From assembly GCA_006384855.1 (NCBI GenBank), contig VCJN01001036.1, positions 1-64,000 of the forward strand: a stretch of 64,000 nt of DNA, given 5' to 3'. This DNA is from Tetraselmis striata. Lineage: Eukaryota > Chlorophyta > Chlorodendrophyceae > Chlorodendrales > Chlorodendraceae. Position numbers and translations under genes: made by a program. Below, piece by piece: positions 1 through 64,000 of the stretch (positions are counted from its first letter, which is position 1; every line of letters starts with the position of its first letter). Below the pieces are notes generated by a model that searched no databases, had not been told where the DNA came from, and saw nothing but the letters and a program-made list of their open reading frames with translations.

Positions 1-3000
1 ATCCGCGTGGGAACCGGTAGTAAGTGTTGTTGTGTGCGCACATCGTGACAACATTACACGGTGGCAATTGCAATTAGCGGTGGATAATGTGAAGGCGTTT
101 TCGAAATCCACGGAGAATGAGGCGGTGCTGGCGGAGTGCATTGGCGGTGCATAGAATAGCGTGTTGCTGGGGGTTTGGCTGCATCGGACGCCGTATTCCC
201 ATGCATCCATCCGGCACGGAATGTCCGGTTTTTACACATTTGGGTGCGAATATAGTGTGTATATTACGCGTCTTTTACGCCGGGTGGATGGGCATCCGGC
301 GTCCGATGCACCCCAAATCTCACCAACACGCTACTCTACGCACCGCCAATGCACTCCGCCAGCCCCGCCTCTTTCCGCGCGCGTCCTACGTTGCGTTGTG
401 CATATATACATACGTACATGTACTGCTCCGAAACCAGCCCACATGTCTTTTACGCCGGGTGGATGGGCATCCGACGTCCGATGCACCCCAATTATTTGCA
501 GCACGCTACTCTATGCACCGCCAATGCAACTCCGGCAAGCCCCACCTCATCCTCGTGGGAACCGGTAGTAAGTGTTGTTGTGTGCGCACATCGTGACAAC
601 ATTACACGATGGCAATTGCATTTAGCGGTGGATAATGTGAAGGCGTTTTCGAAAATCCACGGAGAAATGAAGGCGGTGCTGGCGGAGTGCATTGGCGGTG
701 CATAGAATAGCGTGTTGCTGGGGTTTTGACTGCAATCGGGACCGCCGTTATTCCCATGCATCCATTCGGCACGGAATGTCCTGTTTTGATTCACACATTT
801 GTGTGTGAATATAGTGTGAATATTACGCGTCTTTTACGCCCGGGTGGATGGGCATCCCGCGTTCCGATGCATCCCAATTATTTGCAGCACGCTTCGCTAT
901 GCACCGCCAATGCACTCCGCAAGCCCCACCTCCATCCGCCGTGGGAACCGGTAGTAAGTGTTGTTGTGTGCGCACATCGTGACAAACATTACACGGTGGC
1001 AATTGCAATTAGCGGTGGATAATGTGAAGGCGTTTTCGGAAATCCACGGAGAATGAGGGCGGTGCTGGCAGGAGTGCATTTGGCGGTGCATAGAATAGCG
1101 TGTTGCTGGGGGTTTTGGCTGCCATCTGGAACGCCGTATTCCCCATGCATACCATTCCGGCACGTGAATGTCCGGTTTTTTACACATTTGGGTTGCGATA
1201 TAGTGTGTATATACGCGCTTTTACGGCCGGGTGGATGGGCATCCGGCCGTCCGATGCACCCCAAAATCTCACCAAACACGCCTACTCTAACGCACCGCCA
1301 ATGCACTCCGCCAGCCCCGGCCTCTTTCCGCGCGCGTCCTCGTTGCGTTGTCATATATACATACGTACATGTACTGCTCCGAAACCAGCCACATGTCTTT
1401 TAACGAGGGCGGGTGGATGGGCATCCGACCGTCCGATGCACCCCAATTATTTGCAGCACGCTACTCTATGCACGCCAATGCACTCCGCAAGCCCCGCCTC
1501 CATCCGCGTGGGAACCGGTAAGTAAGTGTTGTTGTGTGCGCACATCGTGACAACATTACACGATGGCAATTGCATTTAGCGGTGGATAATGTGAAGGCGT
1601 TTTCGAAATCCACGGAGAATGAGGCGGTGCTGGCGGAGTGCATTGGCGGTGCATAGAATAGCGTGTTGCTGGGGTTTTGACTGCATCGGACGCCGTATTC
1701 CATGCATCCATCCGGCACGGAATGTCCTGTTTTGATTCACACATTTGTGTGTGAATATAGTGTGAATATTACGCGTCTTTTACGCCGGGTGGATGGGCAT
1801 CCCGCGTCCGATGCATCCCAATTATTTGCAGCACGCTTCGCTATGCACCGCCAATGCACTCCGCAAGCCCCACCTCCATCCGCGTGGGAACCGGTAGTAA
1901 GTGTTGTTGTGTGCGCACATCGTGACAACATTACACGGTGGCAATTGCAATTAGCGGTGGATAATGTGAAGGCGTTTTCGAAAATCCACGGAGAATGAGG
2001 CGGTGCTGGCGGAAGTGCATTGGCGGTGCATAGAATAGCGTGTTGCTGGGGGGTTTTGGCTGCATCGGACGCCGTATTCCCATGCATCCATCCGGCACGG
2101 AATGTCCGGTTTTCACACATTTGTGTGTGAATATAGTGTGAATATTACGCGTCTTTTACGCCGGGTGGATGGGCATCCCGCGTCCGATGCATCCCAATTA
2201 TTTGCAGCACGCTTCGCTATGCACCGCCAATGCACTCCGCAAGCCCCACCTCCATCCGCGTGGGAACCGGTAGTAAGTGTTGTTGTGTGCGCACATCGTG
2301 ACAACATTACACGGTGGCAATTGCAATTAGCGGTGGATAATGTGAAGGCGTTTTCGAAATCCACGGAGAATGAGGCGGTGCTGGCGGAGTGCATTGGCGG
2401 TGCATAGAATAGCGTGTTGCTGGGGGTTTGGCTGCATCGGACGCCGTATTCCCATGCATCCATCCGGCACGGAATGTCCGGTTTTTACACATTTGGGTGC
2501 GAATATAGTGTGTATATTACGCGTCTTTTACGCCGGGTGGATGGGCATCCGGCGTCCGATGCACCCCAAATCTCACCAACACGCTACTCTACGCACCGCC
2601 AATGCACTCCGCCAGCCCCGCCTCTTTCCGCGCGCGTCCTACGTTGCGTTGTGCATATATACATACGTACATGTACTGCTCCGAAACCAGCCCACCTGTC
2701 TTTTACGCCGGGTGGATGGGCATCCGACGTCCGATGCACCCCAATTATTTGCAGCACGCTACTCTATGCACCGCCAATGCACTCCGCAAGCCCCGCCTCC
2801 ATCCGCGTGGGAACCGGTAGTAAGTGTTGTTGTGTGCGCACATCGTGACAACATTACACGATGGCAATTGCATTTAGCGGTGGATAATGTGAAGGCGTTT
2901 TCGAAATCCACGGAGAATGAGGCGGTGCTGGCGGAGTGCATTGGCGGTGCATAGAATAGCGTGTTGCTGGGGTTTTGACTGCATCGGACGCCGTATTCCC

Positions 3001-6000
3001 ATGCATCCATCCGGCACGGAATGTCCTGTTTTGATTCACACATTTGTGTGTGAATATAGTGTGAATATTACGCGTCTTTTACGCCGGGTGGATGGGCATC
3101 CCGCGTCCGATGCATCCCAATTATTTGCAGCACGCTTCGCTATGCACCGCCAATGCACTCCGCAAGCCCCACCTCCATCCGCGTGGGAACCGGTAGTAAG
3201 TGTTGTTGTGTGCGCACATCGTGACAACATTACACGGTGGCAATTGCAATTAGCGGTGGATAATTTGAAGGCGTTTTCGAAATCCACGGAGAATGAGGCG
3301 GTGCTGGCGGAGTGCATTGGCGGTGCATAGAATAGCGTGTTGCTGGGGGTTTTGGCTGCATCGGACGCCGTATTCCCATGCATCCATCCGGCACGGAATG
3401 TCCGGTTTTTACACATTTGTGTGTGAATATAGTGTGAATATTACGCGTCTTTTACGCCGGGTGGATGGGCATCCCGCGTCCGATGCATCCCAATTATTTG
3501 CAGCACGCTTCGCTATGCACCGCCAATGCACTCCGCAAGCCCCACCTCCATCCGCGTGGGAACCGGTAGTAAGTGTTGTTGTGTGCGCACATCGTGACAA
3601 CATTACACGGTGGCAATTGCAATTAGCGGTGGATAATGTGAAGGCGTTTTCGAAATCCACGGAGAATGAGGCGGTGCTGGCGGAGTGCATTGGCGGTGCA
3701 TAGAATAGCGTGTTGCTGGGGGTTTGGCTGCATCGGACGCCGTATTCCCATGCATCCATCCGGCACGGAATGTCCGGTTTTTACACATTTGGGTGCGAAT
3801 ATAGTGTGTATATTACGCGTCTTTTACGCCGGGTGGATGGGCATCCGGCGTCCGATGCATCCCAATTATTTGCAGCACGCTTCGCTATGCACCGCCAATG
3901 CACTCCGCAAGCCCCACCTCCATCCGCGTGGGAACCGGTAGTAAGTGTTGTTGTGTGCGCACATCGTGACAACATTACACGGTGGCAATTGCAATTAGCG
4001 GTGGATAATGTGAAGGCGTTTTCGAAATCCACGGAGAATGAGGCGGTGCTGGCGGAGTGCATTGGCGGTGCATAGAATAGCGTGTTGCTGGGGGTTTGGC
4101 TGCATCGGACGCCGTATTCCCATCCATCCGGCACGGAATGCCCGGGTTTCACACATTGGGTGCGAATATAGTGTGTATATTACGCGTCTTTTACGCCGGG
4201 TGGTCGGGCTTCGGGCGTCTGATGCACCCCGAATCTCACCAACACGCTACTCTACGCACCGCCAATGCACTCCGCCAGCCCCGCCTCTTTCCGCGCGCGT
4301 CCTACGTTGCGTTGTGCATATATACATACGTACATGTACTGCTCCGAAACCAGCCCACATGTCTTTTACGCCGGGTGGATGGGCATCCGGCGTCCGATGC
4401 ACCCCAAATCTCACCAACACGCTACTCTACGCACCGCCAATGCACTCCGCCAGCCCCGCCTCTTTCCGCGCGCGTCCTAACGTTGCGTTGTGCATATATA
4501 CATACGTACATGTACTGCTCCGAAACCAGCCCACATGTCTTTTACGCCTGGTGGATGGGCATCCGGCGTCCGATGCACCCCAATTATTTGCAGCACGCTA
4601 CTCTATGCACCGCCAATGCACTCCGATGACGCCGCGTGGGAACCGGTAGCAAGTGTTGTTGTGTGCGCACATCGTGACAACATTACACGGTGGCAATTGC
4701 AATTAGCGGTGGATAATGTGAAGGCGTTTTCGAAATCCACGGAGAATGAGGCGGTGCTGGCGGAGTGCATTGGCGGTGCATAGAATAGCGTGTTGCTGGG
4801 GTTTTGGCTGCATCGGACGCCGTATTCCCATGCATCCATCCGGCACGGAATGTCCGGTTTTCACACATTTGGGTGCGAATATAGTGTGTATATTACGCGT
4901 CTTTTACGCCGGGTGGATGGGCATCCGGCGTCCGATGCACCCCGAATCTCACCAACACGCTACTCTACGCACCGCCAATGCACTCCGCCAGCCCCGCCTC
5001 TATCCGCGCGCGTCCCACGTTGCGTTGTGCATATGTACATACGTACATGTACTGCTCCGAAACCAGCCCACATGTCTTTTACGCCGGGTGGATGGGCATC
5101 CGGCGTCCGATGCATCCCAATTATTTGCAGCACGCTACTCTATGCACCGCCAATGCACTCCGATGGCGCCGCGTGGGAACCGGTAGTAATTGTTGTTGTG
5201 TGCGCACATCGTGACAACATTACACGGTGGCAATTGCAATTAGCGGTGGACAATGTGAAGGCGTTTTCGAAATCCACGGAGAATGAGGCGGTGCTGGCGG
5301 AGTGCATTGGCGGTGCATAGAATAGCGTGTTGCTGGGGTTTTGGCTGCATCGGACGCCGTATTCCCATCCATCCGGCACGGAATGCCCGGGTTTCACACA
5401 TTTGGGTGCGAATATAGTGTGTATATTACGCGTCTTTTACGCCGGGTGGTCGGGCTTCGGGCGTCTGATGCACCCCGAATCTCACCAACACGCTACTCTA
5501 CGCACCGCCAATGCACTCCGCCAGCCCCGCCTCTTTCCGCGCGCGTCCTACGTTGCGTTGTGCATATATACATACGTACATGTACTGCTCCGAAACCAGC
5601 CCACATGTCTTTTACGCCTGGTGGATGGGCATCCGGCGTCCGATGCACCCCAATTATTTGCAGCACGCTACTCTATGCACCGCCAATGCACTCCGATGAC
5701 GCCGCGTGGGAACCGGTAACAAGTGTTGTTGTGTGCGCACATCGTGACAACATTACACGGTGGCAATTGCAATTAGCGGTGAATAATGTGAAGGCGTTTT
5801 CAAAATCGACGGAGAATGAGGCGGTGCTGGCGGAATGCATTGACAGTGCATAGAATAGCGTGTTGCTGGGGGTTTGACTGCATCGGACGCCGTATTCCCA
5901 TCCATCCGGCACGGAATGTCCGGTTTTGATTCACACATTTGTGTGTGAATACAATGTGAATATTACGCGTCTTTTACGCCGGGTGGATTGGCATCCCGCG

Positions 6001-9000
6001 TCCGATGCATCCCAATTATTTGCAGCACGCTACTCTATGCACCGCCAATGCACTCCGCAAGCCCCGCCTCCATCCGCGTGGGAACCCGATATTAAGTGTT
6101 GTTGTGTGCGCACATCGTGACAACATTACACGGTGGCAATTGCAATTAGCGGTGGATAATGTGAAGGCGTTTTCGAAATCCACGGAGAATGAGGCGGTGC
6201 TAACGGAGTGCATTGGCGGTGCATAGAATAGCGTGTTGATGGGGGTTTGGCTGCATCGGACGCCGTATTCCCATGCATCCATCCGGCATGGAATGTCCGG
6301 TTTTTACACATTTGGGTGCGAATATAGTGTGTATATTACGCGTCTTTTACGCCGGGTGGATGGGCATCCGGCGTCCGATGCACCCCGAATCTCACCAACA
6401 CGCTACTCTACGCACCGCCAATGCACTCCGCCAGCCCCGCCTCTATCCGCGCGCGTCCCACGTTGCGTTGTGCATATGTACATACGTACATGTACTGCTC
6501 CGAAACCAGCCCACATGTCTTTTTACGCCGGGTGGATGGGCATCCGGCGTCCGATGCATCCCAATTATTTGCAGCACGCTACTCTATGCACCGCCAATGC
6601 ACTCCGATGACGCCGCGTGGGAACCGGTAGCAAGTGTTGTTGTGTGCGCACATCGTGACAACATTACACGGTGGCAATTGCAATTAGCGGTGGATAATGT
6701 GAAGGCGTTTTCGAAATCCACGGAGAATGAGGCGGTGCTGGCGGAGTGCATTGGCGGTGCATAGAATAGCGTGTTGCTGGGGTTTTGGCTGCATCGGACG
6801 CCGTATTCCCATGCATCCATCCGGCACGGAATGTCCGGTTTTCACACATTTGGGTGCGAATATAGTGTGTATATTACGCGTCTTTTACGCCGGGTGGATG
6901 GGCATCCGGCGTCCGATGCACCCCGAATCTCACCAACACGCTACTCTACGCACCGCCAATGCACTCCGCCAGCCCCGCCTCTATCCGCGCGCGTCCCACG
7001 TTGCGTTGTGCATATGTACATACGTACATGTACTGCTCCGAAACCAGCCCACATGTCTTTTACGCCGGGTGGATGGGCATCCGGCGTCCGATGCATCCCA
7101 ATTATTTGCAGCACGCTACTCTATGCACCGCCAATGCACTCCGATGGCGCCGCGTGGGAACCGGTAGTAATTGTTGTTGTGTGCGCACATCGTGACAACA
7201 TTACACGGTGGCAATTGCAATTAGCGGTGGACAATGTGAAGGCGTTTTCGAAATCCACGGAGAATGAGGCGGTGCTGGCGGAGTGCATTGGCGGTGCATA
7301 GAATAGCGTGTTGCTGGGGGTTTGGCTGCATCGGACGCCGTATTCCCATCCATCCGGCACGGAATGCCCGGGTTTCACACATTTGGGTGCGAATATAGTG
7401 TGTATATTACGCGTCTTTTACGCCGGGTGGTCGGGCTTCGGGCGTCTGATGCACCCCGAATCTCACCAACACGCTACTCTACGCACCGCCAATGCACTCC
7501 GCCAGCCCCGCCTCTTTCCGCGCGCGTCCTACGTTGCGTTGTGCATATATACATACGTACATGTACTGCTCCGAAACCAGCCCACATGTCTTTTACGCCT
7601 GGTGGATGGGCATCCGACGTCCGATGCACCCCAATTATTTGCAGCACGCTACTCTATGCACCGCCAATGCACTCCGATGACGCCGCGTGGGAACCGGTAA
7701 CAAGTGTTGTTGTGTGCGCACATCGTGACAACATTACACGGTGGCAATTGCAATTAGCGGTGAATAATGTGAAGGCGTTTTCAAAATCGACGGAGAATGA
7801 GGCGGTGCTGGCGGAATGCATTGACAGTGCATAGAATAGCGTGTTGCTGGGGGTTTGACTGCATCGGACGCCGTATTCCCATCCATCCGGCACGGAATGT
7901 CCGGTTTTGATTCACACATTTGTGTGTGAATACAATGTGAATATTACGCGTCTTTTACGCCGGGTGGATTGGCATCCGGCGTCCGATGCACCCCAATTAT
8001 TTGCAGCACGCTACTCTATGCACCGCCAATGCACTCCGCAAGCCCCGCCTCCATCCGCGTGGGAACCGGTAGTAAGTGTTGTTGTGTGCGCACATCGTGA
8101 CAACATTACACGGTGGCAATTGCAATTAGCGGTGAATAATGTGAAGGCGTTTTCAAAATCGACGGAGAATGAGGCGGTGCTGGCGGAATGCATTGACAGT
8201 GCATAGAATAGCGTGTTGCTGGGGGTTTGACTGCATCGGACGCCGTATTCCCATCCATCCGGCACGGAATGTCCGGTTTTGATTCACACATTTGTGTGTG
8301 AATACAATGTGAATATTACGCGTCTTTTACGCCGGGTGGATTGGCATCCCGCGTCCGATGCATCCCAATTATTTGCAGCACGCTACTCTATGCACCGCCA
8401 ATGCACTCCGCAAGCCCCGCCTCCATCCGCGTGGGAACCCGATAGTAAGTGTTGTTGTGTGCGCACATCGTGACAACATTACACGGTGGCAATTGCAATT
8501 AGCGGTGGATAATGTGAAGGCGTTTTCGAAATCCACGGAGAATGAGGCGGTGCTGACGGAGTGCATTGGCGGTGCATAGAATAGCGTGTTGATGGGGGTT
8601 TGGCTGCATCGGACGCCGTATTCCCATGCATCCATCCGGCATGGAATGTCCGGTTTTTACACATTTGGGTGCGAATATAGTGTGTATATTACGCGTCTTT
8701 TACGCCGGGTGGATGGGCATCCGGCGTCCGATGCACCCCGAATCTCACCAACACGCTACTCTACGCACCGCCAATGCACTCCGCCAGCCCCGCCTCTATC
8801 CGCGCGCGTCCCACGTTGCGTTGTGCATATGTACATACGTACATGTACTGCTCCGAAACCAGCCCACATGTCTTTTACGCCGGGTGGATGGGCATCCGGC
8901 GTCCGATGCACCCCAATTATTTGCAGCACGCTACTCTATGCACCGCCAATGCACTCCGATGGCGCCGCGTGGGAACCGGTAGCAAGTGTTGTTGTGTGCG

Positions 9001-12000
9001 CACATCGTGACAACATTACACGGTGGCAATTGCAATTAGCGGTGGATAATGTGAAGGCGTTTTCGAAATCCACGGAGAATGAGGCGGTGCTGGCGGAGTG
9101 CATTGGCGGTGCATAGAATAGCGTGTTGCTGGGGTTTTGGCTGCATCGGACGCCGTATTCCCATGCATCCATCCGGCACGGAATGTCCGGTTTTCACACA
9201 TTTGGGTGCGAATATAGTGTGTATATTACGCGTCTTTTACGCCGGGTGGATGGGCATCCGGCGTCCGATGCACCCCGAATCTCACCAACACGCTACTCTA
9301 TGCACCGCCAATGCACTCCGCCAGCCCCGCCTCTATCCGCGCGCGTCCCACGTTGCGTTGTGCATATGTACATACGTACATGTACTGCTCCGAAACCAGC
9401 CCACATGTCTTTTACGCCGGGTGGATGGGCATCCGCCGTCCGATGCATCCCAATTATTTGCAGCACGCTACTCTATGCACCGCCAATGCACTCCGATGGC
9501 GCCGCGTGGGAACTGGTAGTAATTGTTGTTGTGTGCGCACATCGTGACAACATTACACGGTGGCAATTGCAATTAGCGGTGGACAATGTGAAGGCGTTTT
9601 CGAAATCCACGGAGAATGAGGCGGTGCTGGCGGAGTGCATTGGCGGTGCATAGAATAGCGTGTTGCTGGGGGTTTGGCTGCATCGGACGCCGTATTCCCA
9701 TCCATCCGGCACGGAATGCCCGGGTTTCACACATTTGGGTGCGAATATAGTGTGTATATTACGCGTCTTTTACGCAGGGTGGTCGGGCTTCGGGCGTCTG
9801 ATGCACCCCGAATCTCACCAACACGCTACTCTACGCACCGCCAATGCACTCCGCCAGCCCCGCCTCTTTCCGCGCGCGTCCTACGTTGCGTTGTGCATAT
9901 ATACATACGTACATGTACTGCTCCGAAATCAGCCCACATGTCTTTTACGCCTGGTGGATGGGCATCCGGCGTCCGATGCACCCCAATTATTTGCAGCACG
10001 CTACTCTATGCACCGCCAATGCATTCCGATGACGCCGCGTGGGAACCGGTAGCAAGTGTTGTTGTGTGCGCACATCGTGACAACATTACACGGTGGCAAT
10101 TGCAATTAGCGGTGGATAATGTGAAGGCGTTTTCGAAATCCACGGAGAATGAGGCGGTGCTGGCGGAGTGCATTGGCGGTGCATAGAATAGCGTGTTGCT
10201 GGGGTTTTGGCTGCATCGGACGCCGTATTCCCATGCATCCATCCGGCACGGAATGTCCGGTTTTCACACATTTGGGTGCGAATATAGTGTGTATATTACG
10301 CGTCTTTTACGCCGGGTGGATGGGCATCCGGCGTCCGATGCACCCCGAATCTCACCAACACGCTACTCTACGCACCGCCAATGCACTCCGCCAGCCCCGC
10401 CTCTATCCGCGCGCGTCCCACGTTGCGTTGTGCATATGTACATACGTACATGTACTGCTCCGAAACCAGCCCACATGTCTTTTACGCCGGGTGGATGGGC
10501 ATCCCGCGTCCGATGCATCCCAATTATTTGCAGCACGCTTCGCTATGCACCGCCAATGCACTCCGATGGCGCCGCGTGGGAACCGGTAGTAATTGTTGTT
10601 GTGTGCGCACATCGTGACAACATTACACGGTGGCAATTGCAATTAGCGGTGGACAATGTGAAGGCGTTTTCGAAATCCACGGAGAATGAGGCGGTGCTGG
10701 CGGAGTGCATTGGCGGTGCATAGAATAGCGTGTTGCTGGGGGTTTGGCTGCATCGGACGCCGTATTCCCATCCATCCGGCACGGAATGCCCGGGTTTCAC
10801 ACATTTGGGTGCGAATATAGTGTGTATATTACGCGTCTTTTACGCCGGGTGGTCGGGCTTCGGGCGTCTGATGCACCCCGAATCTCACCAACACGCTACT
10901 CTACGCACCGCCAATGCACTCCGCCAGCCCCGCCTCTTTCCGCGCGCGTCCTACGTTGCGTTGTGCATATATACATACGTACATGTACTGCTCCGAAACC
11001 AGCCCACATGTCTTTTACGCCTGGTGGATGGGCATCCGGCGTCCGATGCACCCCAATTATTTGCAGCACGCTACTCTATGCACCGCCAATGCACTCCGAT
11101 GACGCCGCGTGGGAACCGGTAACAAGTGTTGTTGTGTGCGCACATCGTGACAACATTACACGGTGGCAATTGCAATTAGCGGTGAATAATGTGAAGGCGT
11201 TTTCAAAATCGACGGAGAATGAGGCGGTGCTGGCGGAATGCATTGACAGTGCATAGAATAGCGTGTTGCTGGGGGTTTGACTGCATCGGACGCCGTATTC
11301 CCATCCATCCGGCACGGAATGTCCGGTTTTGATTCACACATTTGTGTGTGAATACAATGTGAATATTACGCGTCTTTTACGCCGGGTGGATTGGCATCCC
11401 GCGTCCGATGCATCCCAATTATTTGCAGCACGCTACTCTATGCACCGCCAATGCACTCCGCAAGCCCCGCCTCCATCCGCGTGGGAACCCGATAGTAAGT
11501 GTTGTTGTGTGCGCACATCGTGACAACATTACACGGTGGCAATTGCAATTAGCGGTGGATAATGTGAAGGCGTTTTCGAAATCCACGGAGAATGAGGCGG
11601 TGCTGACGGAGTGCATTGGCGGTGCATAGAATAGCGTGTTGATGGGGGTTTGGCTGCATCGGACGCCGTATTCCCATGCATCCATCCGGCATGGAATGTC
11701 CGGTTTTTACACATTTGGGTGCGAATATAGTGTGTATATTACGCGTCTTTTACGCCGGGTGGATGGGCATCCGGCGTCCGATGCACCCCGAATCTCACCA
11801 ACACGCTACTCTACGCACCGCCAATGCACTCCGCCAGCCCCGCCTCTATCCGCGCGCGTCCCACGTTGCGTTGTGCATATGTACATACGTACATGTACTG
11901 CTCCGAAACCAGCCCACATGTCTTTTACGCCGGGTGGATGGGCATCCGCCGTCCGATGCATCCCAATTATTTGCAGCACGCTACTCTATGCACCGCCAAT

Positions 12001-15000
12001 GCACTCCGATGACGCCGCGTGGGAACCGGTAGCAAGTGTTGTTGTGTGCGCACATCGTGACAACATTACACGGTGGCAATTGCAATTAGCGGTGGATAAT
12101 GTGAAGGCGTTTTCGAAATCCACGGAGAATGAGGCGGTGCTGGCGGAGTGCATTGGCGGTGCATAGAATAGCGTGTTGCTGGGGTTTTGGCTGCATCGGA
12201 CGCCGTATTCCCATGCATCCATCCGGCACGGAATGTCCGGTTTTCACACATTTGGGTGCGAATATAGTGTGTATATTACGCGTCTTTTACGCCGGGTGGA
12301 TGGGCATCCGGCGTCCGATGCACCCCGAATCTCACCAACACGCTACTCTACGCACCGCCAATGCACTCCGCCAGCCCCGCCTCTATCCGCGCGCGTCCCA
12401 CGTTGCGTTGTGCATATGTACATACGTACATGTACTGCTCCGAAACCAGCCCACATGTCTTTTACGCCGGGTGGATGGGCATCCCGCGTCCGATGCATCC
12501 CAATTATTTGCAGCACGCTACTCTATGCACCGCCAATGCACTCCGATGGCGCCGCGTGGGAACTGGTAGTAATTGTTGTTGTGTGCGCACATCGTGACAA
12601 CATTACACGGTGGCAATTGCAATTAGCGGTGGACAATGTGAAGGCGTTTTCGAAATCCACGGAGAATGAGGCGGTGCTGGCGGAGTGCATTGGCGGTGCA
12701 TAGAATAGCGTGTTGCTGGGGGTTTGGCTGCATCGGACGCCGTATTCCCATCCATCCGGCACGGAATGCCCGGGTTTCACACATTTGGGTGCGAATATAG
12801 TGTGTATATTACGCGTCTTTTACGCAGGGTGGTCGGGCTTCGGGCGTCTGATGCACCCCGAATCTCACCAACACGCTACTCTACGCACCGCCAATGCACT
12901 CCGCCAGCCCCGCCTCTTTCCGCGCGCGTCCTACGTTGCGTTGTGCATATATACATACGTACATGTACTGCTCCGAAACCAGCCCACATGTCTTTTACGC
13001 CTGGTGGATGGGCATCCGGCGTCCGATGCACCCCAATTATTTGCAGCACGCTACTCTATGCACCGCCAATGCACTCCGATGACGCCGCGTGGGAACCGGT
13101 AGCAAGTGTTGTTGTGTGCGCACATCGTGACAACATTACACGGTGGCAATTGCAATTAGCGGTGGATAATGTGAAGGCGTTTTCGAAATCCACGGAGAAT
13201 GAGGCGGTGCTGGCGGAGTGCATTGGCGGTGCATAGAATAGCGTGTTGCTGGGGTTTTGGCTGCATCGGACGCCGTATTCCCATCCATCCGGCACGGAAT
13301 GCCCGGGTTTCACACATTTGGGTGCGAATATAGTGTGTATATTACGCGTCTTTTACGCCGGGTGGTCGGGCTTCGGGCGTCTGATGCACCCCGAATCTCA
13401 CCAACACGCTACTCTACGCACCGCCAATGCACTCCGCCAGCCCCGCCTCTATCCGCGCGCGTCCCACGTTGCGTTGTGCATATGTACATACGTACATGTA
13501 CTGCTCCGAAACCAGCCCACATGTCTTTTACGCCGGGTGGATGGGCATCCGGCGTCCGATGCATCCCAATTATTTGCAGCACGCTACTCTATGCACCGCC
13601 AATGCACTCCGATGACGCCGCGTGGGAACCGGTAGCAAGTGTTGTTGTGTGCGCACATCGTGACAACATTACACGGTGGCAATTGCAATTAGCGGTGGAT
13701 AATGTGAAGGCGTTTTCGAAATCCACGGAGAATGAGGCGGTGCTGGCGGAGTGCATTGGCGGTGCATAGAATAGCGTGTTGCTGGGGTTTTGGCTGCATC
13801 GGACGCCGTATTCCCATGCATCCATCCGGCACGGAATGTCCGGTTTTCACACATTTGGGTGCGAATATAGTGTGTATATTACGCGTCTTTTACGCCGGGT
13901 GGATGGGCATCCGGCGTCCGATGCACCCCGAATCTCACCAACACGCTACTCTACGCACCGCCAATGCACTCCGCCAGCCCCGCCTCTATCCGCGCGCGTC
14001 CCACGTTGCGTTGTGCATATGTACATACGTACATGTACTGCTCCGAAACCAGCCCACATGTCTTTTACGCCGGGTGGATGGGCATCCGGCGTCCGATGCA
14101 TCCCAATTATTTGCAGCACGCTACTCTATGCACCGCCAATGCACTCCGATGGCGCCGCGTGGGAACCGGTAGTAATTGTTGTTGTGTGCGCACATCGTGA
14201 CAACATTACACGGTGGCAATTGCAATTAGCGGTGGACAATGTGAAGGCGTTTTTGAAATCCACGGAGAATGAGGCGGTGCTGGCGGAGTGCATTGGCGGT
14301 GCATAGAATAGCGTGTTGCTGGGGGTTTGGCTGCATCGGACGCCGTATTCCCATCCATCCGGCACGGAATGCCCGGGTTTCACACATTTGGGTGCGAATA
14401 TAGTGTGTATATTACGCGTCTTTTACGCCGGGTGGTCGGGCTTCGGGCGTCTGATGCACCCCGAATCTCACCAACACGCTACTCTACGCACCGCCAATGC
14501 ACTCCGCCAGCCCCGCCTCTTTCCGCGCGCGTCCTACGTTGCGTTGTGCATATATACATACGTACATGTACTGCTCCGAAACCAGCCCACATGTCTTTTA
14601 CGCCTGGTGGATGGGCATCCGGCGTCCGATGCACCCCAATTATTTGCAGCACGCTACTCTATGCACCGCCAATGCACTCCGATGACGCCGCGTGGGAACC
14701 GGTAACAAGTGTTGTTGTGTGCGCACATCGTGACAACATTACACGGTGGCAATTGCAATTAGCGGTGAATAATGTGAAGGCGTTTTCAAAATCGACGGAG
14801 AATGAGGCGGTGCTGGCGGAATGCATTTACAGTGCATAGAATAGCGTGTTGCTGGGGGTTTGACTGCATCGGACGCCGTATTCCCATCCATCCGGCACGG
14901 AATGTCCGGTTTTGATTCACACATTTGTGTGTGAATACAATGTGAATATTACGCGTCTTTTACGCCGGGTGGATTGGCATCCCGCGTCCGATGCATCCCA

Positions 15001-18000
15001 ATTATTTGCAGCACGCTACTCTATGCACCGCCAATGCACTCCGCAAGCCCCGCCTCCATCCGCGTGGGAACCCGATAGTAAGTGTTGTTGTGTGCGCACA
15101 TCGTGACAACATTACACGGTGGCAATTGCAATTAGCGGTGGATAATGTGAAGGCGTTTTCGAAATCCACGGAGAATGAGGCGGTGCTGGCGGAGTGCATT
15201 GGCGGTGCATAGAATAGCGTGTTGATGGGGGTTTGGCTGCATCGGACGCCGTATTCCCATGCATCCATCCGGCATGGAATGTCCGGTTTTTACACATTTG
15301 GGTGCGAATATAGTGTGTATATTACGCGTCTTTTACGCCGGGTGGATGGGCATCCGGCGTCCGATGCACCCCGAATCTCACCAACACGCTACTCTACGCA
15401 CCGCCAATGCACTCCGCCAGCCCCGCCTCTATCCGCGCGCGTCCCACGTTGCGTTGTGCATATGTACATACGTACATGTACTGCTCCGAAACCAGCCCAC
15501 ATGTCTTTTACGCCGGGTGGATGGGCATCCGGCGTCCGATGCACCCCAATTATTTGCAGCACGCTACTCTATGCACTGCCAATGCACTCCGATGACGCCG
15601 CGTGGGAACCGGTAACAAGTGTTGTTGTGTGCGCACATCGTGACAACATTACACGGTGGCAATTGCAATTAGCGGTGAATAATGTGAAGGCGTTTTCAAA
15701 ATCGACGGAGAATGAGGCGGTGCTGGCGGAATGCATTTACAGTGCATAGAATAGCGTGTTGCTGGGGGTTTGACTGCATCGGACGCCGTATTCCCATCCA
15801 TCCGGCACGGAATGTCCGGTTTTGATTCACACATTTGTGTGTGAATACAATGTGAATATTACGCGTCTTTTACGCCGGGTGGATTGGCATCCCGCGTCCG
15901 ATGCATCCCAATTATTTGCAGCACGCTACTCTATGCACCGCCAATGCACTCCGCAAGCCCCGCCTCCATCCGCGTGGGAACCCGATAGTAAGTGTTGTTG
16001 TGTGCGCACATCGTGACAACATTACACGGTGGCAATTGCAATTAGCGGTGGATAATGTGAAGGCGTTTTCGAAATCCACGGAGAATGAGGCGGTGCTGGC
16101 GGAGTGCATTGGCGGTGCATAGAATAGCGTGTTGATGGGGGTTTGGCTGCATCGGACGCCGTATTCCCATGCATCCATCCGGCATGGAATGTCCGGTTTT
16201 TACACATTTGGGTGCGAATATAGTGTGTATATTACGCGTCTTTTACGCCGGGTGGATGGGCATCCGGCGTCCGATGCACCCCGAATCTCACCAACACGCT
16301 ACTCTACGCACCGCCAATGCACTCCGCCAGCCCCGCCTCTATCCGCGCGCGTCCCACGTTGCGTTGTGCATATGTACATACGTACATGTACTGCTCCGAA
16401 ACCAGCCCACATGTCTTTTACGCCTGGTGGATGGGCATCCGGCGTCCGATGCACCCCAATTATTTGCAGCACGCTACTCTATGCACCGCCAATGCACTCC
16501 GATGACGCCGCGTGGGAACCGGTAACAAGTGTTGTTGTGTGCGCACATCGTGACAACATTACACGGTGGCAATTGCAATTAGCGGTGAATAATGTGAAGG
16601 CGTTTTCAAAATCGACGGAGAATGAGGCGGTGCTGGCGGAATGCATTTACAGTGCATAGAATAGCGTGTTGCTGGGGTTTTGACTGCATCGGACGCCGTA
16701 TTCCCATCCATCCGGCACGGAATGTCCGGTTTTGATTCACACATTTGGGTGCGAATATAGTGTGTATATTACGCGTCTTTTACGCCGGGTGGTCGGGCTT
16801 CGGGCGTCTGATGCACCCCGAATCTCACCAACACGCTACTCTACGCACCGCCAATGCACTCCGCCAGCCCCGCCTCTTTCCGCGCGCGTCCTACGTTGCG
16901 TTGTGCATATATACATACGTACATGTACTGCTCCGAAACCAGCCCACATGTCTTTTACGCCTGGTGGATGGGCATCCGGCGTCCGATGCACCCCAATTAT
17001 TTGCAGCACGCTACTCTATGCACCGCCAATGCACTCCGATGACGCCGCGTGGGAACCGGTAACAAGTGTTGTTGTGTGCGCACATCGTGACAACATTACA
17101 CGGTGGCAATTGCAATTAGCGGTGAATAATGTGAAGGCGTTTTCAAAATCGACGGAGAATGAGGCGGTGCTGGCGGAATGCATTGACAGTGCATAGAATA
17201 GCGTGTTGCTGGGGGTTTGACTGCATCGGACGCCGTATTCCCATCCATCCGGCACGGAATGTCCGGTTTTGATTCACACATTTGTGTGTGAATACAATGT
17301 GAATATTACGCGTCTTTTACGCCGGGTGGATTGGCATCCCGCGTCCGATGCATCCCAATTATTTGCAGCACGCTACTCTATGCACCGCCAATGCACTCCG
17401 CAAGCCCCGCCTCCATCCGCGTGGGAACCCGATAGTAAGTGTTGTTGTGTGCGCACATCGTGACAACATTACACGGTGGCAATTGCAATTAGCGGTGGAT
17501 AATGTGAAGGCGTTTTCGAAATCCACGGAGAATGAGGCGGTGCTGGCGGAGTGCATTGGCGGTGCATAGAATAGCGTGTTGATGGGGGTTTGGCTGCATC
17601 GGACGCCGTATTCCCATGCATCCATCCGGCATGGAATGTCCGGTTTTTACACATTTGGGTGCGAATATAGTGTGTATATTACGCGTCTTTTACGCCGGGT
17701 GGATGGGCATCCGGCGTCCGATGCACCCCGAATCTCACCAACACGCTACTCTACGCACCGCCAATGCACTCCGCCAGCCCCGCCTCTATCCGCGCGCGTC
17801 CCACGTTGCGTTGTGCATATGTACATACGTACATGTACTGCTCCGAAACCAGCCCACATGTCTTTTACGCCGGGTGGATGGGCATCCCGCGTCCGATGCA
17901 TCCCAATTATTTGCAGCACGCTACTCTATGCACCGCCAATGCACTCCGCAAGCCCCGCCTCCATCCGCGTGGGAACCCGATAGTAATTGTTGTTGTGTGC

Positions 18001-20307
18001 GCACATCGTGACAACATTACACGGTGGCAATTGCAATTAGCGGTGGATAATGTGAAGGCGTTTTCGAAATCCACGGAGAATGAGGCGGTGCTGGCGGAGT
18101 GCATTGGCGGTGCATAGAATAGCGTGTTGATGGGGGTTTGGCTGCATCGGACGCCGTATTCCCATGCATCCATCCGGCATGGAATGTCCGGTTTTTACAC
18201 ATTTGGGTGCGAATATAGTGTGTATATTACGCGTCTTTTACGCCGGGTGGTCGGGCTTCCGGCGTCCGATGCACCCCGAATCTCACCAACACGCTACTCT
18301 ACGCACCGCCAATGCACTCCGCCAGCCCCGCCTCTATCCGCGCGCGTCCCACGTTGCGTTGTGCATATGTACATACGTACATGTACTGCTCCGAAACCAG
18401 CCCACATGTCTTTTACGCCGGGTGGATGGGCATCCGGCGTCCGATGCATCCCAATTATTTGCAGCACGCTACTCTATGCACCGCCAATGCACTCCGATGG
18501 CGCCGCGTGGGAACCGGTAGTAAGTGTTGTTGTGTGCGCACATCGTGACAACATTACACGGTGGCAATTGCAATTAGCGGTGGACAATGTGAAGGCGTTT
18601 TCGAAATCCACGGAGAATGAGGCGGTGCTGGCGGAGTGCATTGGCGGTGCATAGAATAGCGTGTTGCTGGGGGTTTGGCTGCATCGGACGCCGTATTCCC
18701 ATCCATCCGGCACAGAATGCCCGGGTTTCACACATTTGGGTGCGAATATAGTGTGTATATTACGCGTCTTTTACGCCGGGTGGTCGGGCTTCGGGCGTCT
18801 GATGCACCCCGAATCTCACCAACACGCTACTCTACGCACCGCCAATGCACTCCGCCAGCCCCGCCTCTTTCCGCGCGCGTCCTACGTTGCGTTGTGCATA
18901 TATACATACGTACATGTACTGCTCCGAAACCAGCCCACATGTCTTTTACGCCTGGTGGATGGGCATCCGGCGTCCGATGCACCCCAATTATTTGCAGCAC
19001 GCTACTCTATGCACCGCCAATGCACTCCGATGACGCCGCGTGGGAACCGGTAACAAGTGTTGTTGTGTGCGCACATCGTGACAACATTACACGGTGGCAA
19101 TTGCAATTAGCGGTGAATAATGTGAAGGCGTTTTCAAAATCGACGGAGAATGAGGCGGTGCTGGCGGAATGCATTGACAGTGCATAGAATAGCGTGTTGC
19201 TGGGGGTTTGACTGCATCGGACGCCGTATTCCCATCCATCCGGCACGGAATGTCCGGTTTTGATTCACACATTTGTGTGTGAATACAATGTGAATATTAC
19301 GCGTCTTTTACGCCGGGTGGATTGGCATCCCGCGTCCGATGCATCCCAATTATTTGCAGCACGCTACTCTATGCACCGCCAATGCACTCCGCAAGCCCCG
19401 CCTCCATCCGCGTGGGAACCTGATAGTAAGTGTTGTTGTGTGCGCACATCGTGACAACATTACACGGTGGCAATTGCAATTAGCGGTGGATAATGTGAAG
19501 GCGTTTTCGAAATCCACGGAGAATGAGGCGGTGCTGGCGGAGTGCATTGGCGGTGCATAGAATAGCGTGTTGCTGGGGGTTTGGCTGCATCGGACGCCGT
19601 ATTCCCATGCATCCATCCGGCATGGAATGTCCGGTTTTTACACATTTGGGTGCGAATATAGTGTGTATATTACGCGTCTTTTACGCCGGGTGGATGGGCA
19701 TCCGGCGTTCGATGCACCCCGAATCTCACCAACACGCTACTCTACGCACCGCCAATGCACTCCGCCAGCCCCGCCTCTATCCGCGCGCGTCCCACGTTGC
19801 GTTGTGCATATGTACATACGTACATGTACTGCTCCGAAACCAGCCCACATGTCTTTTACGCCGGGTGGATGGGCATCCGGCGTCCGATGCATCCCAATTA
19901 TTTGCAGCACGCTAATCTATGCACCGCCAATGCACTCCGATGGCGCCGCGTGGGAACCGGTAGTAATTGTTGTTGTGTGCGCACATCGTGACAACATTAC
20001 ACGGTGGCAATTGCAATTAGCGGTGGACAATGTGAAGGCGTTTTCGAAATCCACGGAGAATGAGGCGGTGCTGGCGGAGTGCATTGGCGGTGCATAGAAT
20101 AGCGTGTTGCTGGGGGTTTGGCTGCATCGGACGCCGTATTCCCATCCATCCGGCACGGAATGCCCGGGTTTCACACATTTGGGTGCGAATATAGTGTGTA
20201 TATTACGCGTCTTTTACGCCGGGTGGTCGGGCTTCGGGCGTCTGATGCACCCCGAATCTCACCAACACGCTACTCTACGCACCGCCAATGCACTCCGCCA
20301 GCCCCGC
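1..20307 (+). repeat. Satellite array, ~372 and ~533-548 bp units
   Basis: Continuous head-to-tail tandem array. Two unit classes alternate. The short one (about 372-376 bp) and the long one (533-548 bp) differ by a ~160-bp module that begins TCTCACCAACACGC and carries the CATACGTACATGTACTGC stretch; at about 4200-4540 this module is doubled, giving a 708-bp unit. Unit starts fall near 2370, 2917, 3293, 3666, 4038, 4746, 5283, 5816, 6190, 6727 and so on to 20060. Each unit holds its own inverted repeats: the GCATTGGCGGTGCATAGAAT arm is mirrored by CTATGCACCGCCAATGC, and GCATCGGACGCC by GGCGTCCGATGC. The many 60-176 aa open frames are by-products of unit lengths divisible by three and have no family features. 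The array enters from outside the window and resumes at 28955 after an inserted transposon. I read it as the internal satellite of a large DNA transposon ending at 35232. Confidence 0.95.
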
Positions 20308-20329
20308 CACTGTGAGATTCAGATGTGAC
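20308..20329 (+). repeat. Left TIR of transposon copy 1
   Basis: The 22 bp beginning CACTGTGAGATTCAGATG match the reverse complement of 28933-28954 at every base. The match stops right after. The left flank CGC forms half of the target duplication. Confidence 0.92.
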
Positions 20330-20760
20330 ATACAGGTGACGAAGCACTACTACTAGCGACTATTATTTATCCGTGAAGGCTGCTGCTGGTGGCGGCACGT
20401 CCATCCAGTTACGTGCGAGTACATCCGGCGTTATTGCCGGCGGGCGATAAATCCTTTTTGTCATCATTCTGGTATTCGTACCAGCCCGGTGAAGCGTACA
20501 TGGCACTGACGTACAAGGTACAAGGTTGTCCGTGTAGTACCGGGTAGTACGCGATATATTTATGACGCCGGTACCGGGGATGTAGTACCCGGTACCCGGT
20601 ACCCGGGCACGAACCCTAGTCGTCCTGTGGATAAGTACGACTATTAGTACATGGGAGCGCAAATCGCAGCCGTACGTATTTGGTAACACTGGGGAATTTG
20701 CAGTACTAGTACTGCTGATCGGGCCTGCCAGCCGTCCGATCAAAGGTCATCAGATGGGCG
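20330..20760 (+). repeat. Left subterminal region, GTAC/GGTACC-rich
   Basis: No gene. It holds clustered GTAC, GGTACC and CCGGTACCGG words (20515-20612) and a segment that recurs inverted at 37600-37930 and 62690-63020 in the other left ends. Subterminal short repeats of this kind are common transposase-binding regions in CACTA elements; that role is inferred. Confidence 0.6.
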
Positions 20761-21023
20761 GTTTGGCTGCCATGTTTTGCCAAAGAGTGCTCACGTTACA
20801 TAAATATTCGCGAGGGGGAGGGCGGGGGCAGGCAGCGGTTTGCCGAAGAATGATTGAATTACAATATTCGCGACAGCTGCCATCGGGGGATGTGGCCCCG
20901 GGGGGGGGGGGGGGGGGGGTGCGGGGGCGGGGGGACCACGCCCGCCCCGCCCCCCCCCGCCCCCCTCGCCGCCAGCCGCTCCCGCCTGGGGGGGGGGGGG
21001 GGGGGGGGTAAAGGGGCCGGGGG

Positions 21024-21764
21024 CTACTGCTTGTTCTTGTTCTTGCGTGCCCGGGGGACCCTCCGCTTCGACGATCTCGCTGCCTCCGCCTCCGCCTCCG
21101 CCTCCGCCTCCGCCTCCGCCTGCGCCTCCGACTCCGCCTCCGACTCCGCGACCGTCAGTTTCTTACCTCGGCGTTTCTTCACTGGCCTCTTCCGCTTCTT
21201 GTCATCCGTCAGTGTCTTCACCACCCCGGGAGGCTGTGCCGTCGACGACGCCGCCATGAGCTTCCTTACCTTGGCGTCGGGACGCCCCCTGTGCCCAGAC
21301 ACCCACAACAAGCCACAATCGTTTCGCCTTTAAGCGGCTGAGGATGCGGCCTCCTCGGCCACCACGAGTTGCGCCGCTGGCACTGTGGAAGCCTTGGCGT
21401 TGAGGTGGGCCTTACGGCGCTCCCGGACGAACTTGCGCGCGGCACAAGTTAGCCACGAGTGGGTGCGTGCTAATGCGGGGGATGGAGTGTTTTGTTGCGC
21501 GCCCACCTTGTCACGGGTTTCCTCATGTCTTTCTCGTCCTCCTCGATGCCGGAGGCGCGGACACGCGAGACAACAAGGCTCGCCGCCCACTTTTGCCCGG
21601 GGGGGCGAGGTCGGCCATGGCGCTGTGAGCGGTGAAGGGGGGGGGGGGGGGGGGGGGGGGGCGGCCGAGGTGGAGAAACTAACACCCAGTCGACGACCGC
21701 CTTCCGCAGCAGTCAACAACACATCGGAGGCGAGGAGCAGCGCGCCACTACTATTTATATGCAC
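21024..21764 (-). pseudogene. ORF-L copy 1: basic and Glu/Ala-rich transposon ORF
   Basis: The open frame at 21024-21311 encodes a protein that ends in a very basic stretch (KKRKRPVKKRRGKK), a (Glu-Ala) repeat with at least six EA pairs, then SSKRRVPRARKNKNKQ and a stop. A second upstream frame (21330-21764) continues the same homology (AHLNAK, LVVAEEAASSA). Copy 3 (61762-62523) has the same order, which supports this strand and frame. The basic clusters look like nuclear-localisation or DNA-binding tails. No ATG is seen at the head of the 21311 frame, so the start is in an upstream exon or lost. I recognise no family. It reads towards the left end, on the same strand as the transposase. A G22-class homopolymer interrupts the upstream part. 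Confidence 0.45.
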
Positions 21765-22029
21765 GTATTGTCAAGAGCTAGTCGGTGCGGCATTGTGTCG
21801 GTGTAATTTCGCAATGTTTATTGTTGAAGTAGCACGGCGTAATGGATACGGCGAGTGAATCCGGGATAATGTGTGCGACGAATGTGCGCGCGCAGCGGTG
21901 TGCGGCGGTGTGCGGCGGTGTGCGGCGGTGTGCACCGATGTTAATATAGTGTGAATATTATATCGGCCGTAGACGATCAGGTCTGGCAGCACCGCCCGTG
22001 CTTGTAAATAAGCGACAATGGGTCTAGTC

Positions 22030-23654
22030 TCCCGCTAGTCTGTGCACCGCAAGTGCACTCCGCAAGCCTCGCCTCCATCCGCGTCGGAACCGGTAGTAAG
22101 TGTTGTTGTGTGCGCACATCGTGACAACATTAAACGGTGGCAATTGCAATTATTAGCGGTGGATAATGTGAAGGCGTTTTCGAAATCGACAGAGAATGAG
22201 GCGGTGCTGGCGGAGTGCATTGGCGGTGCACATACAGAATAGCGTGTTGCTGGGGTTTTGGCTGCATCGGACGCCGTATTCCCACCCATCCGGCACGGAA
22301 TGTCCGGTTTTCACACATTTGTGTGTTAATAAAGCAGTGTGAATATTACGCGTCTTTTACGCCGGGTGGATGGGCATCCGGCGTCCGATGCACCCCAATT
22401 ATTTGCAGCACGCTACTCTACGCACCCCCAACGCACTCCGCAAGCCTCGCCTCCATCCGCGTCGGAACCGGTAGTAAGTGTTGTTGTGTGCGCACATCGT
22501 GACAACATTACACGGCAATTGCAATTAGCGGTGGACAATGTGAAGGCGTTTTCGAAATCGACAGAGAATGTGGCGGTGCTGGCGGAGTGCATTGGCGGTG
22601 CACAGAATAGCGTGTTGCTGGGGTTTTGGCTGCATCGGACGCCGTATTCCCACCCATCCGGCACGGAATGTCCGGTTTTCACACATTTGTGTGTTAATAA
22701 AGCAGTGTGAATATTACGCGTCTTTTACGCCGGGTGGATGGGCATCCGGCGTCCGATGCACCCCAATTATTTGCAGCACGCTACTCTACGCACCCCCAAC
22801 GCACTCCGCAAGCCTCGCCTCCATCCGCGTCGGAACCGGTAGTAAGTGTTGTTGTGTGCGCACATCGTGACAACATTACACGGCAATTGCAATTAGCGGT
22901 GGACAATGTGAAGGCGTTTTCGAAATCGACAGAGAATGTGGCGGTGCTGGCGGAGTGCATTGGCGGTGCACAGAATAGCGTGTTGCTGGGGTTTTGGCTG
23001 CATCGGACGCCGTATTCCCACCCATCCGGCACGGAATGTCCGGTTTTCACACATTTGTGTGTTAATAAAGTGTGAATATTACGCGTCTTTTACGCCGGGT
23101 GGGTGGGCATCCGGCGTCCGATGCACCCCAATTATTTGCAGCACGCTACTCTACGCACCCCCAACTCACTCCGCAAGCCCCGCCTCCATCCGCGTCGGAA
23201 CCGGTAGTAAGTGTTGTTGTGTGCGCACATCGTGACAACATTACACGGTGGCAATTGCAATTACCGGTGGGTAATGTGAAGGCGTTTTCGAAATCGACAG
23301 AGAATGAGGCGGTGCTGGCGGAGTGCATTGGCGGTGCACAGAATAGCGTGTTGCTGGGGTTTTGGCTGCATCGGACGCCGTATTCCCACCCATCCGGCAC
23401 GGAATGTCCGGTTTTCACACATTTGCGTGTGAATATATATAGTGTGAATATTACGTAGGCGTCTTTTACGCTGGGTGGATGGGCATCCGGCGTCCGATGC
23501 ACCCCGAATCTCACCAACACGCTACTCTACGCACCCCCAACGCATTCCGCCACCCCCCCTCTTTCCGCGCAGGTCCTACGTTCCATTGTATGTATATACA
23601 TACGTACATGTACTGCTCCGAAACCAGCCCAAACTTAATGAGTGCACAAGTGTA
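22030..23654 (+). repeat. Internal satellite block of copy 1 (about 4 short units)
   Basis: About four ~368-bp units, diverged from the main array: GTCGGAACC in place of GTGGGAACC, CACAGAATAGC in place of CATAGAATAGC, and GTGTTAATAAAG in the palindromic part. The last unit carries the TACATACGTACATGTACTGC module and then the sequence AACTTAATGAGTGCACAAG before a long G tract. The same junction occurs at 31030-31065 and, inverted, at 58280-58320. Confidence 0.92.
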
Positions 23655-24268
23655 AATGGGGGGGGGGGGGGGGGGGGTGGGGGGGGGGGGGATGTGGCGG
23701 CGGGGCATCCACTCACACATACCCCAGCGATGCATGACAAATATTACATGCCGTGGCGGGTCGGCGGGCCGACCCGGCGGGGGGGGGGGGGGGGGGGGGG
23801 GCGTCTATTCAACTACACGTGCGACAGTGTCGTTTCGTGGAGCAGTATATGTGCCCGGCCTCATTTATACCGCCCCCTACCTGCGCTGCATGGTCTACCC
23901 CTAAGAATTACTTAGCACAAACCGTCATTACTTAATAGGAACCTAGCACAGCCAGGCTTATATGCCCGCTTTCCCGATCAACTTCTACGCACTTTCCGTC
24001 CCTCAACCGCCGGACATGGGGGTTAAGCCGCCAGCCTCGGCAGTTGCTTAGCCAGACTTGGCATCCCGTACCGTGTCCATGGCTTCGCAGCTCTGCCGCT
24101 GGCACACGCCGAGTCCGGCGCTTGCTGCCGCGGGGTTGCGCACGCATGCACGCACGGTAATACGCCGCCGACGCCGCCACGCTTACTTCCACCACCTTCG
24201 CCAGCCGCAGCTTCGCACGCCTTTCCGCCGACATACGAAACGCACGAATCCCCCCCCGTCCCCGCGTC
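23655..24268 (+). other. Transposon body between satellite and ORF-Z, two G tracts
   Basis: Holds two long G homopolymers (from about 23657 and 23780) and a segment with the small palindrome GGGTCGGCGGGCCGACCC. The sequence recurs at 31063-31585 and, inverted, at 57655-58310. Minus-strand frames here are conserved between copies, but I could not identify a product. Confidence 0.6.
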
Positions 24269-25164
24269 ATGTATATTATATTCGAGGCGACTATGCGGGG
24301 CGCAGCACACGCCGCGGCGTGGGTCGGCGGAGCGACAGGCGGCGGGAGCCCTAATGGCCGGGCAGTATCCACACCCACACAGGCACCGCCGCTCACCTCC
24401 GACGCGGATGAACCGCCTCCCAAAGGAAACATGCCGGTTGGTGGTAAGCCCAGCAGGCGTGCGTGGGGTGCCGGCGCCGGTACTGGTGCGACGGAGCTGT
24501 CGCGTCAGGAACCGCACCGCATGTGGAGCAACACATGGCGGTGCCGGCCCCACCTATGTCTAGGGCCACCTCCTCACAACACCCCGCCACGACGGCGTCG
24601 GCCACCGCCGACGGCGCCGTTGCGGGGGGGGACGCCCTGCCAGGCGACGATGATGCGCCTGGTGCGCCGCGTCAGGAGGCAGAGGAGGCCGTGGTCGAGG
24701 CGACTGATCGGGCTGAGGGGGTTGTCGAGGCGAGCGAGGCTGCGCTCGCGCCACCCGCCCCGCAGCCACCTGCGGGACATGCCGACTTGCTCGTCGCCAT
24801 GTTGACCGGAGCACTACGAGCAGTGGCGGGAGGCGGCCACATGCACTATCATGTGCGTGTCCTGGCCGGACGCCCGTCATGCGTGGACTGCGGCCAACGG
24901 ACGGACTGGGAGTGTTGCTGCGACGGCACTCCGGCTTTGTGCGGCCCCGAGTACCCATGCATGGCGACCCATCAGCGGGCAGTCCCCTGCCCGACCACGG
25001 CCACGAAGAGGGCGGAGTTCCGCCATGTCAGGGACGCGTTCCACGACGCGACTCGCGCCGCCGTGTGTGAGGCTTCCGAGAAGGCACGCGCGGCTGGTAG
25101 GGTGCGCAGGGTGAGGCGGCGGACGGCCCAGGAGCTGAAGGAGAGCGAGACATGCCGTCAGTGA
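24269..25164 (+). pseudogene. ORF-Z copy 1: Cys-rich zinc-ribbon transposon protein
   Basis: The frame opens with MYIIFEATMRG (24269) and is followed, after one frame change near 24460, by a 233-codon frame ending at the TGA after ETCRQ (25164). The N-terminal half is low complexity (Pro/Ala/Thr). The C-terminal part carries a compact Cys cluster, CVDCGQRTDWECCC, then LC and YPCMATH, then a charged helical tail rich in Arg. The cluster recalls the Cys-rich C-terminal finger of PiggyBac-type transposases, but no DDE domain is visible. Copies 2 (31586-32510) and 3 (inverted, 56805-57654) keep the same Cys pattern, so selection for the + frame is plausible. It may be an accessory DNA-binding protein of the transposon. 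Confidence 0.5.
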
Positions 25165-25207
25165 GGTCGGGCGCAATGTCATTGGGTGGGGCACACGGAC
25201 GTGTAAC

Positions 25208-25515
25208 ACTTGCACTTTGCGCGTACTGCTGGGTTACATCCAGGCTGCGTCACACTATGCAACCGGAAAGGCTGCGTTGCTACTGCAAACAATGCGACGC
25301 CTCACTCTGTAGCAACCGCTGCCGCGCCTATCCCACAGCCGCTGCCCCGGCCGCCCCCCCCCCCCCCCCGCGCGGGATCCCCGCCATCAGCAGCTTGCAC
25401 TTGCACTTTGCGCGTACTGCTGGGTTACATCCAGGCGGCGTCACACCGGAAAGGCTGCGTTGCCACTGCAAACGATGCTACGCCTCACTCGGTAGCAACC
25501 GCTGCCCCGCCCATC
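25208..25515 (+). repeat. Direct duplication inside copy 1
   Basis: A segment containing TTGCACTTTGCGCGTACTGC, GGAAAGGCTGCGTTGC and TAGCAACCGCTGCC occurs twice, at about 25208-25332 and 25397-25512. The second copy lacks a few bases after CGTCACAC. Copy 2 (about 32556-32690) and copy 3 (about 55790-56060, inverted) have a single version. A poly-C tract lies between the two. Confidence 0.75.
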
Positions 25516-25559
25516 CCACTCGGGATGCTGAGAGCAGCTAAAGGGCACCGGGGGCGGGG

Positions 25560-26110
25560 CAAGAGGGAGCAGGGCCAATGATTGTGGAAGAGCGGGGACC
25601 CGCTTGCATGCCATCGTATTATATCTTGCACAATATCTGTTGCTGCACTCATATCTCACATCACTAGCTTAGCTATAGTGATTCCCCCCCCCCCCCCCCC
25701 CCCCCCGCACTGCGTACGCACAAGCCTGGGTATACGCATCAACTGCCCGCCGGGATGAGAAACTGGTATTGGTAGTGTGTCTGTGGGGTGGAGGGGGGGG
25801 GGCAAAAGAGCTGCCAATTGCTGCCAAGCTGGTGCGTTACATTGGGGCAGGCGCTGGGCAGACAATTGGGGCTCGCTTCAGAGCATTGTCTAGTGCCTAT
25901 GCGGCTGCGCCGCCTCCGCCGCATGCAGACTCTGCGGGCTCACCAGCACCGCCACCTCAGTCATGCGGCCCTGCATCCCGCAGCCCGCCGCCGTCAGCCA
26001 GATCAGAGGTATCCAGAAGCCAGTGCTGGGGTTGTTGCGGCATGACCGCATAGTTTTCAGCGGCTGCCGTCCACAGCTTGTAATGCATCCCTTTCCGCCG
26101 ATTCCGCTGT
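25560..26110 (+). other. Copy 1 interior, no gene recognised
   Basis: Contains a long C tract at 25684-25706, a short G tract near 25793, and no open frame with a recognisable family. It has no clear counterpart in copies 2 and 3. Confidence 0.4.
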
Positions 26111-28382
26111 ATGCGCTGTCTTAAAGCCGCGCTGCCCCGGCCGCCGCGCCTTGGCGCCGCGCTGCCCCGGCCGCCGCGCCTTGGCGCCGCGCTGCCCCGG
26201 CCGCCGCGCCTTGGCGCCGCGCTGCCCCGGCCGCCGCGCCTTGGCGCCGCGCTGCCCCGGCCGCCGCGCCTTGGCGCCGCGCTGCCCCGGCCGCCGCGCC
26301 TTGGCGCCGCGCTGCCCCGGCCGCCGCGCCTTGGCGCCGCGCTGCCCCGGCCGCCGCGCCTTGGCGCCGCGCTGCCCCGGCCGCCGCGCCTTGGCGCCGC
26401 GCTGCCCCGGCCGCCGCGCCTTGGCGCCGCGCTGCCCCGGCCGCCGCGCCTTGGCGCCGCGCTGCCCCGGCCGCCGCGCCTTGGCGCCGCGCTGCCCCGG
26501 CCGCCGCGCCTTGGCGCCGCGCTGCCCCGGCCGCCGCCGTCTTGGCGCCGCGCTGCCCCGGCCGCCGCCGTCTTGGCGCCGCGCTGCCCCGGCCGCCGCT
26601 GTCTTGGCGCCGCGCTGCCCCGGCCGCCGCGCCTTGGCGCCGCGCTGCCCCGGCCGCCGCGCCTTGGCGCCGCGCTGCCCCGGCCGCCGCGCCTTGGCGC
26701 CGCGCTGCCCCGGCCGCCGCGCCTTGGCGCCGCGCTGCCCCGGCCGCCGCCCCTTGGCGCCGCGCTGCCCCGGCCGCCGCGCCTTGGCGCCGCGCTGCCC
26801 CGGCCGCCGCGCCTTGGCGCCGCGCTGCCCCGGCCGCCGCGCCTTGGCGCCGCGCTGCCCCGGCCGCGCTGCCCCGGCCGCCGCGCCTTGGCGCCGCGCG
26901 GGGTATCGAGTCCTCCCCTCCCTAGTGAGCGCGTCCACCTGCGCCTTGCGCTCGGGGCCGTCCTCCTCCGTCACCACATTCTGCAACCCCCACCGCGTGA
27001 CGAACCACGCAGCTCCTTGCATGCGCTTGTACATGTGCCCAAGCACCGCCTAGGGACGCGAAGCTCCTTCTCGGTCATGATCGCCTTCACCCCGGCCTCC
27101 TCGAGCAGCGGACCGGCGTTAAGAATGGAAAACGTTTCCATGTGGTGCAAGCAGTCCTCCATGACCCAGCCGGACTGCACCGTCACCTTGCCTGACCCTG
27201 CAGTCATGGAGGGGAATGCCGTCACGCCCACGCCCACGCCCACGCCCACGCCCGGGGGGGGGGTGGGGGGGGGGTTACCTTTCGATTCTTGGACACTGCA
27301 AACGAAGGGCGCAACCCGCGTTCAAATAAAGTTGCTGGGTATCGGGACTAAAGCCTGGCGCCGGTCTTCCTGCTTCATAGCTCGGAATCCAATGTGGCCC
27401 TGCACGGTGACAAATTTCCTCCATAAGTCCCTTCCCAAGCCAAAAAAAAACAGGTGGAACGGCGCGAGGGGGAAGAGGTTGATCATGCTGACATAGCCCA
27501 GGACCACATGCACATGGCACACGCCATGGCAGCCAGTGTTCTGCTTGGCCTCCGCCAGCCGGGTTGTGTTGAACGCACGCCGGGCAAGGTGCGTGATTCA
27601 CTGGACAAGTCATCGCCTTGATGGACGGTTACCAAGCGAGCATCCCCGTCCGCATCCACAGGGGGGTGCTCCTGGGCAGCCGCCATAGCCTCCACAACCT
27701 GCCACGCCGACCGGGCGGGTGCGTGTGATTCCATACAACCGCAGTTGAGTGGTGCCACCAGCACGCAGGCCGGGCCCACTCACCTCTGAACGCAGAAGGT
27801 CCACAATGTCACCGTCCTCGAAAACAGCGCGCCACTGGGTCGCCCCGCCGTAGTCCTCCAACACCCACTCGGTAACGACGCCGGTTATCACGCCGTAGTG
27901 CCATACTCCCCGGAACTTCTTGGCGATGACCTTCATGTAGAAGTCGCCGGGATCGCCTTTCCATATCACGCCCTCATCGCGGGTTCGACGCCCGCCGGCG
28001 GCCACGCAGGCGCGTCGATGTCCATACCGTCTTCGCCAACGGGGTCCTCCCCCACGCCCATCACATCGTCCACCTTCGAGCCGCCGTCGTCCGAGACCGG
28101 CGCCCGCGGGCCGTTTCCGACGGCTGCAGCTACTCCTGCTGCCGCGCTTGTTGCTGCTGTTGCTGCTGCTGCTGCTGCCGCCCCTGCTGGTGCTGCTTGT
28201 GATAAGGCGGCCTTGCGGCGCAACTTAGCCGCACGCTTCAACGAGTGGCTACAGTTCGGGTATTTCCGGAAGTGCCGCTCTCGCGCCGTCCTTTCACTAC
28301 TACCCGTCACGATGCCGTGGCAGTGCTTGCATGTGTACACGCCATCCTTCGACACACTCGCTATCCATCCCTTTGCCGGCAT
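26057..28382 (-). pseudogene. Transposase copy 1 (BED finger, Tudor-like, Tnp2-like), rearranged
   Basis: Reading leftwards from an ATG at 28382 (MPAKGWIASVSKDGVYTC): a BED-type zinc finger (CKHC ... HFRKYPNC); a Lys/Arg, Ala-rich linker encoded by GCT/GCA repeats; a Tudor/Agenet-like segment (27793-27990, YGVITGVV, FEDGDIVDL) that ends at a good splice donor (AGAG|GTGAGT, 27788-27793); an acidic linker; and a segment with GLGRDLWRKFV (about 27420) and GHMYKRMQGAAWFVTRWGL (about 27000), which corresponds to the conserved transposase core of copy 3. After TREGRTRYPARR the frame runs straight into the 30-bp minisatellite, so the normal C-terminus is missing. At least one frame change lies between the linker and the Tudor-like part: copy 2 is open there. 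The gene is probably dead as a transposase. Confidence 0.6.
26120..26899 (+). repeat. 30-bp GC minisatellite, about 26 copies
   Basis: The unit contains GCGCTGCCCCGGCCGCCGCG followed by CCTTGGCGCC, repeated with almost no change. A few units vary (GCCGTC at 26536-26600, CCCC at 26751), and one unit is half deleted near 26865. The unit length is divisible by three, so frames stay open on both strands across the whole array (ALPRPPRLGA on +, RPGQRGAKAR on -). It is absent from copies 2 and 3. Confidence 0.97.
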
Positions 28383-28932
28383 GCCTGCTGCCGCGCGCGG
28401 GGGGCGGGGGGGGGGTTGAGAGTTGGGGTGGATGTAACCCACCACCGGCAGGCAACACAGATGCGAGTGCGCGGCTGTCCGCGCTTGATTCAACGGTGAG
28501 CGGCGGTGACCGTGAGGCGACCCCGTACTTCATGCGCGTGCTGGGGCGTTACACAATCATCAGCAGTTAGGGCGGCTGCATTAAAACGCGCACCTACGAA
28601 CACCACCTACCGCCTACCACCTACCGTACCACCTACATCCGCCCACACCTCCGCCCGTCGTGCCGCACATCGCGGCACACCGCGGCGATGTGCAGCGATG
28701 TGCAGCGAGTACTTGCAGCCGCCTGTACTTAGCCCGGGTACTCCGCGTCGGCGGGCGACACGCGAGCCCGCGTGCGCATATCAATTTGATGAAATTATGG
28801 AAACGAGAAATTCATATAGTACTTTACAGGTCGCGCGCGATAGTCGTCGCTACTTGGTATGAAATCCACGTCCCTCGTCCGTCCCGTATCGTCCCCGTAT
28901 GTCGTCGTTCGTCACCAGTAGGGCACATTTAC
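28383..28932 (+). other. Right subterminal region of copy 1
   Basis: No gene. It has short CCACCTAC repeats (28598-28640), GATGTGCAGCGA repeats, and an AT-richer stretch (ATATCAATTTGATGAAATTA). The same sequence ends copy 2 (34480-35210), where part of it is duplicated. Confidence 0.6.
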
Positions 28933-28954
28933 GTCACATCTGAATCTCACAGTG
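28933..28954 (+). repeat. Right TIR of transposon copy 1
   Basis: Ends ATCTGAATCTCACAGTG and is the exact reverse complement of 20308-20329. It is followed by CGC (28955-28957), the second half of the target duplication, and then by satellite in register with the left flank. Confidence 0.92.
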
Positions 28955-31062
28955 CGCCTCTTTCCGCGCGCGTCCTACGTTGCGTTGTGCATATATACAT
29001 ACGTACATGTACTGCTCCGAAACCAGCCCACATGTGTTTTACGCCTGGTGGATGGGCATCCGGCGTCCGATGCACCCCAATTATTTGCAGCACGCTACTC
29101 TATGCACCGCCAATGCACTCCGATGACGCCGCGTGGGAACCGGTAGCAAGTGTTGTTGTGTGCGCACATCGTGACAACATTACACGGTGGCAATTGCAAT
29201 TAGCGGTGAATAATGTGAAGGCGTTTTCAAAATCGACGGAGAATGAGGCGGTGCTGGCGGAATGCATTGGCGGTGCATAGAATAGCGTGTTGCTGGGGTT
29301 TTGACTGCATCGGACGCCGTATTCCCATCCATCCGGCACGGAATGTCCGGTTTTGATTCACACATTTGTGTGTGAATACAATGTGAATATTACGCGTCTT
29401 TTACGCCGGGTGGATTGGCATCCCGCGTCCGATGCATCCCAATTATTTGCAGCACGCTACTCTATGCACCGCCAATGCACTCCGCAAGCCCCGCCTCCAT
29501 CCGCGTGGGAACCCGATAGTAATTGTTGTTGTGTGCGCACATCGTGACAACATTACACGGTGGCAATTGCAATTAGCGGTGGATAATGTGAAGGCGTTTT
29601 CGAAATCCACGGAGAATGAGGCGGTGCTGGCGGAGTGCATTGGCGGTGCATAGAATAGCGTGTTGATGGGGGTTTGGCTGCATCGGACGCCGTATTCCCA
29701 TGCATCCATCCGGCATGGAATGTCCGGTTTTTACACATTTGGGTGCGAATATAGTGTGTATATTACGCGTCTTTTACGCCGGGTGGTCGGGCTTCCGGCG
29801 TCCGATGCACCCCGAATCTCACCAACACGCTACTCTACGCACCGCCAATGCACTCCGCCAGCCCCGCCTCTTTCCGCGCGCGTCCTACGTTGCGTTGTGC
29901 ATATATACATACGTACATGTACTGCTCCGAAACCAGCCCACATGTCTTTTACGCCTGGTGGATGGGCATCCGGCGTCCGATGCACCCCAATTATTTGCAG
30001 CACGCTACTCTATGCACCGCCAATGCACTCCGATGACGCCGCGTGGGAACCGGTAGCAAGTGTTGTTGTGTGCGCACATCGTGACAACATTACACGGTGG
30101 CAATTGCAATTAGCGGTGAATAATGTGAAGGCGTTTTCAAAATCGACGGAGAATGAGGCGGTGCTAGCGGAATGCATTGACAGTGCATAGAATAGCGTGT
30201 TGCTGGGGTTTTGACTGCATCGGACGCCGTATTCCCATCCATCCGGCACGGAATGTCCGGTTTTGATTCACACATTTGTGTGTGAATACAATGTGAATAT
30301 TACGCGTCTTTTACGCCGGGTGGATTGGCATCCCGCGTCCGATGCACCCCAATTATTTGCAGCACGCTACTCTATGCACCGCCAATGCACTCCGCAAGCC
30401 CCGCCTCCATCCGCGTGGGAACCCGGTAGTAATTGTTGTTGTGTGCGCACATCGTGACAACATTACACGGTGGCAATTGCAATTAGCGGTGGATAATGTG
30501 AAGGCGTTTTCGAAATCCACGGAGAATGAGGCGGTGCTGGCGGAGTGCATTGGCGGTGCATAGAATAGCGTGTTGCTGGGGGTTTGGCTGCATCGGACGC
30601 CGTATTCCCATGCATCCATCCGGCACGGAATGTCCGGTTTTGATTCACACATTTGAGTGCGAATATTGTGTGAATATTACGCGTCTTTTACGCCGGGTGG
30701 TCGGGCTTCCGGCGTCTGATGCACCCCGAATCTCACCAACACGCTACTCTACGCACCGCCAATGCACTCCGCCAGCCCCGCCTCTTTCCGCGCGCGTCCC
30801 ACGTTGCATTGTGTATATATACATCCGTACATGTACTGATCCGAAACCAGCCCACATGTCTTTTATGCAGGGTGGATGGGCATCCAACCCACATGTCCGA
30901 TGCACCCCAATTATTTGGACCACGTTACTCTACGCACCGCCAACGCACTCCGCCAGCCCCGCCTCTTTCCGCGCAAGTCATACGTTCCATTGTATGTATA
31001 TACATACGTACATGTACTACTGCTCTGAAACCAACCCAAACTTAATGAGTGCACAAGTGTAA
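28955..31062 (+). repeat. Satellite array, continuation after copy 1
   Basis: Continues in the same unit and register as 20307, so the array was split by the insertion. Units run to about 30650 with normal identity. The last ~400 bp are more diverged (an extra CCACATGT at 30888, GGACCACG in place of GCAGCACG). The block ends at AACTTAATGAGTGCACAAG and a G tract, the same exit point as in copies 1 and 3. Confidence 0.93.
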
Positions 31063-31585
31063 ATGGGGGGGGGGGGGGCGCGGGGCATACACTCACACAT
31101 ACTTCGGTCATGCATGACAGATATTACAAGCCGTGGCGGGTCGGCGGGCCGACCCGGCGGGTCGACCCGGCGGGGGGGGGGGGGTTCTATTTAACTACAC
31201 GTGCGGCAGTGTCGTTTCGTGGAGCAGTATGTGTGCCCGGCCTCATTTATACCGCCCCCTACCTGCGCTGCATGGTCCACCCCTACGAATTATATAGCAC
31301 AAACCGCCATTACTTTATAGGAACCTAGCACAGCCATGCTTATATGCCCGCTTTGGCGATCAACTTCTACGCACTTCCCGTCCCTCAGCCGCCGGACATG
31401 GGGGTTAAGCCGCCAGCGTCGGCAGTTGCTTAGCAACACTTGGCATCCCGTACCGTGTTCATGGCTTCGCAGCCCTGCCGCCGGCACACGCTTACTTCCA
31501 CCACCTTCGCCAGCCGCAGCTTCGCACGCCGTTCCGCCGACATACGAAACGCACGAATCCACCCCCCCCCCCCGGTCCCCGCGTC

Positions 31586-32510
31586 ATGTATAATATATTC
31601 GAGGCGACTATGCGGGGCGCAACACACGCCGCGGCGTGGGTCGGCGGAGCGGCGGGCGGCGGGAGCCCTAATGGCCGGGCAGTATCCACACCCACACCGG
31701 CACCGCCGCTCACCTCCGACGCGGATGAACCGCCTCCCAAAGGAAACATGCCGGTTGGTGGTAAGCGCAGCAGGCGTGGGGTGCCGGTGCCGGTACCTGT
31801 GCGACGGAGCTGTCGCGTCATGAACCGCACCGCAACCGCAACCGCAACCACACCGCATGTGGAGCAACACATGGCGATGCCGGCCCCACCTATGTCTAGG
31901 GCCACCTCCTCACAGCACCCCGCCACGACGGCGTCGGCCACCGCCGACGGCGCCGTTGCGGGGGGGGGGGGGGGGGGACCCCCTGCCATGCGACGATGAT
32001 GCGCCTGATGCGCCACGTTAGGAGGCGGAGGAGGCCGTGATTGAGGCGACTGATAGGGCTGAGGGGGTTGTCGAGGCGAGCGAGGCTGCGCTCGCGCCAT
32101 CCGCCCCGCAGCCACATGCGGGACATGCCGACTTGCTCGTCGCCATGTTGACCGGAGGACTACGAGCAGTGGCGGGAGGCGCCCACATGCACTATCATGT
32201 GCGTGTCCTGGCCGGACGCCCGTCATGCGTGGACTGCGGCCAACGGACGGACTAGGAGTGTTGCTGCGACGGCACCCCGGCTTTGTGCGGCCCCAAGTAC
32301 CCATGCATGGCGACCCATCAGCGGGCAGTCCCCTGCCCGACCACGGCCGCGGTGAGGGCTGAGTTCCGCCATGTCAGGGACGCGTTCCACGACGCGACTC
32401 GCGCCGCCGTGTGTGAGGCTTCCGCGAAGGCACGCGCGGCTGGTAAGGTGCGCAGGGTGAGGCGGCGGACGGCCCGGGAGATGATGGAGAGCGTGACATG
32501 CCGGCAGTGA
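31586..32510 (+). pseudogene. ORF-Z copy 2: Cys-rich zinc-ribbon ORF, broken
   Basis: Opens with MYNIFEATMRG and stays in one frame through the Pro/Ala/Thr-rich half to about 31960, where a G tract breaks the frame. The Cys-rich half follows at 32037-32255, with a TAG directly after CVDCGQRTD where copy 1 has Trp. The remaining part (PKYPCMATH, the Arg-rich tail and TCRQ stop) lies at 32283-32510. The reading frame of the first half is cleaner than in copy 1, which supports MYNIFEATMRG as the true start region. Confidence 0.5.
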
Positions 32511-32600
32511 GGTCGGGCGCAATGATATTGGGTGGGGCACACGGGCGTGTAACACTTGCACTTTGCGCGTACGGTTGGGTTACATCTAGGCGGCGTCACA

Positions 32601-34459
32601 CTATGCAACCGGAAAGGCTGCGGTGCTACTGCAAACGGTGCTACGCCTCACTCGGTAGCAACCGCTGCCCCGCCTATCCCACAACTGCTGCCCGCCCGCC
32701 CCCCCCCCCCCCCCTCGCGCACCGTCATGCGACCTCGCATGGATCCCCGCCACCACCAGCTCCCCAGCGTCGACGCCCAAGTCGGCAGCATTCGCGGAGG
32801 ACATGTGGGCAGGGGCCACGAGAACAGCCACCTTGCGGATGCCCGGACCGTCTAGGAGGACAAGGGCCTCCTCCCCGCCGGAACCACCGCCACCGCCCGG
32901 CACTCTCCACAAGTCCAAGCCCACGGCAGTGTGGGCTCGTTCCAGCGTCCACACCGTACACAATGCAGCCCTATGGGCCGCGCGCTTGCATGGCTGTCGT
33001 CCGAGTCAGCCCCCGGCGGGGGCGGCGGCGTGGCGAGGTAGAAGTGTTGAGCTCGCGCGACCATGGTGGTGTACTTGGCGTCTTCGCGCTCCGCCAGCAG
33101 GCATGCGGATAAACTTGTCGGCATTGCACTCCGGGCAGTGCTGGTCGGGGAGGTTCGCCCATCCGCCAGCCTTCCCGGGCGCCCCGCTGAACGCCACGCA
33201 CCCCTGGGGCACATGTGCCGGACATATCTGGATGTATTAGGCACCTACATGCATCGGGAGGCGAGGAGCGTGAGGGGCCTGACACCCCAAGAAGGTCGCG
33301 TCAAGCACGCACCCAGGCAGACATCCCGGCCGTACCCGCAGGCACTTCCGCATCGCCTTGTGGCTGCGTGGCACGGCCATCCCACCCCAGGTGAAGCCGG
33401 CGGGCATGATGTCATGCAGCAGCTGCCAGTCGATGTCATCGGAGTTGTTGGAGTTCTTGCTCTTCACATGGGCCGAGCACTTCATGACTGCAAACGTGAG
33501 GGCATCCGTGTCGGACCCCGGCACATCAGAAGACTCCCACGCCCGGAGGCGCGCCGCCTCCTCCTCCTCCTCCTCATCGCTTGTCCACCCGGCGCCAGCC
33601 GCGTCCCCCCCCCCCCCCCCCCTTCCCAGCCCTCCTCTTCGGATTCACTGGACTGGTCATCGCCTTCAAGGACGGTTGCCAAGCGAGCCTCCCCGTCCGC
33701 ATCCACAGGGAGGTGCTCCTGGGCAGCCGCCATAGCCTCCACAACCTGCCACGCCGACCGGGCGGATGCGTGTGAATCCATACAACCGCAGGTGAGTGGT
33801 GCCACCAGCACACAGGCCGGGCCCACTCACCTCTGAACGCATAAGGTCCACGGTGTCACCGTCCTCGAAAACAGCGCGCCACCGGGTCACCCCGCCGTAG
33901 TCCTCCAACACCCACTCGGTAACGACGCCGGTTATCACGCCGTAGTGCCATAATCCCCGGAACTTCTTGGCGATGATCTTCATGTAGAAGTCACCGGGAT
34001 CGCCTTGCCGTATCACGCCCTCATCGGCGGCTTCCACGCCCGCCGGCGGCCACGCAGGCGCGTCGATGTCCATACCGTCTTCGCCAACGGGGTCCTCCCC
34101 CACACCCATCACATCGTCCTCCTTCGAGCCGCCGTCGTCCGAGACCGGCGCCGGCGGGCAGTTTCCGACGGCTGCAGCTACTCCTGCTGACGCCCCTGCT
34201 GCTGCTAGGCTGCTGCTGCTGCTGCCGCTGCCGCCCATGCTGCTGCTGCTTGTGATAAGGCGGCCTTGCGGCGCAACTTAGCCGCACGCTTCAACGAGTG
34301 GCTACAGTTCGGGTGTTTTAGGAAGTGCCGCTCTCGCGCCGTCTTATCACTACTACCAGTCATCCAGCCCTGCGACACGCCATCCTGCGCATCTTGTACA
34401 CGCCATCATGCGACACACTCGATATCCATCCCTTTCCCGGCATGCCTGCTGCCGCGCGC
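32601..34459 (-). pseudogene. Transposase copy 2: Tudor-like and Tnp2-like N-terminal half
   Basis: From an ATG near 34444 (MPGKGW) the BED finger is degenerate: the first CxxC is gone. The linker and Tudor-like segment are open in one frame (33666-34238, with EAADEGVIRQGDPGDFY, YGVITGVV, FEDGDTVDL), then the donor GTGAGT. Later parts show DWQLLHDIMPAGF and VPRSHKAMRKCL (33300-33460), then CPQGCVAF ... CPECNADKF (33110-33215). This spacing of a leucine-rich 'lP.s...a.k.l' block, a C-x3-C and a CPxC is typical of the N-terminal half of Tnp2/CACTA transposases. A Gly-rich acidic part with ALVLLDGPGIRKVAVLVAP follows at 32790-32860. The conserved C-terminal core seen in copy 3 is absent. Confidence 0.6.
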
Positions 34460-34775
34460 GGGGGGCGGGGGGGGGGGGGGGGGGGGGGCGGGAGGGGGCT
34501 GAGAGTTGGGGGTGGATGTAACCCACCACCGGCAGGTAGCAGAGATGCGAGTGCGCGGCTGTCCGCACTTGGTTCAGCGGTGAGCGGCGGTGACCGTAAG
34601 GCGACCCCCTACATGCGCGTGCTGGGGCGTTACACAATCATCAGCAGTTAGGGCGGCTGCATTTAAACGCGCACCTACGAACACCACCTACCGCCTTCCA
34701 CCTACCGTACCACCTACATCCGCCCACACCTCCGCCCGTCGTGCCGCACATCGCCGCACAACGCGGGGTCATCGA

Positions 34776-35143
34776 GGTGCAACGATGTGCAGCGAGTACG
34801 TGCAGCCGCCTGTACTTAACCTGGGTGCTCCGCGTCGGCGCGCGACACGCGAGCCCGCGTGCGCATATCAATTTGATGAAATTATCGAAACGAGAAATTC
34901 ATATAGTACTTTACAGGTCGCGCGAGATAGTCGTCGCTACTCGGTATGAAATCTCACAGCAACGATGTGCAGCGATGTGCAACGAATACGTGCAGCCGCC
35001 TGTACTTAGCCCGAGTCCTCCGCGTCGGCGCGCGACACGCGAGCCCGCGTGCACATATCAATTTGATGAATATTATGGAAACGAGAAATTCATATAGTAC
35101 TTTACACGTTGCGCGCGATAGTCGTCGCTACTCGGTATGAAAT
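34776..35143 (+). repeat. Tandem duplication (~184 bp) in the right end of copy 2
   Basis: Two copies (about 34776-34951 and 34960-35143) of the block GATGTGCAGCGA ... TCGTCGCTACTCGGTATGAAAT. Copy 1 has a single version (about 28690-28865). The copies differ by a few substitutions and one A insertion (GATGAATATTATGG). Confidence 0.88.
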
Positions 35144-35210
35144 CCACGTCCCTCGTCCGTCCCGTATCGTCCCCGTATGTCGTCGTTCGTCACCAGTAGG
35201 GGACATTTAC

Positions 35211-35232
35211 GTCACATCTGAATCTCACAGTG
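35211..35232 (+). repeat. Right TIR of transposon copy 2
   Basis: Identical over 22 bp to the right TIR of copy 1, ending ATCTGAATCTCACAGTG. The next bases, GTCGTTGCG, are unrelated to the satellite, so this marks the true outer end. Confidence 0.9.
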
Positions 35233-36399
35233 GTCGTTGCGCTAGCTGGAAGCTGGCGCAAAGGCAGAAGGTGGAGACACCGCCGCGTCGCGGGGCGTCA
35301 TATCGGGGTGAGGGATGGACGTGGGCACACGGCAGTAGCGTACTAGCCGCGTATGGCGGAATTGTAACGTCGGGTAACACCCGTCGTACTTAGCCCCGCG
35401 CAATTCAAACCTCTATGATTCTCAGTTTGACCATAAAAGGGCTGGCTAGCAGTACCTGTCGCTCGGGTCGGGCACGTAGGTGCATAAATGCCCGAAAAGC
35501 TCGATTAATCGCTGATTTGAGATGGCAAATGCCGGTTGCCAGTCGTGAAGAAAGTAGGCGTGGAAGAAGACGTATGTATTTATTGTTGTCGGTACACCCG
35601 ACCCTTGTCGCTACCCCAGTAAGATTGTCAGGTTTTTTTACATTGTGTTAAAATACGAGTACATGTAATAAGGCAATTGGGATTTAATAGTCCGTTTCAG
35701 GTGGGAATTTCAAGAAAAAATGGGGGGGGGGGGGGGGGGGACGTTGGACATACGTGCGAAATTACGTTAGAAAACCGACAAGTACTGCGTAATATACTGT
35801 AGAGCTCGCGCACGCGGCGTGTACGGCGTGCGCCTGTTCAGTTACTGCCGACACGGTGCGGCGACGCAGCGCATGCCACGGCGTTGCACCTATTGTGCGA
35901 TGCTGGAGGAGCGTACCAAGCGTGCCACAGCACGGAATCAGCAGCCATATGTGATGCACACACATGCAACTGACTCAACGGTACCTTGATATTGTCTGCA
36001 TATGTGCATGAGCAACAACATGCTGTGAAAATTATTAAATGTTGTATGTTCTTGATGCGCATGTCTGTGAAAGTGCTACCTAGATTGTTTGAAGAGCTAC
36101 ATTGACCTATCACTGACTACGTGCACTGTCACCCGAGCCACAGTGAAGGGCCATGTGGAGTTGCAAAAGGTCATGACGAACCACACAGTGGCAACGCCTT
36201 ACTTGGCGCTGCTAGGCTCAAGCTTAAGTATGATCTTTAGGCCCTTTAGGATGCAGCGGACGGATTTAGAAAGTATGGCCAATCTCTTCTGGTTACATGG
36301 GTTCCTGGGTTATAGTATGTCTCTGAATTTTGCCGAGTAGACTTGTCCAAGGCGGTATTTATATCCGCCGAAATCATAGTCATACCTGTGCTAATTAGC
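35233..36399 (+). other. Gene-free flank
   Basis: I see no coding region or RNA gene. There is an 18-19 nt G tract from 35722 after an A/T-rich stretch. Base composition is lower in GC than in the transposon, so this may be the ordinary host background. Confidence 0.4.
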
Positions 36400-37480
36400 C
36401 GGGTGCCGTGGGATACCCGTGCCGTGTTAGCTACATAAGGCTTGAGTCAGAGAACTCTAGAGAATTCCAGAACAGTCTTCGGCCTTATACTACTAGTACA
36501 TATACCCGCAATACTAATATATACAACGGCTCTAGAGTCAGAGAACTCTTGAGAATTCCAGAACAGTCTTCGGCCTTATACTACTAATACGTTTACCCGC
36601 AATAATACTAATATATACGACTCCGCAGATGCGTAGTCGTACTACTTTAGCGGGGAATTATACCTGCTAGTACAGCAGAACGTTACAGTCACATGGATAA
36701 TGGAGGATAACACTCTCTCCCCCTTACGCACAAAGCGTCCTCGCTGTGCAGGTATCACAGAACTACAGGAAACTACAGTCTTGGTATTGATCTTGAAGTT
36801 CATGCGGAAGGTACTCGGCTTGGGTAGCGATTACGGAACCGAATGAAGTATGGGCTCACAGTAAACTGTCGGTATTGTTTAGATAGTAAGAACTACCGGA
36901 AATGTCCAAGTGTTTGATAGCTCCGCGTAGGGGCTCCCAAGTGTCTTCGCTTGGTACGTTGTACGGGAACGCCCATCGCACTCGAAATGACAATAGTCCA
37001 GTGCCATTGTTGTTGAAGGCAACATCGAGTAGGTCTTGAACATGGAATCGGTTTGCGTCATGGACAATCGGTACTCGTTCAGGCTTCGCCGGTTGTTCAG
37101 GGTCGTCATACCACTTTTTCAGCATACTCGCGTGTACCACGTCGTGGACCCGTACGCCCGCATGCAGTTGCAATTGGAAAGAAACTGATGAAATCTGCTC
37201 TGTAATCACGAAGGTGCCCACGTAGCGGTCGCGTAGCTTAATAGCACAGGGTTGCTGAATAAACTTCAGATGAGACGACCTCAGCTTAACTCTGTCGCCG
37301 GTCTTGAATGGTACGGGGAGTCGTCAACGATTAGCTGCAGTTTGCATACGAGTTTGAGCCTCCGGTACGCAATCATGCGTGAAGCGATGAAGTTCGTGTA
37401 CATACTTGACGTGTTCAGGCAGAGCTCGAGTTGGCTCGGTTGCGAGTTGAGTAGTAGCATGTGTAGTCGGCACATGCTAC
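36400..37480 (-). mobile_element. Ty3/gypsy chromovirus fossil, 3' part
   Basis: Fossil LTR retrotransposon piece, reading leftwards. The frame 36856-37221 shows an integrase C-terminal segment (ISSVSFQLQL, VHDVVHASML) followed by a chromodomain-like segment (FRVRWAFPYN, DTWEPLRG), the usual order in Ty3/gypsy chromoviruses. Further integrase C-terminal homology extends to about 37470. Below 36720 a purine-rich tract (on the minus strand) and a possible LTR start (TGTTATCC) follow. Only the 3' end of the element is present and it is broken; gag, protease and reverse transcriptase are not in view. Its age cannot be judged from one end. Confidence 0.7.
36444..36632 (+). repeat. 91-bp tandem duplication in the putative LTR
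   Basis: GAGTCAGAGAACTCT starts two copies, at 36444 and 36535. Both continue through GAATTCCAGAACAGTCTTCG and ACTAATATATAC. It lies in the part that should be the LTR of the gypsy fossil. Confidence 0.8.
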
Positions 37481-37960
37481 TCGAGGTAGACTACTCGAGG
37501 CAGGCTTGCAACCTCGTCGTGGCATCTTCCTCAGCGAGGAGCTCGGGGGAATTAACATTGTTTGACATGGCGGCATGTTTAATGGGGGGGGGGGGGGGGG
37601 GGGGTTTAGTACGGCTGCGATTCGCGCTCCGCCCATGTACTAATAGTCGTACTAATAGTCGTCCGATTCGTCATTGCGCCCCGGGTTCGTACCATATACC
37701 CGGTACCGGCTTTAAAAATATATCGCGTACTACCCGGTACTACATACACGGACAACCTCGTACCTTATACGGCAGTGCCATGTACCGCGTCACCGCGCTA
37801 GTACGACTACCACAACGATTACAAAAAAGGTTTATCGCCCGCCGGCAATACCGCCGGATGTACTCGTACGTAACTGGATGGACATGCCGCCACCAGCAGC
37901 AGCCTTCACGGATAATAGTAGTGCTTCGTCACCCGTATGTCACATCTCATTCTCACAATG
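37480..37960 (-). mobile_element. Solo left end of the CACTA-like transposon (copy 4)
   Basis: Inverted. It starts at the terminus CATTGTGAGAATGAGATG (reverse strand, 37960) and runs through the GTAC/GGTACC-rich region, a long G tract (37588-37605) and the first codons of ORF-X (ATG at 37568; MSNNVNSPELL). Homology stops near 37480, where the gypsy fossil begins. The terminus differs from that of copy 1 (CATTG against CACTG), so it is an older or different subfamily end. No matching right end was found. Confidence 0.72.
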
Positions 37961-39090
37961 CGGGTGGCGGGTGGCGACGGTCGGTGGCTGCCATGGCGGT
38001 TCCCGCCTCTAGTGGCGCGTAGTTGGATTTCCTTCTGGATTTCCTTCTGGATTTCTGTATATGGATTTCTTGCACGGCGCACCCGTACGGTGTTTAGATT
38101 CGGCGATATATTCATCATATGCGCATGCCGTCCCTGTACGTTTTGGTGTCCGGTATCGTTGCCGCCGCGGCGCGAAACAGGTGCCACCAACTGCTATCGG
38201 CGCGCACAACGCACCTGCCCACCGACCGTCAGCTGCCATCATCGCCCATCGGAGCGCGGTAGTGCCCATGCATTCCACCAAGATGAGCGGCTATACAACC
38301 AATGTACCCCAAGTACGTGAGCCCATGGCCAAGTTTACGAGCGTGCCGTCGCGGGTTAGTCCCGTAGAGGCCTCGGACGCCCTGCTCGGGATTTTCGCAG
38401 TTTGCACGTCCCATTATTCAGCCCAACCTCTGCAACTGAGGGGACATGGGGCACCATCCATAGAGCCCTAGAGTTCTAGCACACGGTCACTACGGGAATA
38501 TAAGACAAATGTCGATGACTCCTTTGCGGTTGTGTGTCGCGTGTTGCTGCGCATGCGCATGGGCAGCACGATTGCGTGTCGCGCACATGGGGCCCAGATG
38601 GCCCGCCTCGCGGGCGTCGTGCCAACCGCGTCGCGCACAACTAGAGCGTCCACCACGTCGGAAGGGGTCACCTCGCAGTCTCCCGCGCAGCGCCTCCTAT
38701 CTCCGGTTATCCTAATCTCACATATCATATCAACACCATGCTAGGTCGTTGTGTGTGTTTGACCAGTATCGGCTCGATGCCTCTTGCATCTCCCGCGGCC
38801 TCTCGGGGGGCAAACTTGGTTCGCACGTGTTTTACAGCCCGACCTCCAAATATGGGAGGGGGGGGGGGGGGAAGAGGGGGCACCCTCCAACAGACCTTCC
38901 CGAAAGCTTTTGAAACGCTGATGTGCTAGCGTTGGTCTAGGCCTTTAGGCGTGGCTTAGTTTTGTGTGTTGGCTTCGCGTGTGGGCGATGTTGTATCCGA
39001 TGCCTTTCCAGGCGCCGGTGTGCCAATCACTTTCCGCCGTCGCGGCACGCGCTATACCGCAAACTAACTATAGTCGTTTCATGCATGTGC
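37961..39090 (+). other. Gene-free stretch with short repeats
   Basis: No gene recognised. Contains three tandem GGATTTCCTTCT units (38027-38060) and a G tract at about 38850-38870. The open frames are short and lack family features. Confidence 0.4.
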
Positions 39091-39091
39091 A

Positions 39092-40620
39092 GCCATCAGG
39101 AACACCAAGAACCCTTGGCACGCCAAGGAGAAGAAGATCCTGACCGAGCCCCCTCCCGGGAGAGGCAACTTCATTGTCTCTTGTCGCCTTGGGTGGGTAA
39201 AGGGTGAAGGCAAGAGAGACATCTGTCTCGGTTGTCTCGCTACATGTGCGCGCTCGACGGCCCTCCCTCCGCCCGGTAGCCACTGCTGGATGTGTTGCGG
39301 ATCAGTGGCCCGAGCAGCCGACATATCCACGAACGCCCCTTCCCTCCCCCTCTTGCAGTCCTCCGCGTTGCGCACGGAATAAAGGCCGCGTCGATTGACC
39401 ACTATTTTGCTCGGTGTTTTCGGACGTTGATTGCGATGTTGTGTGTTTCAACAGGAACACCAACTTGCATCTCGTTGGTAGCCGAGTGAAGCTCTTCGGA
39501 AGGCTGGCTGCATTTGATGCCCTGCCCTATACCGTCATCGAGGTGAAGAACTGGCATGTTGCCCTCGTAGAGGCATACGCCAAGGGCATGTCGAAGAACG
39601 CGAGCCGACCCAAGGAGGCGCGCTCAACAACCAGACGGTGTTCATGTGGAAGCACACTGTCGCTGAACGCTGTAACACCGTGTAAAAGGCGTGGTGCTAC
39701 ACCACTTTTGGCCATGTGCAGCTCCCCTACCGGCTGAGTTGGGTCCTGGACGTCGGCATGGGAGGTATACCAGGCTGCATGAACATGCGAGTCAACTCCG
39801 GGGGGGGGGCGCGACGGCGGTGGGCGCCCCGCCCATATACATGTACCAACACAACACTGGATCCAAGACTAAAGAGGGCTACATCCAAAAGACCACCTTC
39901 GGCTTCTCGGTGAGGATAGTGCCCAACTGCGCCAACAGCGCGCCCTGGATGACATCTGCCATGGCCACCTCGGTTGGCGATAGTGCCCCGGACATGGGAA
40001 TCTCTGAAGACACCTTCATGATCTTGCCGCCATATACGGACGACGGTGCTTATGCCAAGCATGAGGTAAGGCGGTTGCATCATCTGCATATTATGCATTG
40101 CTATGCGATTCCGTGATTGTATTATGCAGCATGATGGTCATACATGCAATTATGATAAGCGCTATGCTATGTATGTATATCTGATGTAGCGCCGTTGTCA
40201 TGCATGCAGATTGCGAAGGGGCTGAGCCTCTACGATAAACATCTGCGTGATACGTATCCGGACAAGCCGGAGTACCGTATGTTCGACAACATCATGGCTG
40301 TGGCTCGCAAGGAGGAGTACACGACCCTCGCTCCCAACCCAAGCGACACGCATGTATGCCCATTAGCCTGCTCAATACCCCCTCCCCCCTTCCGTGTCAG
40401 CACGCAATGGCAGCACGTGGGCACGCGTGCAGCGTTAAATCCCTAATGGCGTGGGATATTATTGTTTACAAATTTGCAATTCACCCCGAATTGTCGAAGG
40501 CACAATGTGGCGCAGCCTACGTGCCGCTGCCAGAGAACTACACACCGGCGGCGCGGAAGAAGGGCGAGGCGTCACGGAAGCGGAGGAGACTAGGATACAA
40601 TACAACCCATTGGTGGCAAT
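39092..40620 (+). CDS. Spliced gene of unknown function, at least 4 exons
   Basis: Exon-like blocks in one direction with good splice signals. (1) 39092-39189, KNPWHAKEKKILTEPPPG to VSCRLG, donor GTGGGT. (2) from 39452 after TTTCAACAG, with NTNLHLVGSRVKLFGRL and YTVIEVKNWHVALVEAYAKG, to about 39680. (3) 39840-40065, with NTGSKTKEGYIQKTTFGFSV and MGISEDTFMILPPYTDDG, donor GTAAGG. (4) 40210-40353, IAKGLSLYDKHL and PEYRMFDNIMAVARKEEY, donor GTATGC. (5) from about 40470, IHPELSKAQCGAAYVPLPEN, ending in a Lys/Arg cluster. Exons 1 and 2 join in frame (phase 2). There is a frame change near 39620 (GGCGCGC) and another across the G9 run at 39800-39808. These could be assembly errors in homopolymers or decay. 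I recognise no domain, and the true start and stop are not fixed. Confidence 0.5.
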
Positions 40621-42439
40621 ATAGTCTTGTAAATCTTGACTGCATATCGCCTCTCATCTGCCGCCTTACCCAGTCTGTGTTGGGGTTGCCCTTCTCATCC
40701 CTATTGCTATCAATTGGCTTGCGGATCTTGGGGGCGCGGTAGTCTGTTGAGAGGGCTGCGGTGGGTCGATGTTGGTGCTGCTGTCCGGGGAGCACGGGTC
40801 TAGCACGGCCTGGCCACTGAGCACCGCCAGCAGTACTCGGGTCTTTTGCTACAGCAACGGCATCCGTAGATGCGGAGCTTGCGGCTCACCCGCTGGCTCG
40901 TCGAGTAGGGTAACCATGTGTAGAATGCGGACCTTTTGGACGTTGCGGGCGCCTGTCAGCCCTGATGTCAAGTAAGGCCGCGACCTCCGCCTCGGCGTCC
41001 CCTGAGACCGTCGCTGCGACAAGCTTGGCGAAGGCTAGAACACCAGCGGCGTTAGCAGCACACTGCGTATCAGCAGCGTGTTCCGCCTCGGCCTCTGCCT
41101 CAGCGTCCGCCTCGATCGCCGCACCATCGACCAACGACGCCAAACGAAGGCACTGCCGCTGCTTGGAGCGATTGAGCTTCCTCCACTTGCTGTCTTCAGC
41201 GTTGATAGCGAGCATTAGGTCGCCGCACCGCGACTGTAAAGTTCTATACTTCTTGTTTTGCGTCGACATCTCTTCCTTTAGCTGCGCCATCGCTAGTGCA
41301 TGCAACGATGCCATTGTAGCTTTGAGCTTCACCACCTCCCGACTGTCCTCATGCGACTCGTCGCAGTAAGACACCCCGCAGAGCCTCCAAAAAGCGGCTG
41401 CTCCGTCTCGTCAAGTGACTCCGCTATATACTCTACATTGCTAAACTATGTAATGCTCGAGCCGAAGATAGAAGGAGCGAAGAACTGGCGACTGCGGCGT
41501 ACGAGAACGAGTACAAGCCAAGCGAAGTACGAGTACGGCAGCCGCCTCAACCTCATCACGGGCGTTAGCTTCGGCGGCCAGCTCGGGCCTAGCCTCACGC
41601 GATATTCGTCAACGGGCGGGCGCGCTGCGATCTTCCGCCCACCCGCCCCTTTCCTCCGCTTCGCACCGCTGCCACCGCCGCCATCGCCGCGTGTGTGTCT
41701 GCCATGTTTGTTTCCTATCCTTCCACGGCGGGACCCGTGGTGTCGAGTGAGCGGAATGAGAGCTGTCGCATGCATGCGGCTCAACGTTGCTCGCGACCGC
41801 GCCGCCACCTTCACAGCCTATTCGCGCCTTGTTTCTGCTGGCAGGATCGTATGTATCACCGTGCCGTTGACGACGAGGGCTGCCGGTGGTAGTATGTCGT
41901 TTTACCGGGTTATTACAAGTCAACAAAAGCGCGCCGGTATCTCGGATGAAACAACATTATTACAACGTTTAAGATTTATATTTCGCTATTTCCTTGATTA
42001 GGCACCCCGTGAGTAGTGCGCCATGATGAATGTTGCATCTAACACATGTCGTAAGGCATGATCGATTCAATTTTATGTTTAAGACCCCCCCCCCCTCTGT
42101 TTCCACTCCCCCCCCTTCTCTACTTTATTTATGTTAGTCTCATAGTACTAAGTAGAATATGCCCAAAGTTGCATAATAGCTACCACTGGCATGACTTGTT
42201 TTTTTTAATGGTTTCAATGCATGTCTGTGTGCACTGTGTGCAGGAGGGTGTTCCCTGCCATATGCAAGCATAAAATGGAGAGGGGGTGGGGCACTTTTGG
42301 GAACCATCACCATATTACACTCAGCATCATGGCGACCAAGCTATACGGACGGTGGCCCTATCCACCCCTCCATGTAGTGCTATGCTTGATGCTGCTAAGC
42401 TGGTGTATGCCACTGTTATGTGTTGCTACTCTCACCGCG
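40621..42439 (+). other. Stretch without a confident gene
   Basis: A 160-codon minus frame at 40886-41374 is Glu/Ala-rich and helical (EADAEAEAEAE), but it has no ATG and no recognised family. A polypyrimidine stretch with C13 lies at 42085-42110. At 41966-42005 the sequence TTTCGCTATTTCC ... GATTAGGCACCCC resembles 44776-44802. Confidence 0.35.
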
Positions 42440-43334
42440 CTGCGCTGCTTTGCTGCGCAATGCTGCGTGCCTATCAAGTTCTCGCATCTTCTCAGCAAAG
42501 TTGGCCTTGGCGCCCCTCAAGAGCACTTGATAGCCGGCACGCTCACAAGTTTTGCACAAAGGCAAAACAATGGCGTAGACAGTTTGTAACACGTCATCTG
42601 TGAGTCCTCCGTTTTCATTACCTGGAATCAGCACAACGCATCATCAGCCGGAGCGGTGTGGCAAGCGTGAAGGGGGGCGAGGGGCAGCACATAGTGGCAG
42701 CAGACCTCACATGATGTTCTTGCACACACGGCACACAAGGTGGGAATGAACTCCCAAGTGGGGTTCTTCTTCATGAGTGTGTAGTACTCAATCTCCACCG
42801 GAGCAGCACATGTCAGGCGGGAATGACACACAAAGGAAGCGTGATGAGGATGGTCCTCATCCAGAGGTTGCATGCTGCCACACATGAAAATGTCGGAGTT
42901 CTGACCGTATGCAAGGCCATTGGCAGCCAAAAACTACCCGCGCCATAGCAAGGTGACATGGTTAATCAGTGGCGTGTCAGCGGCAATGATATTCTGATTG
43001 TGGCATGCAAGGGGAGGCAGAGCTGCAACTCACCGCAAAGTTGGCAGTCTCCTCTGATGTGACATACATGTGGTTCCTCATTAGCTCGCGATGAAAGCGC
43101 CATGTTGCAACATGCTCGCCAAGAGAAGGTGCACTTCGGCTTCCGGCAATCCGGCTCCTCATATATAATAACGGCGGCGGCGGCGCGGGGCTGAGCCCCC
43201 AGCCGTAGTTGTTGCACCGCTCCCAGCCCAGGAGTATTGATTAAGTACTTGAACATAAAGTTGAGGGCACTTACAATAAAGTGACCCCCCCCATCCCCCC
43301 CCTCTCTATGTTTCTCCGGAACGTACAGTACCAA
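42440..43334 (-). CDS. Spliced gene of unknown function, at least 3 exons
   Basis: Reading leftwards. The 5' exon (to about 43042) contains LGEHVATWRFHRELMRNHMY and VTSEETANFA, ending at a good donor (GCG|GTGAGT). The next exon (acceptor GGGTAG, about 42929, to about 42710) encodes LAANGLAYGQNSDIFMCGSM, then HHASFVCHSRLTC and a CAVCARTSCE Cys cluster with donor GTCTGC. A third block (about 42634-42465, after GATTCCAG) encodes GGLTDDVLQTVYAIVLPLCK and LLRGAKANFAEKMREL. The join between exons 1 and 2 keeps the frame; that between 2 and 3 does not with the obvious sites. The Cys pairs could bind zinc. I do not recognise the family. Start and stop are uncertain. Confidence 0.4.
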
Positions 43335-45059
43335 GACATCATAACATTAAATCGGACCTGCCTAATCAGAACTTCCGCCTGAATAACATAGATTAATACA
43401 GCATTGGATCCGGCCCAACGGCGGTGATCGTCGCTGCATCACCGACTCGCTACTGCTACAACCGCCAGGCTGACCGATGATAATTGCGCCCTTGCTGATG
43501 GCTCGGCGACTGCGTGCGCACGCTCAGCGTTCTCCGCACGGCGCACCCGCACGGCCGTCGATAAAGTCACGGCGATGACGATATATATGTAGCGCGCGTA
43601 CGGTGTCTCCTGTACCCGTACAAGGACCACCCCATCCCATACACCCCCGAATCGGCCACTTGCGGTGAACACGACGTGAACGAAAGCCTCTAGACCAACA
43701 CCCATGGGCCCTTCTGGGCCAGGGGTGGGATATGGCCGAGTAGTTTGGGACTTCGTTAGGCACGAGTGAAGAATCGTGCGATTCATCCCGTGTCTCACCG
43801 CCTCCCGATAACCTACCGTATTATGGCTATTTATACAGATTATCACAGCTACCCGTCGCTCCATCGGCTCCCGGTGCACCTATAAGCAGACAAATCGACC
43901 CATATCGGTCTCTATCACTAGGATATGGGTATAGTGGCCTTCGGCAGGCGTAGGTAGATGGGTGGCGCGTCGATCGCTCATCTACGGGTGGTGGTTGGCC
44001 GACCCCCCCATTCAGCCCGTTTATCTAATCTCGGCTCAAAAATTAGGGGGCGGGGGGGGGGGGGGGGGGGGGGGGGGGGATGGGGCACCGCGCACCGACC
44101 ACCTCATGGGTCACCTCGGCACCTCATGAGCTCTACCGTACCCCTTGAAGCTAGACCATGGGACGGTACTTGTGCGGCGGGCTATATGGTTAGCTGCAGG
44201 TGGCAGGCGATGCCTATGCGGGAGGGGATCGAGAGCGCGGAAAATCCGGGTCGGTCGGGCCCATAGGGCCGGCATCGACTGAGATTGACCGCAAACTGAT
44301 CGCCAGCGGACGTCACCCCTGCGTATGGGCCTCTATCGCATGGTGCTCATATGATCGATAAGCAGAGAGCTACCTCAGCCGCCCCCACGGGAGGGGTTGA
44401 TGCCGGGGGTGTATTTCCGAAAACGCGGGTCCCAAGATCGGACGGCTTCTTGAGTCGGGGGCGCGTGGGGCACCGTCTCTGTAGCGCCCGACCACTAGCT
44501 CGTTTTTTTCTATTAGCATCCCGATGAGATAGGCTATGGACCAATCCTATTTCCAGGGCAGGACGGCAGGTGGTGCCCGTTCGGCTCGGGCATGAGGCCG
44601 TGAACATCCCCCACCTCCGTGAGCCGAACGGGCACTGCCCGTCCGCGGTTGAGGCCGACAGGACGCGAGTTTTCGCGAACTGCTACGCAGCACACGAGCG
44701 GAGTATACCGGGAAATAAGCGATAAACACGATAGCCTCTGATAGAGTACTAAACAACGTACCGCGAAATGTTAATTTCGCTATATCTCCGATTAGGCACC
44801 CGCTGGGTGCGCCCTGCGGCTCGCCACTGTACCCGAAAGAACTGAAGCTTGATCCCAAACCCTGTTTACAACAGCGGAGTCTGTAGTAACAGTGCGACGG
44901 CGAGTTGTAGTGCAAGAGGTCACACTCCTCGCCGCGCACACATCTGCTCTTCCTCGCCCCAGTGCTGCGAGCTTGGTTACGCCTGACAGTGCGATCGGGA
45001 CAGCCTGGCAGTGCCATTCGTATCTGAGGGGGGCGGGCTCGGTAGCAATTTCATTGCAA
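43335..45059 (+). other. Intergenic stretch upstream of the Rab24-like gene
   Basis: No gene found on either strand. It contains the possible TIR element and a G28 tract. The ~260 bp before the start codon at 45060 should hold the Rab24 promoter, but I see no TATA box that stands out. Confidence 0.4.
43359..44798. mobile_element. Possible small TIR element
   Basis: TGCCTAATCAGA (43359-43370) faces TCCGATTAGGCA (44787-44798), an 11/12 inverted match 1.44 kb apart. The right end and its inner flank (TTTCGCTAT) recur at 41966-42001. No transposase frame is seen inside. It holds a G28 tract (44052-44079). No clear target duplication is present, so the call is tentative. Confidence 0.25.
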
Positions 45060-45339
45060 ATGGCCAGGGTGGACGTGAAGGTCGTGTGTTTGGGCCAGCA
45101 GAATGTCGGTGAGTGGTGCCAGATGGCAAATATGGCGAGCATGTATGAGCTTTGATTTACTTCGCTCATCTGTTCGGATGAAACCGCTAAAGCAGAGCAC
45201 GTTGCTTACTGGAACTGCAACACGTCTATGGCATCTGTCCCCATGCAGGGAAGTCGTGCCTGGTGGACAGATACATCAACAGCACTTTCGATAGTCAGCA
45301 GAAGAACACAATAGGTGCTGCATTTGCTGCTAAACGGGT

Positions 45340-45372
<33 letters not shown>

Positions 45373-46487
45373 CCCCCTATTTTTGTGGGACTTGCAACCA
45401 GCACCCAGCCATGGTATGTTTGAAGCGCCAGACGGCGTGTGGCGTGCCTTTGTGTAGTGCGCCCATTCTTGCCCAACTAAGTGGTGTGCTGCATTATGTG
45501 TTCATACCAGGTAAAGCTCGCAAACGGCAAGTCTGTCACCCTTGGGATTTGGGACACCGCCGGCGCGGAACGCTTCGAAAGCCTCAGCCGTGTGTACTAT
45601 CACAGCGCTCGCGCAGCAGTTGTTTGCTTTGATGTGTCCAGTTTGGAGAGCTGGCACAAACTGAAGTTTTGGGTACGGCAGGGAATGCAAGGGGTTCAGA
45701 CTATCCTCATGCTGTTTTACGTGTTATGGGCGCAGGCATCCGGGTACTGACATCCTGACTGATATGATAGGTAGACGAGTTGCACCAAAATGAGCCAAAC
45801 TGCAGAGTTTTTATTGCTACAACAAAGTGTGACCTCATAGAGAGCGCCACTGAGTGCAGTGCCAGGCAAGTTGCAGCTATGCCTTTGTCCCTGCGGATGT
45901 CTCTGTGCGCTGAGTCCTGTATGTAGTGCACATCCTGGTGTGATGTATTGCCATGAGTACCCGTACAATGGCGACTCAGGAATCCATCACGGCATATGAA
46001 TCGACCCAACACTGGAACACCTGCCATTCAGCGCTGTGTAAGTGAGCGAGAGGTGGAGGATTATGCTGTCACAAAGGACGCTAGGGTGTTCTTGACCTCG
46101 GCGAAGACGGGACTTGGCGTTGATGATCTGTTTCAGTGGTGAGCTGTGACAAGGACAGTGTACAGCGTGCACACTGGCAGATGGTTCCTGTGGGCATGTG
46201 ATATGATAGCCCCCTCACTCTCGGCCCCTCGATTTGCAGCATTGCTTCTGATATGGGGGACAGCTTGAGTGAGACGGAGAGTGACCTCCCAAGCATTCCG
46301 CCTACAGTGAGGCTAGACGGGAACGGGGACCAAGGTACGTCTCGTGACCAGCCCCCATTTTCTATGTGCGACAGGCCGACGTTCATGGGAAGATCTACGC
46401 GATCTACTGATTGGCATGCATCCCAATCAGCAGGGAACCCTCGGCCTCGGGGGCGGTGTTGCTGACAGAACGTGTCACTGTAGATAA
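45060..46487 (+). CDS. RAB24: Rab24-like small GTPase, 7 exons, 237 aa
   Basis: Membrane-traffic GTPase; in animals Rab24 acts in late autophagy and lysosomal steps. Exons: 45060-45108, 45249-45337, 45511-45672, 45771-45869, 46032-46138, 46240-46334, 46375-46487; they sum to 714 bp with no internal stop. Starts MARVDVKVVCLG. P-loop GQQNVGKS (split by intron 1), switch I region QQKNTIGAAFAAK, G3 motif WDTAGAERFE, G4 TTKCDL, G5 TSAKTG. The catalytic Gln of G3 is Ala, and the Asn of NKxD is Thr. Human Rab24 deviates at the same two places (Ser and Thr), which favours this ortholog over Rab5, Rab7 or Rab11. The C-terminus has a Ser/Thr/Pro- and Gly-rich extension and ends CHCR, a likely prenylation site. 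Intron 2 starts GTA plus C30. The exon 4 donor (CAA|GTTGCA) is weak and is the least certain junction. Confidence 0.88.
45341..45370 (+). repeat. C30 homopolymer in Rab24 intron 2
   Basis: Thirty consecutive C directly after the donor GTA. The length may be imprecise in the assembly. Confidence 0.95.
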
Positions 46488-46735
46488 TTACGCGAACAGG
46501 AAATACAGGTATGGGCATTTTGCATTTTTTTCAATTTGGCGGGACTGGTCTGTGGCTGTTCCCGAGAGTATAACAATCTCTTAAAGATGCTTCCGTCACA
46601 GCAGGATAACTTCCAGCCGGAGTAGCACGCCGGAGTCAAGGCCCATTCCAGCTGCAAGCCTGCCCAGGAAATGTGACACCACACATTGGCAGCTTCTAGA
46701 CGGGGATGTCATAGCATTTATGGCTATGGTCTAGC
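46488..46735 (+). other. Shared 3' region between two convergent genes
   Basis: The 248 bp between the Rab24 stop and the stop of the enoyl-ACP reductase must hold both 3' UTRs. I see no AATAAA and no TGTAA in the expected place for either gene. Confidence 0.6.
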
Positions 46736-48974
46736 TTACTTGTCAAAGGTCTTGCTGTTGACCGCAAGGCCCATGTTGCCAAGACCATTGTCCACAAACA
46801 TGACCTGCCCAGTGATTGCTGATGCCAGAGGAGAGCACAGGAATGCAGCAGTCTGCCCGATCTGTTCATGGTACATGGGCAAGGGACAGGCCGCACGAGC
46901 GGACGTCAGGCTGTAATGGTGCACACACTCAGCAACGCACATGGCAGCGCGATTGCAGTTGCAATTGCACAGAATGCAATTACCTCAACTGCTTGCAGCT
47001 CTTTCTGAATTGGGGCATTGTCGTATGAATAGTTGATCATGTCTTCAATAAATCCAATTGCCTTTGCCGCCCTAGAGCCCAGGGGCCCGGCGCTGATGCT
47101 GTTGACACGGATCTACAGAGAGAACACAATGTCACATATAATCAGCATGGAGTGGCTAGACAAGGCGTTTCAGACGCTATGTATGGGGACCAGGCACGGA
47201 CCTTGTGCTTGCGACCGGCTTCAAACGCCAACACCCTAGTATCGGATTCAAGCGCCTGTCATCACGTATAGCACAGTCAGTATCAAGCAACCCACGCCGG
47301 CGATGCAGGCAAATAAAAGCTCTCAGCAATGCTCACCGCTTTGGCGGAGCTCATGCCTCCTCCGTAGCCAGGGATGATTGACGTGGAGGCTAGGTAGGTC
47401 AGACAAAGTGCAGAACCGCCCTCATTCATTATGGGGGCAAAGTTCTGAACCATGGACACAAAGGAGTAGGACGAAGCACTCACAGCCGCCAGATATCCCT
47501 GTCGACAAGGAATGTCAGTGATCCCAGCGAGCGCCACTTGTGGGCACGCCCGGGGACGGGCTGTGTAAGCGGGGGGGGGGGGGGGGGGGGGGGGGGGTTC
47601 GATCGCAGGGAGGCAGACCGGGTGAACATCGGCTCACCTTGCGGCTGGTCTCCAGCAGGGCATTTTGCACTTCAGGGCCGTTGGCCAAAGAGTGAATCTG
47701 TGGGGCATGCGGAGATCAGCTCATCCCCAGTGTTACTAGTATGGTGACTAAAAAGATGGCAGCAGTGTATGGTACCAGAATATCGATCTTGCCAATCTCC
47801 TTCTCACACTTTGCAGCGACCTCAGAGACGGTGAAGTCGGGGGCAGCAGCGTAGCGCTTGTTGTTCTTCACCTGCATACAGCGGAAATGGCACAGTCAGC
47901 AAGTGGATCTCCCTACTCCTATGCACTTGGGCGGTCTGACAGGCTCTGGGGTATGTGCTGCTTGCTATGCAGGGAAAATGTCACCCACGTCCTCGGGGAC
48001 ATCCTCCGGCGTGTCAAACACAGCATCCATTCCATAGACCTACGTACAAATGCAGAGATTCATATTGTCAGTCAGAGTTTGTAGATGCTTGACATGCAGT
48101 CACTCCGGCTACAACATGATGGATCGACATTGCATGCCGCACATTGGCAAACTCCATTAAAGAGCCGTCAGAGAGCTTCCTTGATTCATCGAACTGCAGT
48201 GCAACAAAATGGTCCAGGTTTTAGAACCATGCTCACAGACAAGTCCACATTGGCGTCACAGGCGCGAGAGGCTACTTGCCTTGCCACGCCTCAAGCTGGT
48301 TTCAAAGATGTTGAGCGCTGGGACCTACGACAACGCACTCGTATTAGATCCACCCAGGCACATCCACATGGTACTACCCAATAAGAGCTGCCCCGGCTTA
48401 CCCAAACTCCAAGGGACACTTCAGCCCCAGCCTCCGCAAGCATCTTGGCAATTGCCCAGCCAAACCCCTGCGGGTTGCGGACATGGGGGATCAATGGACC
48501 CTGCAAGGACGTAGGAGCCATGCTACATGTACATAAAATTCAAGTATACGGACCTGATCGTCAGCAACGCCAGCGATGAATGCCTTCTTGCCTGTCAGAC
48601 AACAAAGGCCGGGGTGTGACAAAAACTGTAAAGCAGTGAACGGCAAATCAGAAGGTAGTTGGTGTTTGCTAGTTTCCGCACACAGCGTGCTTGGCGTACT
48701 GGACTGTGTGCATCTGGGCATGGGGAAGCGCACCTGTCAAATCGATACTCAAGCCAGATGCCCGGACGGCCACTGTCGACGCACGGGCGGACAGAACCGC
48801 GGGCGCTTTCTGCGCACCCAGGACAGCTGCGCCTGGGGAGAGAGCCGCACGCCTGGCAGCACTGAGGCCACTGATACTCCGAAGGGGCACAGCATACGCC
48901 CTACCGGTGCTGTGGCTAGTTCTGCATGCCAAGTTGGCGATTGCCAATGAGTTGCTGGCGGCAGTGCAAATCAT
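46736..48974 (-). CDS. ENR1: Plastid enoyl-[acyl-carrier-protein] reductase (NADH), 12 exons, 372 aa
   Basis: Last reductive step of each type II fatty-acid elongation cycle in the plastid (trans-2-enoyl-ACP to acyl-ACP, NADH). Exons (5' to 3'): 48974-48734, 48591-48554, 48467-48402, 48324-48280, 48193-48143, 48039-47989, 47871-47776, 47697-47638, 47498-47337, 47255-47202, 47112-46984, 46861-46736; sum 1119 bp, no internal stop. The first ~75 residues ([10 protein letters not shown] ... STVAVRASG) are Ser/Ala/Arg-rich with a VRAS cleavage-like motif, a typical chloroplast transit peptide. Then [20 protein letters not shown] (NADH fold), [22 protein letters not shown], the catalytic YLAS ... 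[10 protein letters not shown] (Tyr and Lys kept) and [10 protein letters not shown]. It closely matches the length and order of plant MOD1. The intron after exon 4 uses a GC donor (AAG|GCAAGT). The usual SER after the catalytic Tyr is STS. Intron 8 holds a C27 run on the coding strand. Confidence 0.96.
47571..47597 (+). repeat. G27 homopolymer in enoyl-ACP reductase intron 8
   Basis: Twenty-seven G on the + strand, hence C27 on the coding strand of the gene, inside the intron 47499-47637. Confidence 0.95.
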
Positions 48975-49984
48975 GATGGGCCCTGTACCAGATCGTGGCA
49001 CACAGAACGAAGCAAAGTTAGATGGCACGCCGATCGAGCGACGCGTGTACAAAAATGTGAGTGGGCTGTTCCCCAGCCACAACGCACATCCTGGCATCAT
49101 CGGCATGGGATGCTGCTGATGCACATAGTGCTCGTGCGACTGAAGAAGCAGCCGACGCAAGCCAGATGGGTGAATCGTGTCGCATCTACGAATAGAGTGG
49201 AGCAGTGGAAGCATGGATAACACGTTCACACGTTACAATGCACCCCGAACATAATTCTCGTACTAATTCTCGTATATTATCGAACAGTGACATCGGGCGA
49301 AAGCGCCAAAGGTTCTGGGAGGCCAGCACAAATACCTTGGCGGATGGCGAATTTGGATGATGTAGGGGAGTTTCGTATCCCAATCCAAGAGGGTTCGACA
49401 CGGGTAAGAGTGTAGGCTCGCGTTGCAACTTGCTGTGGAGGTGGTTGGCTAGTGGTATCAAGCAACACGCACTGATAGCTCGGATTGGCGGCGCTCCACT
49501 GCTTGTGCGGACTGCCGACAAACAAAAATGTCCGCCAGCGTAGGCACCGCCAAGTTTGCATGTTCAGTACCTTATTGTGCATTATTTTGTTATCGTGATA
49601 TGCCAGCATTACCGACGCTAATACAACTCACAAGACAGCTCAGCACCGCCACTATGAGGCGCATAACGACTACCATGGCAATCCTTACCCATACGTGGGA
49701 AATACGAGTGACGCATAGTTTTATTTCGCCGAGAAACGACTCGCCACAGATAGACACGCTGGCAAGCGGAACATACGAGGATGCAATATTACGATAGTTA
49801 TGCATCTGTCCGCCGGGAGTACGGGACGACCCCCCTGTACGCGCGCAATAAAAAGGTGTCCTGGTAAAACCTCGTACCACATAATGAATGCCGCATTAAA
49901 TGCAGGTACAGCATGTGTTTAAAATCTGAAGTCCGTGATAGCATTTGATGTGAACTTTTTGGTTACAGGGAGAGCGTCCAGAGA
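48975..49984 (+). other. Upstream of the reductase and 5' flank of the LINE
   Basis: The minus frame upstream of the reductase start stays open to 49229, but lacks conservation cues; I keep the ATG at 48974 because it heads the transit peptide. The rest (49230-49984) is lower in GC with no recognised gene. Confidence 0.4.
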
Positions 49985-52900
49985 ATGCACGCAAAGTACT
50001 GGGGAAGGAAAAAGCCTATACATTTAAGCAGAACCCTCTTAGCGCATTTTATGCGTCGCAGGATTTGCGGGGCTACTACTGCGACCCTACCCATCCAGCA
50101 GCCCCGCAGTTGTGCGGAAATTGGCGGAGCGGCGAGTGGGGGGCTGTGGGGGGCAGGGGATGCTGTGCGCGCCGGCTTCTCGGTGTGCGGGATGCAGCAA
50201 TTGTGGCGCGAATCGCGGGATGGCAGCGAGTTACATAATTACCAGATGGAGGCGGGTGAGCTGCCGACGACCACATCTCGGAGTGCCCGCCGACGGAAGC
50301 GTCGGCGATCTGCGAGGGCGCGGGCGGCTGCTGCTGAGGCTGCGGAAGGGGGCGCCGATGCTGCGGCTGATGGGGTGCCGCCGGCGGTGGTGGATGCTCA
50401 CCGCCGGGCGGCGAAACTCACCGCTGTGCAGGAGCTGCGCCGCGCTCGCCAGGCGTTGGACACTGTTGACCTCGGCATGGTGTCTGACGCCGCTGCGGCG
50501 CTTCCTGCCCTCGATGCCCTCCATCCGCCTCCTGCTGCCACCGGCCCGGAGTACTCTCCCCCGAAGAACCGCCGGACCTGCAACGGGCGCCACCGTCGTG
50601 GGGCGACAATGCGGACGAGGCTATGCGGTGGGGGGAGGACCATCGGCGGGTTGTGCGTCGTGCACCCCGCCTTTCCGCAGGGCATGTGGACTGGTGGCGT
50701 TGGGAGCACATCAGGGACCTAGACGTACCTTCATGGCGCCTGTGGGTGAACCGCTGCCTGGCGGGGCGGTGCCACTCGCGTACTGCGGCTTTTTTGGCGA
50801 GTGGCTCCGTCTTTGCGCTCCACAAGGACGACCCCGCCGCGCGCGAGGAGCGGGAAAAGAGCGGCGAGCCGCTGCGAGTACGCCCGTTCGGCGTCGGCTC
50901 CGTGCTGGTGCGCCTGGCCTCCGCCCACGCTCTGGGGCAAGTGGGTGCAGATGCGCAGGAGGTCATGGGCCCGGTGCAACGCAGCTTTCAGTCGGGAGCT
51001 GGCTGTGAGACGGCGTATATGAGCATGCGCGGGTGGCGCTGCAGCTTTTCGGCGGGCGTGGTACTGGTGGGAAAGGACTACTACTCCTGGATATTCGGAA
51101 TGCCTTCAATGAGGTATACCGGGGTGCGATGCTTTACGGCTTGCTTCAGCACCCGCGGCTACATAGCCTGATCCCTTTATTCCAGATGTTGTACGATCGC
51201 CCTAGCGACCTCTACTACTACGCGCCGGATGATCCCGGTACTTTGCGCGCCACCCTACAGTCTCGTACGGGTGTACGCCAGGGTGATGTCCTGGCCCCGC
51301 TATACTTCTGCCTCGCTATCGCGGGCCCGGTGCAAGCGGTTGTGGCTCGTACCGCCGCTGATACTTTTTGCCAGAGTTTTGCGGATGATTGCGGCGCGGC
51401 CACTGCCGCGGCCCACGTTCCGCGCGTTTTCGACGAGTACTGCACGGAGCTTTCCAAAGTCGGACTGGTGGTACAGGACAGTAAGACGCGGTACGTTCGT
51501 CACCCCGGCGACAGCGAGTCCGAGTTGCGGACAGTACGGGAGAAGTTGGCCCCGGGAAAATTTCGGACCCCGGCCGATGATCCTGTCCAGGATGGCGCCG
51601 TGTACCTGGGTGCTCCTATTCGCCATTACCCCGAGTGGATGACCGGCGCGTTGGGGCGGCGCCGGCCGGGAGGCCCACGCCACACTATTGGAGCGCATCG
51701 CCTCCTTTGGCACGTCGGGATACGGCTGCCACCATGGGGCCATGCGGTTGCTGGTCGTATGCGCGGCGGTGCGGCAGGCTGGCTTCCTTAGCCGCATGAT
51801 GCCGCCGCTGGAGCTGGACTCCTTCTTGGCGGCCGTGGACGCAGCCAACATTTCGGCTGCGTTTTCGCTGCTTGGCCTAGACGCTTGCAACCAGTCTACA
51901 CCGCGCATGGAGGCTGCAATCGTTCAGATGAGTATGCCCGCGGATTTTGGCGGTCTGAATCTGGCCTTGCTGCAGTCCGAGGCCCCTGCGGCGTTTTATT
52001 CCGCGCAATCGGTTGTCCTGCCAAAACTGGTACGGGAGTACGGGCCCGCCCTTGGCCCCTTATACGAGGCGGTCCGCGCCGAGGTGTCGTCTGTGGCTAC
52101 GAGTGCTTTGCCATGGGCGCGTGAGACGCGCCGCGTGTACGAGACTGTACGGGCCCTAACCACGTTACCGCAAGAAGATGTGCGGCGCGCACGCGCAGCG
52201 TATGCATGGGCATACCCACGAGATCTTCGAGTTACTTACGGTCTGTAATGCTACGACCACCGCTGCATCGGATCCAGCAGCTGGTACTGCGACCCGTACG
52301 GGTACGAGCACTAGCGGAGGACTGCGCGTCACCGCATCTCCTTTTACGGCCACTCCTCTTGGACTTGGTAATGGTGAGGCCGCCTCTGCTGCGCAGCAAT
52401 TGCTTCCTATCGGTGGTACGAGTACTGCCAATACCGTTACTACATGCGTTTTTGTAGCTCTGAAGATACCGTCGCCGGGCGAAATAGTGGCACACCCTCC
52501 GTCAGCATCGACTGTTTCCCTCCCTGAATCGCTGCCAGGTTCTACTGCTCCGCCCTCGGGTACGGGTTTGGGTGCGACCTCCGATGATCAACCCACGACC
52601 ATGGTTGTCCAACGCCACCTCAGCCGTGCGATTCGATTGCGTGACTTCGTGGCCCTCGATCTCAGCTTCCAACGTACTAGTGCAACGGCCTCGCGACATG
52701 ATACTCTGCGCTTGTACAGCGCGTGCGGGCCGGGCTCCCTATTGCTTTTCCAGTCGGATCACGAGTCCGCCCGCAAGATTCCCCATGCTGCTTATTCGGC
52801 CGCCACTGCGCGGGTACGGGGCTTTTGCCAACGCGGAGGTTCCGCGCTTGTCACTTGCCCTGGCCCCACGTGTCGTATTGATCCCTTATGGCTTCGCTCT

Positions 52901-53688
52901 ACGGATGGCTCGAACCGGAGCGCTACGGATTTCATCGTGGATCATCTACCCATATGCCCCTTAGCGAACTACAAGCACCGCATGCATACCGCTTTGAAGA
53001 ATCTGTGGGCATCTGTGGCAATTGATGCGGGGGTGGTGCTTGACCGGGACCGTTCGGGAGCCGGCGACTTGACCCTTGAGACGAGTGGGCTGCGCCCAGC
53101 GGACCGCTCGCGGCCGTCGGACCTGACGCTAGCGGGGTGGGGGGGGGGGGGGGGGGGGCGGCGGCGTGCGATTACATGATCGATTTCGCGTGCGTGTCCT
53201 TCACGACCCCCACTTGGAGTAACGACCCCCGTTGGTGCATCCCGGGAACCGCGGCCACCGAGGCGGAGCATGCTAAGTTGGCAGCGGACCGTGCGTCTTT
53301 CGCCCCAGTGCAGGGTGTTCACCGGTACTACCCTTTTGTGGTTGAGGACCGCGGCCGTCTCGGGAAGTCCGCTTTGACGGTGGTCTACATCTTCGCGGTG
53401 TTGTTGGCTGTGCGCAACTTCCCTAGCGGTCCTTCCGCCCCGACCTCTTGCATTCTTCGATGACAATCCGTTCCGGCACTTCGGAACTTTGTCGCCAGCC
53501 AACCTGCTGAGTTCCGCCCTCACCTGTCGCGCACACGGCAGGGGCTGTTGCAGCGGGTCTCGGCTTGCGTGCATGGTACCCTAGGCGGCATTCTCTCTGC
53601 CGGTGTGCAGATGGCCAAGTCGGATGCGTGTGCTCGTGCCCACTCCGCGTCTTCTCATGTTACTGCTTCCACCCCGCAGTCGCTGTAG
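49985..53688 (+). pseudogene. Non-LTR retrotransposon (LINE) polyprotein, decayed
   Basis: Blocks follow one another on the + strand in changing frames. N-terminal Arg/Ala-rich part (49985-50560). A pre-RT region (50560-51030; WWRWEHIRD, ending FQSGAGCETAYMSMR). The reverse transcriptase (51033-51640) with LLLLDIRNAFNEV, GVRQGDVLAPLYF and the catalytic SFADDCG. A connection region (51690-52240; FGGLNLALLQSEAPAAFYSA). A C-terminal part (52240-53688) with RPSDLTL, DYMIDFACV and YYPFVVEDRGRLGKSA, which resembles the restriction-like endonuclease end of R2/CRE-type LINEs; a TAG at 53686-53688 ends the last frame. About five frame changes (near 50555, 51030, 51640, 52230 and at the G tract 53137) break it. 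There is no poly(A) tail or target duplication that I can see. Confidence 0.82.
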
Positions 53689-54112
53689 AGGACCTTTTTG
53701 ATTGCTTTATTTTTTGGTGATTTCCGATATCGCCTTCTGCTGCTAGCTCATGTAAATATATGCGTCGCATGATCATCATGTAGCGCAGGATCATCAGGTA
53801 AATATTGCTTTTTCCATCAGTGCTTTAACATATGCGCACTACGAACATATCTAAAAGCAACTGTGAAAGGATCGTGTAAATTATGCGGCTGGTTGGCTCA
53901 TTCATCAATAAAAGCCGCATATCTGCAACCCCGCAAGGTTCGATCGAGTGTCCGGCGATAAAGAAGTCGCGCTAAAAACACTTTCACGCGTCGTTTCCGA
54001 GATGGGTGCGCGACTGTACGCGCCAGTTGCCGCCAGCATTACCGCCAGTTATGTGGCGACTGCACGCCGCCAGCATAAATTACCGCCCGCTACCGCCAGC
54101 AATTACCGCCTG
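53689..54112 (+). other. LINE 3' flank and junction with transposon copy 3
   Basis: No gene. The AT-richer 53700-53900 part is probably LINE 3' UTR. CCGCCAGCA-like repeats (54025-54105) stand where the right end of copy 3 should be. The copy 3 homology begins at AGCCACTCG (about 54113). Confidence 0.4.
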
Positions 54113-54240
54113 TAGCCACTCGTTGAAGCGTGCGGCTAAGTTGCGCCGCAAGGCCGCCTTATTACAAGCAGCAACAGCAGCAGGGCGGCAGCAGCAACAG
54201 CAACAGCAGAGGCGGCAGCAGGAGTAGCAGCAGCCGTCGG

Positions 54241-55979
54241 AAACGGCCCGCTGCTACTGGTGCCGTCTGCTGAACCATGTGGAGTGCCCGGACGGCAGGG
54301 TGAAGGTGACGCCTGCGGGGTATGCAAAGGACGTCCTCCAGAGGGTGGATGGCGAAGAGTTGCAGGCGTGCGCACGGGCGCGAGCTGCCTTCTGCTCTCC
54401 GGCGACCAGATGCTGGAGCAGATGGGCGTCATCGGCCAGATAGAGGAGGACTTGGCCAAGTCGGACCTCGATGGGGATGAGGACGGCAAAGCCCCGCTGC
54501 GCGGCGTGCGTTCAACACAACTCGGCTGGCGGAGGCCAAGCAGAACACCTACCGGCTGCCATGGCGTGTTCCAGGTGCCTGTGGTCCTAGGCTATGTCAG
54601 CATGGTCAACCTCTTCCCCCTCGCGCCGTGCCGCCTGTTTTTTTTGGCTTGGGAAAGGACTTATGGAGGAACTTCGTCACCGTGCTAGGCCACGTTGGAT
54701 TCCGGTGCAAGGTGACGGTGCAGTCCGGCTGGGTCATGGAGGACTGCTGGCACCACATGGAAACGTTTTACCTTCTTACCGCCGGTGCGTTGTTCAAGGA
54801 GGCCCGGGTGAAGGCGATCATGACCGAGAAAGAGCTCGCGTCCCCAGCGGTGATGCGTTCGGTGTCGCAGCTGGCGGTGCTTGGGCACATGTACAAGCGC
54901 CTGCAAGGAGCTGCGTGGTTCGTCACGCGGTGGGGGTTGCAGAACGTGGTGACGGAGGAGGACGGCCCCGAGCGCAAGGCGCAGATGGACGCGCTCATTA
55001 GGGAGGGGAGGACTCGATACCTAGCGGCCATCACCGTGTATGCCCGCATGGCTGAGGGAAACGGCTTCGTATCGCTCCTCGTCTCCAACTTGCACTCTGC
55101 GGTGTGCCGCGTGATCTGCCTGATGCTCGCTTGCGGGCACCCGCTTGCGGAGCTGTGGATGGAGAACTTCATGGGCTTCTTGAAGGCGGGCGCCAAGCGC
55201 GTGCTGCCGAAGAATGTCCGCGAGACCATGATGAGGGACCGCCTAAAGGCGCATCGCATCTACCGGGAACCCAACCCCAACAAGAAGCCCCCCCCCCCCC
55301 CCCCCCTCTTGCTGCCTGCTCAGCCACGTGCACCCACACCCACCCACCCATACCCACACACACACACTCACACTCGCACTCACATCGACCCACCCACCCA
55401 CACAGGGGTACATGGCCCCAGACGACGCTGGCCCTAGCGCCGTGGAGACGCCCATCCGGTTGGTTGGGAGCGCATCCGCTGCGTGGGAGAGCGCGGTGGG
55501 CTTCAAGGACCATTTGAAGCGACTGCTGGACGACGTCCGACGTACGGTAGGTGCAGGGCTCGCACTCGTATGCACCCATACTCGCGGGGTGGGGTGCGGT
55601 CCAGCCGGGCTGGACCCCCAGCGGTGGCGCTATGGGAGGGGGGGCGGGGGGGGGGGGGGGGGGGGGGAGGACGGGGAGACGTCAAGAGACAACTCCTTCT
55701 TTGTGTGCAAGATGTTGAAGCATGTCTCCGACGCCGACCCACCCACCTACACCACCGAGAGGGGGGGGGGGGGGGGGGCAGCGGCCGTGGGGTAGGCGGG
55801 GCAGCGGTTGCTACCGAGTGACCCGTTCACCATCGGTCTCTCCACGGGTTCAGATAGGGAGTTTTTTCAGAGCGGCGAGGTCGATCGGCGGGACCTTCAG
55901 AGCGTCGCAGATGTCGCGACGAGCCAGCTGTATTGGGGCGTATCAGTGGCCTCCTCGTACTTGTATCGTTTGCAGTAGC
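54241..55979 (+). pseudogene. Transposase copy 3: Tnp2-like core and C-terminus
   Basis: Spliced reading on +. 5' block with CYWCRLLNHVECPDG (about 54260). The core frame runs from 54628: FFGLGKDLWRNFVTVLGHVG; CWHHMETFYLLTAGAL; LAVLGHMYKRLQGAAWFVTR; VSNLHSAVCRVICLMLACGH; PLAELWMENFMGFLKAGAKR. The 'H.......L..G.P....WMe.fmG.lK' end is like the DUF4218-type region that closes CACTA transposases. After a C16 tract an exon at 55407-55551 (PDDAGPSAVETPIRLVGSAS, donor GTAGGT) and a last block (about 55820-55979: FFQSGEVDRRDLQSVADVAT, LYWGVSVASSYLYRLQ, TAG) probably finish the protein. The N-terminal half (BED, Tudor-like) is not present here, and homopolymers obscure several junctions. The classification rests on motif order, not on a search. 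Confidence 0.6.
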
Positions 55980-56151
55980 AACGCAGCCTTTCCGGTTGCA
56001 TAGTGTGACGCCGCCTGGATGTAACCTAGCAGTACGCGCAAAGTGCAAGTGTTACACGCCCGTGTGCCCCACCCAATAACATTGCGCCCGACCTCACTGA
56101 CGGCATGTCTCGCTCTCCATCATCTCCCGGGCCGTCCGCCGCCTCACCCAC

Positions 56152-56816
56152 TAGGCTCCCAGCATGTCTCGTAATTACACTGTAATACCATGTACTCATC
56201 ATGTAATCTTACCAGTAGTATGACACTCGCATGTAGTCATTACGTGACGTACTCGTAATAAACTGCATCATGCGCATATCACACGTCATCGTGACGCATC
56301 ATCCAACGCGGAGTATTTTTGCATCTGCCCCTGGAAGCCCGACAATCTCGCTGCGCTCTGGCCTAATCCGCGATAGGGCGCGCCGCAATGCCAGTGAGCG
56401 GGCGCGCGGCAGTGGGCGGCGAGGCGCGCGGCAGTGGGCGAGCGGAATAAATTATTTACATCCGGTTTTGACCGGGACCGCCTCGGCGGCCGGCTTGCTG
56501 CTCGCGGGTGGCGGCAGCGGCTACGGCGGCCCGGCGGCCGGCCCGCGACCCGAGCGCCCCACCGCCCGCCCTGGCCCCGGCACCACCCCGCCCCCCCAGC
56601 CGCCGGCTTGGCGAGCTGCTCGGCCTGCTTGGCCGGGAGCTCCGTGCTACTGCCCTCGTCGACGTCAACTGTCGACGTCGGAGGTCTGACACAGCACCTG
56701 CGAAAGTCAGTATGCGTGTTGATTGCATGCCGCGGCGACGGTGGCTGTGTAATCGAACAAGTGGGAAAACAAACGCGACTCACCTGCGGCTTCCCAGTGC
56801 GGCGTCACCTCGCAGA
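56152..56816 (-). other. ~665-bp insertion in ORF-Z of copy 3
   Basis: Copies 1 and 2 read straight from CCTCACCC to TGCGCACC; in copy 3 these are separated by 665 bp. The left half is AT-richer with several ATGTAAT/GTAATTAC words. The right half (56380-56700) is very GC-rich with codon-like structure, including on the minus strand DVDEGSSTELPAKQAEQLAK. A GTGAGT lies near its 5' side on the ORF-Z strand. No TIRs and no clear target duplication. It may be a captured host-gene fragment; I cannot name the gene. Confidence 0.55.
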
Positions 56817-57654
56817 CCTGCGCACCCTACCAGCCGCGCGTGCCTTCTCGGAAGCCTCACACACGGCGGCGCGAGTCGCGTCGCGGAACGCGTCCCTGAC
56901 ATGGCGGAACTCCTCCCTCGTCGCGGCCGTGGTCGGGCAGGGGACTGCCCGCTGATGGGTCGCCATGCATGGGTACTTGGGGCCGCACAAAGCCGGGGTG
57001 CCGTCGCAGCAACACTCCCACTTCGTCCGTTGGCCACAATACACGCACGCATGACGGGCGTCCGCCCATGACACGCACATGATAGTGCATGTGGCCGCCT
57101 CCCGCCACTGCTCGTAGTGCTCCGGTCAACATGGCGACGAGCAAGTCGGCATGTCCCGCAGGTGGCGCGAGCGCAGCCTCGCTCGCCTCGACAACCCCCT
57201 CAGCCCTATCAGTCTCCTCGACCCCCGCCTCCTCCGCCTCCTTACGCGGCGCATCAAGCGCATCATCGTCGCCTGGCAGGGCGTCCCCCACCCCCCCGCA
57301 ACGGCGCCGTCGGCGGTGGCCGACGCCGTCGTGGCGGGGTGCTGTGAGGAGGTGGCCCTAGACATAGGTGGGGCCGGCACCGCCAGGTGTTGCTCCACAT
57401 GCGGTTGCGGTTGCGGTGCGGTTCCTGACGCGACAGCTCCGTCACACAGGCACCGGCACCCCACGCGTGCTGCGCTTACCACCAACTGGCATGTTTCCTT
57501 TGGGAGGTAATTCATCCGCGTCGGAGGTGAGCGGCGGTGCCGGTGTGGGTGTGGATACTGCCCAGCCATTAGGGCTCCCGCCGCCCGCCACTCCGCCGAT
57601 CCACGCCGCGGCGTGTGATGCGCCCCGCATAGTCGCCTGGAATATATTATACAT
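56805..57654 (-). pseudogene. ORF-Z copy 3: Cys-rich zinc-ribbon ORF, broken
   Basis: Begins MYNIFQATMRG at 57654 and follows copies 1 and 2 through the Pro/Ala/Thr-rich half with frame changes near 57445 and 57290. The Cys cluster is at 57000-57080 (YCGQRTKWECCCDG, then LCGPKYPCMATH), with the first Cys of CVDC altered in context (HACVYCGQ). The tail is cut at RAAGRVRR by the 665-bp insertion. Confidence 0.5.
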
Positions 57655-57739
57655 GGCGCGGGGACGGGGAGGGGGGGGGATTCGTGCGTTTCGTAGGTCG
57701 GCGGAACGGCGTGCGAAGCTGCAGCCGCTGGTAGTGGTG

Positions 57740-58310
57740 GAATAAGTGAGCGTGGCGCCGTGGGCGGCGTATTACCGTGCGTGCATGCGTGCGCAACCCG
57801 GCGGCAGCAGGCGCCGGACTCGGCGTGTGCCGGCGGGAGAGCTGCGAAGCCATGGACACAGTACGGGATGCCAAGTCTGGCTAATCAACTGCCGAGGCTG
57901 GCGGCTTAACCCCCATGTCCGGCGGCTGAGGGACGGAAAGTGCGTAGAAGTTGATCGCCAAAGCGGGCATATATAGGCCTGGCTGTGCTGGGTTCCTATT
58001 AAGTAATGGCGGTTTGTGCTAAGTAATTCGTAGGGGTGGACCATGCAGCGCAGGTAGGGGGCGGTATAAATGAGGCGGGGCACATATACTGCTCCACGAA
58101 ACGACACTGTCGCACGCGTAGTTGAATAGACCCCCCCCCCCCCCCCCCCCCCCGCCCCCCCGCCGGGTCGGCCCGCCGACCCGCCACGGCTTATAATATC
58201 TGTCATGCATCGCCGGGGTATGTGTGAGTGGAGCCCCCGCCGCCACATCCCCCCCCCCCCCCCCCCCCCCCCCCCCCGCATTTACACTTGTGCACTCATT
58301 AAGTTTGGGC
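57740..58310 (-). other. Body between ORF-Z and satellite in copy 3
   Basis: Inverted counterpart of 23655-24268. Includes the GGGTCGGCCCGCCGACCC palindrome, C tracts at about 58131-58153 and 58248-58277, and no product that I can name. Confidence 0.55.
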
Positions 58311-59375
58311 TGGTTTCGGAGCAGTACATATACGTATGTATATAATTATATACAATGCAACGTAGGACGCGCGCGGAAACATGCGGGGTTGGCGGAGTGC
58401 ATTGGCGGTGCATAGAGTAGCGTTAAGGTGAGAGTCGGAGTGCATCGGACGCCGGATGCCCATCCACCCGGCGTAAAGGGCGCGTAATATTCAAACTATA
58501 TTCACACACAAATGTGTGAAAACCGGACATTCCGTGCCGGATGGATGGGAATACGGCGTCCGATGCAGCCAAAACCCCAGCAACATGCTACTCTATGCAC
58601 CGCCAATGCACTCCGCCAGCACCGCCTCATTCTCCATCGATTTCGAAAATGCCTTCACATACATATCCACCGCTAATTGCAATTCCCACCGTGTAATGTT
58701 GTCACGATGCGCGCACACAACAACACTTACTACCGGTTCCCACGCGGACGGAGGCGGGGTTGGCGGAGTGCATTGGCGGTGCATAGAGTAGCGTGCTGCA
58801 AATACTTGGGGTGCATCGGACGCCGGATGCCCATCCACCCGGCATAAAAGACGCGTAATATGCACTCTATATTTACACACAAATGTGTGAAAACCGGACA
58901 TTCCGTGCCGGATGGATGGGAATACGGTGTCCGATACAGCCAAAACCCCAGCCACACGCTACTCTATGCACCGTCAATGCACTCCGCCAGCACCGCCTCA
59001 TTCTCCATCGATTTCGAAAATGTCTTCACATTATCCACCGCCAATTGCAATTCCCGCCGTGTAATGATGTCACGATGCGCGCACACAACAACACTTACTA
59101 CCGGTTCCCACGCGGATGGAGGCGGGGTTGGCGGAGTGCATTGGCGGTGCATAGAGTAGCGTGCTGCAAATACTTGGGGTGCATCGGACGCCGGATGCCC
59201 ATCCACCCGGCATAAAAGACGCGTAATATGCACTCTATATTTACACACAAATGTGTGAAAACCGGACATTCCGTGCCGGATGGATGGGAATACGGTGTCC
59301 GATACAGCCAAAACCCCAGCCACACGCTATTCTATGCACCGCCAATGCACTCCATCCGCAACCCCCGCCTCATTC
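58311..59375 (-). repeat. Internal satellite block of copy 3
   Basis: Inverted. About 2.5 units of ~368 bp (repeats of the ACACGCTACTCTATGCACCG region near 58590, 58960 and 59325). It enters from AACTTAATGAGTGCACAAG next to the C tract, the same junction as in copies 1 and 2, and keeps the same orientation relative to the element. Confidence 0.9.
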
Positions 59376-59741
59376 CTAGTCGTACGTGCTTGTGCACGCA
59401 CGGAATGCTTGCACTGCTCCGAAACCACTGTCACATACCCCGCTCATTGGGCACCGATTGCGGCGCATGCACGGCTGGATATTCGTTTACATATACCCGG
59501 GGGGGGGGGGGGGGGCACAGCGTCCCGCTACTCACCCTGCATTGGATTAGGGGCGACGATTGCAAACAAGACGAGGAGGCGCGCATGAACTACTCCGGAA
59601 GCACGCGATGTGCCCGGTGACCTCCATATCCATCACGTCCACCGATGCAAGTAAGAAGAACAGGACCCCCCCCCCCCCCCCCCCCCACAAACTGGAGGAA
59701 GTGTAGGAGTACAACCGGAGCATGACGTGATCCATTGTCGC

Positions 59742-61323
59742 TTATTTACAAGCACGGGCGGAGCTGCCAGACCCGATCGACCGTCTACGGCGGGATGGAG
59801 GCGGCAGCGGCAGCAGCAGGAGCCGCAGCCTCAGCGGCAAGCCGCAACTCCTTCGCGCTGGAATCGATGCTGGCGTAGTCCTCGTCACTGTACAAATGCT
59901 TTGGCAACACATCATGATCCCCAAAGTGGGCCACATACTGCGCCGCCAACTCGTGATTGCGTTTCTCCGTAGCATCACTGCGGGGGGTGATGTGTGGGTA
60001 GAGTGCCTCGTTGTAGGCTGCCAGCAACGGCGTGTGTCGGGTAGGGTCCCCCGCACGGCCGCAGCCGGGCAGTCCCAGAAGGTGCCCCTGCCCGTACAAG
60101 CGGACATTGCCACGCCCGCGACACTTGGGACAGAGGTTACCGCCGGGCAGCTCAACTGGGCGCCCGCGGGCCCGCGGTGCGTCGTGTCCGACCCAAACAT
60201 GTACCCATGGTATTGTTTCATGTAGGGCCTGTCCTCCTCGGGGACACCCATGCCACGCTCCAAGTCCTCCAAGGGCTGCATCAAGTTCTTGTGGCTCATG
60301 ATGAACTCGGCAGCTCCCGGATCTGTCTCCGCCAGCATCCTCTCCGTGAGGCGGTGATCCTCGTGGCCCTTTTCATGTCAACACATTGATGGCACTCAGT
60401 CCTTGCCCCCGCCCCCGCCCCCGCCCCCGCCAGCGGCCTGGGGGGGGGGGGGGGGGGGGGCGCACAGGGTACCGAATGTGCTTCACGGCATCTCTGAAGC
60501 TCACTTTTGGCCCGCGGTACACCTTTGTGGGGCGGCAGTGGCACGTACATGCAAGGATGGCCTGCAGATTTGGAGCTTGACCATCAATGTGGGTGATCTA
60601 AGCGGGGGCATCCGCCGGGGTTAACAACAACGCGATCACCGGCCACGACCAAACCCTTGGTGCTAGCTCGCCGGCCTTCTCGGCACCAGCCACGAGCCGC
60701 AATTCCAGCAAGGCAGCAAACAAGGCCTTCCTGCAAGGCACACGCTCAGAATAAGCGACGCACTACGAGTCAGGGGTTGAAGGGGGCGGGGGGGGGGGGC
60801 ACCTCTTCATCTGCCTTTGCTTCTTGCCGACCCATGTCTCTAGCGAACTCCTTGCCCAATGCCACAGCTTCCACGGGTCGACTTTGCCCTCCTTTTCACC
60901 GTCATACGGCTTCACTCGCGCGTGGCCTGCAACGTCCAGGTCTTCCGGGGGCAGGATGACATGTTGGTGTAGTCCGGGGCACACACACCATGCTCCACAC
61001 CATGCTCAGAACCACGACGACGTTTGTACTCCCTTCGTTCCTTCGCCGCGTCCTTCGCTGAAACCAACCAAGTCTTGTGCGATGTGCGACAACAAACCCA
61101 CCTCTAGCAGCATGGCAGCGTTCAGATCCGGGTCTGGCGTCGGGACCACATTAGGGAACCTTCTCAGCAAGGCATGCGCGGCGTCTTGTCCGGGAAGCCT
61201 CAACAGCTCCAGGTGTACGGGGTCATAGGTACCACCATCATGTAGCCACTCGAGGTAGGCTTGCAACCTCCTCGTCGCATCTACCTCAACGAGGAGCTCG
61301 GGGGATTTAACATTGTTTGACAT
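59742..61323 (-). CDS. ORF-X: transposon protein of unknown family, several exons
   Basis: Starts at ATG 61323 with MSNNVKSPELLVEVDATRRL, open to 61006 (LEWLHDGGTYDPVHLELLRL; LLSHIAQDLVGFSEG). Further same-strand blocks look coding: 60763-60984 (ILPPEDLDVAGHARVKPYDG; DPWKLWHWARSSLETWVGKK); about 60470-60610 (ILACTCHCRP, SFRDAVKHIRYP); 60200-60338 (DPGAAEFIMSHKNLMQPLED; YMKQYHGYMFGS); 59785-60130 (CRGRGNVRLYGQGHLLGLPG; AAQYVAHFGDHDVLPKHLYS), ending near an Ala-rich tail. Exon borders are not fixed, and G/C tracts break frames. No known domain is recognised. The start is also preserved in copy 4 (ATG at 37568), while copy 1 has lost this whole segment, so its function is not needed in every copy. 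It could be a second transposon protein comparable in position to the TNPA-type partner of CACTA transposases; that is inference only. Confidence 0.45.
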
Positions 61324-61761
61324 GGCGGCAGGTGTAATGGGGGGGGGGGGGGGGGGCCCACGCACGAAGATTTGCGGCGCTGGGTGGAGCGGCGGACACT
61401 CGCCCGCTCCGCCCCTACATGTCGTGCACATCTTTGTGCACATCGGTGCACAACGCCGCACAACGATGCTGCACAACGGGGCGCACATTCGTCGCGCACA
61501 TATACGCGCGCCCTACCGCATATATTATCCCGGATTCACTCGGTGAAACCACGTATTCATTACGCCGGGCTACTTCAACAATAAACATTGCGAAATTAGG
61601 CCGACACAATGCCGCACCGACTAGCCCTTCACAATACGTGCATAAAAATAGTAGTGGCGCGCTGCTCCTCGCCTCCGCTTTGTCGTTGACTGCTCCGGAA
61701 GGCGATCGTCGACTGCTGGGTGTTAGTTTCTCCACCTCCCCCCCCCCCCCCTCTTCACCGC

Positions 61762-62523
61762 TCACATCGCAATGGCAGATCTCGTCTCCCGGGCAAAAGT
61801 GGGCGGCGGGCCTTGTTGTCTCGCGTGTCCGTGCTGCCGCCGGCATCGAGAAGGAGAAGAAAGACATGAGGAAAAGCGTGACAAGGTGGGCACGCAACAA
61901 AACACTCCACCCCGCCCCACATAAGCACGCATCCACTCGTGGCTAACTTGTGCCGCGCGCAGGTTCGTCCGGGAGCGCCGTAAGGCCCACCTCAACGCCA
62001 AGTAAGGCTTCCACTAACAGTGCCAGCGGCGAGACTCGTGGTGGCCGAGGAGGCCGCATCCTCAGCCGCTTATAGGCGATACGATTGTGGCTTGTTGTGG
62101 GCGTCTGGGCACAGGGGGCGTCCCGACGCCAAGGCAAGGAAGCTCATGGCGGCATCGTCGACGGCACAGCCTCCCGGGGTGGTGAAGACACTGACGGCCG
62201 CCGTTCTCCCCCCGTACGCGCCGCTGCCCCGCCCACCCCTAACTGAGAAGGAGCCGTGCTGGTTGAACGCCGCCGACAAGAAGCAGTCGGACGCCGACAA
62301 GCAACGGAAGAGGCCAGTGAAGAAGCGCCGAGGTAAGAAACCGACGGTCGCGGAGTCGGGGGCGGAGGCGGAGGCAGCAAGGTCGTCGAAGTGGCGGGTC
62401 CCCCGGGCACGCAAGAACAAGCATGAACAAGCAGTAGCCCCCCCCCCCCCCCCCCCCCCCCCGCCACATGCCCCAACGGCACAATATTGTAATTCAAACA
62501 TTCTTCGGCAAACCGCTGCCTGA
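61762..62523 (+). pseudogene. ORF-L copy 3: basic transposon ORF
   Basis: A possible first exon begins at ATG 61770 region (MADLVSRAKVGGGPCC) with a CCLACPCC Cys cluster and a Glu/Lys/Arg-rich helix up to a GTGGGC donor. The main frame (62020-62523) has LVVAEEAASSAA, the basic KKRGKKPTVAES and SSKWRVPRARKNKHEQ before a C22 tract. Relative to copy 1 it has ~30 extra residues (PLPRPPLTEKEPCWL) but only two or three EA pairs in the acidic repeat. Confidence 0.45.
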
Positions 62524-62639
62524 CCCCCCCCCCCCCCCCCCCCCCCTCTTCCATCCTCCTCGCGAATATTTATGTAACGTGATCACTCGTTACCAAACGT
62601 GAGCCAAACCGCCTGTCTGATGACCTTTGATCGGACGGC

Positions 62640-63055
62640 GGGCAAGCCCCGTTCGGTAGTAATAGCTAGCTATAATGTACACAAAATTCCGCCCCACTAT
62701 TGCCGAATAGTACGGCTGCAATTCGCGCTCCCATGTACTAATAGTCGTAGTAGGTTATCAACAGGACGATTCGCCATTGCGCCTGGGTTCGTACTAGATA
62801 CCCGGTACCGGCTTAATAAATGTATCGCGTACTACCCGGTACTACACGGACAACCTCGTCCCTTATACGTCAGTGCCATGTAACGCGTCACCGCGCAAGT
62901 ACGACTACCACAACGATTACAAAAAAGGTTTATCGCCCGCCGGCAATCCCGCCGGATGTACTCGTACGTAACTGGATGGACATGCCGCCACCAGCAGCAG
63001 CCTTCACGGATAAGTCGTAGTGCTTCGTCACCCGTATGTCACATCTCATTCGCAT
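62640..63055 (-). repeat. Left subterminal region and terminus of copy 3
   Basis: Inverted copy of 20308-20750: the TACCCGGTACCGGC and GTACTACCCGGTACTAC words, GATTTATCGCCCGCCGGCAAT region, and GTGACGAAGCACTA next to the end. The outermost bases (ATTCGCATAGAGG) no longer match the TIR. Confidence 0.7.
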
Positions 63056-64000
63056 AGAGGTTGTTCAGCCCCACGGCCCTCCGCGCTAGCAATAGCTGTG
63101 GGAAAGCTATTGCAACATGTAGTATGTTAGATAGCTGTGTGTGTGTGTCCCCGCACAGACTCCGCCCGCGACACGGCGGAATGTCGCAGCAGGCGTGCGG
63201 AGGTGGACATCGGCGGGAGGAGTATGACGGGCTTGGGGATGTAGCGCAGCTTCTAGTTGCCAGTCGGACGAGCAGAGTGGGCAGAAGGGACAGAGCAGCT
63301 CTCGCTTGGCGACGCTGCGCTAGGCTGCCCTGCACATTCGGCTGCGGTGGCGGTGCTGCAGCACAGTTCTCAGCACGATCCGCCGGCGCAGTCGACGATT
63401 GCACATGTTGCAAATCCCACTACGTTGTGCCGGCACACAAGACTCAAGCAAATCACTACAGCTGCAACACAACGGTTCCCTAGCTACTCGCTAATGAAAT
63501 CCTCCCGGGCTTGAAGCTATGTCAACCGGGGTCACAATCCTGAGATGCAACTAGCGAAACGAATACGAGTAATAATTAGTATCCGGTTGATATAGTCAAA
63601 TATACCGTCATTTGATCAAAACTCAGAGCCCACGTGACCACCGTCATGTCAATCGGACACACCGGCCGGCACCATCACGCGCATACCGCGGTAGCAGAGC
63701 CCTAACGTAGGCATGTGGTGGCCTTCAGGTGCCTCGTCTTGTGTTTCACGGTCAGGGATGGGGCTGACGGCGGGATGACGAGGGAGGAGTGCGAGCGGTC
63801 ACGTGCTAGTAATACGCACGTAGCGCGTGCCACTACGTAGCCAAAAAGGGTTGGCAGCTTCACATCTAGGATTTGAGACCCATTTGCGGTCTTCAGAAAC
63901 GAGTACCTACGTGAGCCGGTGTGAACGATTTTGTCATTGTTGGTTTCAGATTCGTCAAGTTCTCTGACAATGCGGACGGTATTATGCTCGGTTGGTGCGA
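63056..64000 (+). other. Right flank, nothing recognised
   Basis: No coding region, RNA gene or known repeat that I can support. Frames of up to 140 codons (63061-63483) are Cys/Ala-rich and look incidental. Confidence 0.35.

Follow-up and report, generated by a model that had tools for sequence, protein, structure and literature searches.

A satellite DNA as a probable constitutive and expandable internal segment of a CACTA-like transposon family in Tetraselmis striata

The satellite DNA described here is likely, with a probability of roughly 0.85, to be a constitutive internal segment of a CACTA-like family of cut-and-paste DNA transposons in Tetraselmis striata, by which it is spread and within which it expands in place. 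Spread would follow from transposition, because the satellite lies between the transposon ends. The order of parts in a copy of the element is left end, left module, satellite (some long monomers, L, and one terminal short monomer, S), an exit motif with a G tract, right module and right end, with the right module carrying a putative transposase-like gene antisense to the element. Ordinary copies are about 8–9 kb long and have termini, target duplications and fixed inner junctions; such copies would have moved by transposition. How satellites arrive at new chromosomal sites and first expand is an old open question. About a thousand places in this genome carry the same repeat at the same junction, in arrays that range from a single unit to over 20 kb, and this range of places and sizes could make unit growth, the size limits of transposition and the birth of higher-order repeats directly measurable. 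On this reading, satellite DNA can travel through a genome as part of a transposon and expand within it.

The window, meaning the whole stretch of DNA that was analysed, comprises bases 1–64,000 of contig C823 (91,393 bp); genome searches covered the 224-Mb assembly of 2,903 contigs. Within the window the exit motif AACTTAATGAGTGCACAAG is found at 23632(+), 31039(+) and 58287(-), three matches against 0.02 expected in shuffled sequence, and the end motif CACTGTGAG at 20308(+), 28946(-) and 35224(-), three matches against 0.38 expected. These positions belong to three copies of the element (Table 1). Copy 1 is nested inside an S monomer of a larger array, with CGC as the target-site duplication, and rejoining its flanks yields an S monomer of roughly normal length.

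Array lengths of 1.6 kb in copy 1, 1.1 kb in copy 3 and at least 22.4 kb in copy 2 had been reported in a preliminary description of this DNA, and they agree with the 1.59 kb, 1.07 kb and at least 22,388 bp measured here, the last figure running from the contig start to the exit with copy 1 and one duplication subtracted. By an anchor count, the copy 2 array contains 45 L and 32 S monomers in a recurring variant order. The right end of copy 2 had been placed at 35232, where the CACTGTGAG match at 35224(-) indeed puts it, and the distance of 4,194 bp between the exit and this point brings copy 2 to at least 26.58 kb, as against the earlier figure of at least 26.5 kb without copy 1. The same description held that one satellite lies between the left-end module and the same exit in all three copies. 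This stands for the exit, which is of one kind and present in each copy, and for a left module beside the satellite in copies 1 and 3, the only ones for which it is visible in the window. There are, however, two kinds of left junction, that of copy 1 (new type) and that of copy 3 (old type), and the canonical CACTGTGAG is absent from the left end of copy 3. The match of copy 3 to copy 1 also ends about 0.7 kb short of the right end. Because base 1 of the window is base 1 of the contig, the left end of copy 2 lies outside this contig, whose first 1.4 kb or so is rich in indels. Copy 2 appears to be a swollen copy of the element with its left side cut off by the assembly.

Table 1. Positions of the three element copies and of their parts in the window
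Feature	Position	Strand	Remark
Copy 2 satellite array, first part, L and S monomers	1..20307	+	begins at contig edge
Example L monomer, 373 bp	14952..15324	+	imperfect palindrome over 300 bp
Example S monomer within array	15325..15499	+	joined back to L monomer
Copy 1, element inserted in array	20308..28954	+	CACTGTGAG ... CTCACAGTG; 3-bp duplication CGC
Copy 1 internal satellite	22040..23631	+	terminal S monomer starts at 23459
Copy 1 exit motif, then G tract	23632..23650	+	
Copy 1 transposase-like gene, incomplete pieces	26903..28061	-	antisense to element
Copy 2 satellite array, second part, reaching exit	28955..31038	+	
Copy 2 exit motif	31039..31057	+	
Copy 2 right module	31058..35232	+	terminates in CTCACAGTG at 35224-35232
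Copy 2 transposase-like gene, incomplete pieces	32724..34109	-	antisense to element
Copy 3 right module, incomplete	54110..58286	-	
Copy 3 transposase-like gene, incomplete pieces	54267..55759	+	antisense to element
Copy 3 exit motif	58287..58305	-	
Copy 3 internal satellite	58306..59376	-	
Copy 3 left module, old type	59377..63046	-	

That the satellite is internal to the transposon, as the preliminary description proposed, is borne out across the genome. The exit pattern is found at 1,065 places (up to 2 mismatches) and a pattern fusing the satellite end to the exit at 1,059 places (up to 3 mismatches), with no match for either reversed control; the near-equality of the two counts is only approximate because the mismatch limits differ. 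At all 30 exit loci inspected (L001–L030, taken in contig order from the 0-mismatch list and picked by likeness to the copy 1 repeat), the edge of an S monomer stands directly before the exit and L monomers stand before S, on the same strand. Both ends, CACTGTGAG and CTCACAGTG, together with identical 3-bp flanks, were found in nine of nine further copies, namely those with both ends among the top matches of the two end searches, as well as in copy 1.

Terminal inverted repeats starting with CACT and a 3-bp target-site duplication, present in these nine copies and in copy 1, are features of CACTA (EnSpm) transposons. We call the element CACTA-like because its ends and the size of its duplication fit this superfamily and Pfam assigned no transposase. 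Specifically, no transposase family was returned by Pfam for the window pieces, nor Transposase_21 or its relatives at E values up to 1 for 30 homologs of up to 1024 aa. When the piece at 54628-55290 served as a protein query, 324 matches were obtained, and the 120 listed are all Tetraselmis striata models; the longer homologs, up to 1024 aa, are present in the algal protein set. A single PDB sequence matched the transposase-like protein (E 0.43), and the two AlphaFold models made were of low quality (mean pLDDT 47.0 and 36.9). The protein may resemble TNP2. In the three window copies the gene, read with its introns not worked out, is incomplete, and these copies therefore probably depend on protein made elsewhere.

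In the arrays many monomers follow one another head to tail over kilobases, as expected of satellite DNA. The L monomers are mostly 357–377 bp (about 370 bp), with a few longer ones in the indel-rich start of the contig, and the terminal S monomer is about 175 bp. S corresponds to the first part of L followed by the edge that contacts the exit motif in ordinary copies. The L monomer matches its own complement at 64.7% over 300 bp, and its predicted single-strand DNA fold lies far below those of shuffled sequences (z -11.0). Mean identity among L monomers is 96.2% within copy 2 (150 pairs from 42 monomers, the first 1.5 kb omitted) and 98.1% within copy 1 (three monomers), but 93.8% between the two copies. 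Each element therefore retains a distinct subtype, and this holds even for an element nested in another. An L-core pattern was found at 8,612 places genome-wide, a figure that is not a monomer count because the arms of the palindrome differ by three letters and S carries one arm; we estimate the genome total at about 3–4 thousand L monomers.

The satellite had also been described as expandable, and the genome search for further copies supports this. Lengths from left junction to exit form a ladder with steps of about 370 bp. For the new type the rungs are 482 bp (one copy), about 856 bp (four), 1224 bp (13), 1595 bp (three) and 1963 bp (two), and for the old type about 702 bp (five), 1069 bp (three), 1446 bp (five), 1811 bp (two), 3294 bp (one) and 4141 bp (one). 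Phase concentration is 0.998 at 370 bp for the new type and 0.957 at 378 bp for the old type, against random 95% bounds of 0.54 and 0.63, respectively. A listed exit could be matched to 23 of the 49 new-type junctions and to 17 of the 28 old-type ones, and the ladder rests on these pairs. The junctions were drawn from the first 100 listed and lie on contigs of the exit list; the unpaired junctions may have an exit outside the 0-mismatch list. At up to 3 mismatches the left junction pattern occurs at 1,426 places, mixed with ordinary L monomers, and only the 0-mismatch list was used. Even there, two junctions (C30:180559 and C49:59605) sit inside arrays, and the internal variant of C49 (1,960 bp) is counted among the 23 new-type lengths.

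The number of L monomers ranges from one to six among 40 bounded, non-duplicate copies (loci L001–L060). It differs in 44 of 125 pairs whose unique flanks are at least 99.5% identical, pairs that involve 19 copies and are not independent. Arrays of L monomers alone can be longer still: in C49 such an array starts at the exit and continues for 4.2 kb until the contig ends, and in C492 it begins no later than position 700 and reaches about 10.85 kb, with the right end of the element at 16223. The number of monomers would change in place by whole units, most simply by unequal exchange or replication slippage, a process that the palindromic form of the monomer could perhaps assist.

Satellites inside CACTA elements are already known from plants. 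A precedent exists in the CACTA-like element Jozin of Chenopodium quinoa, where the authors describe a satellite array of 32.5 monomers of 171 bp (5.55 kb) within a 16.5-kb element; an array is present toward the 3′ end in four listed elements, and the authors propose spread by the transposon (PMC8978399). The likeness to Tetraselmis is a satellite array within a CACTA-like element. In quinoa, however, the satellite is called "captured" and reported for few elements (PMC8978399), whereas in Tetraselmis it occupies about a thousand places, varies along a measured unit ladder, reaches array lengths of 22 kb or more and includes a higher-order repeat in which the boundary monomer takes part. A second case is the satellite CficCl-61-40, which arose from the tnp2 region of a CACTA-like Jozin element, and the paper also cites Atenspm of Arabidopsis (PMC7320549). 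There, too, internal sequence of a CACTA-like element is tied to a major satellite, but the monomer derives from the transposase gene (PMC7320549), in contrast to the Tetraselmis L monomer, which has a fixed internal place and shows no substantial match to the other modules. In the oyster, Cg_HINE elements are described as non-autonomous Helentrons without target duplications, with central tandem repeats that are mostly short, the longest having 29 monomers (PMC7492417). In both cases a mobile element with many dispersed copies has tandem repeats as a permanent part of its centre; Cg_HINE nevertheless belongs to another transposon class, and the Tetraselmis element differs in its terminal inverted repeats, its 3-bp duplications and the greater length of its arrays. 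The 3-bp duplications do not fit Helentrons or HINEs, which are described as lacking a target-site duplication (PMC7492417). No title or abstract among the literature matches listed describes the element or the satellite in Tetraselmis. The novelty lies in the scale, in the ladder of array lengths between fixed junctions, in the higher-order repeat from a boundary monomer and in the green-algal host.

This higher-order repeat is recognised by a junction from S back to L, which is absent from the copy 1 array. The junction occurs at 856 places (control 0) that cluster in few contigs, as seen among the 100 places listed. The S-to-L search and a second search together list 18 contigs with the expanded L/S form. 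The array edge could be classified in 11 of these: seven (C30, C136, C142, C426, C575, C735 and C2279) have a correctly oriented left module or left junction adjoining the array, one (C2415) has the left module beyond unrecognised sequence, and three (C406, C574 and C2864) have something else before the array. In three of the seven (C426, C575 and C735) the exit is present as well. The C575 array is bounded on both sides by a left junction and an exit about 12.5 kb apart, and each of six samples taken from 8.2 to 13.9 kb proved to be satellite, always on one strand. In C136, satellite is seen from a left junction near 34786 up to 58460, a span of 23.6 kb sampled at nine exact S-to-L junctions plus two further samples. 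In C2415 about 10.8 kb separates the exit from the left module, and the single point read between them lies in unrecognised sequence. The nearest relative of copy 2 in the exit region is C2339 (96%), where satellite can be followed over 8 kb or more, counted from the exit. Since long arrays often reach contig ends, their lengths rest on the assembly, and among those looked at no copy with an array above 10 kb was found in full, from terminus to terminus.

In the long arrays the S monomers end in the same edge by which the satellite of ordinary copies meets the exit, and the L/S unit therefore looks element-derived. In one lineage an exchange would have joined the terminal S back to L, founding an L/S unit that would then have grown into arrays between ten and over twenty kb in length; the same S-to-L joint is found in separate copies, as would follow from a single founding exchange. 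Locus L054, however, has an internal S joint of another kind, which suggests a repeated origin of such joints. We tentatively propose, as a possibility rather than an expectation, that the transposon carries a satellite generator: after recombination of its boundary half-monomer into a higher-order unit, this L/S unit would amplify inside the element to tens of kilobases, and such copies would then move and seed large satellite blocks at new sites, some of them later rearranged (as in C574), perhaps supplying the heterochromatic satellite of the alga.

The long arrays could alternatively belong to an independent chromosomal satellite, a few monomers of which were captured once by the element, the arrays including that at 1-31038 having met the right part of an element by recombination between shared repeats. 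Several contigs speak for this. In C406 unrecognised sequence lies 0.7 kb before the array, with no recognisable left module, and in C2864 a weak match to the right module of another element precedes it. In C574 a new-type element lies at 114.5-117 kb before the array; satellite reappears at 122 kb. The satellite of this contig occupies the plus strand as far as 151.4 kb and, from 152.2 kb almost to the end of the contig, the minus strand, a flip that leaves no room for right modules between. C412 (31 kb) is satellite only, at the points seen. The L monomer, moreover, has just one match to the other modules of the element, of 18 bp (E 0.065). These four contigs may reflect nested insertions, truncations, rearrangements or satellite that escaped from the element. 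Against a chromosomal origin stand the seven of the 18 listed contigs in which a left module or junction adjoins the L/S array, the presence of both borders in C426, C575 and C735, and the exit-touching edge of the long-array S monomers. We regard this alternative as unlikely; C575 and C136 are taken as cases in which a long array belongs to an element.

The length of the copy 2 array could, in turn, be an artefact in which reads of several short-array copies were merged. The contig begins within the array, in indel-rich sequence, and the arrays of C49, C406 and C574 also run to contig ends. The monomers of copy 2 nevertheless form a subtype of their own, its S-to-L joints are absent from the copy 1 array and occur in few of the loci examined, and long L/S arrays are also found in contig interiors (C136 and C30), which makes a merged assembly very improbable. 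A further candidate is that the satellite is only a preferred landing site and its co-occurrence with the element external; copy 1 lies inside an array and the new-type element of C574 adjoins one. This candidate is contradicted by satellite lying inside the termini with fixed inner junctions, and by the finding of satellite in just one of 30 right flanks (300 bp), that of copy 1 in the window; we give it almost no weight. Three of the other 29 right flanks match other parts of the element.

Copy 1, the element nested in the satellite array of copy 2, contains a GC-rich minisatellite, and its transposase-like match ends at this repeat. Copy 2 has a direct duplication immediately internal to its right end, and an element copy on C547, another contig of the assembly, carries two right-end matches side by side, the second one diverged. 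The window also holds an additional left-end fragment of the same CACTA-like family; the family's remaining modules are absent from its sequence matches. A Pfam scan of pieces of the window placed a reverse-transcriptase domain (RVT_1) close to copy 3, on the right side where that copy is truncated.

Coordinates of additional features (in the window unless a contig is named)
Feature	Position	Strand	Detail
Indel-rich monomers	about 500-1460		contig start
Minisatellite	26126-26867		30-bp unit, 24.6 units, 98% match
Direct duplication	34770-35147		188 bp, 91.5%
Left-end fragment	37609-37957	-	
RVT_1	51033-51791		E 9.6e-09
Strand reversal, contig C574	about 151.4-152.2 kb		inside 0.8 kb

Reading of the sequence revealed indel-rich satellite monomers that look like uncorrected read error and are therefore poorly suited to divergence estimates. 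The satellite array of C574 reverses strand, perhaps in connection with the palindromic monomer.
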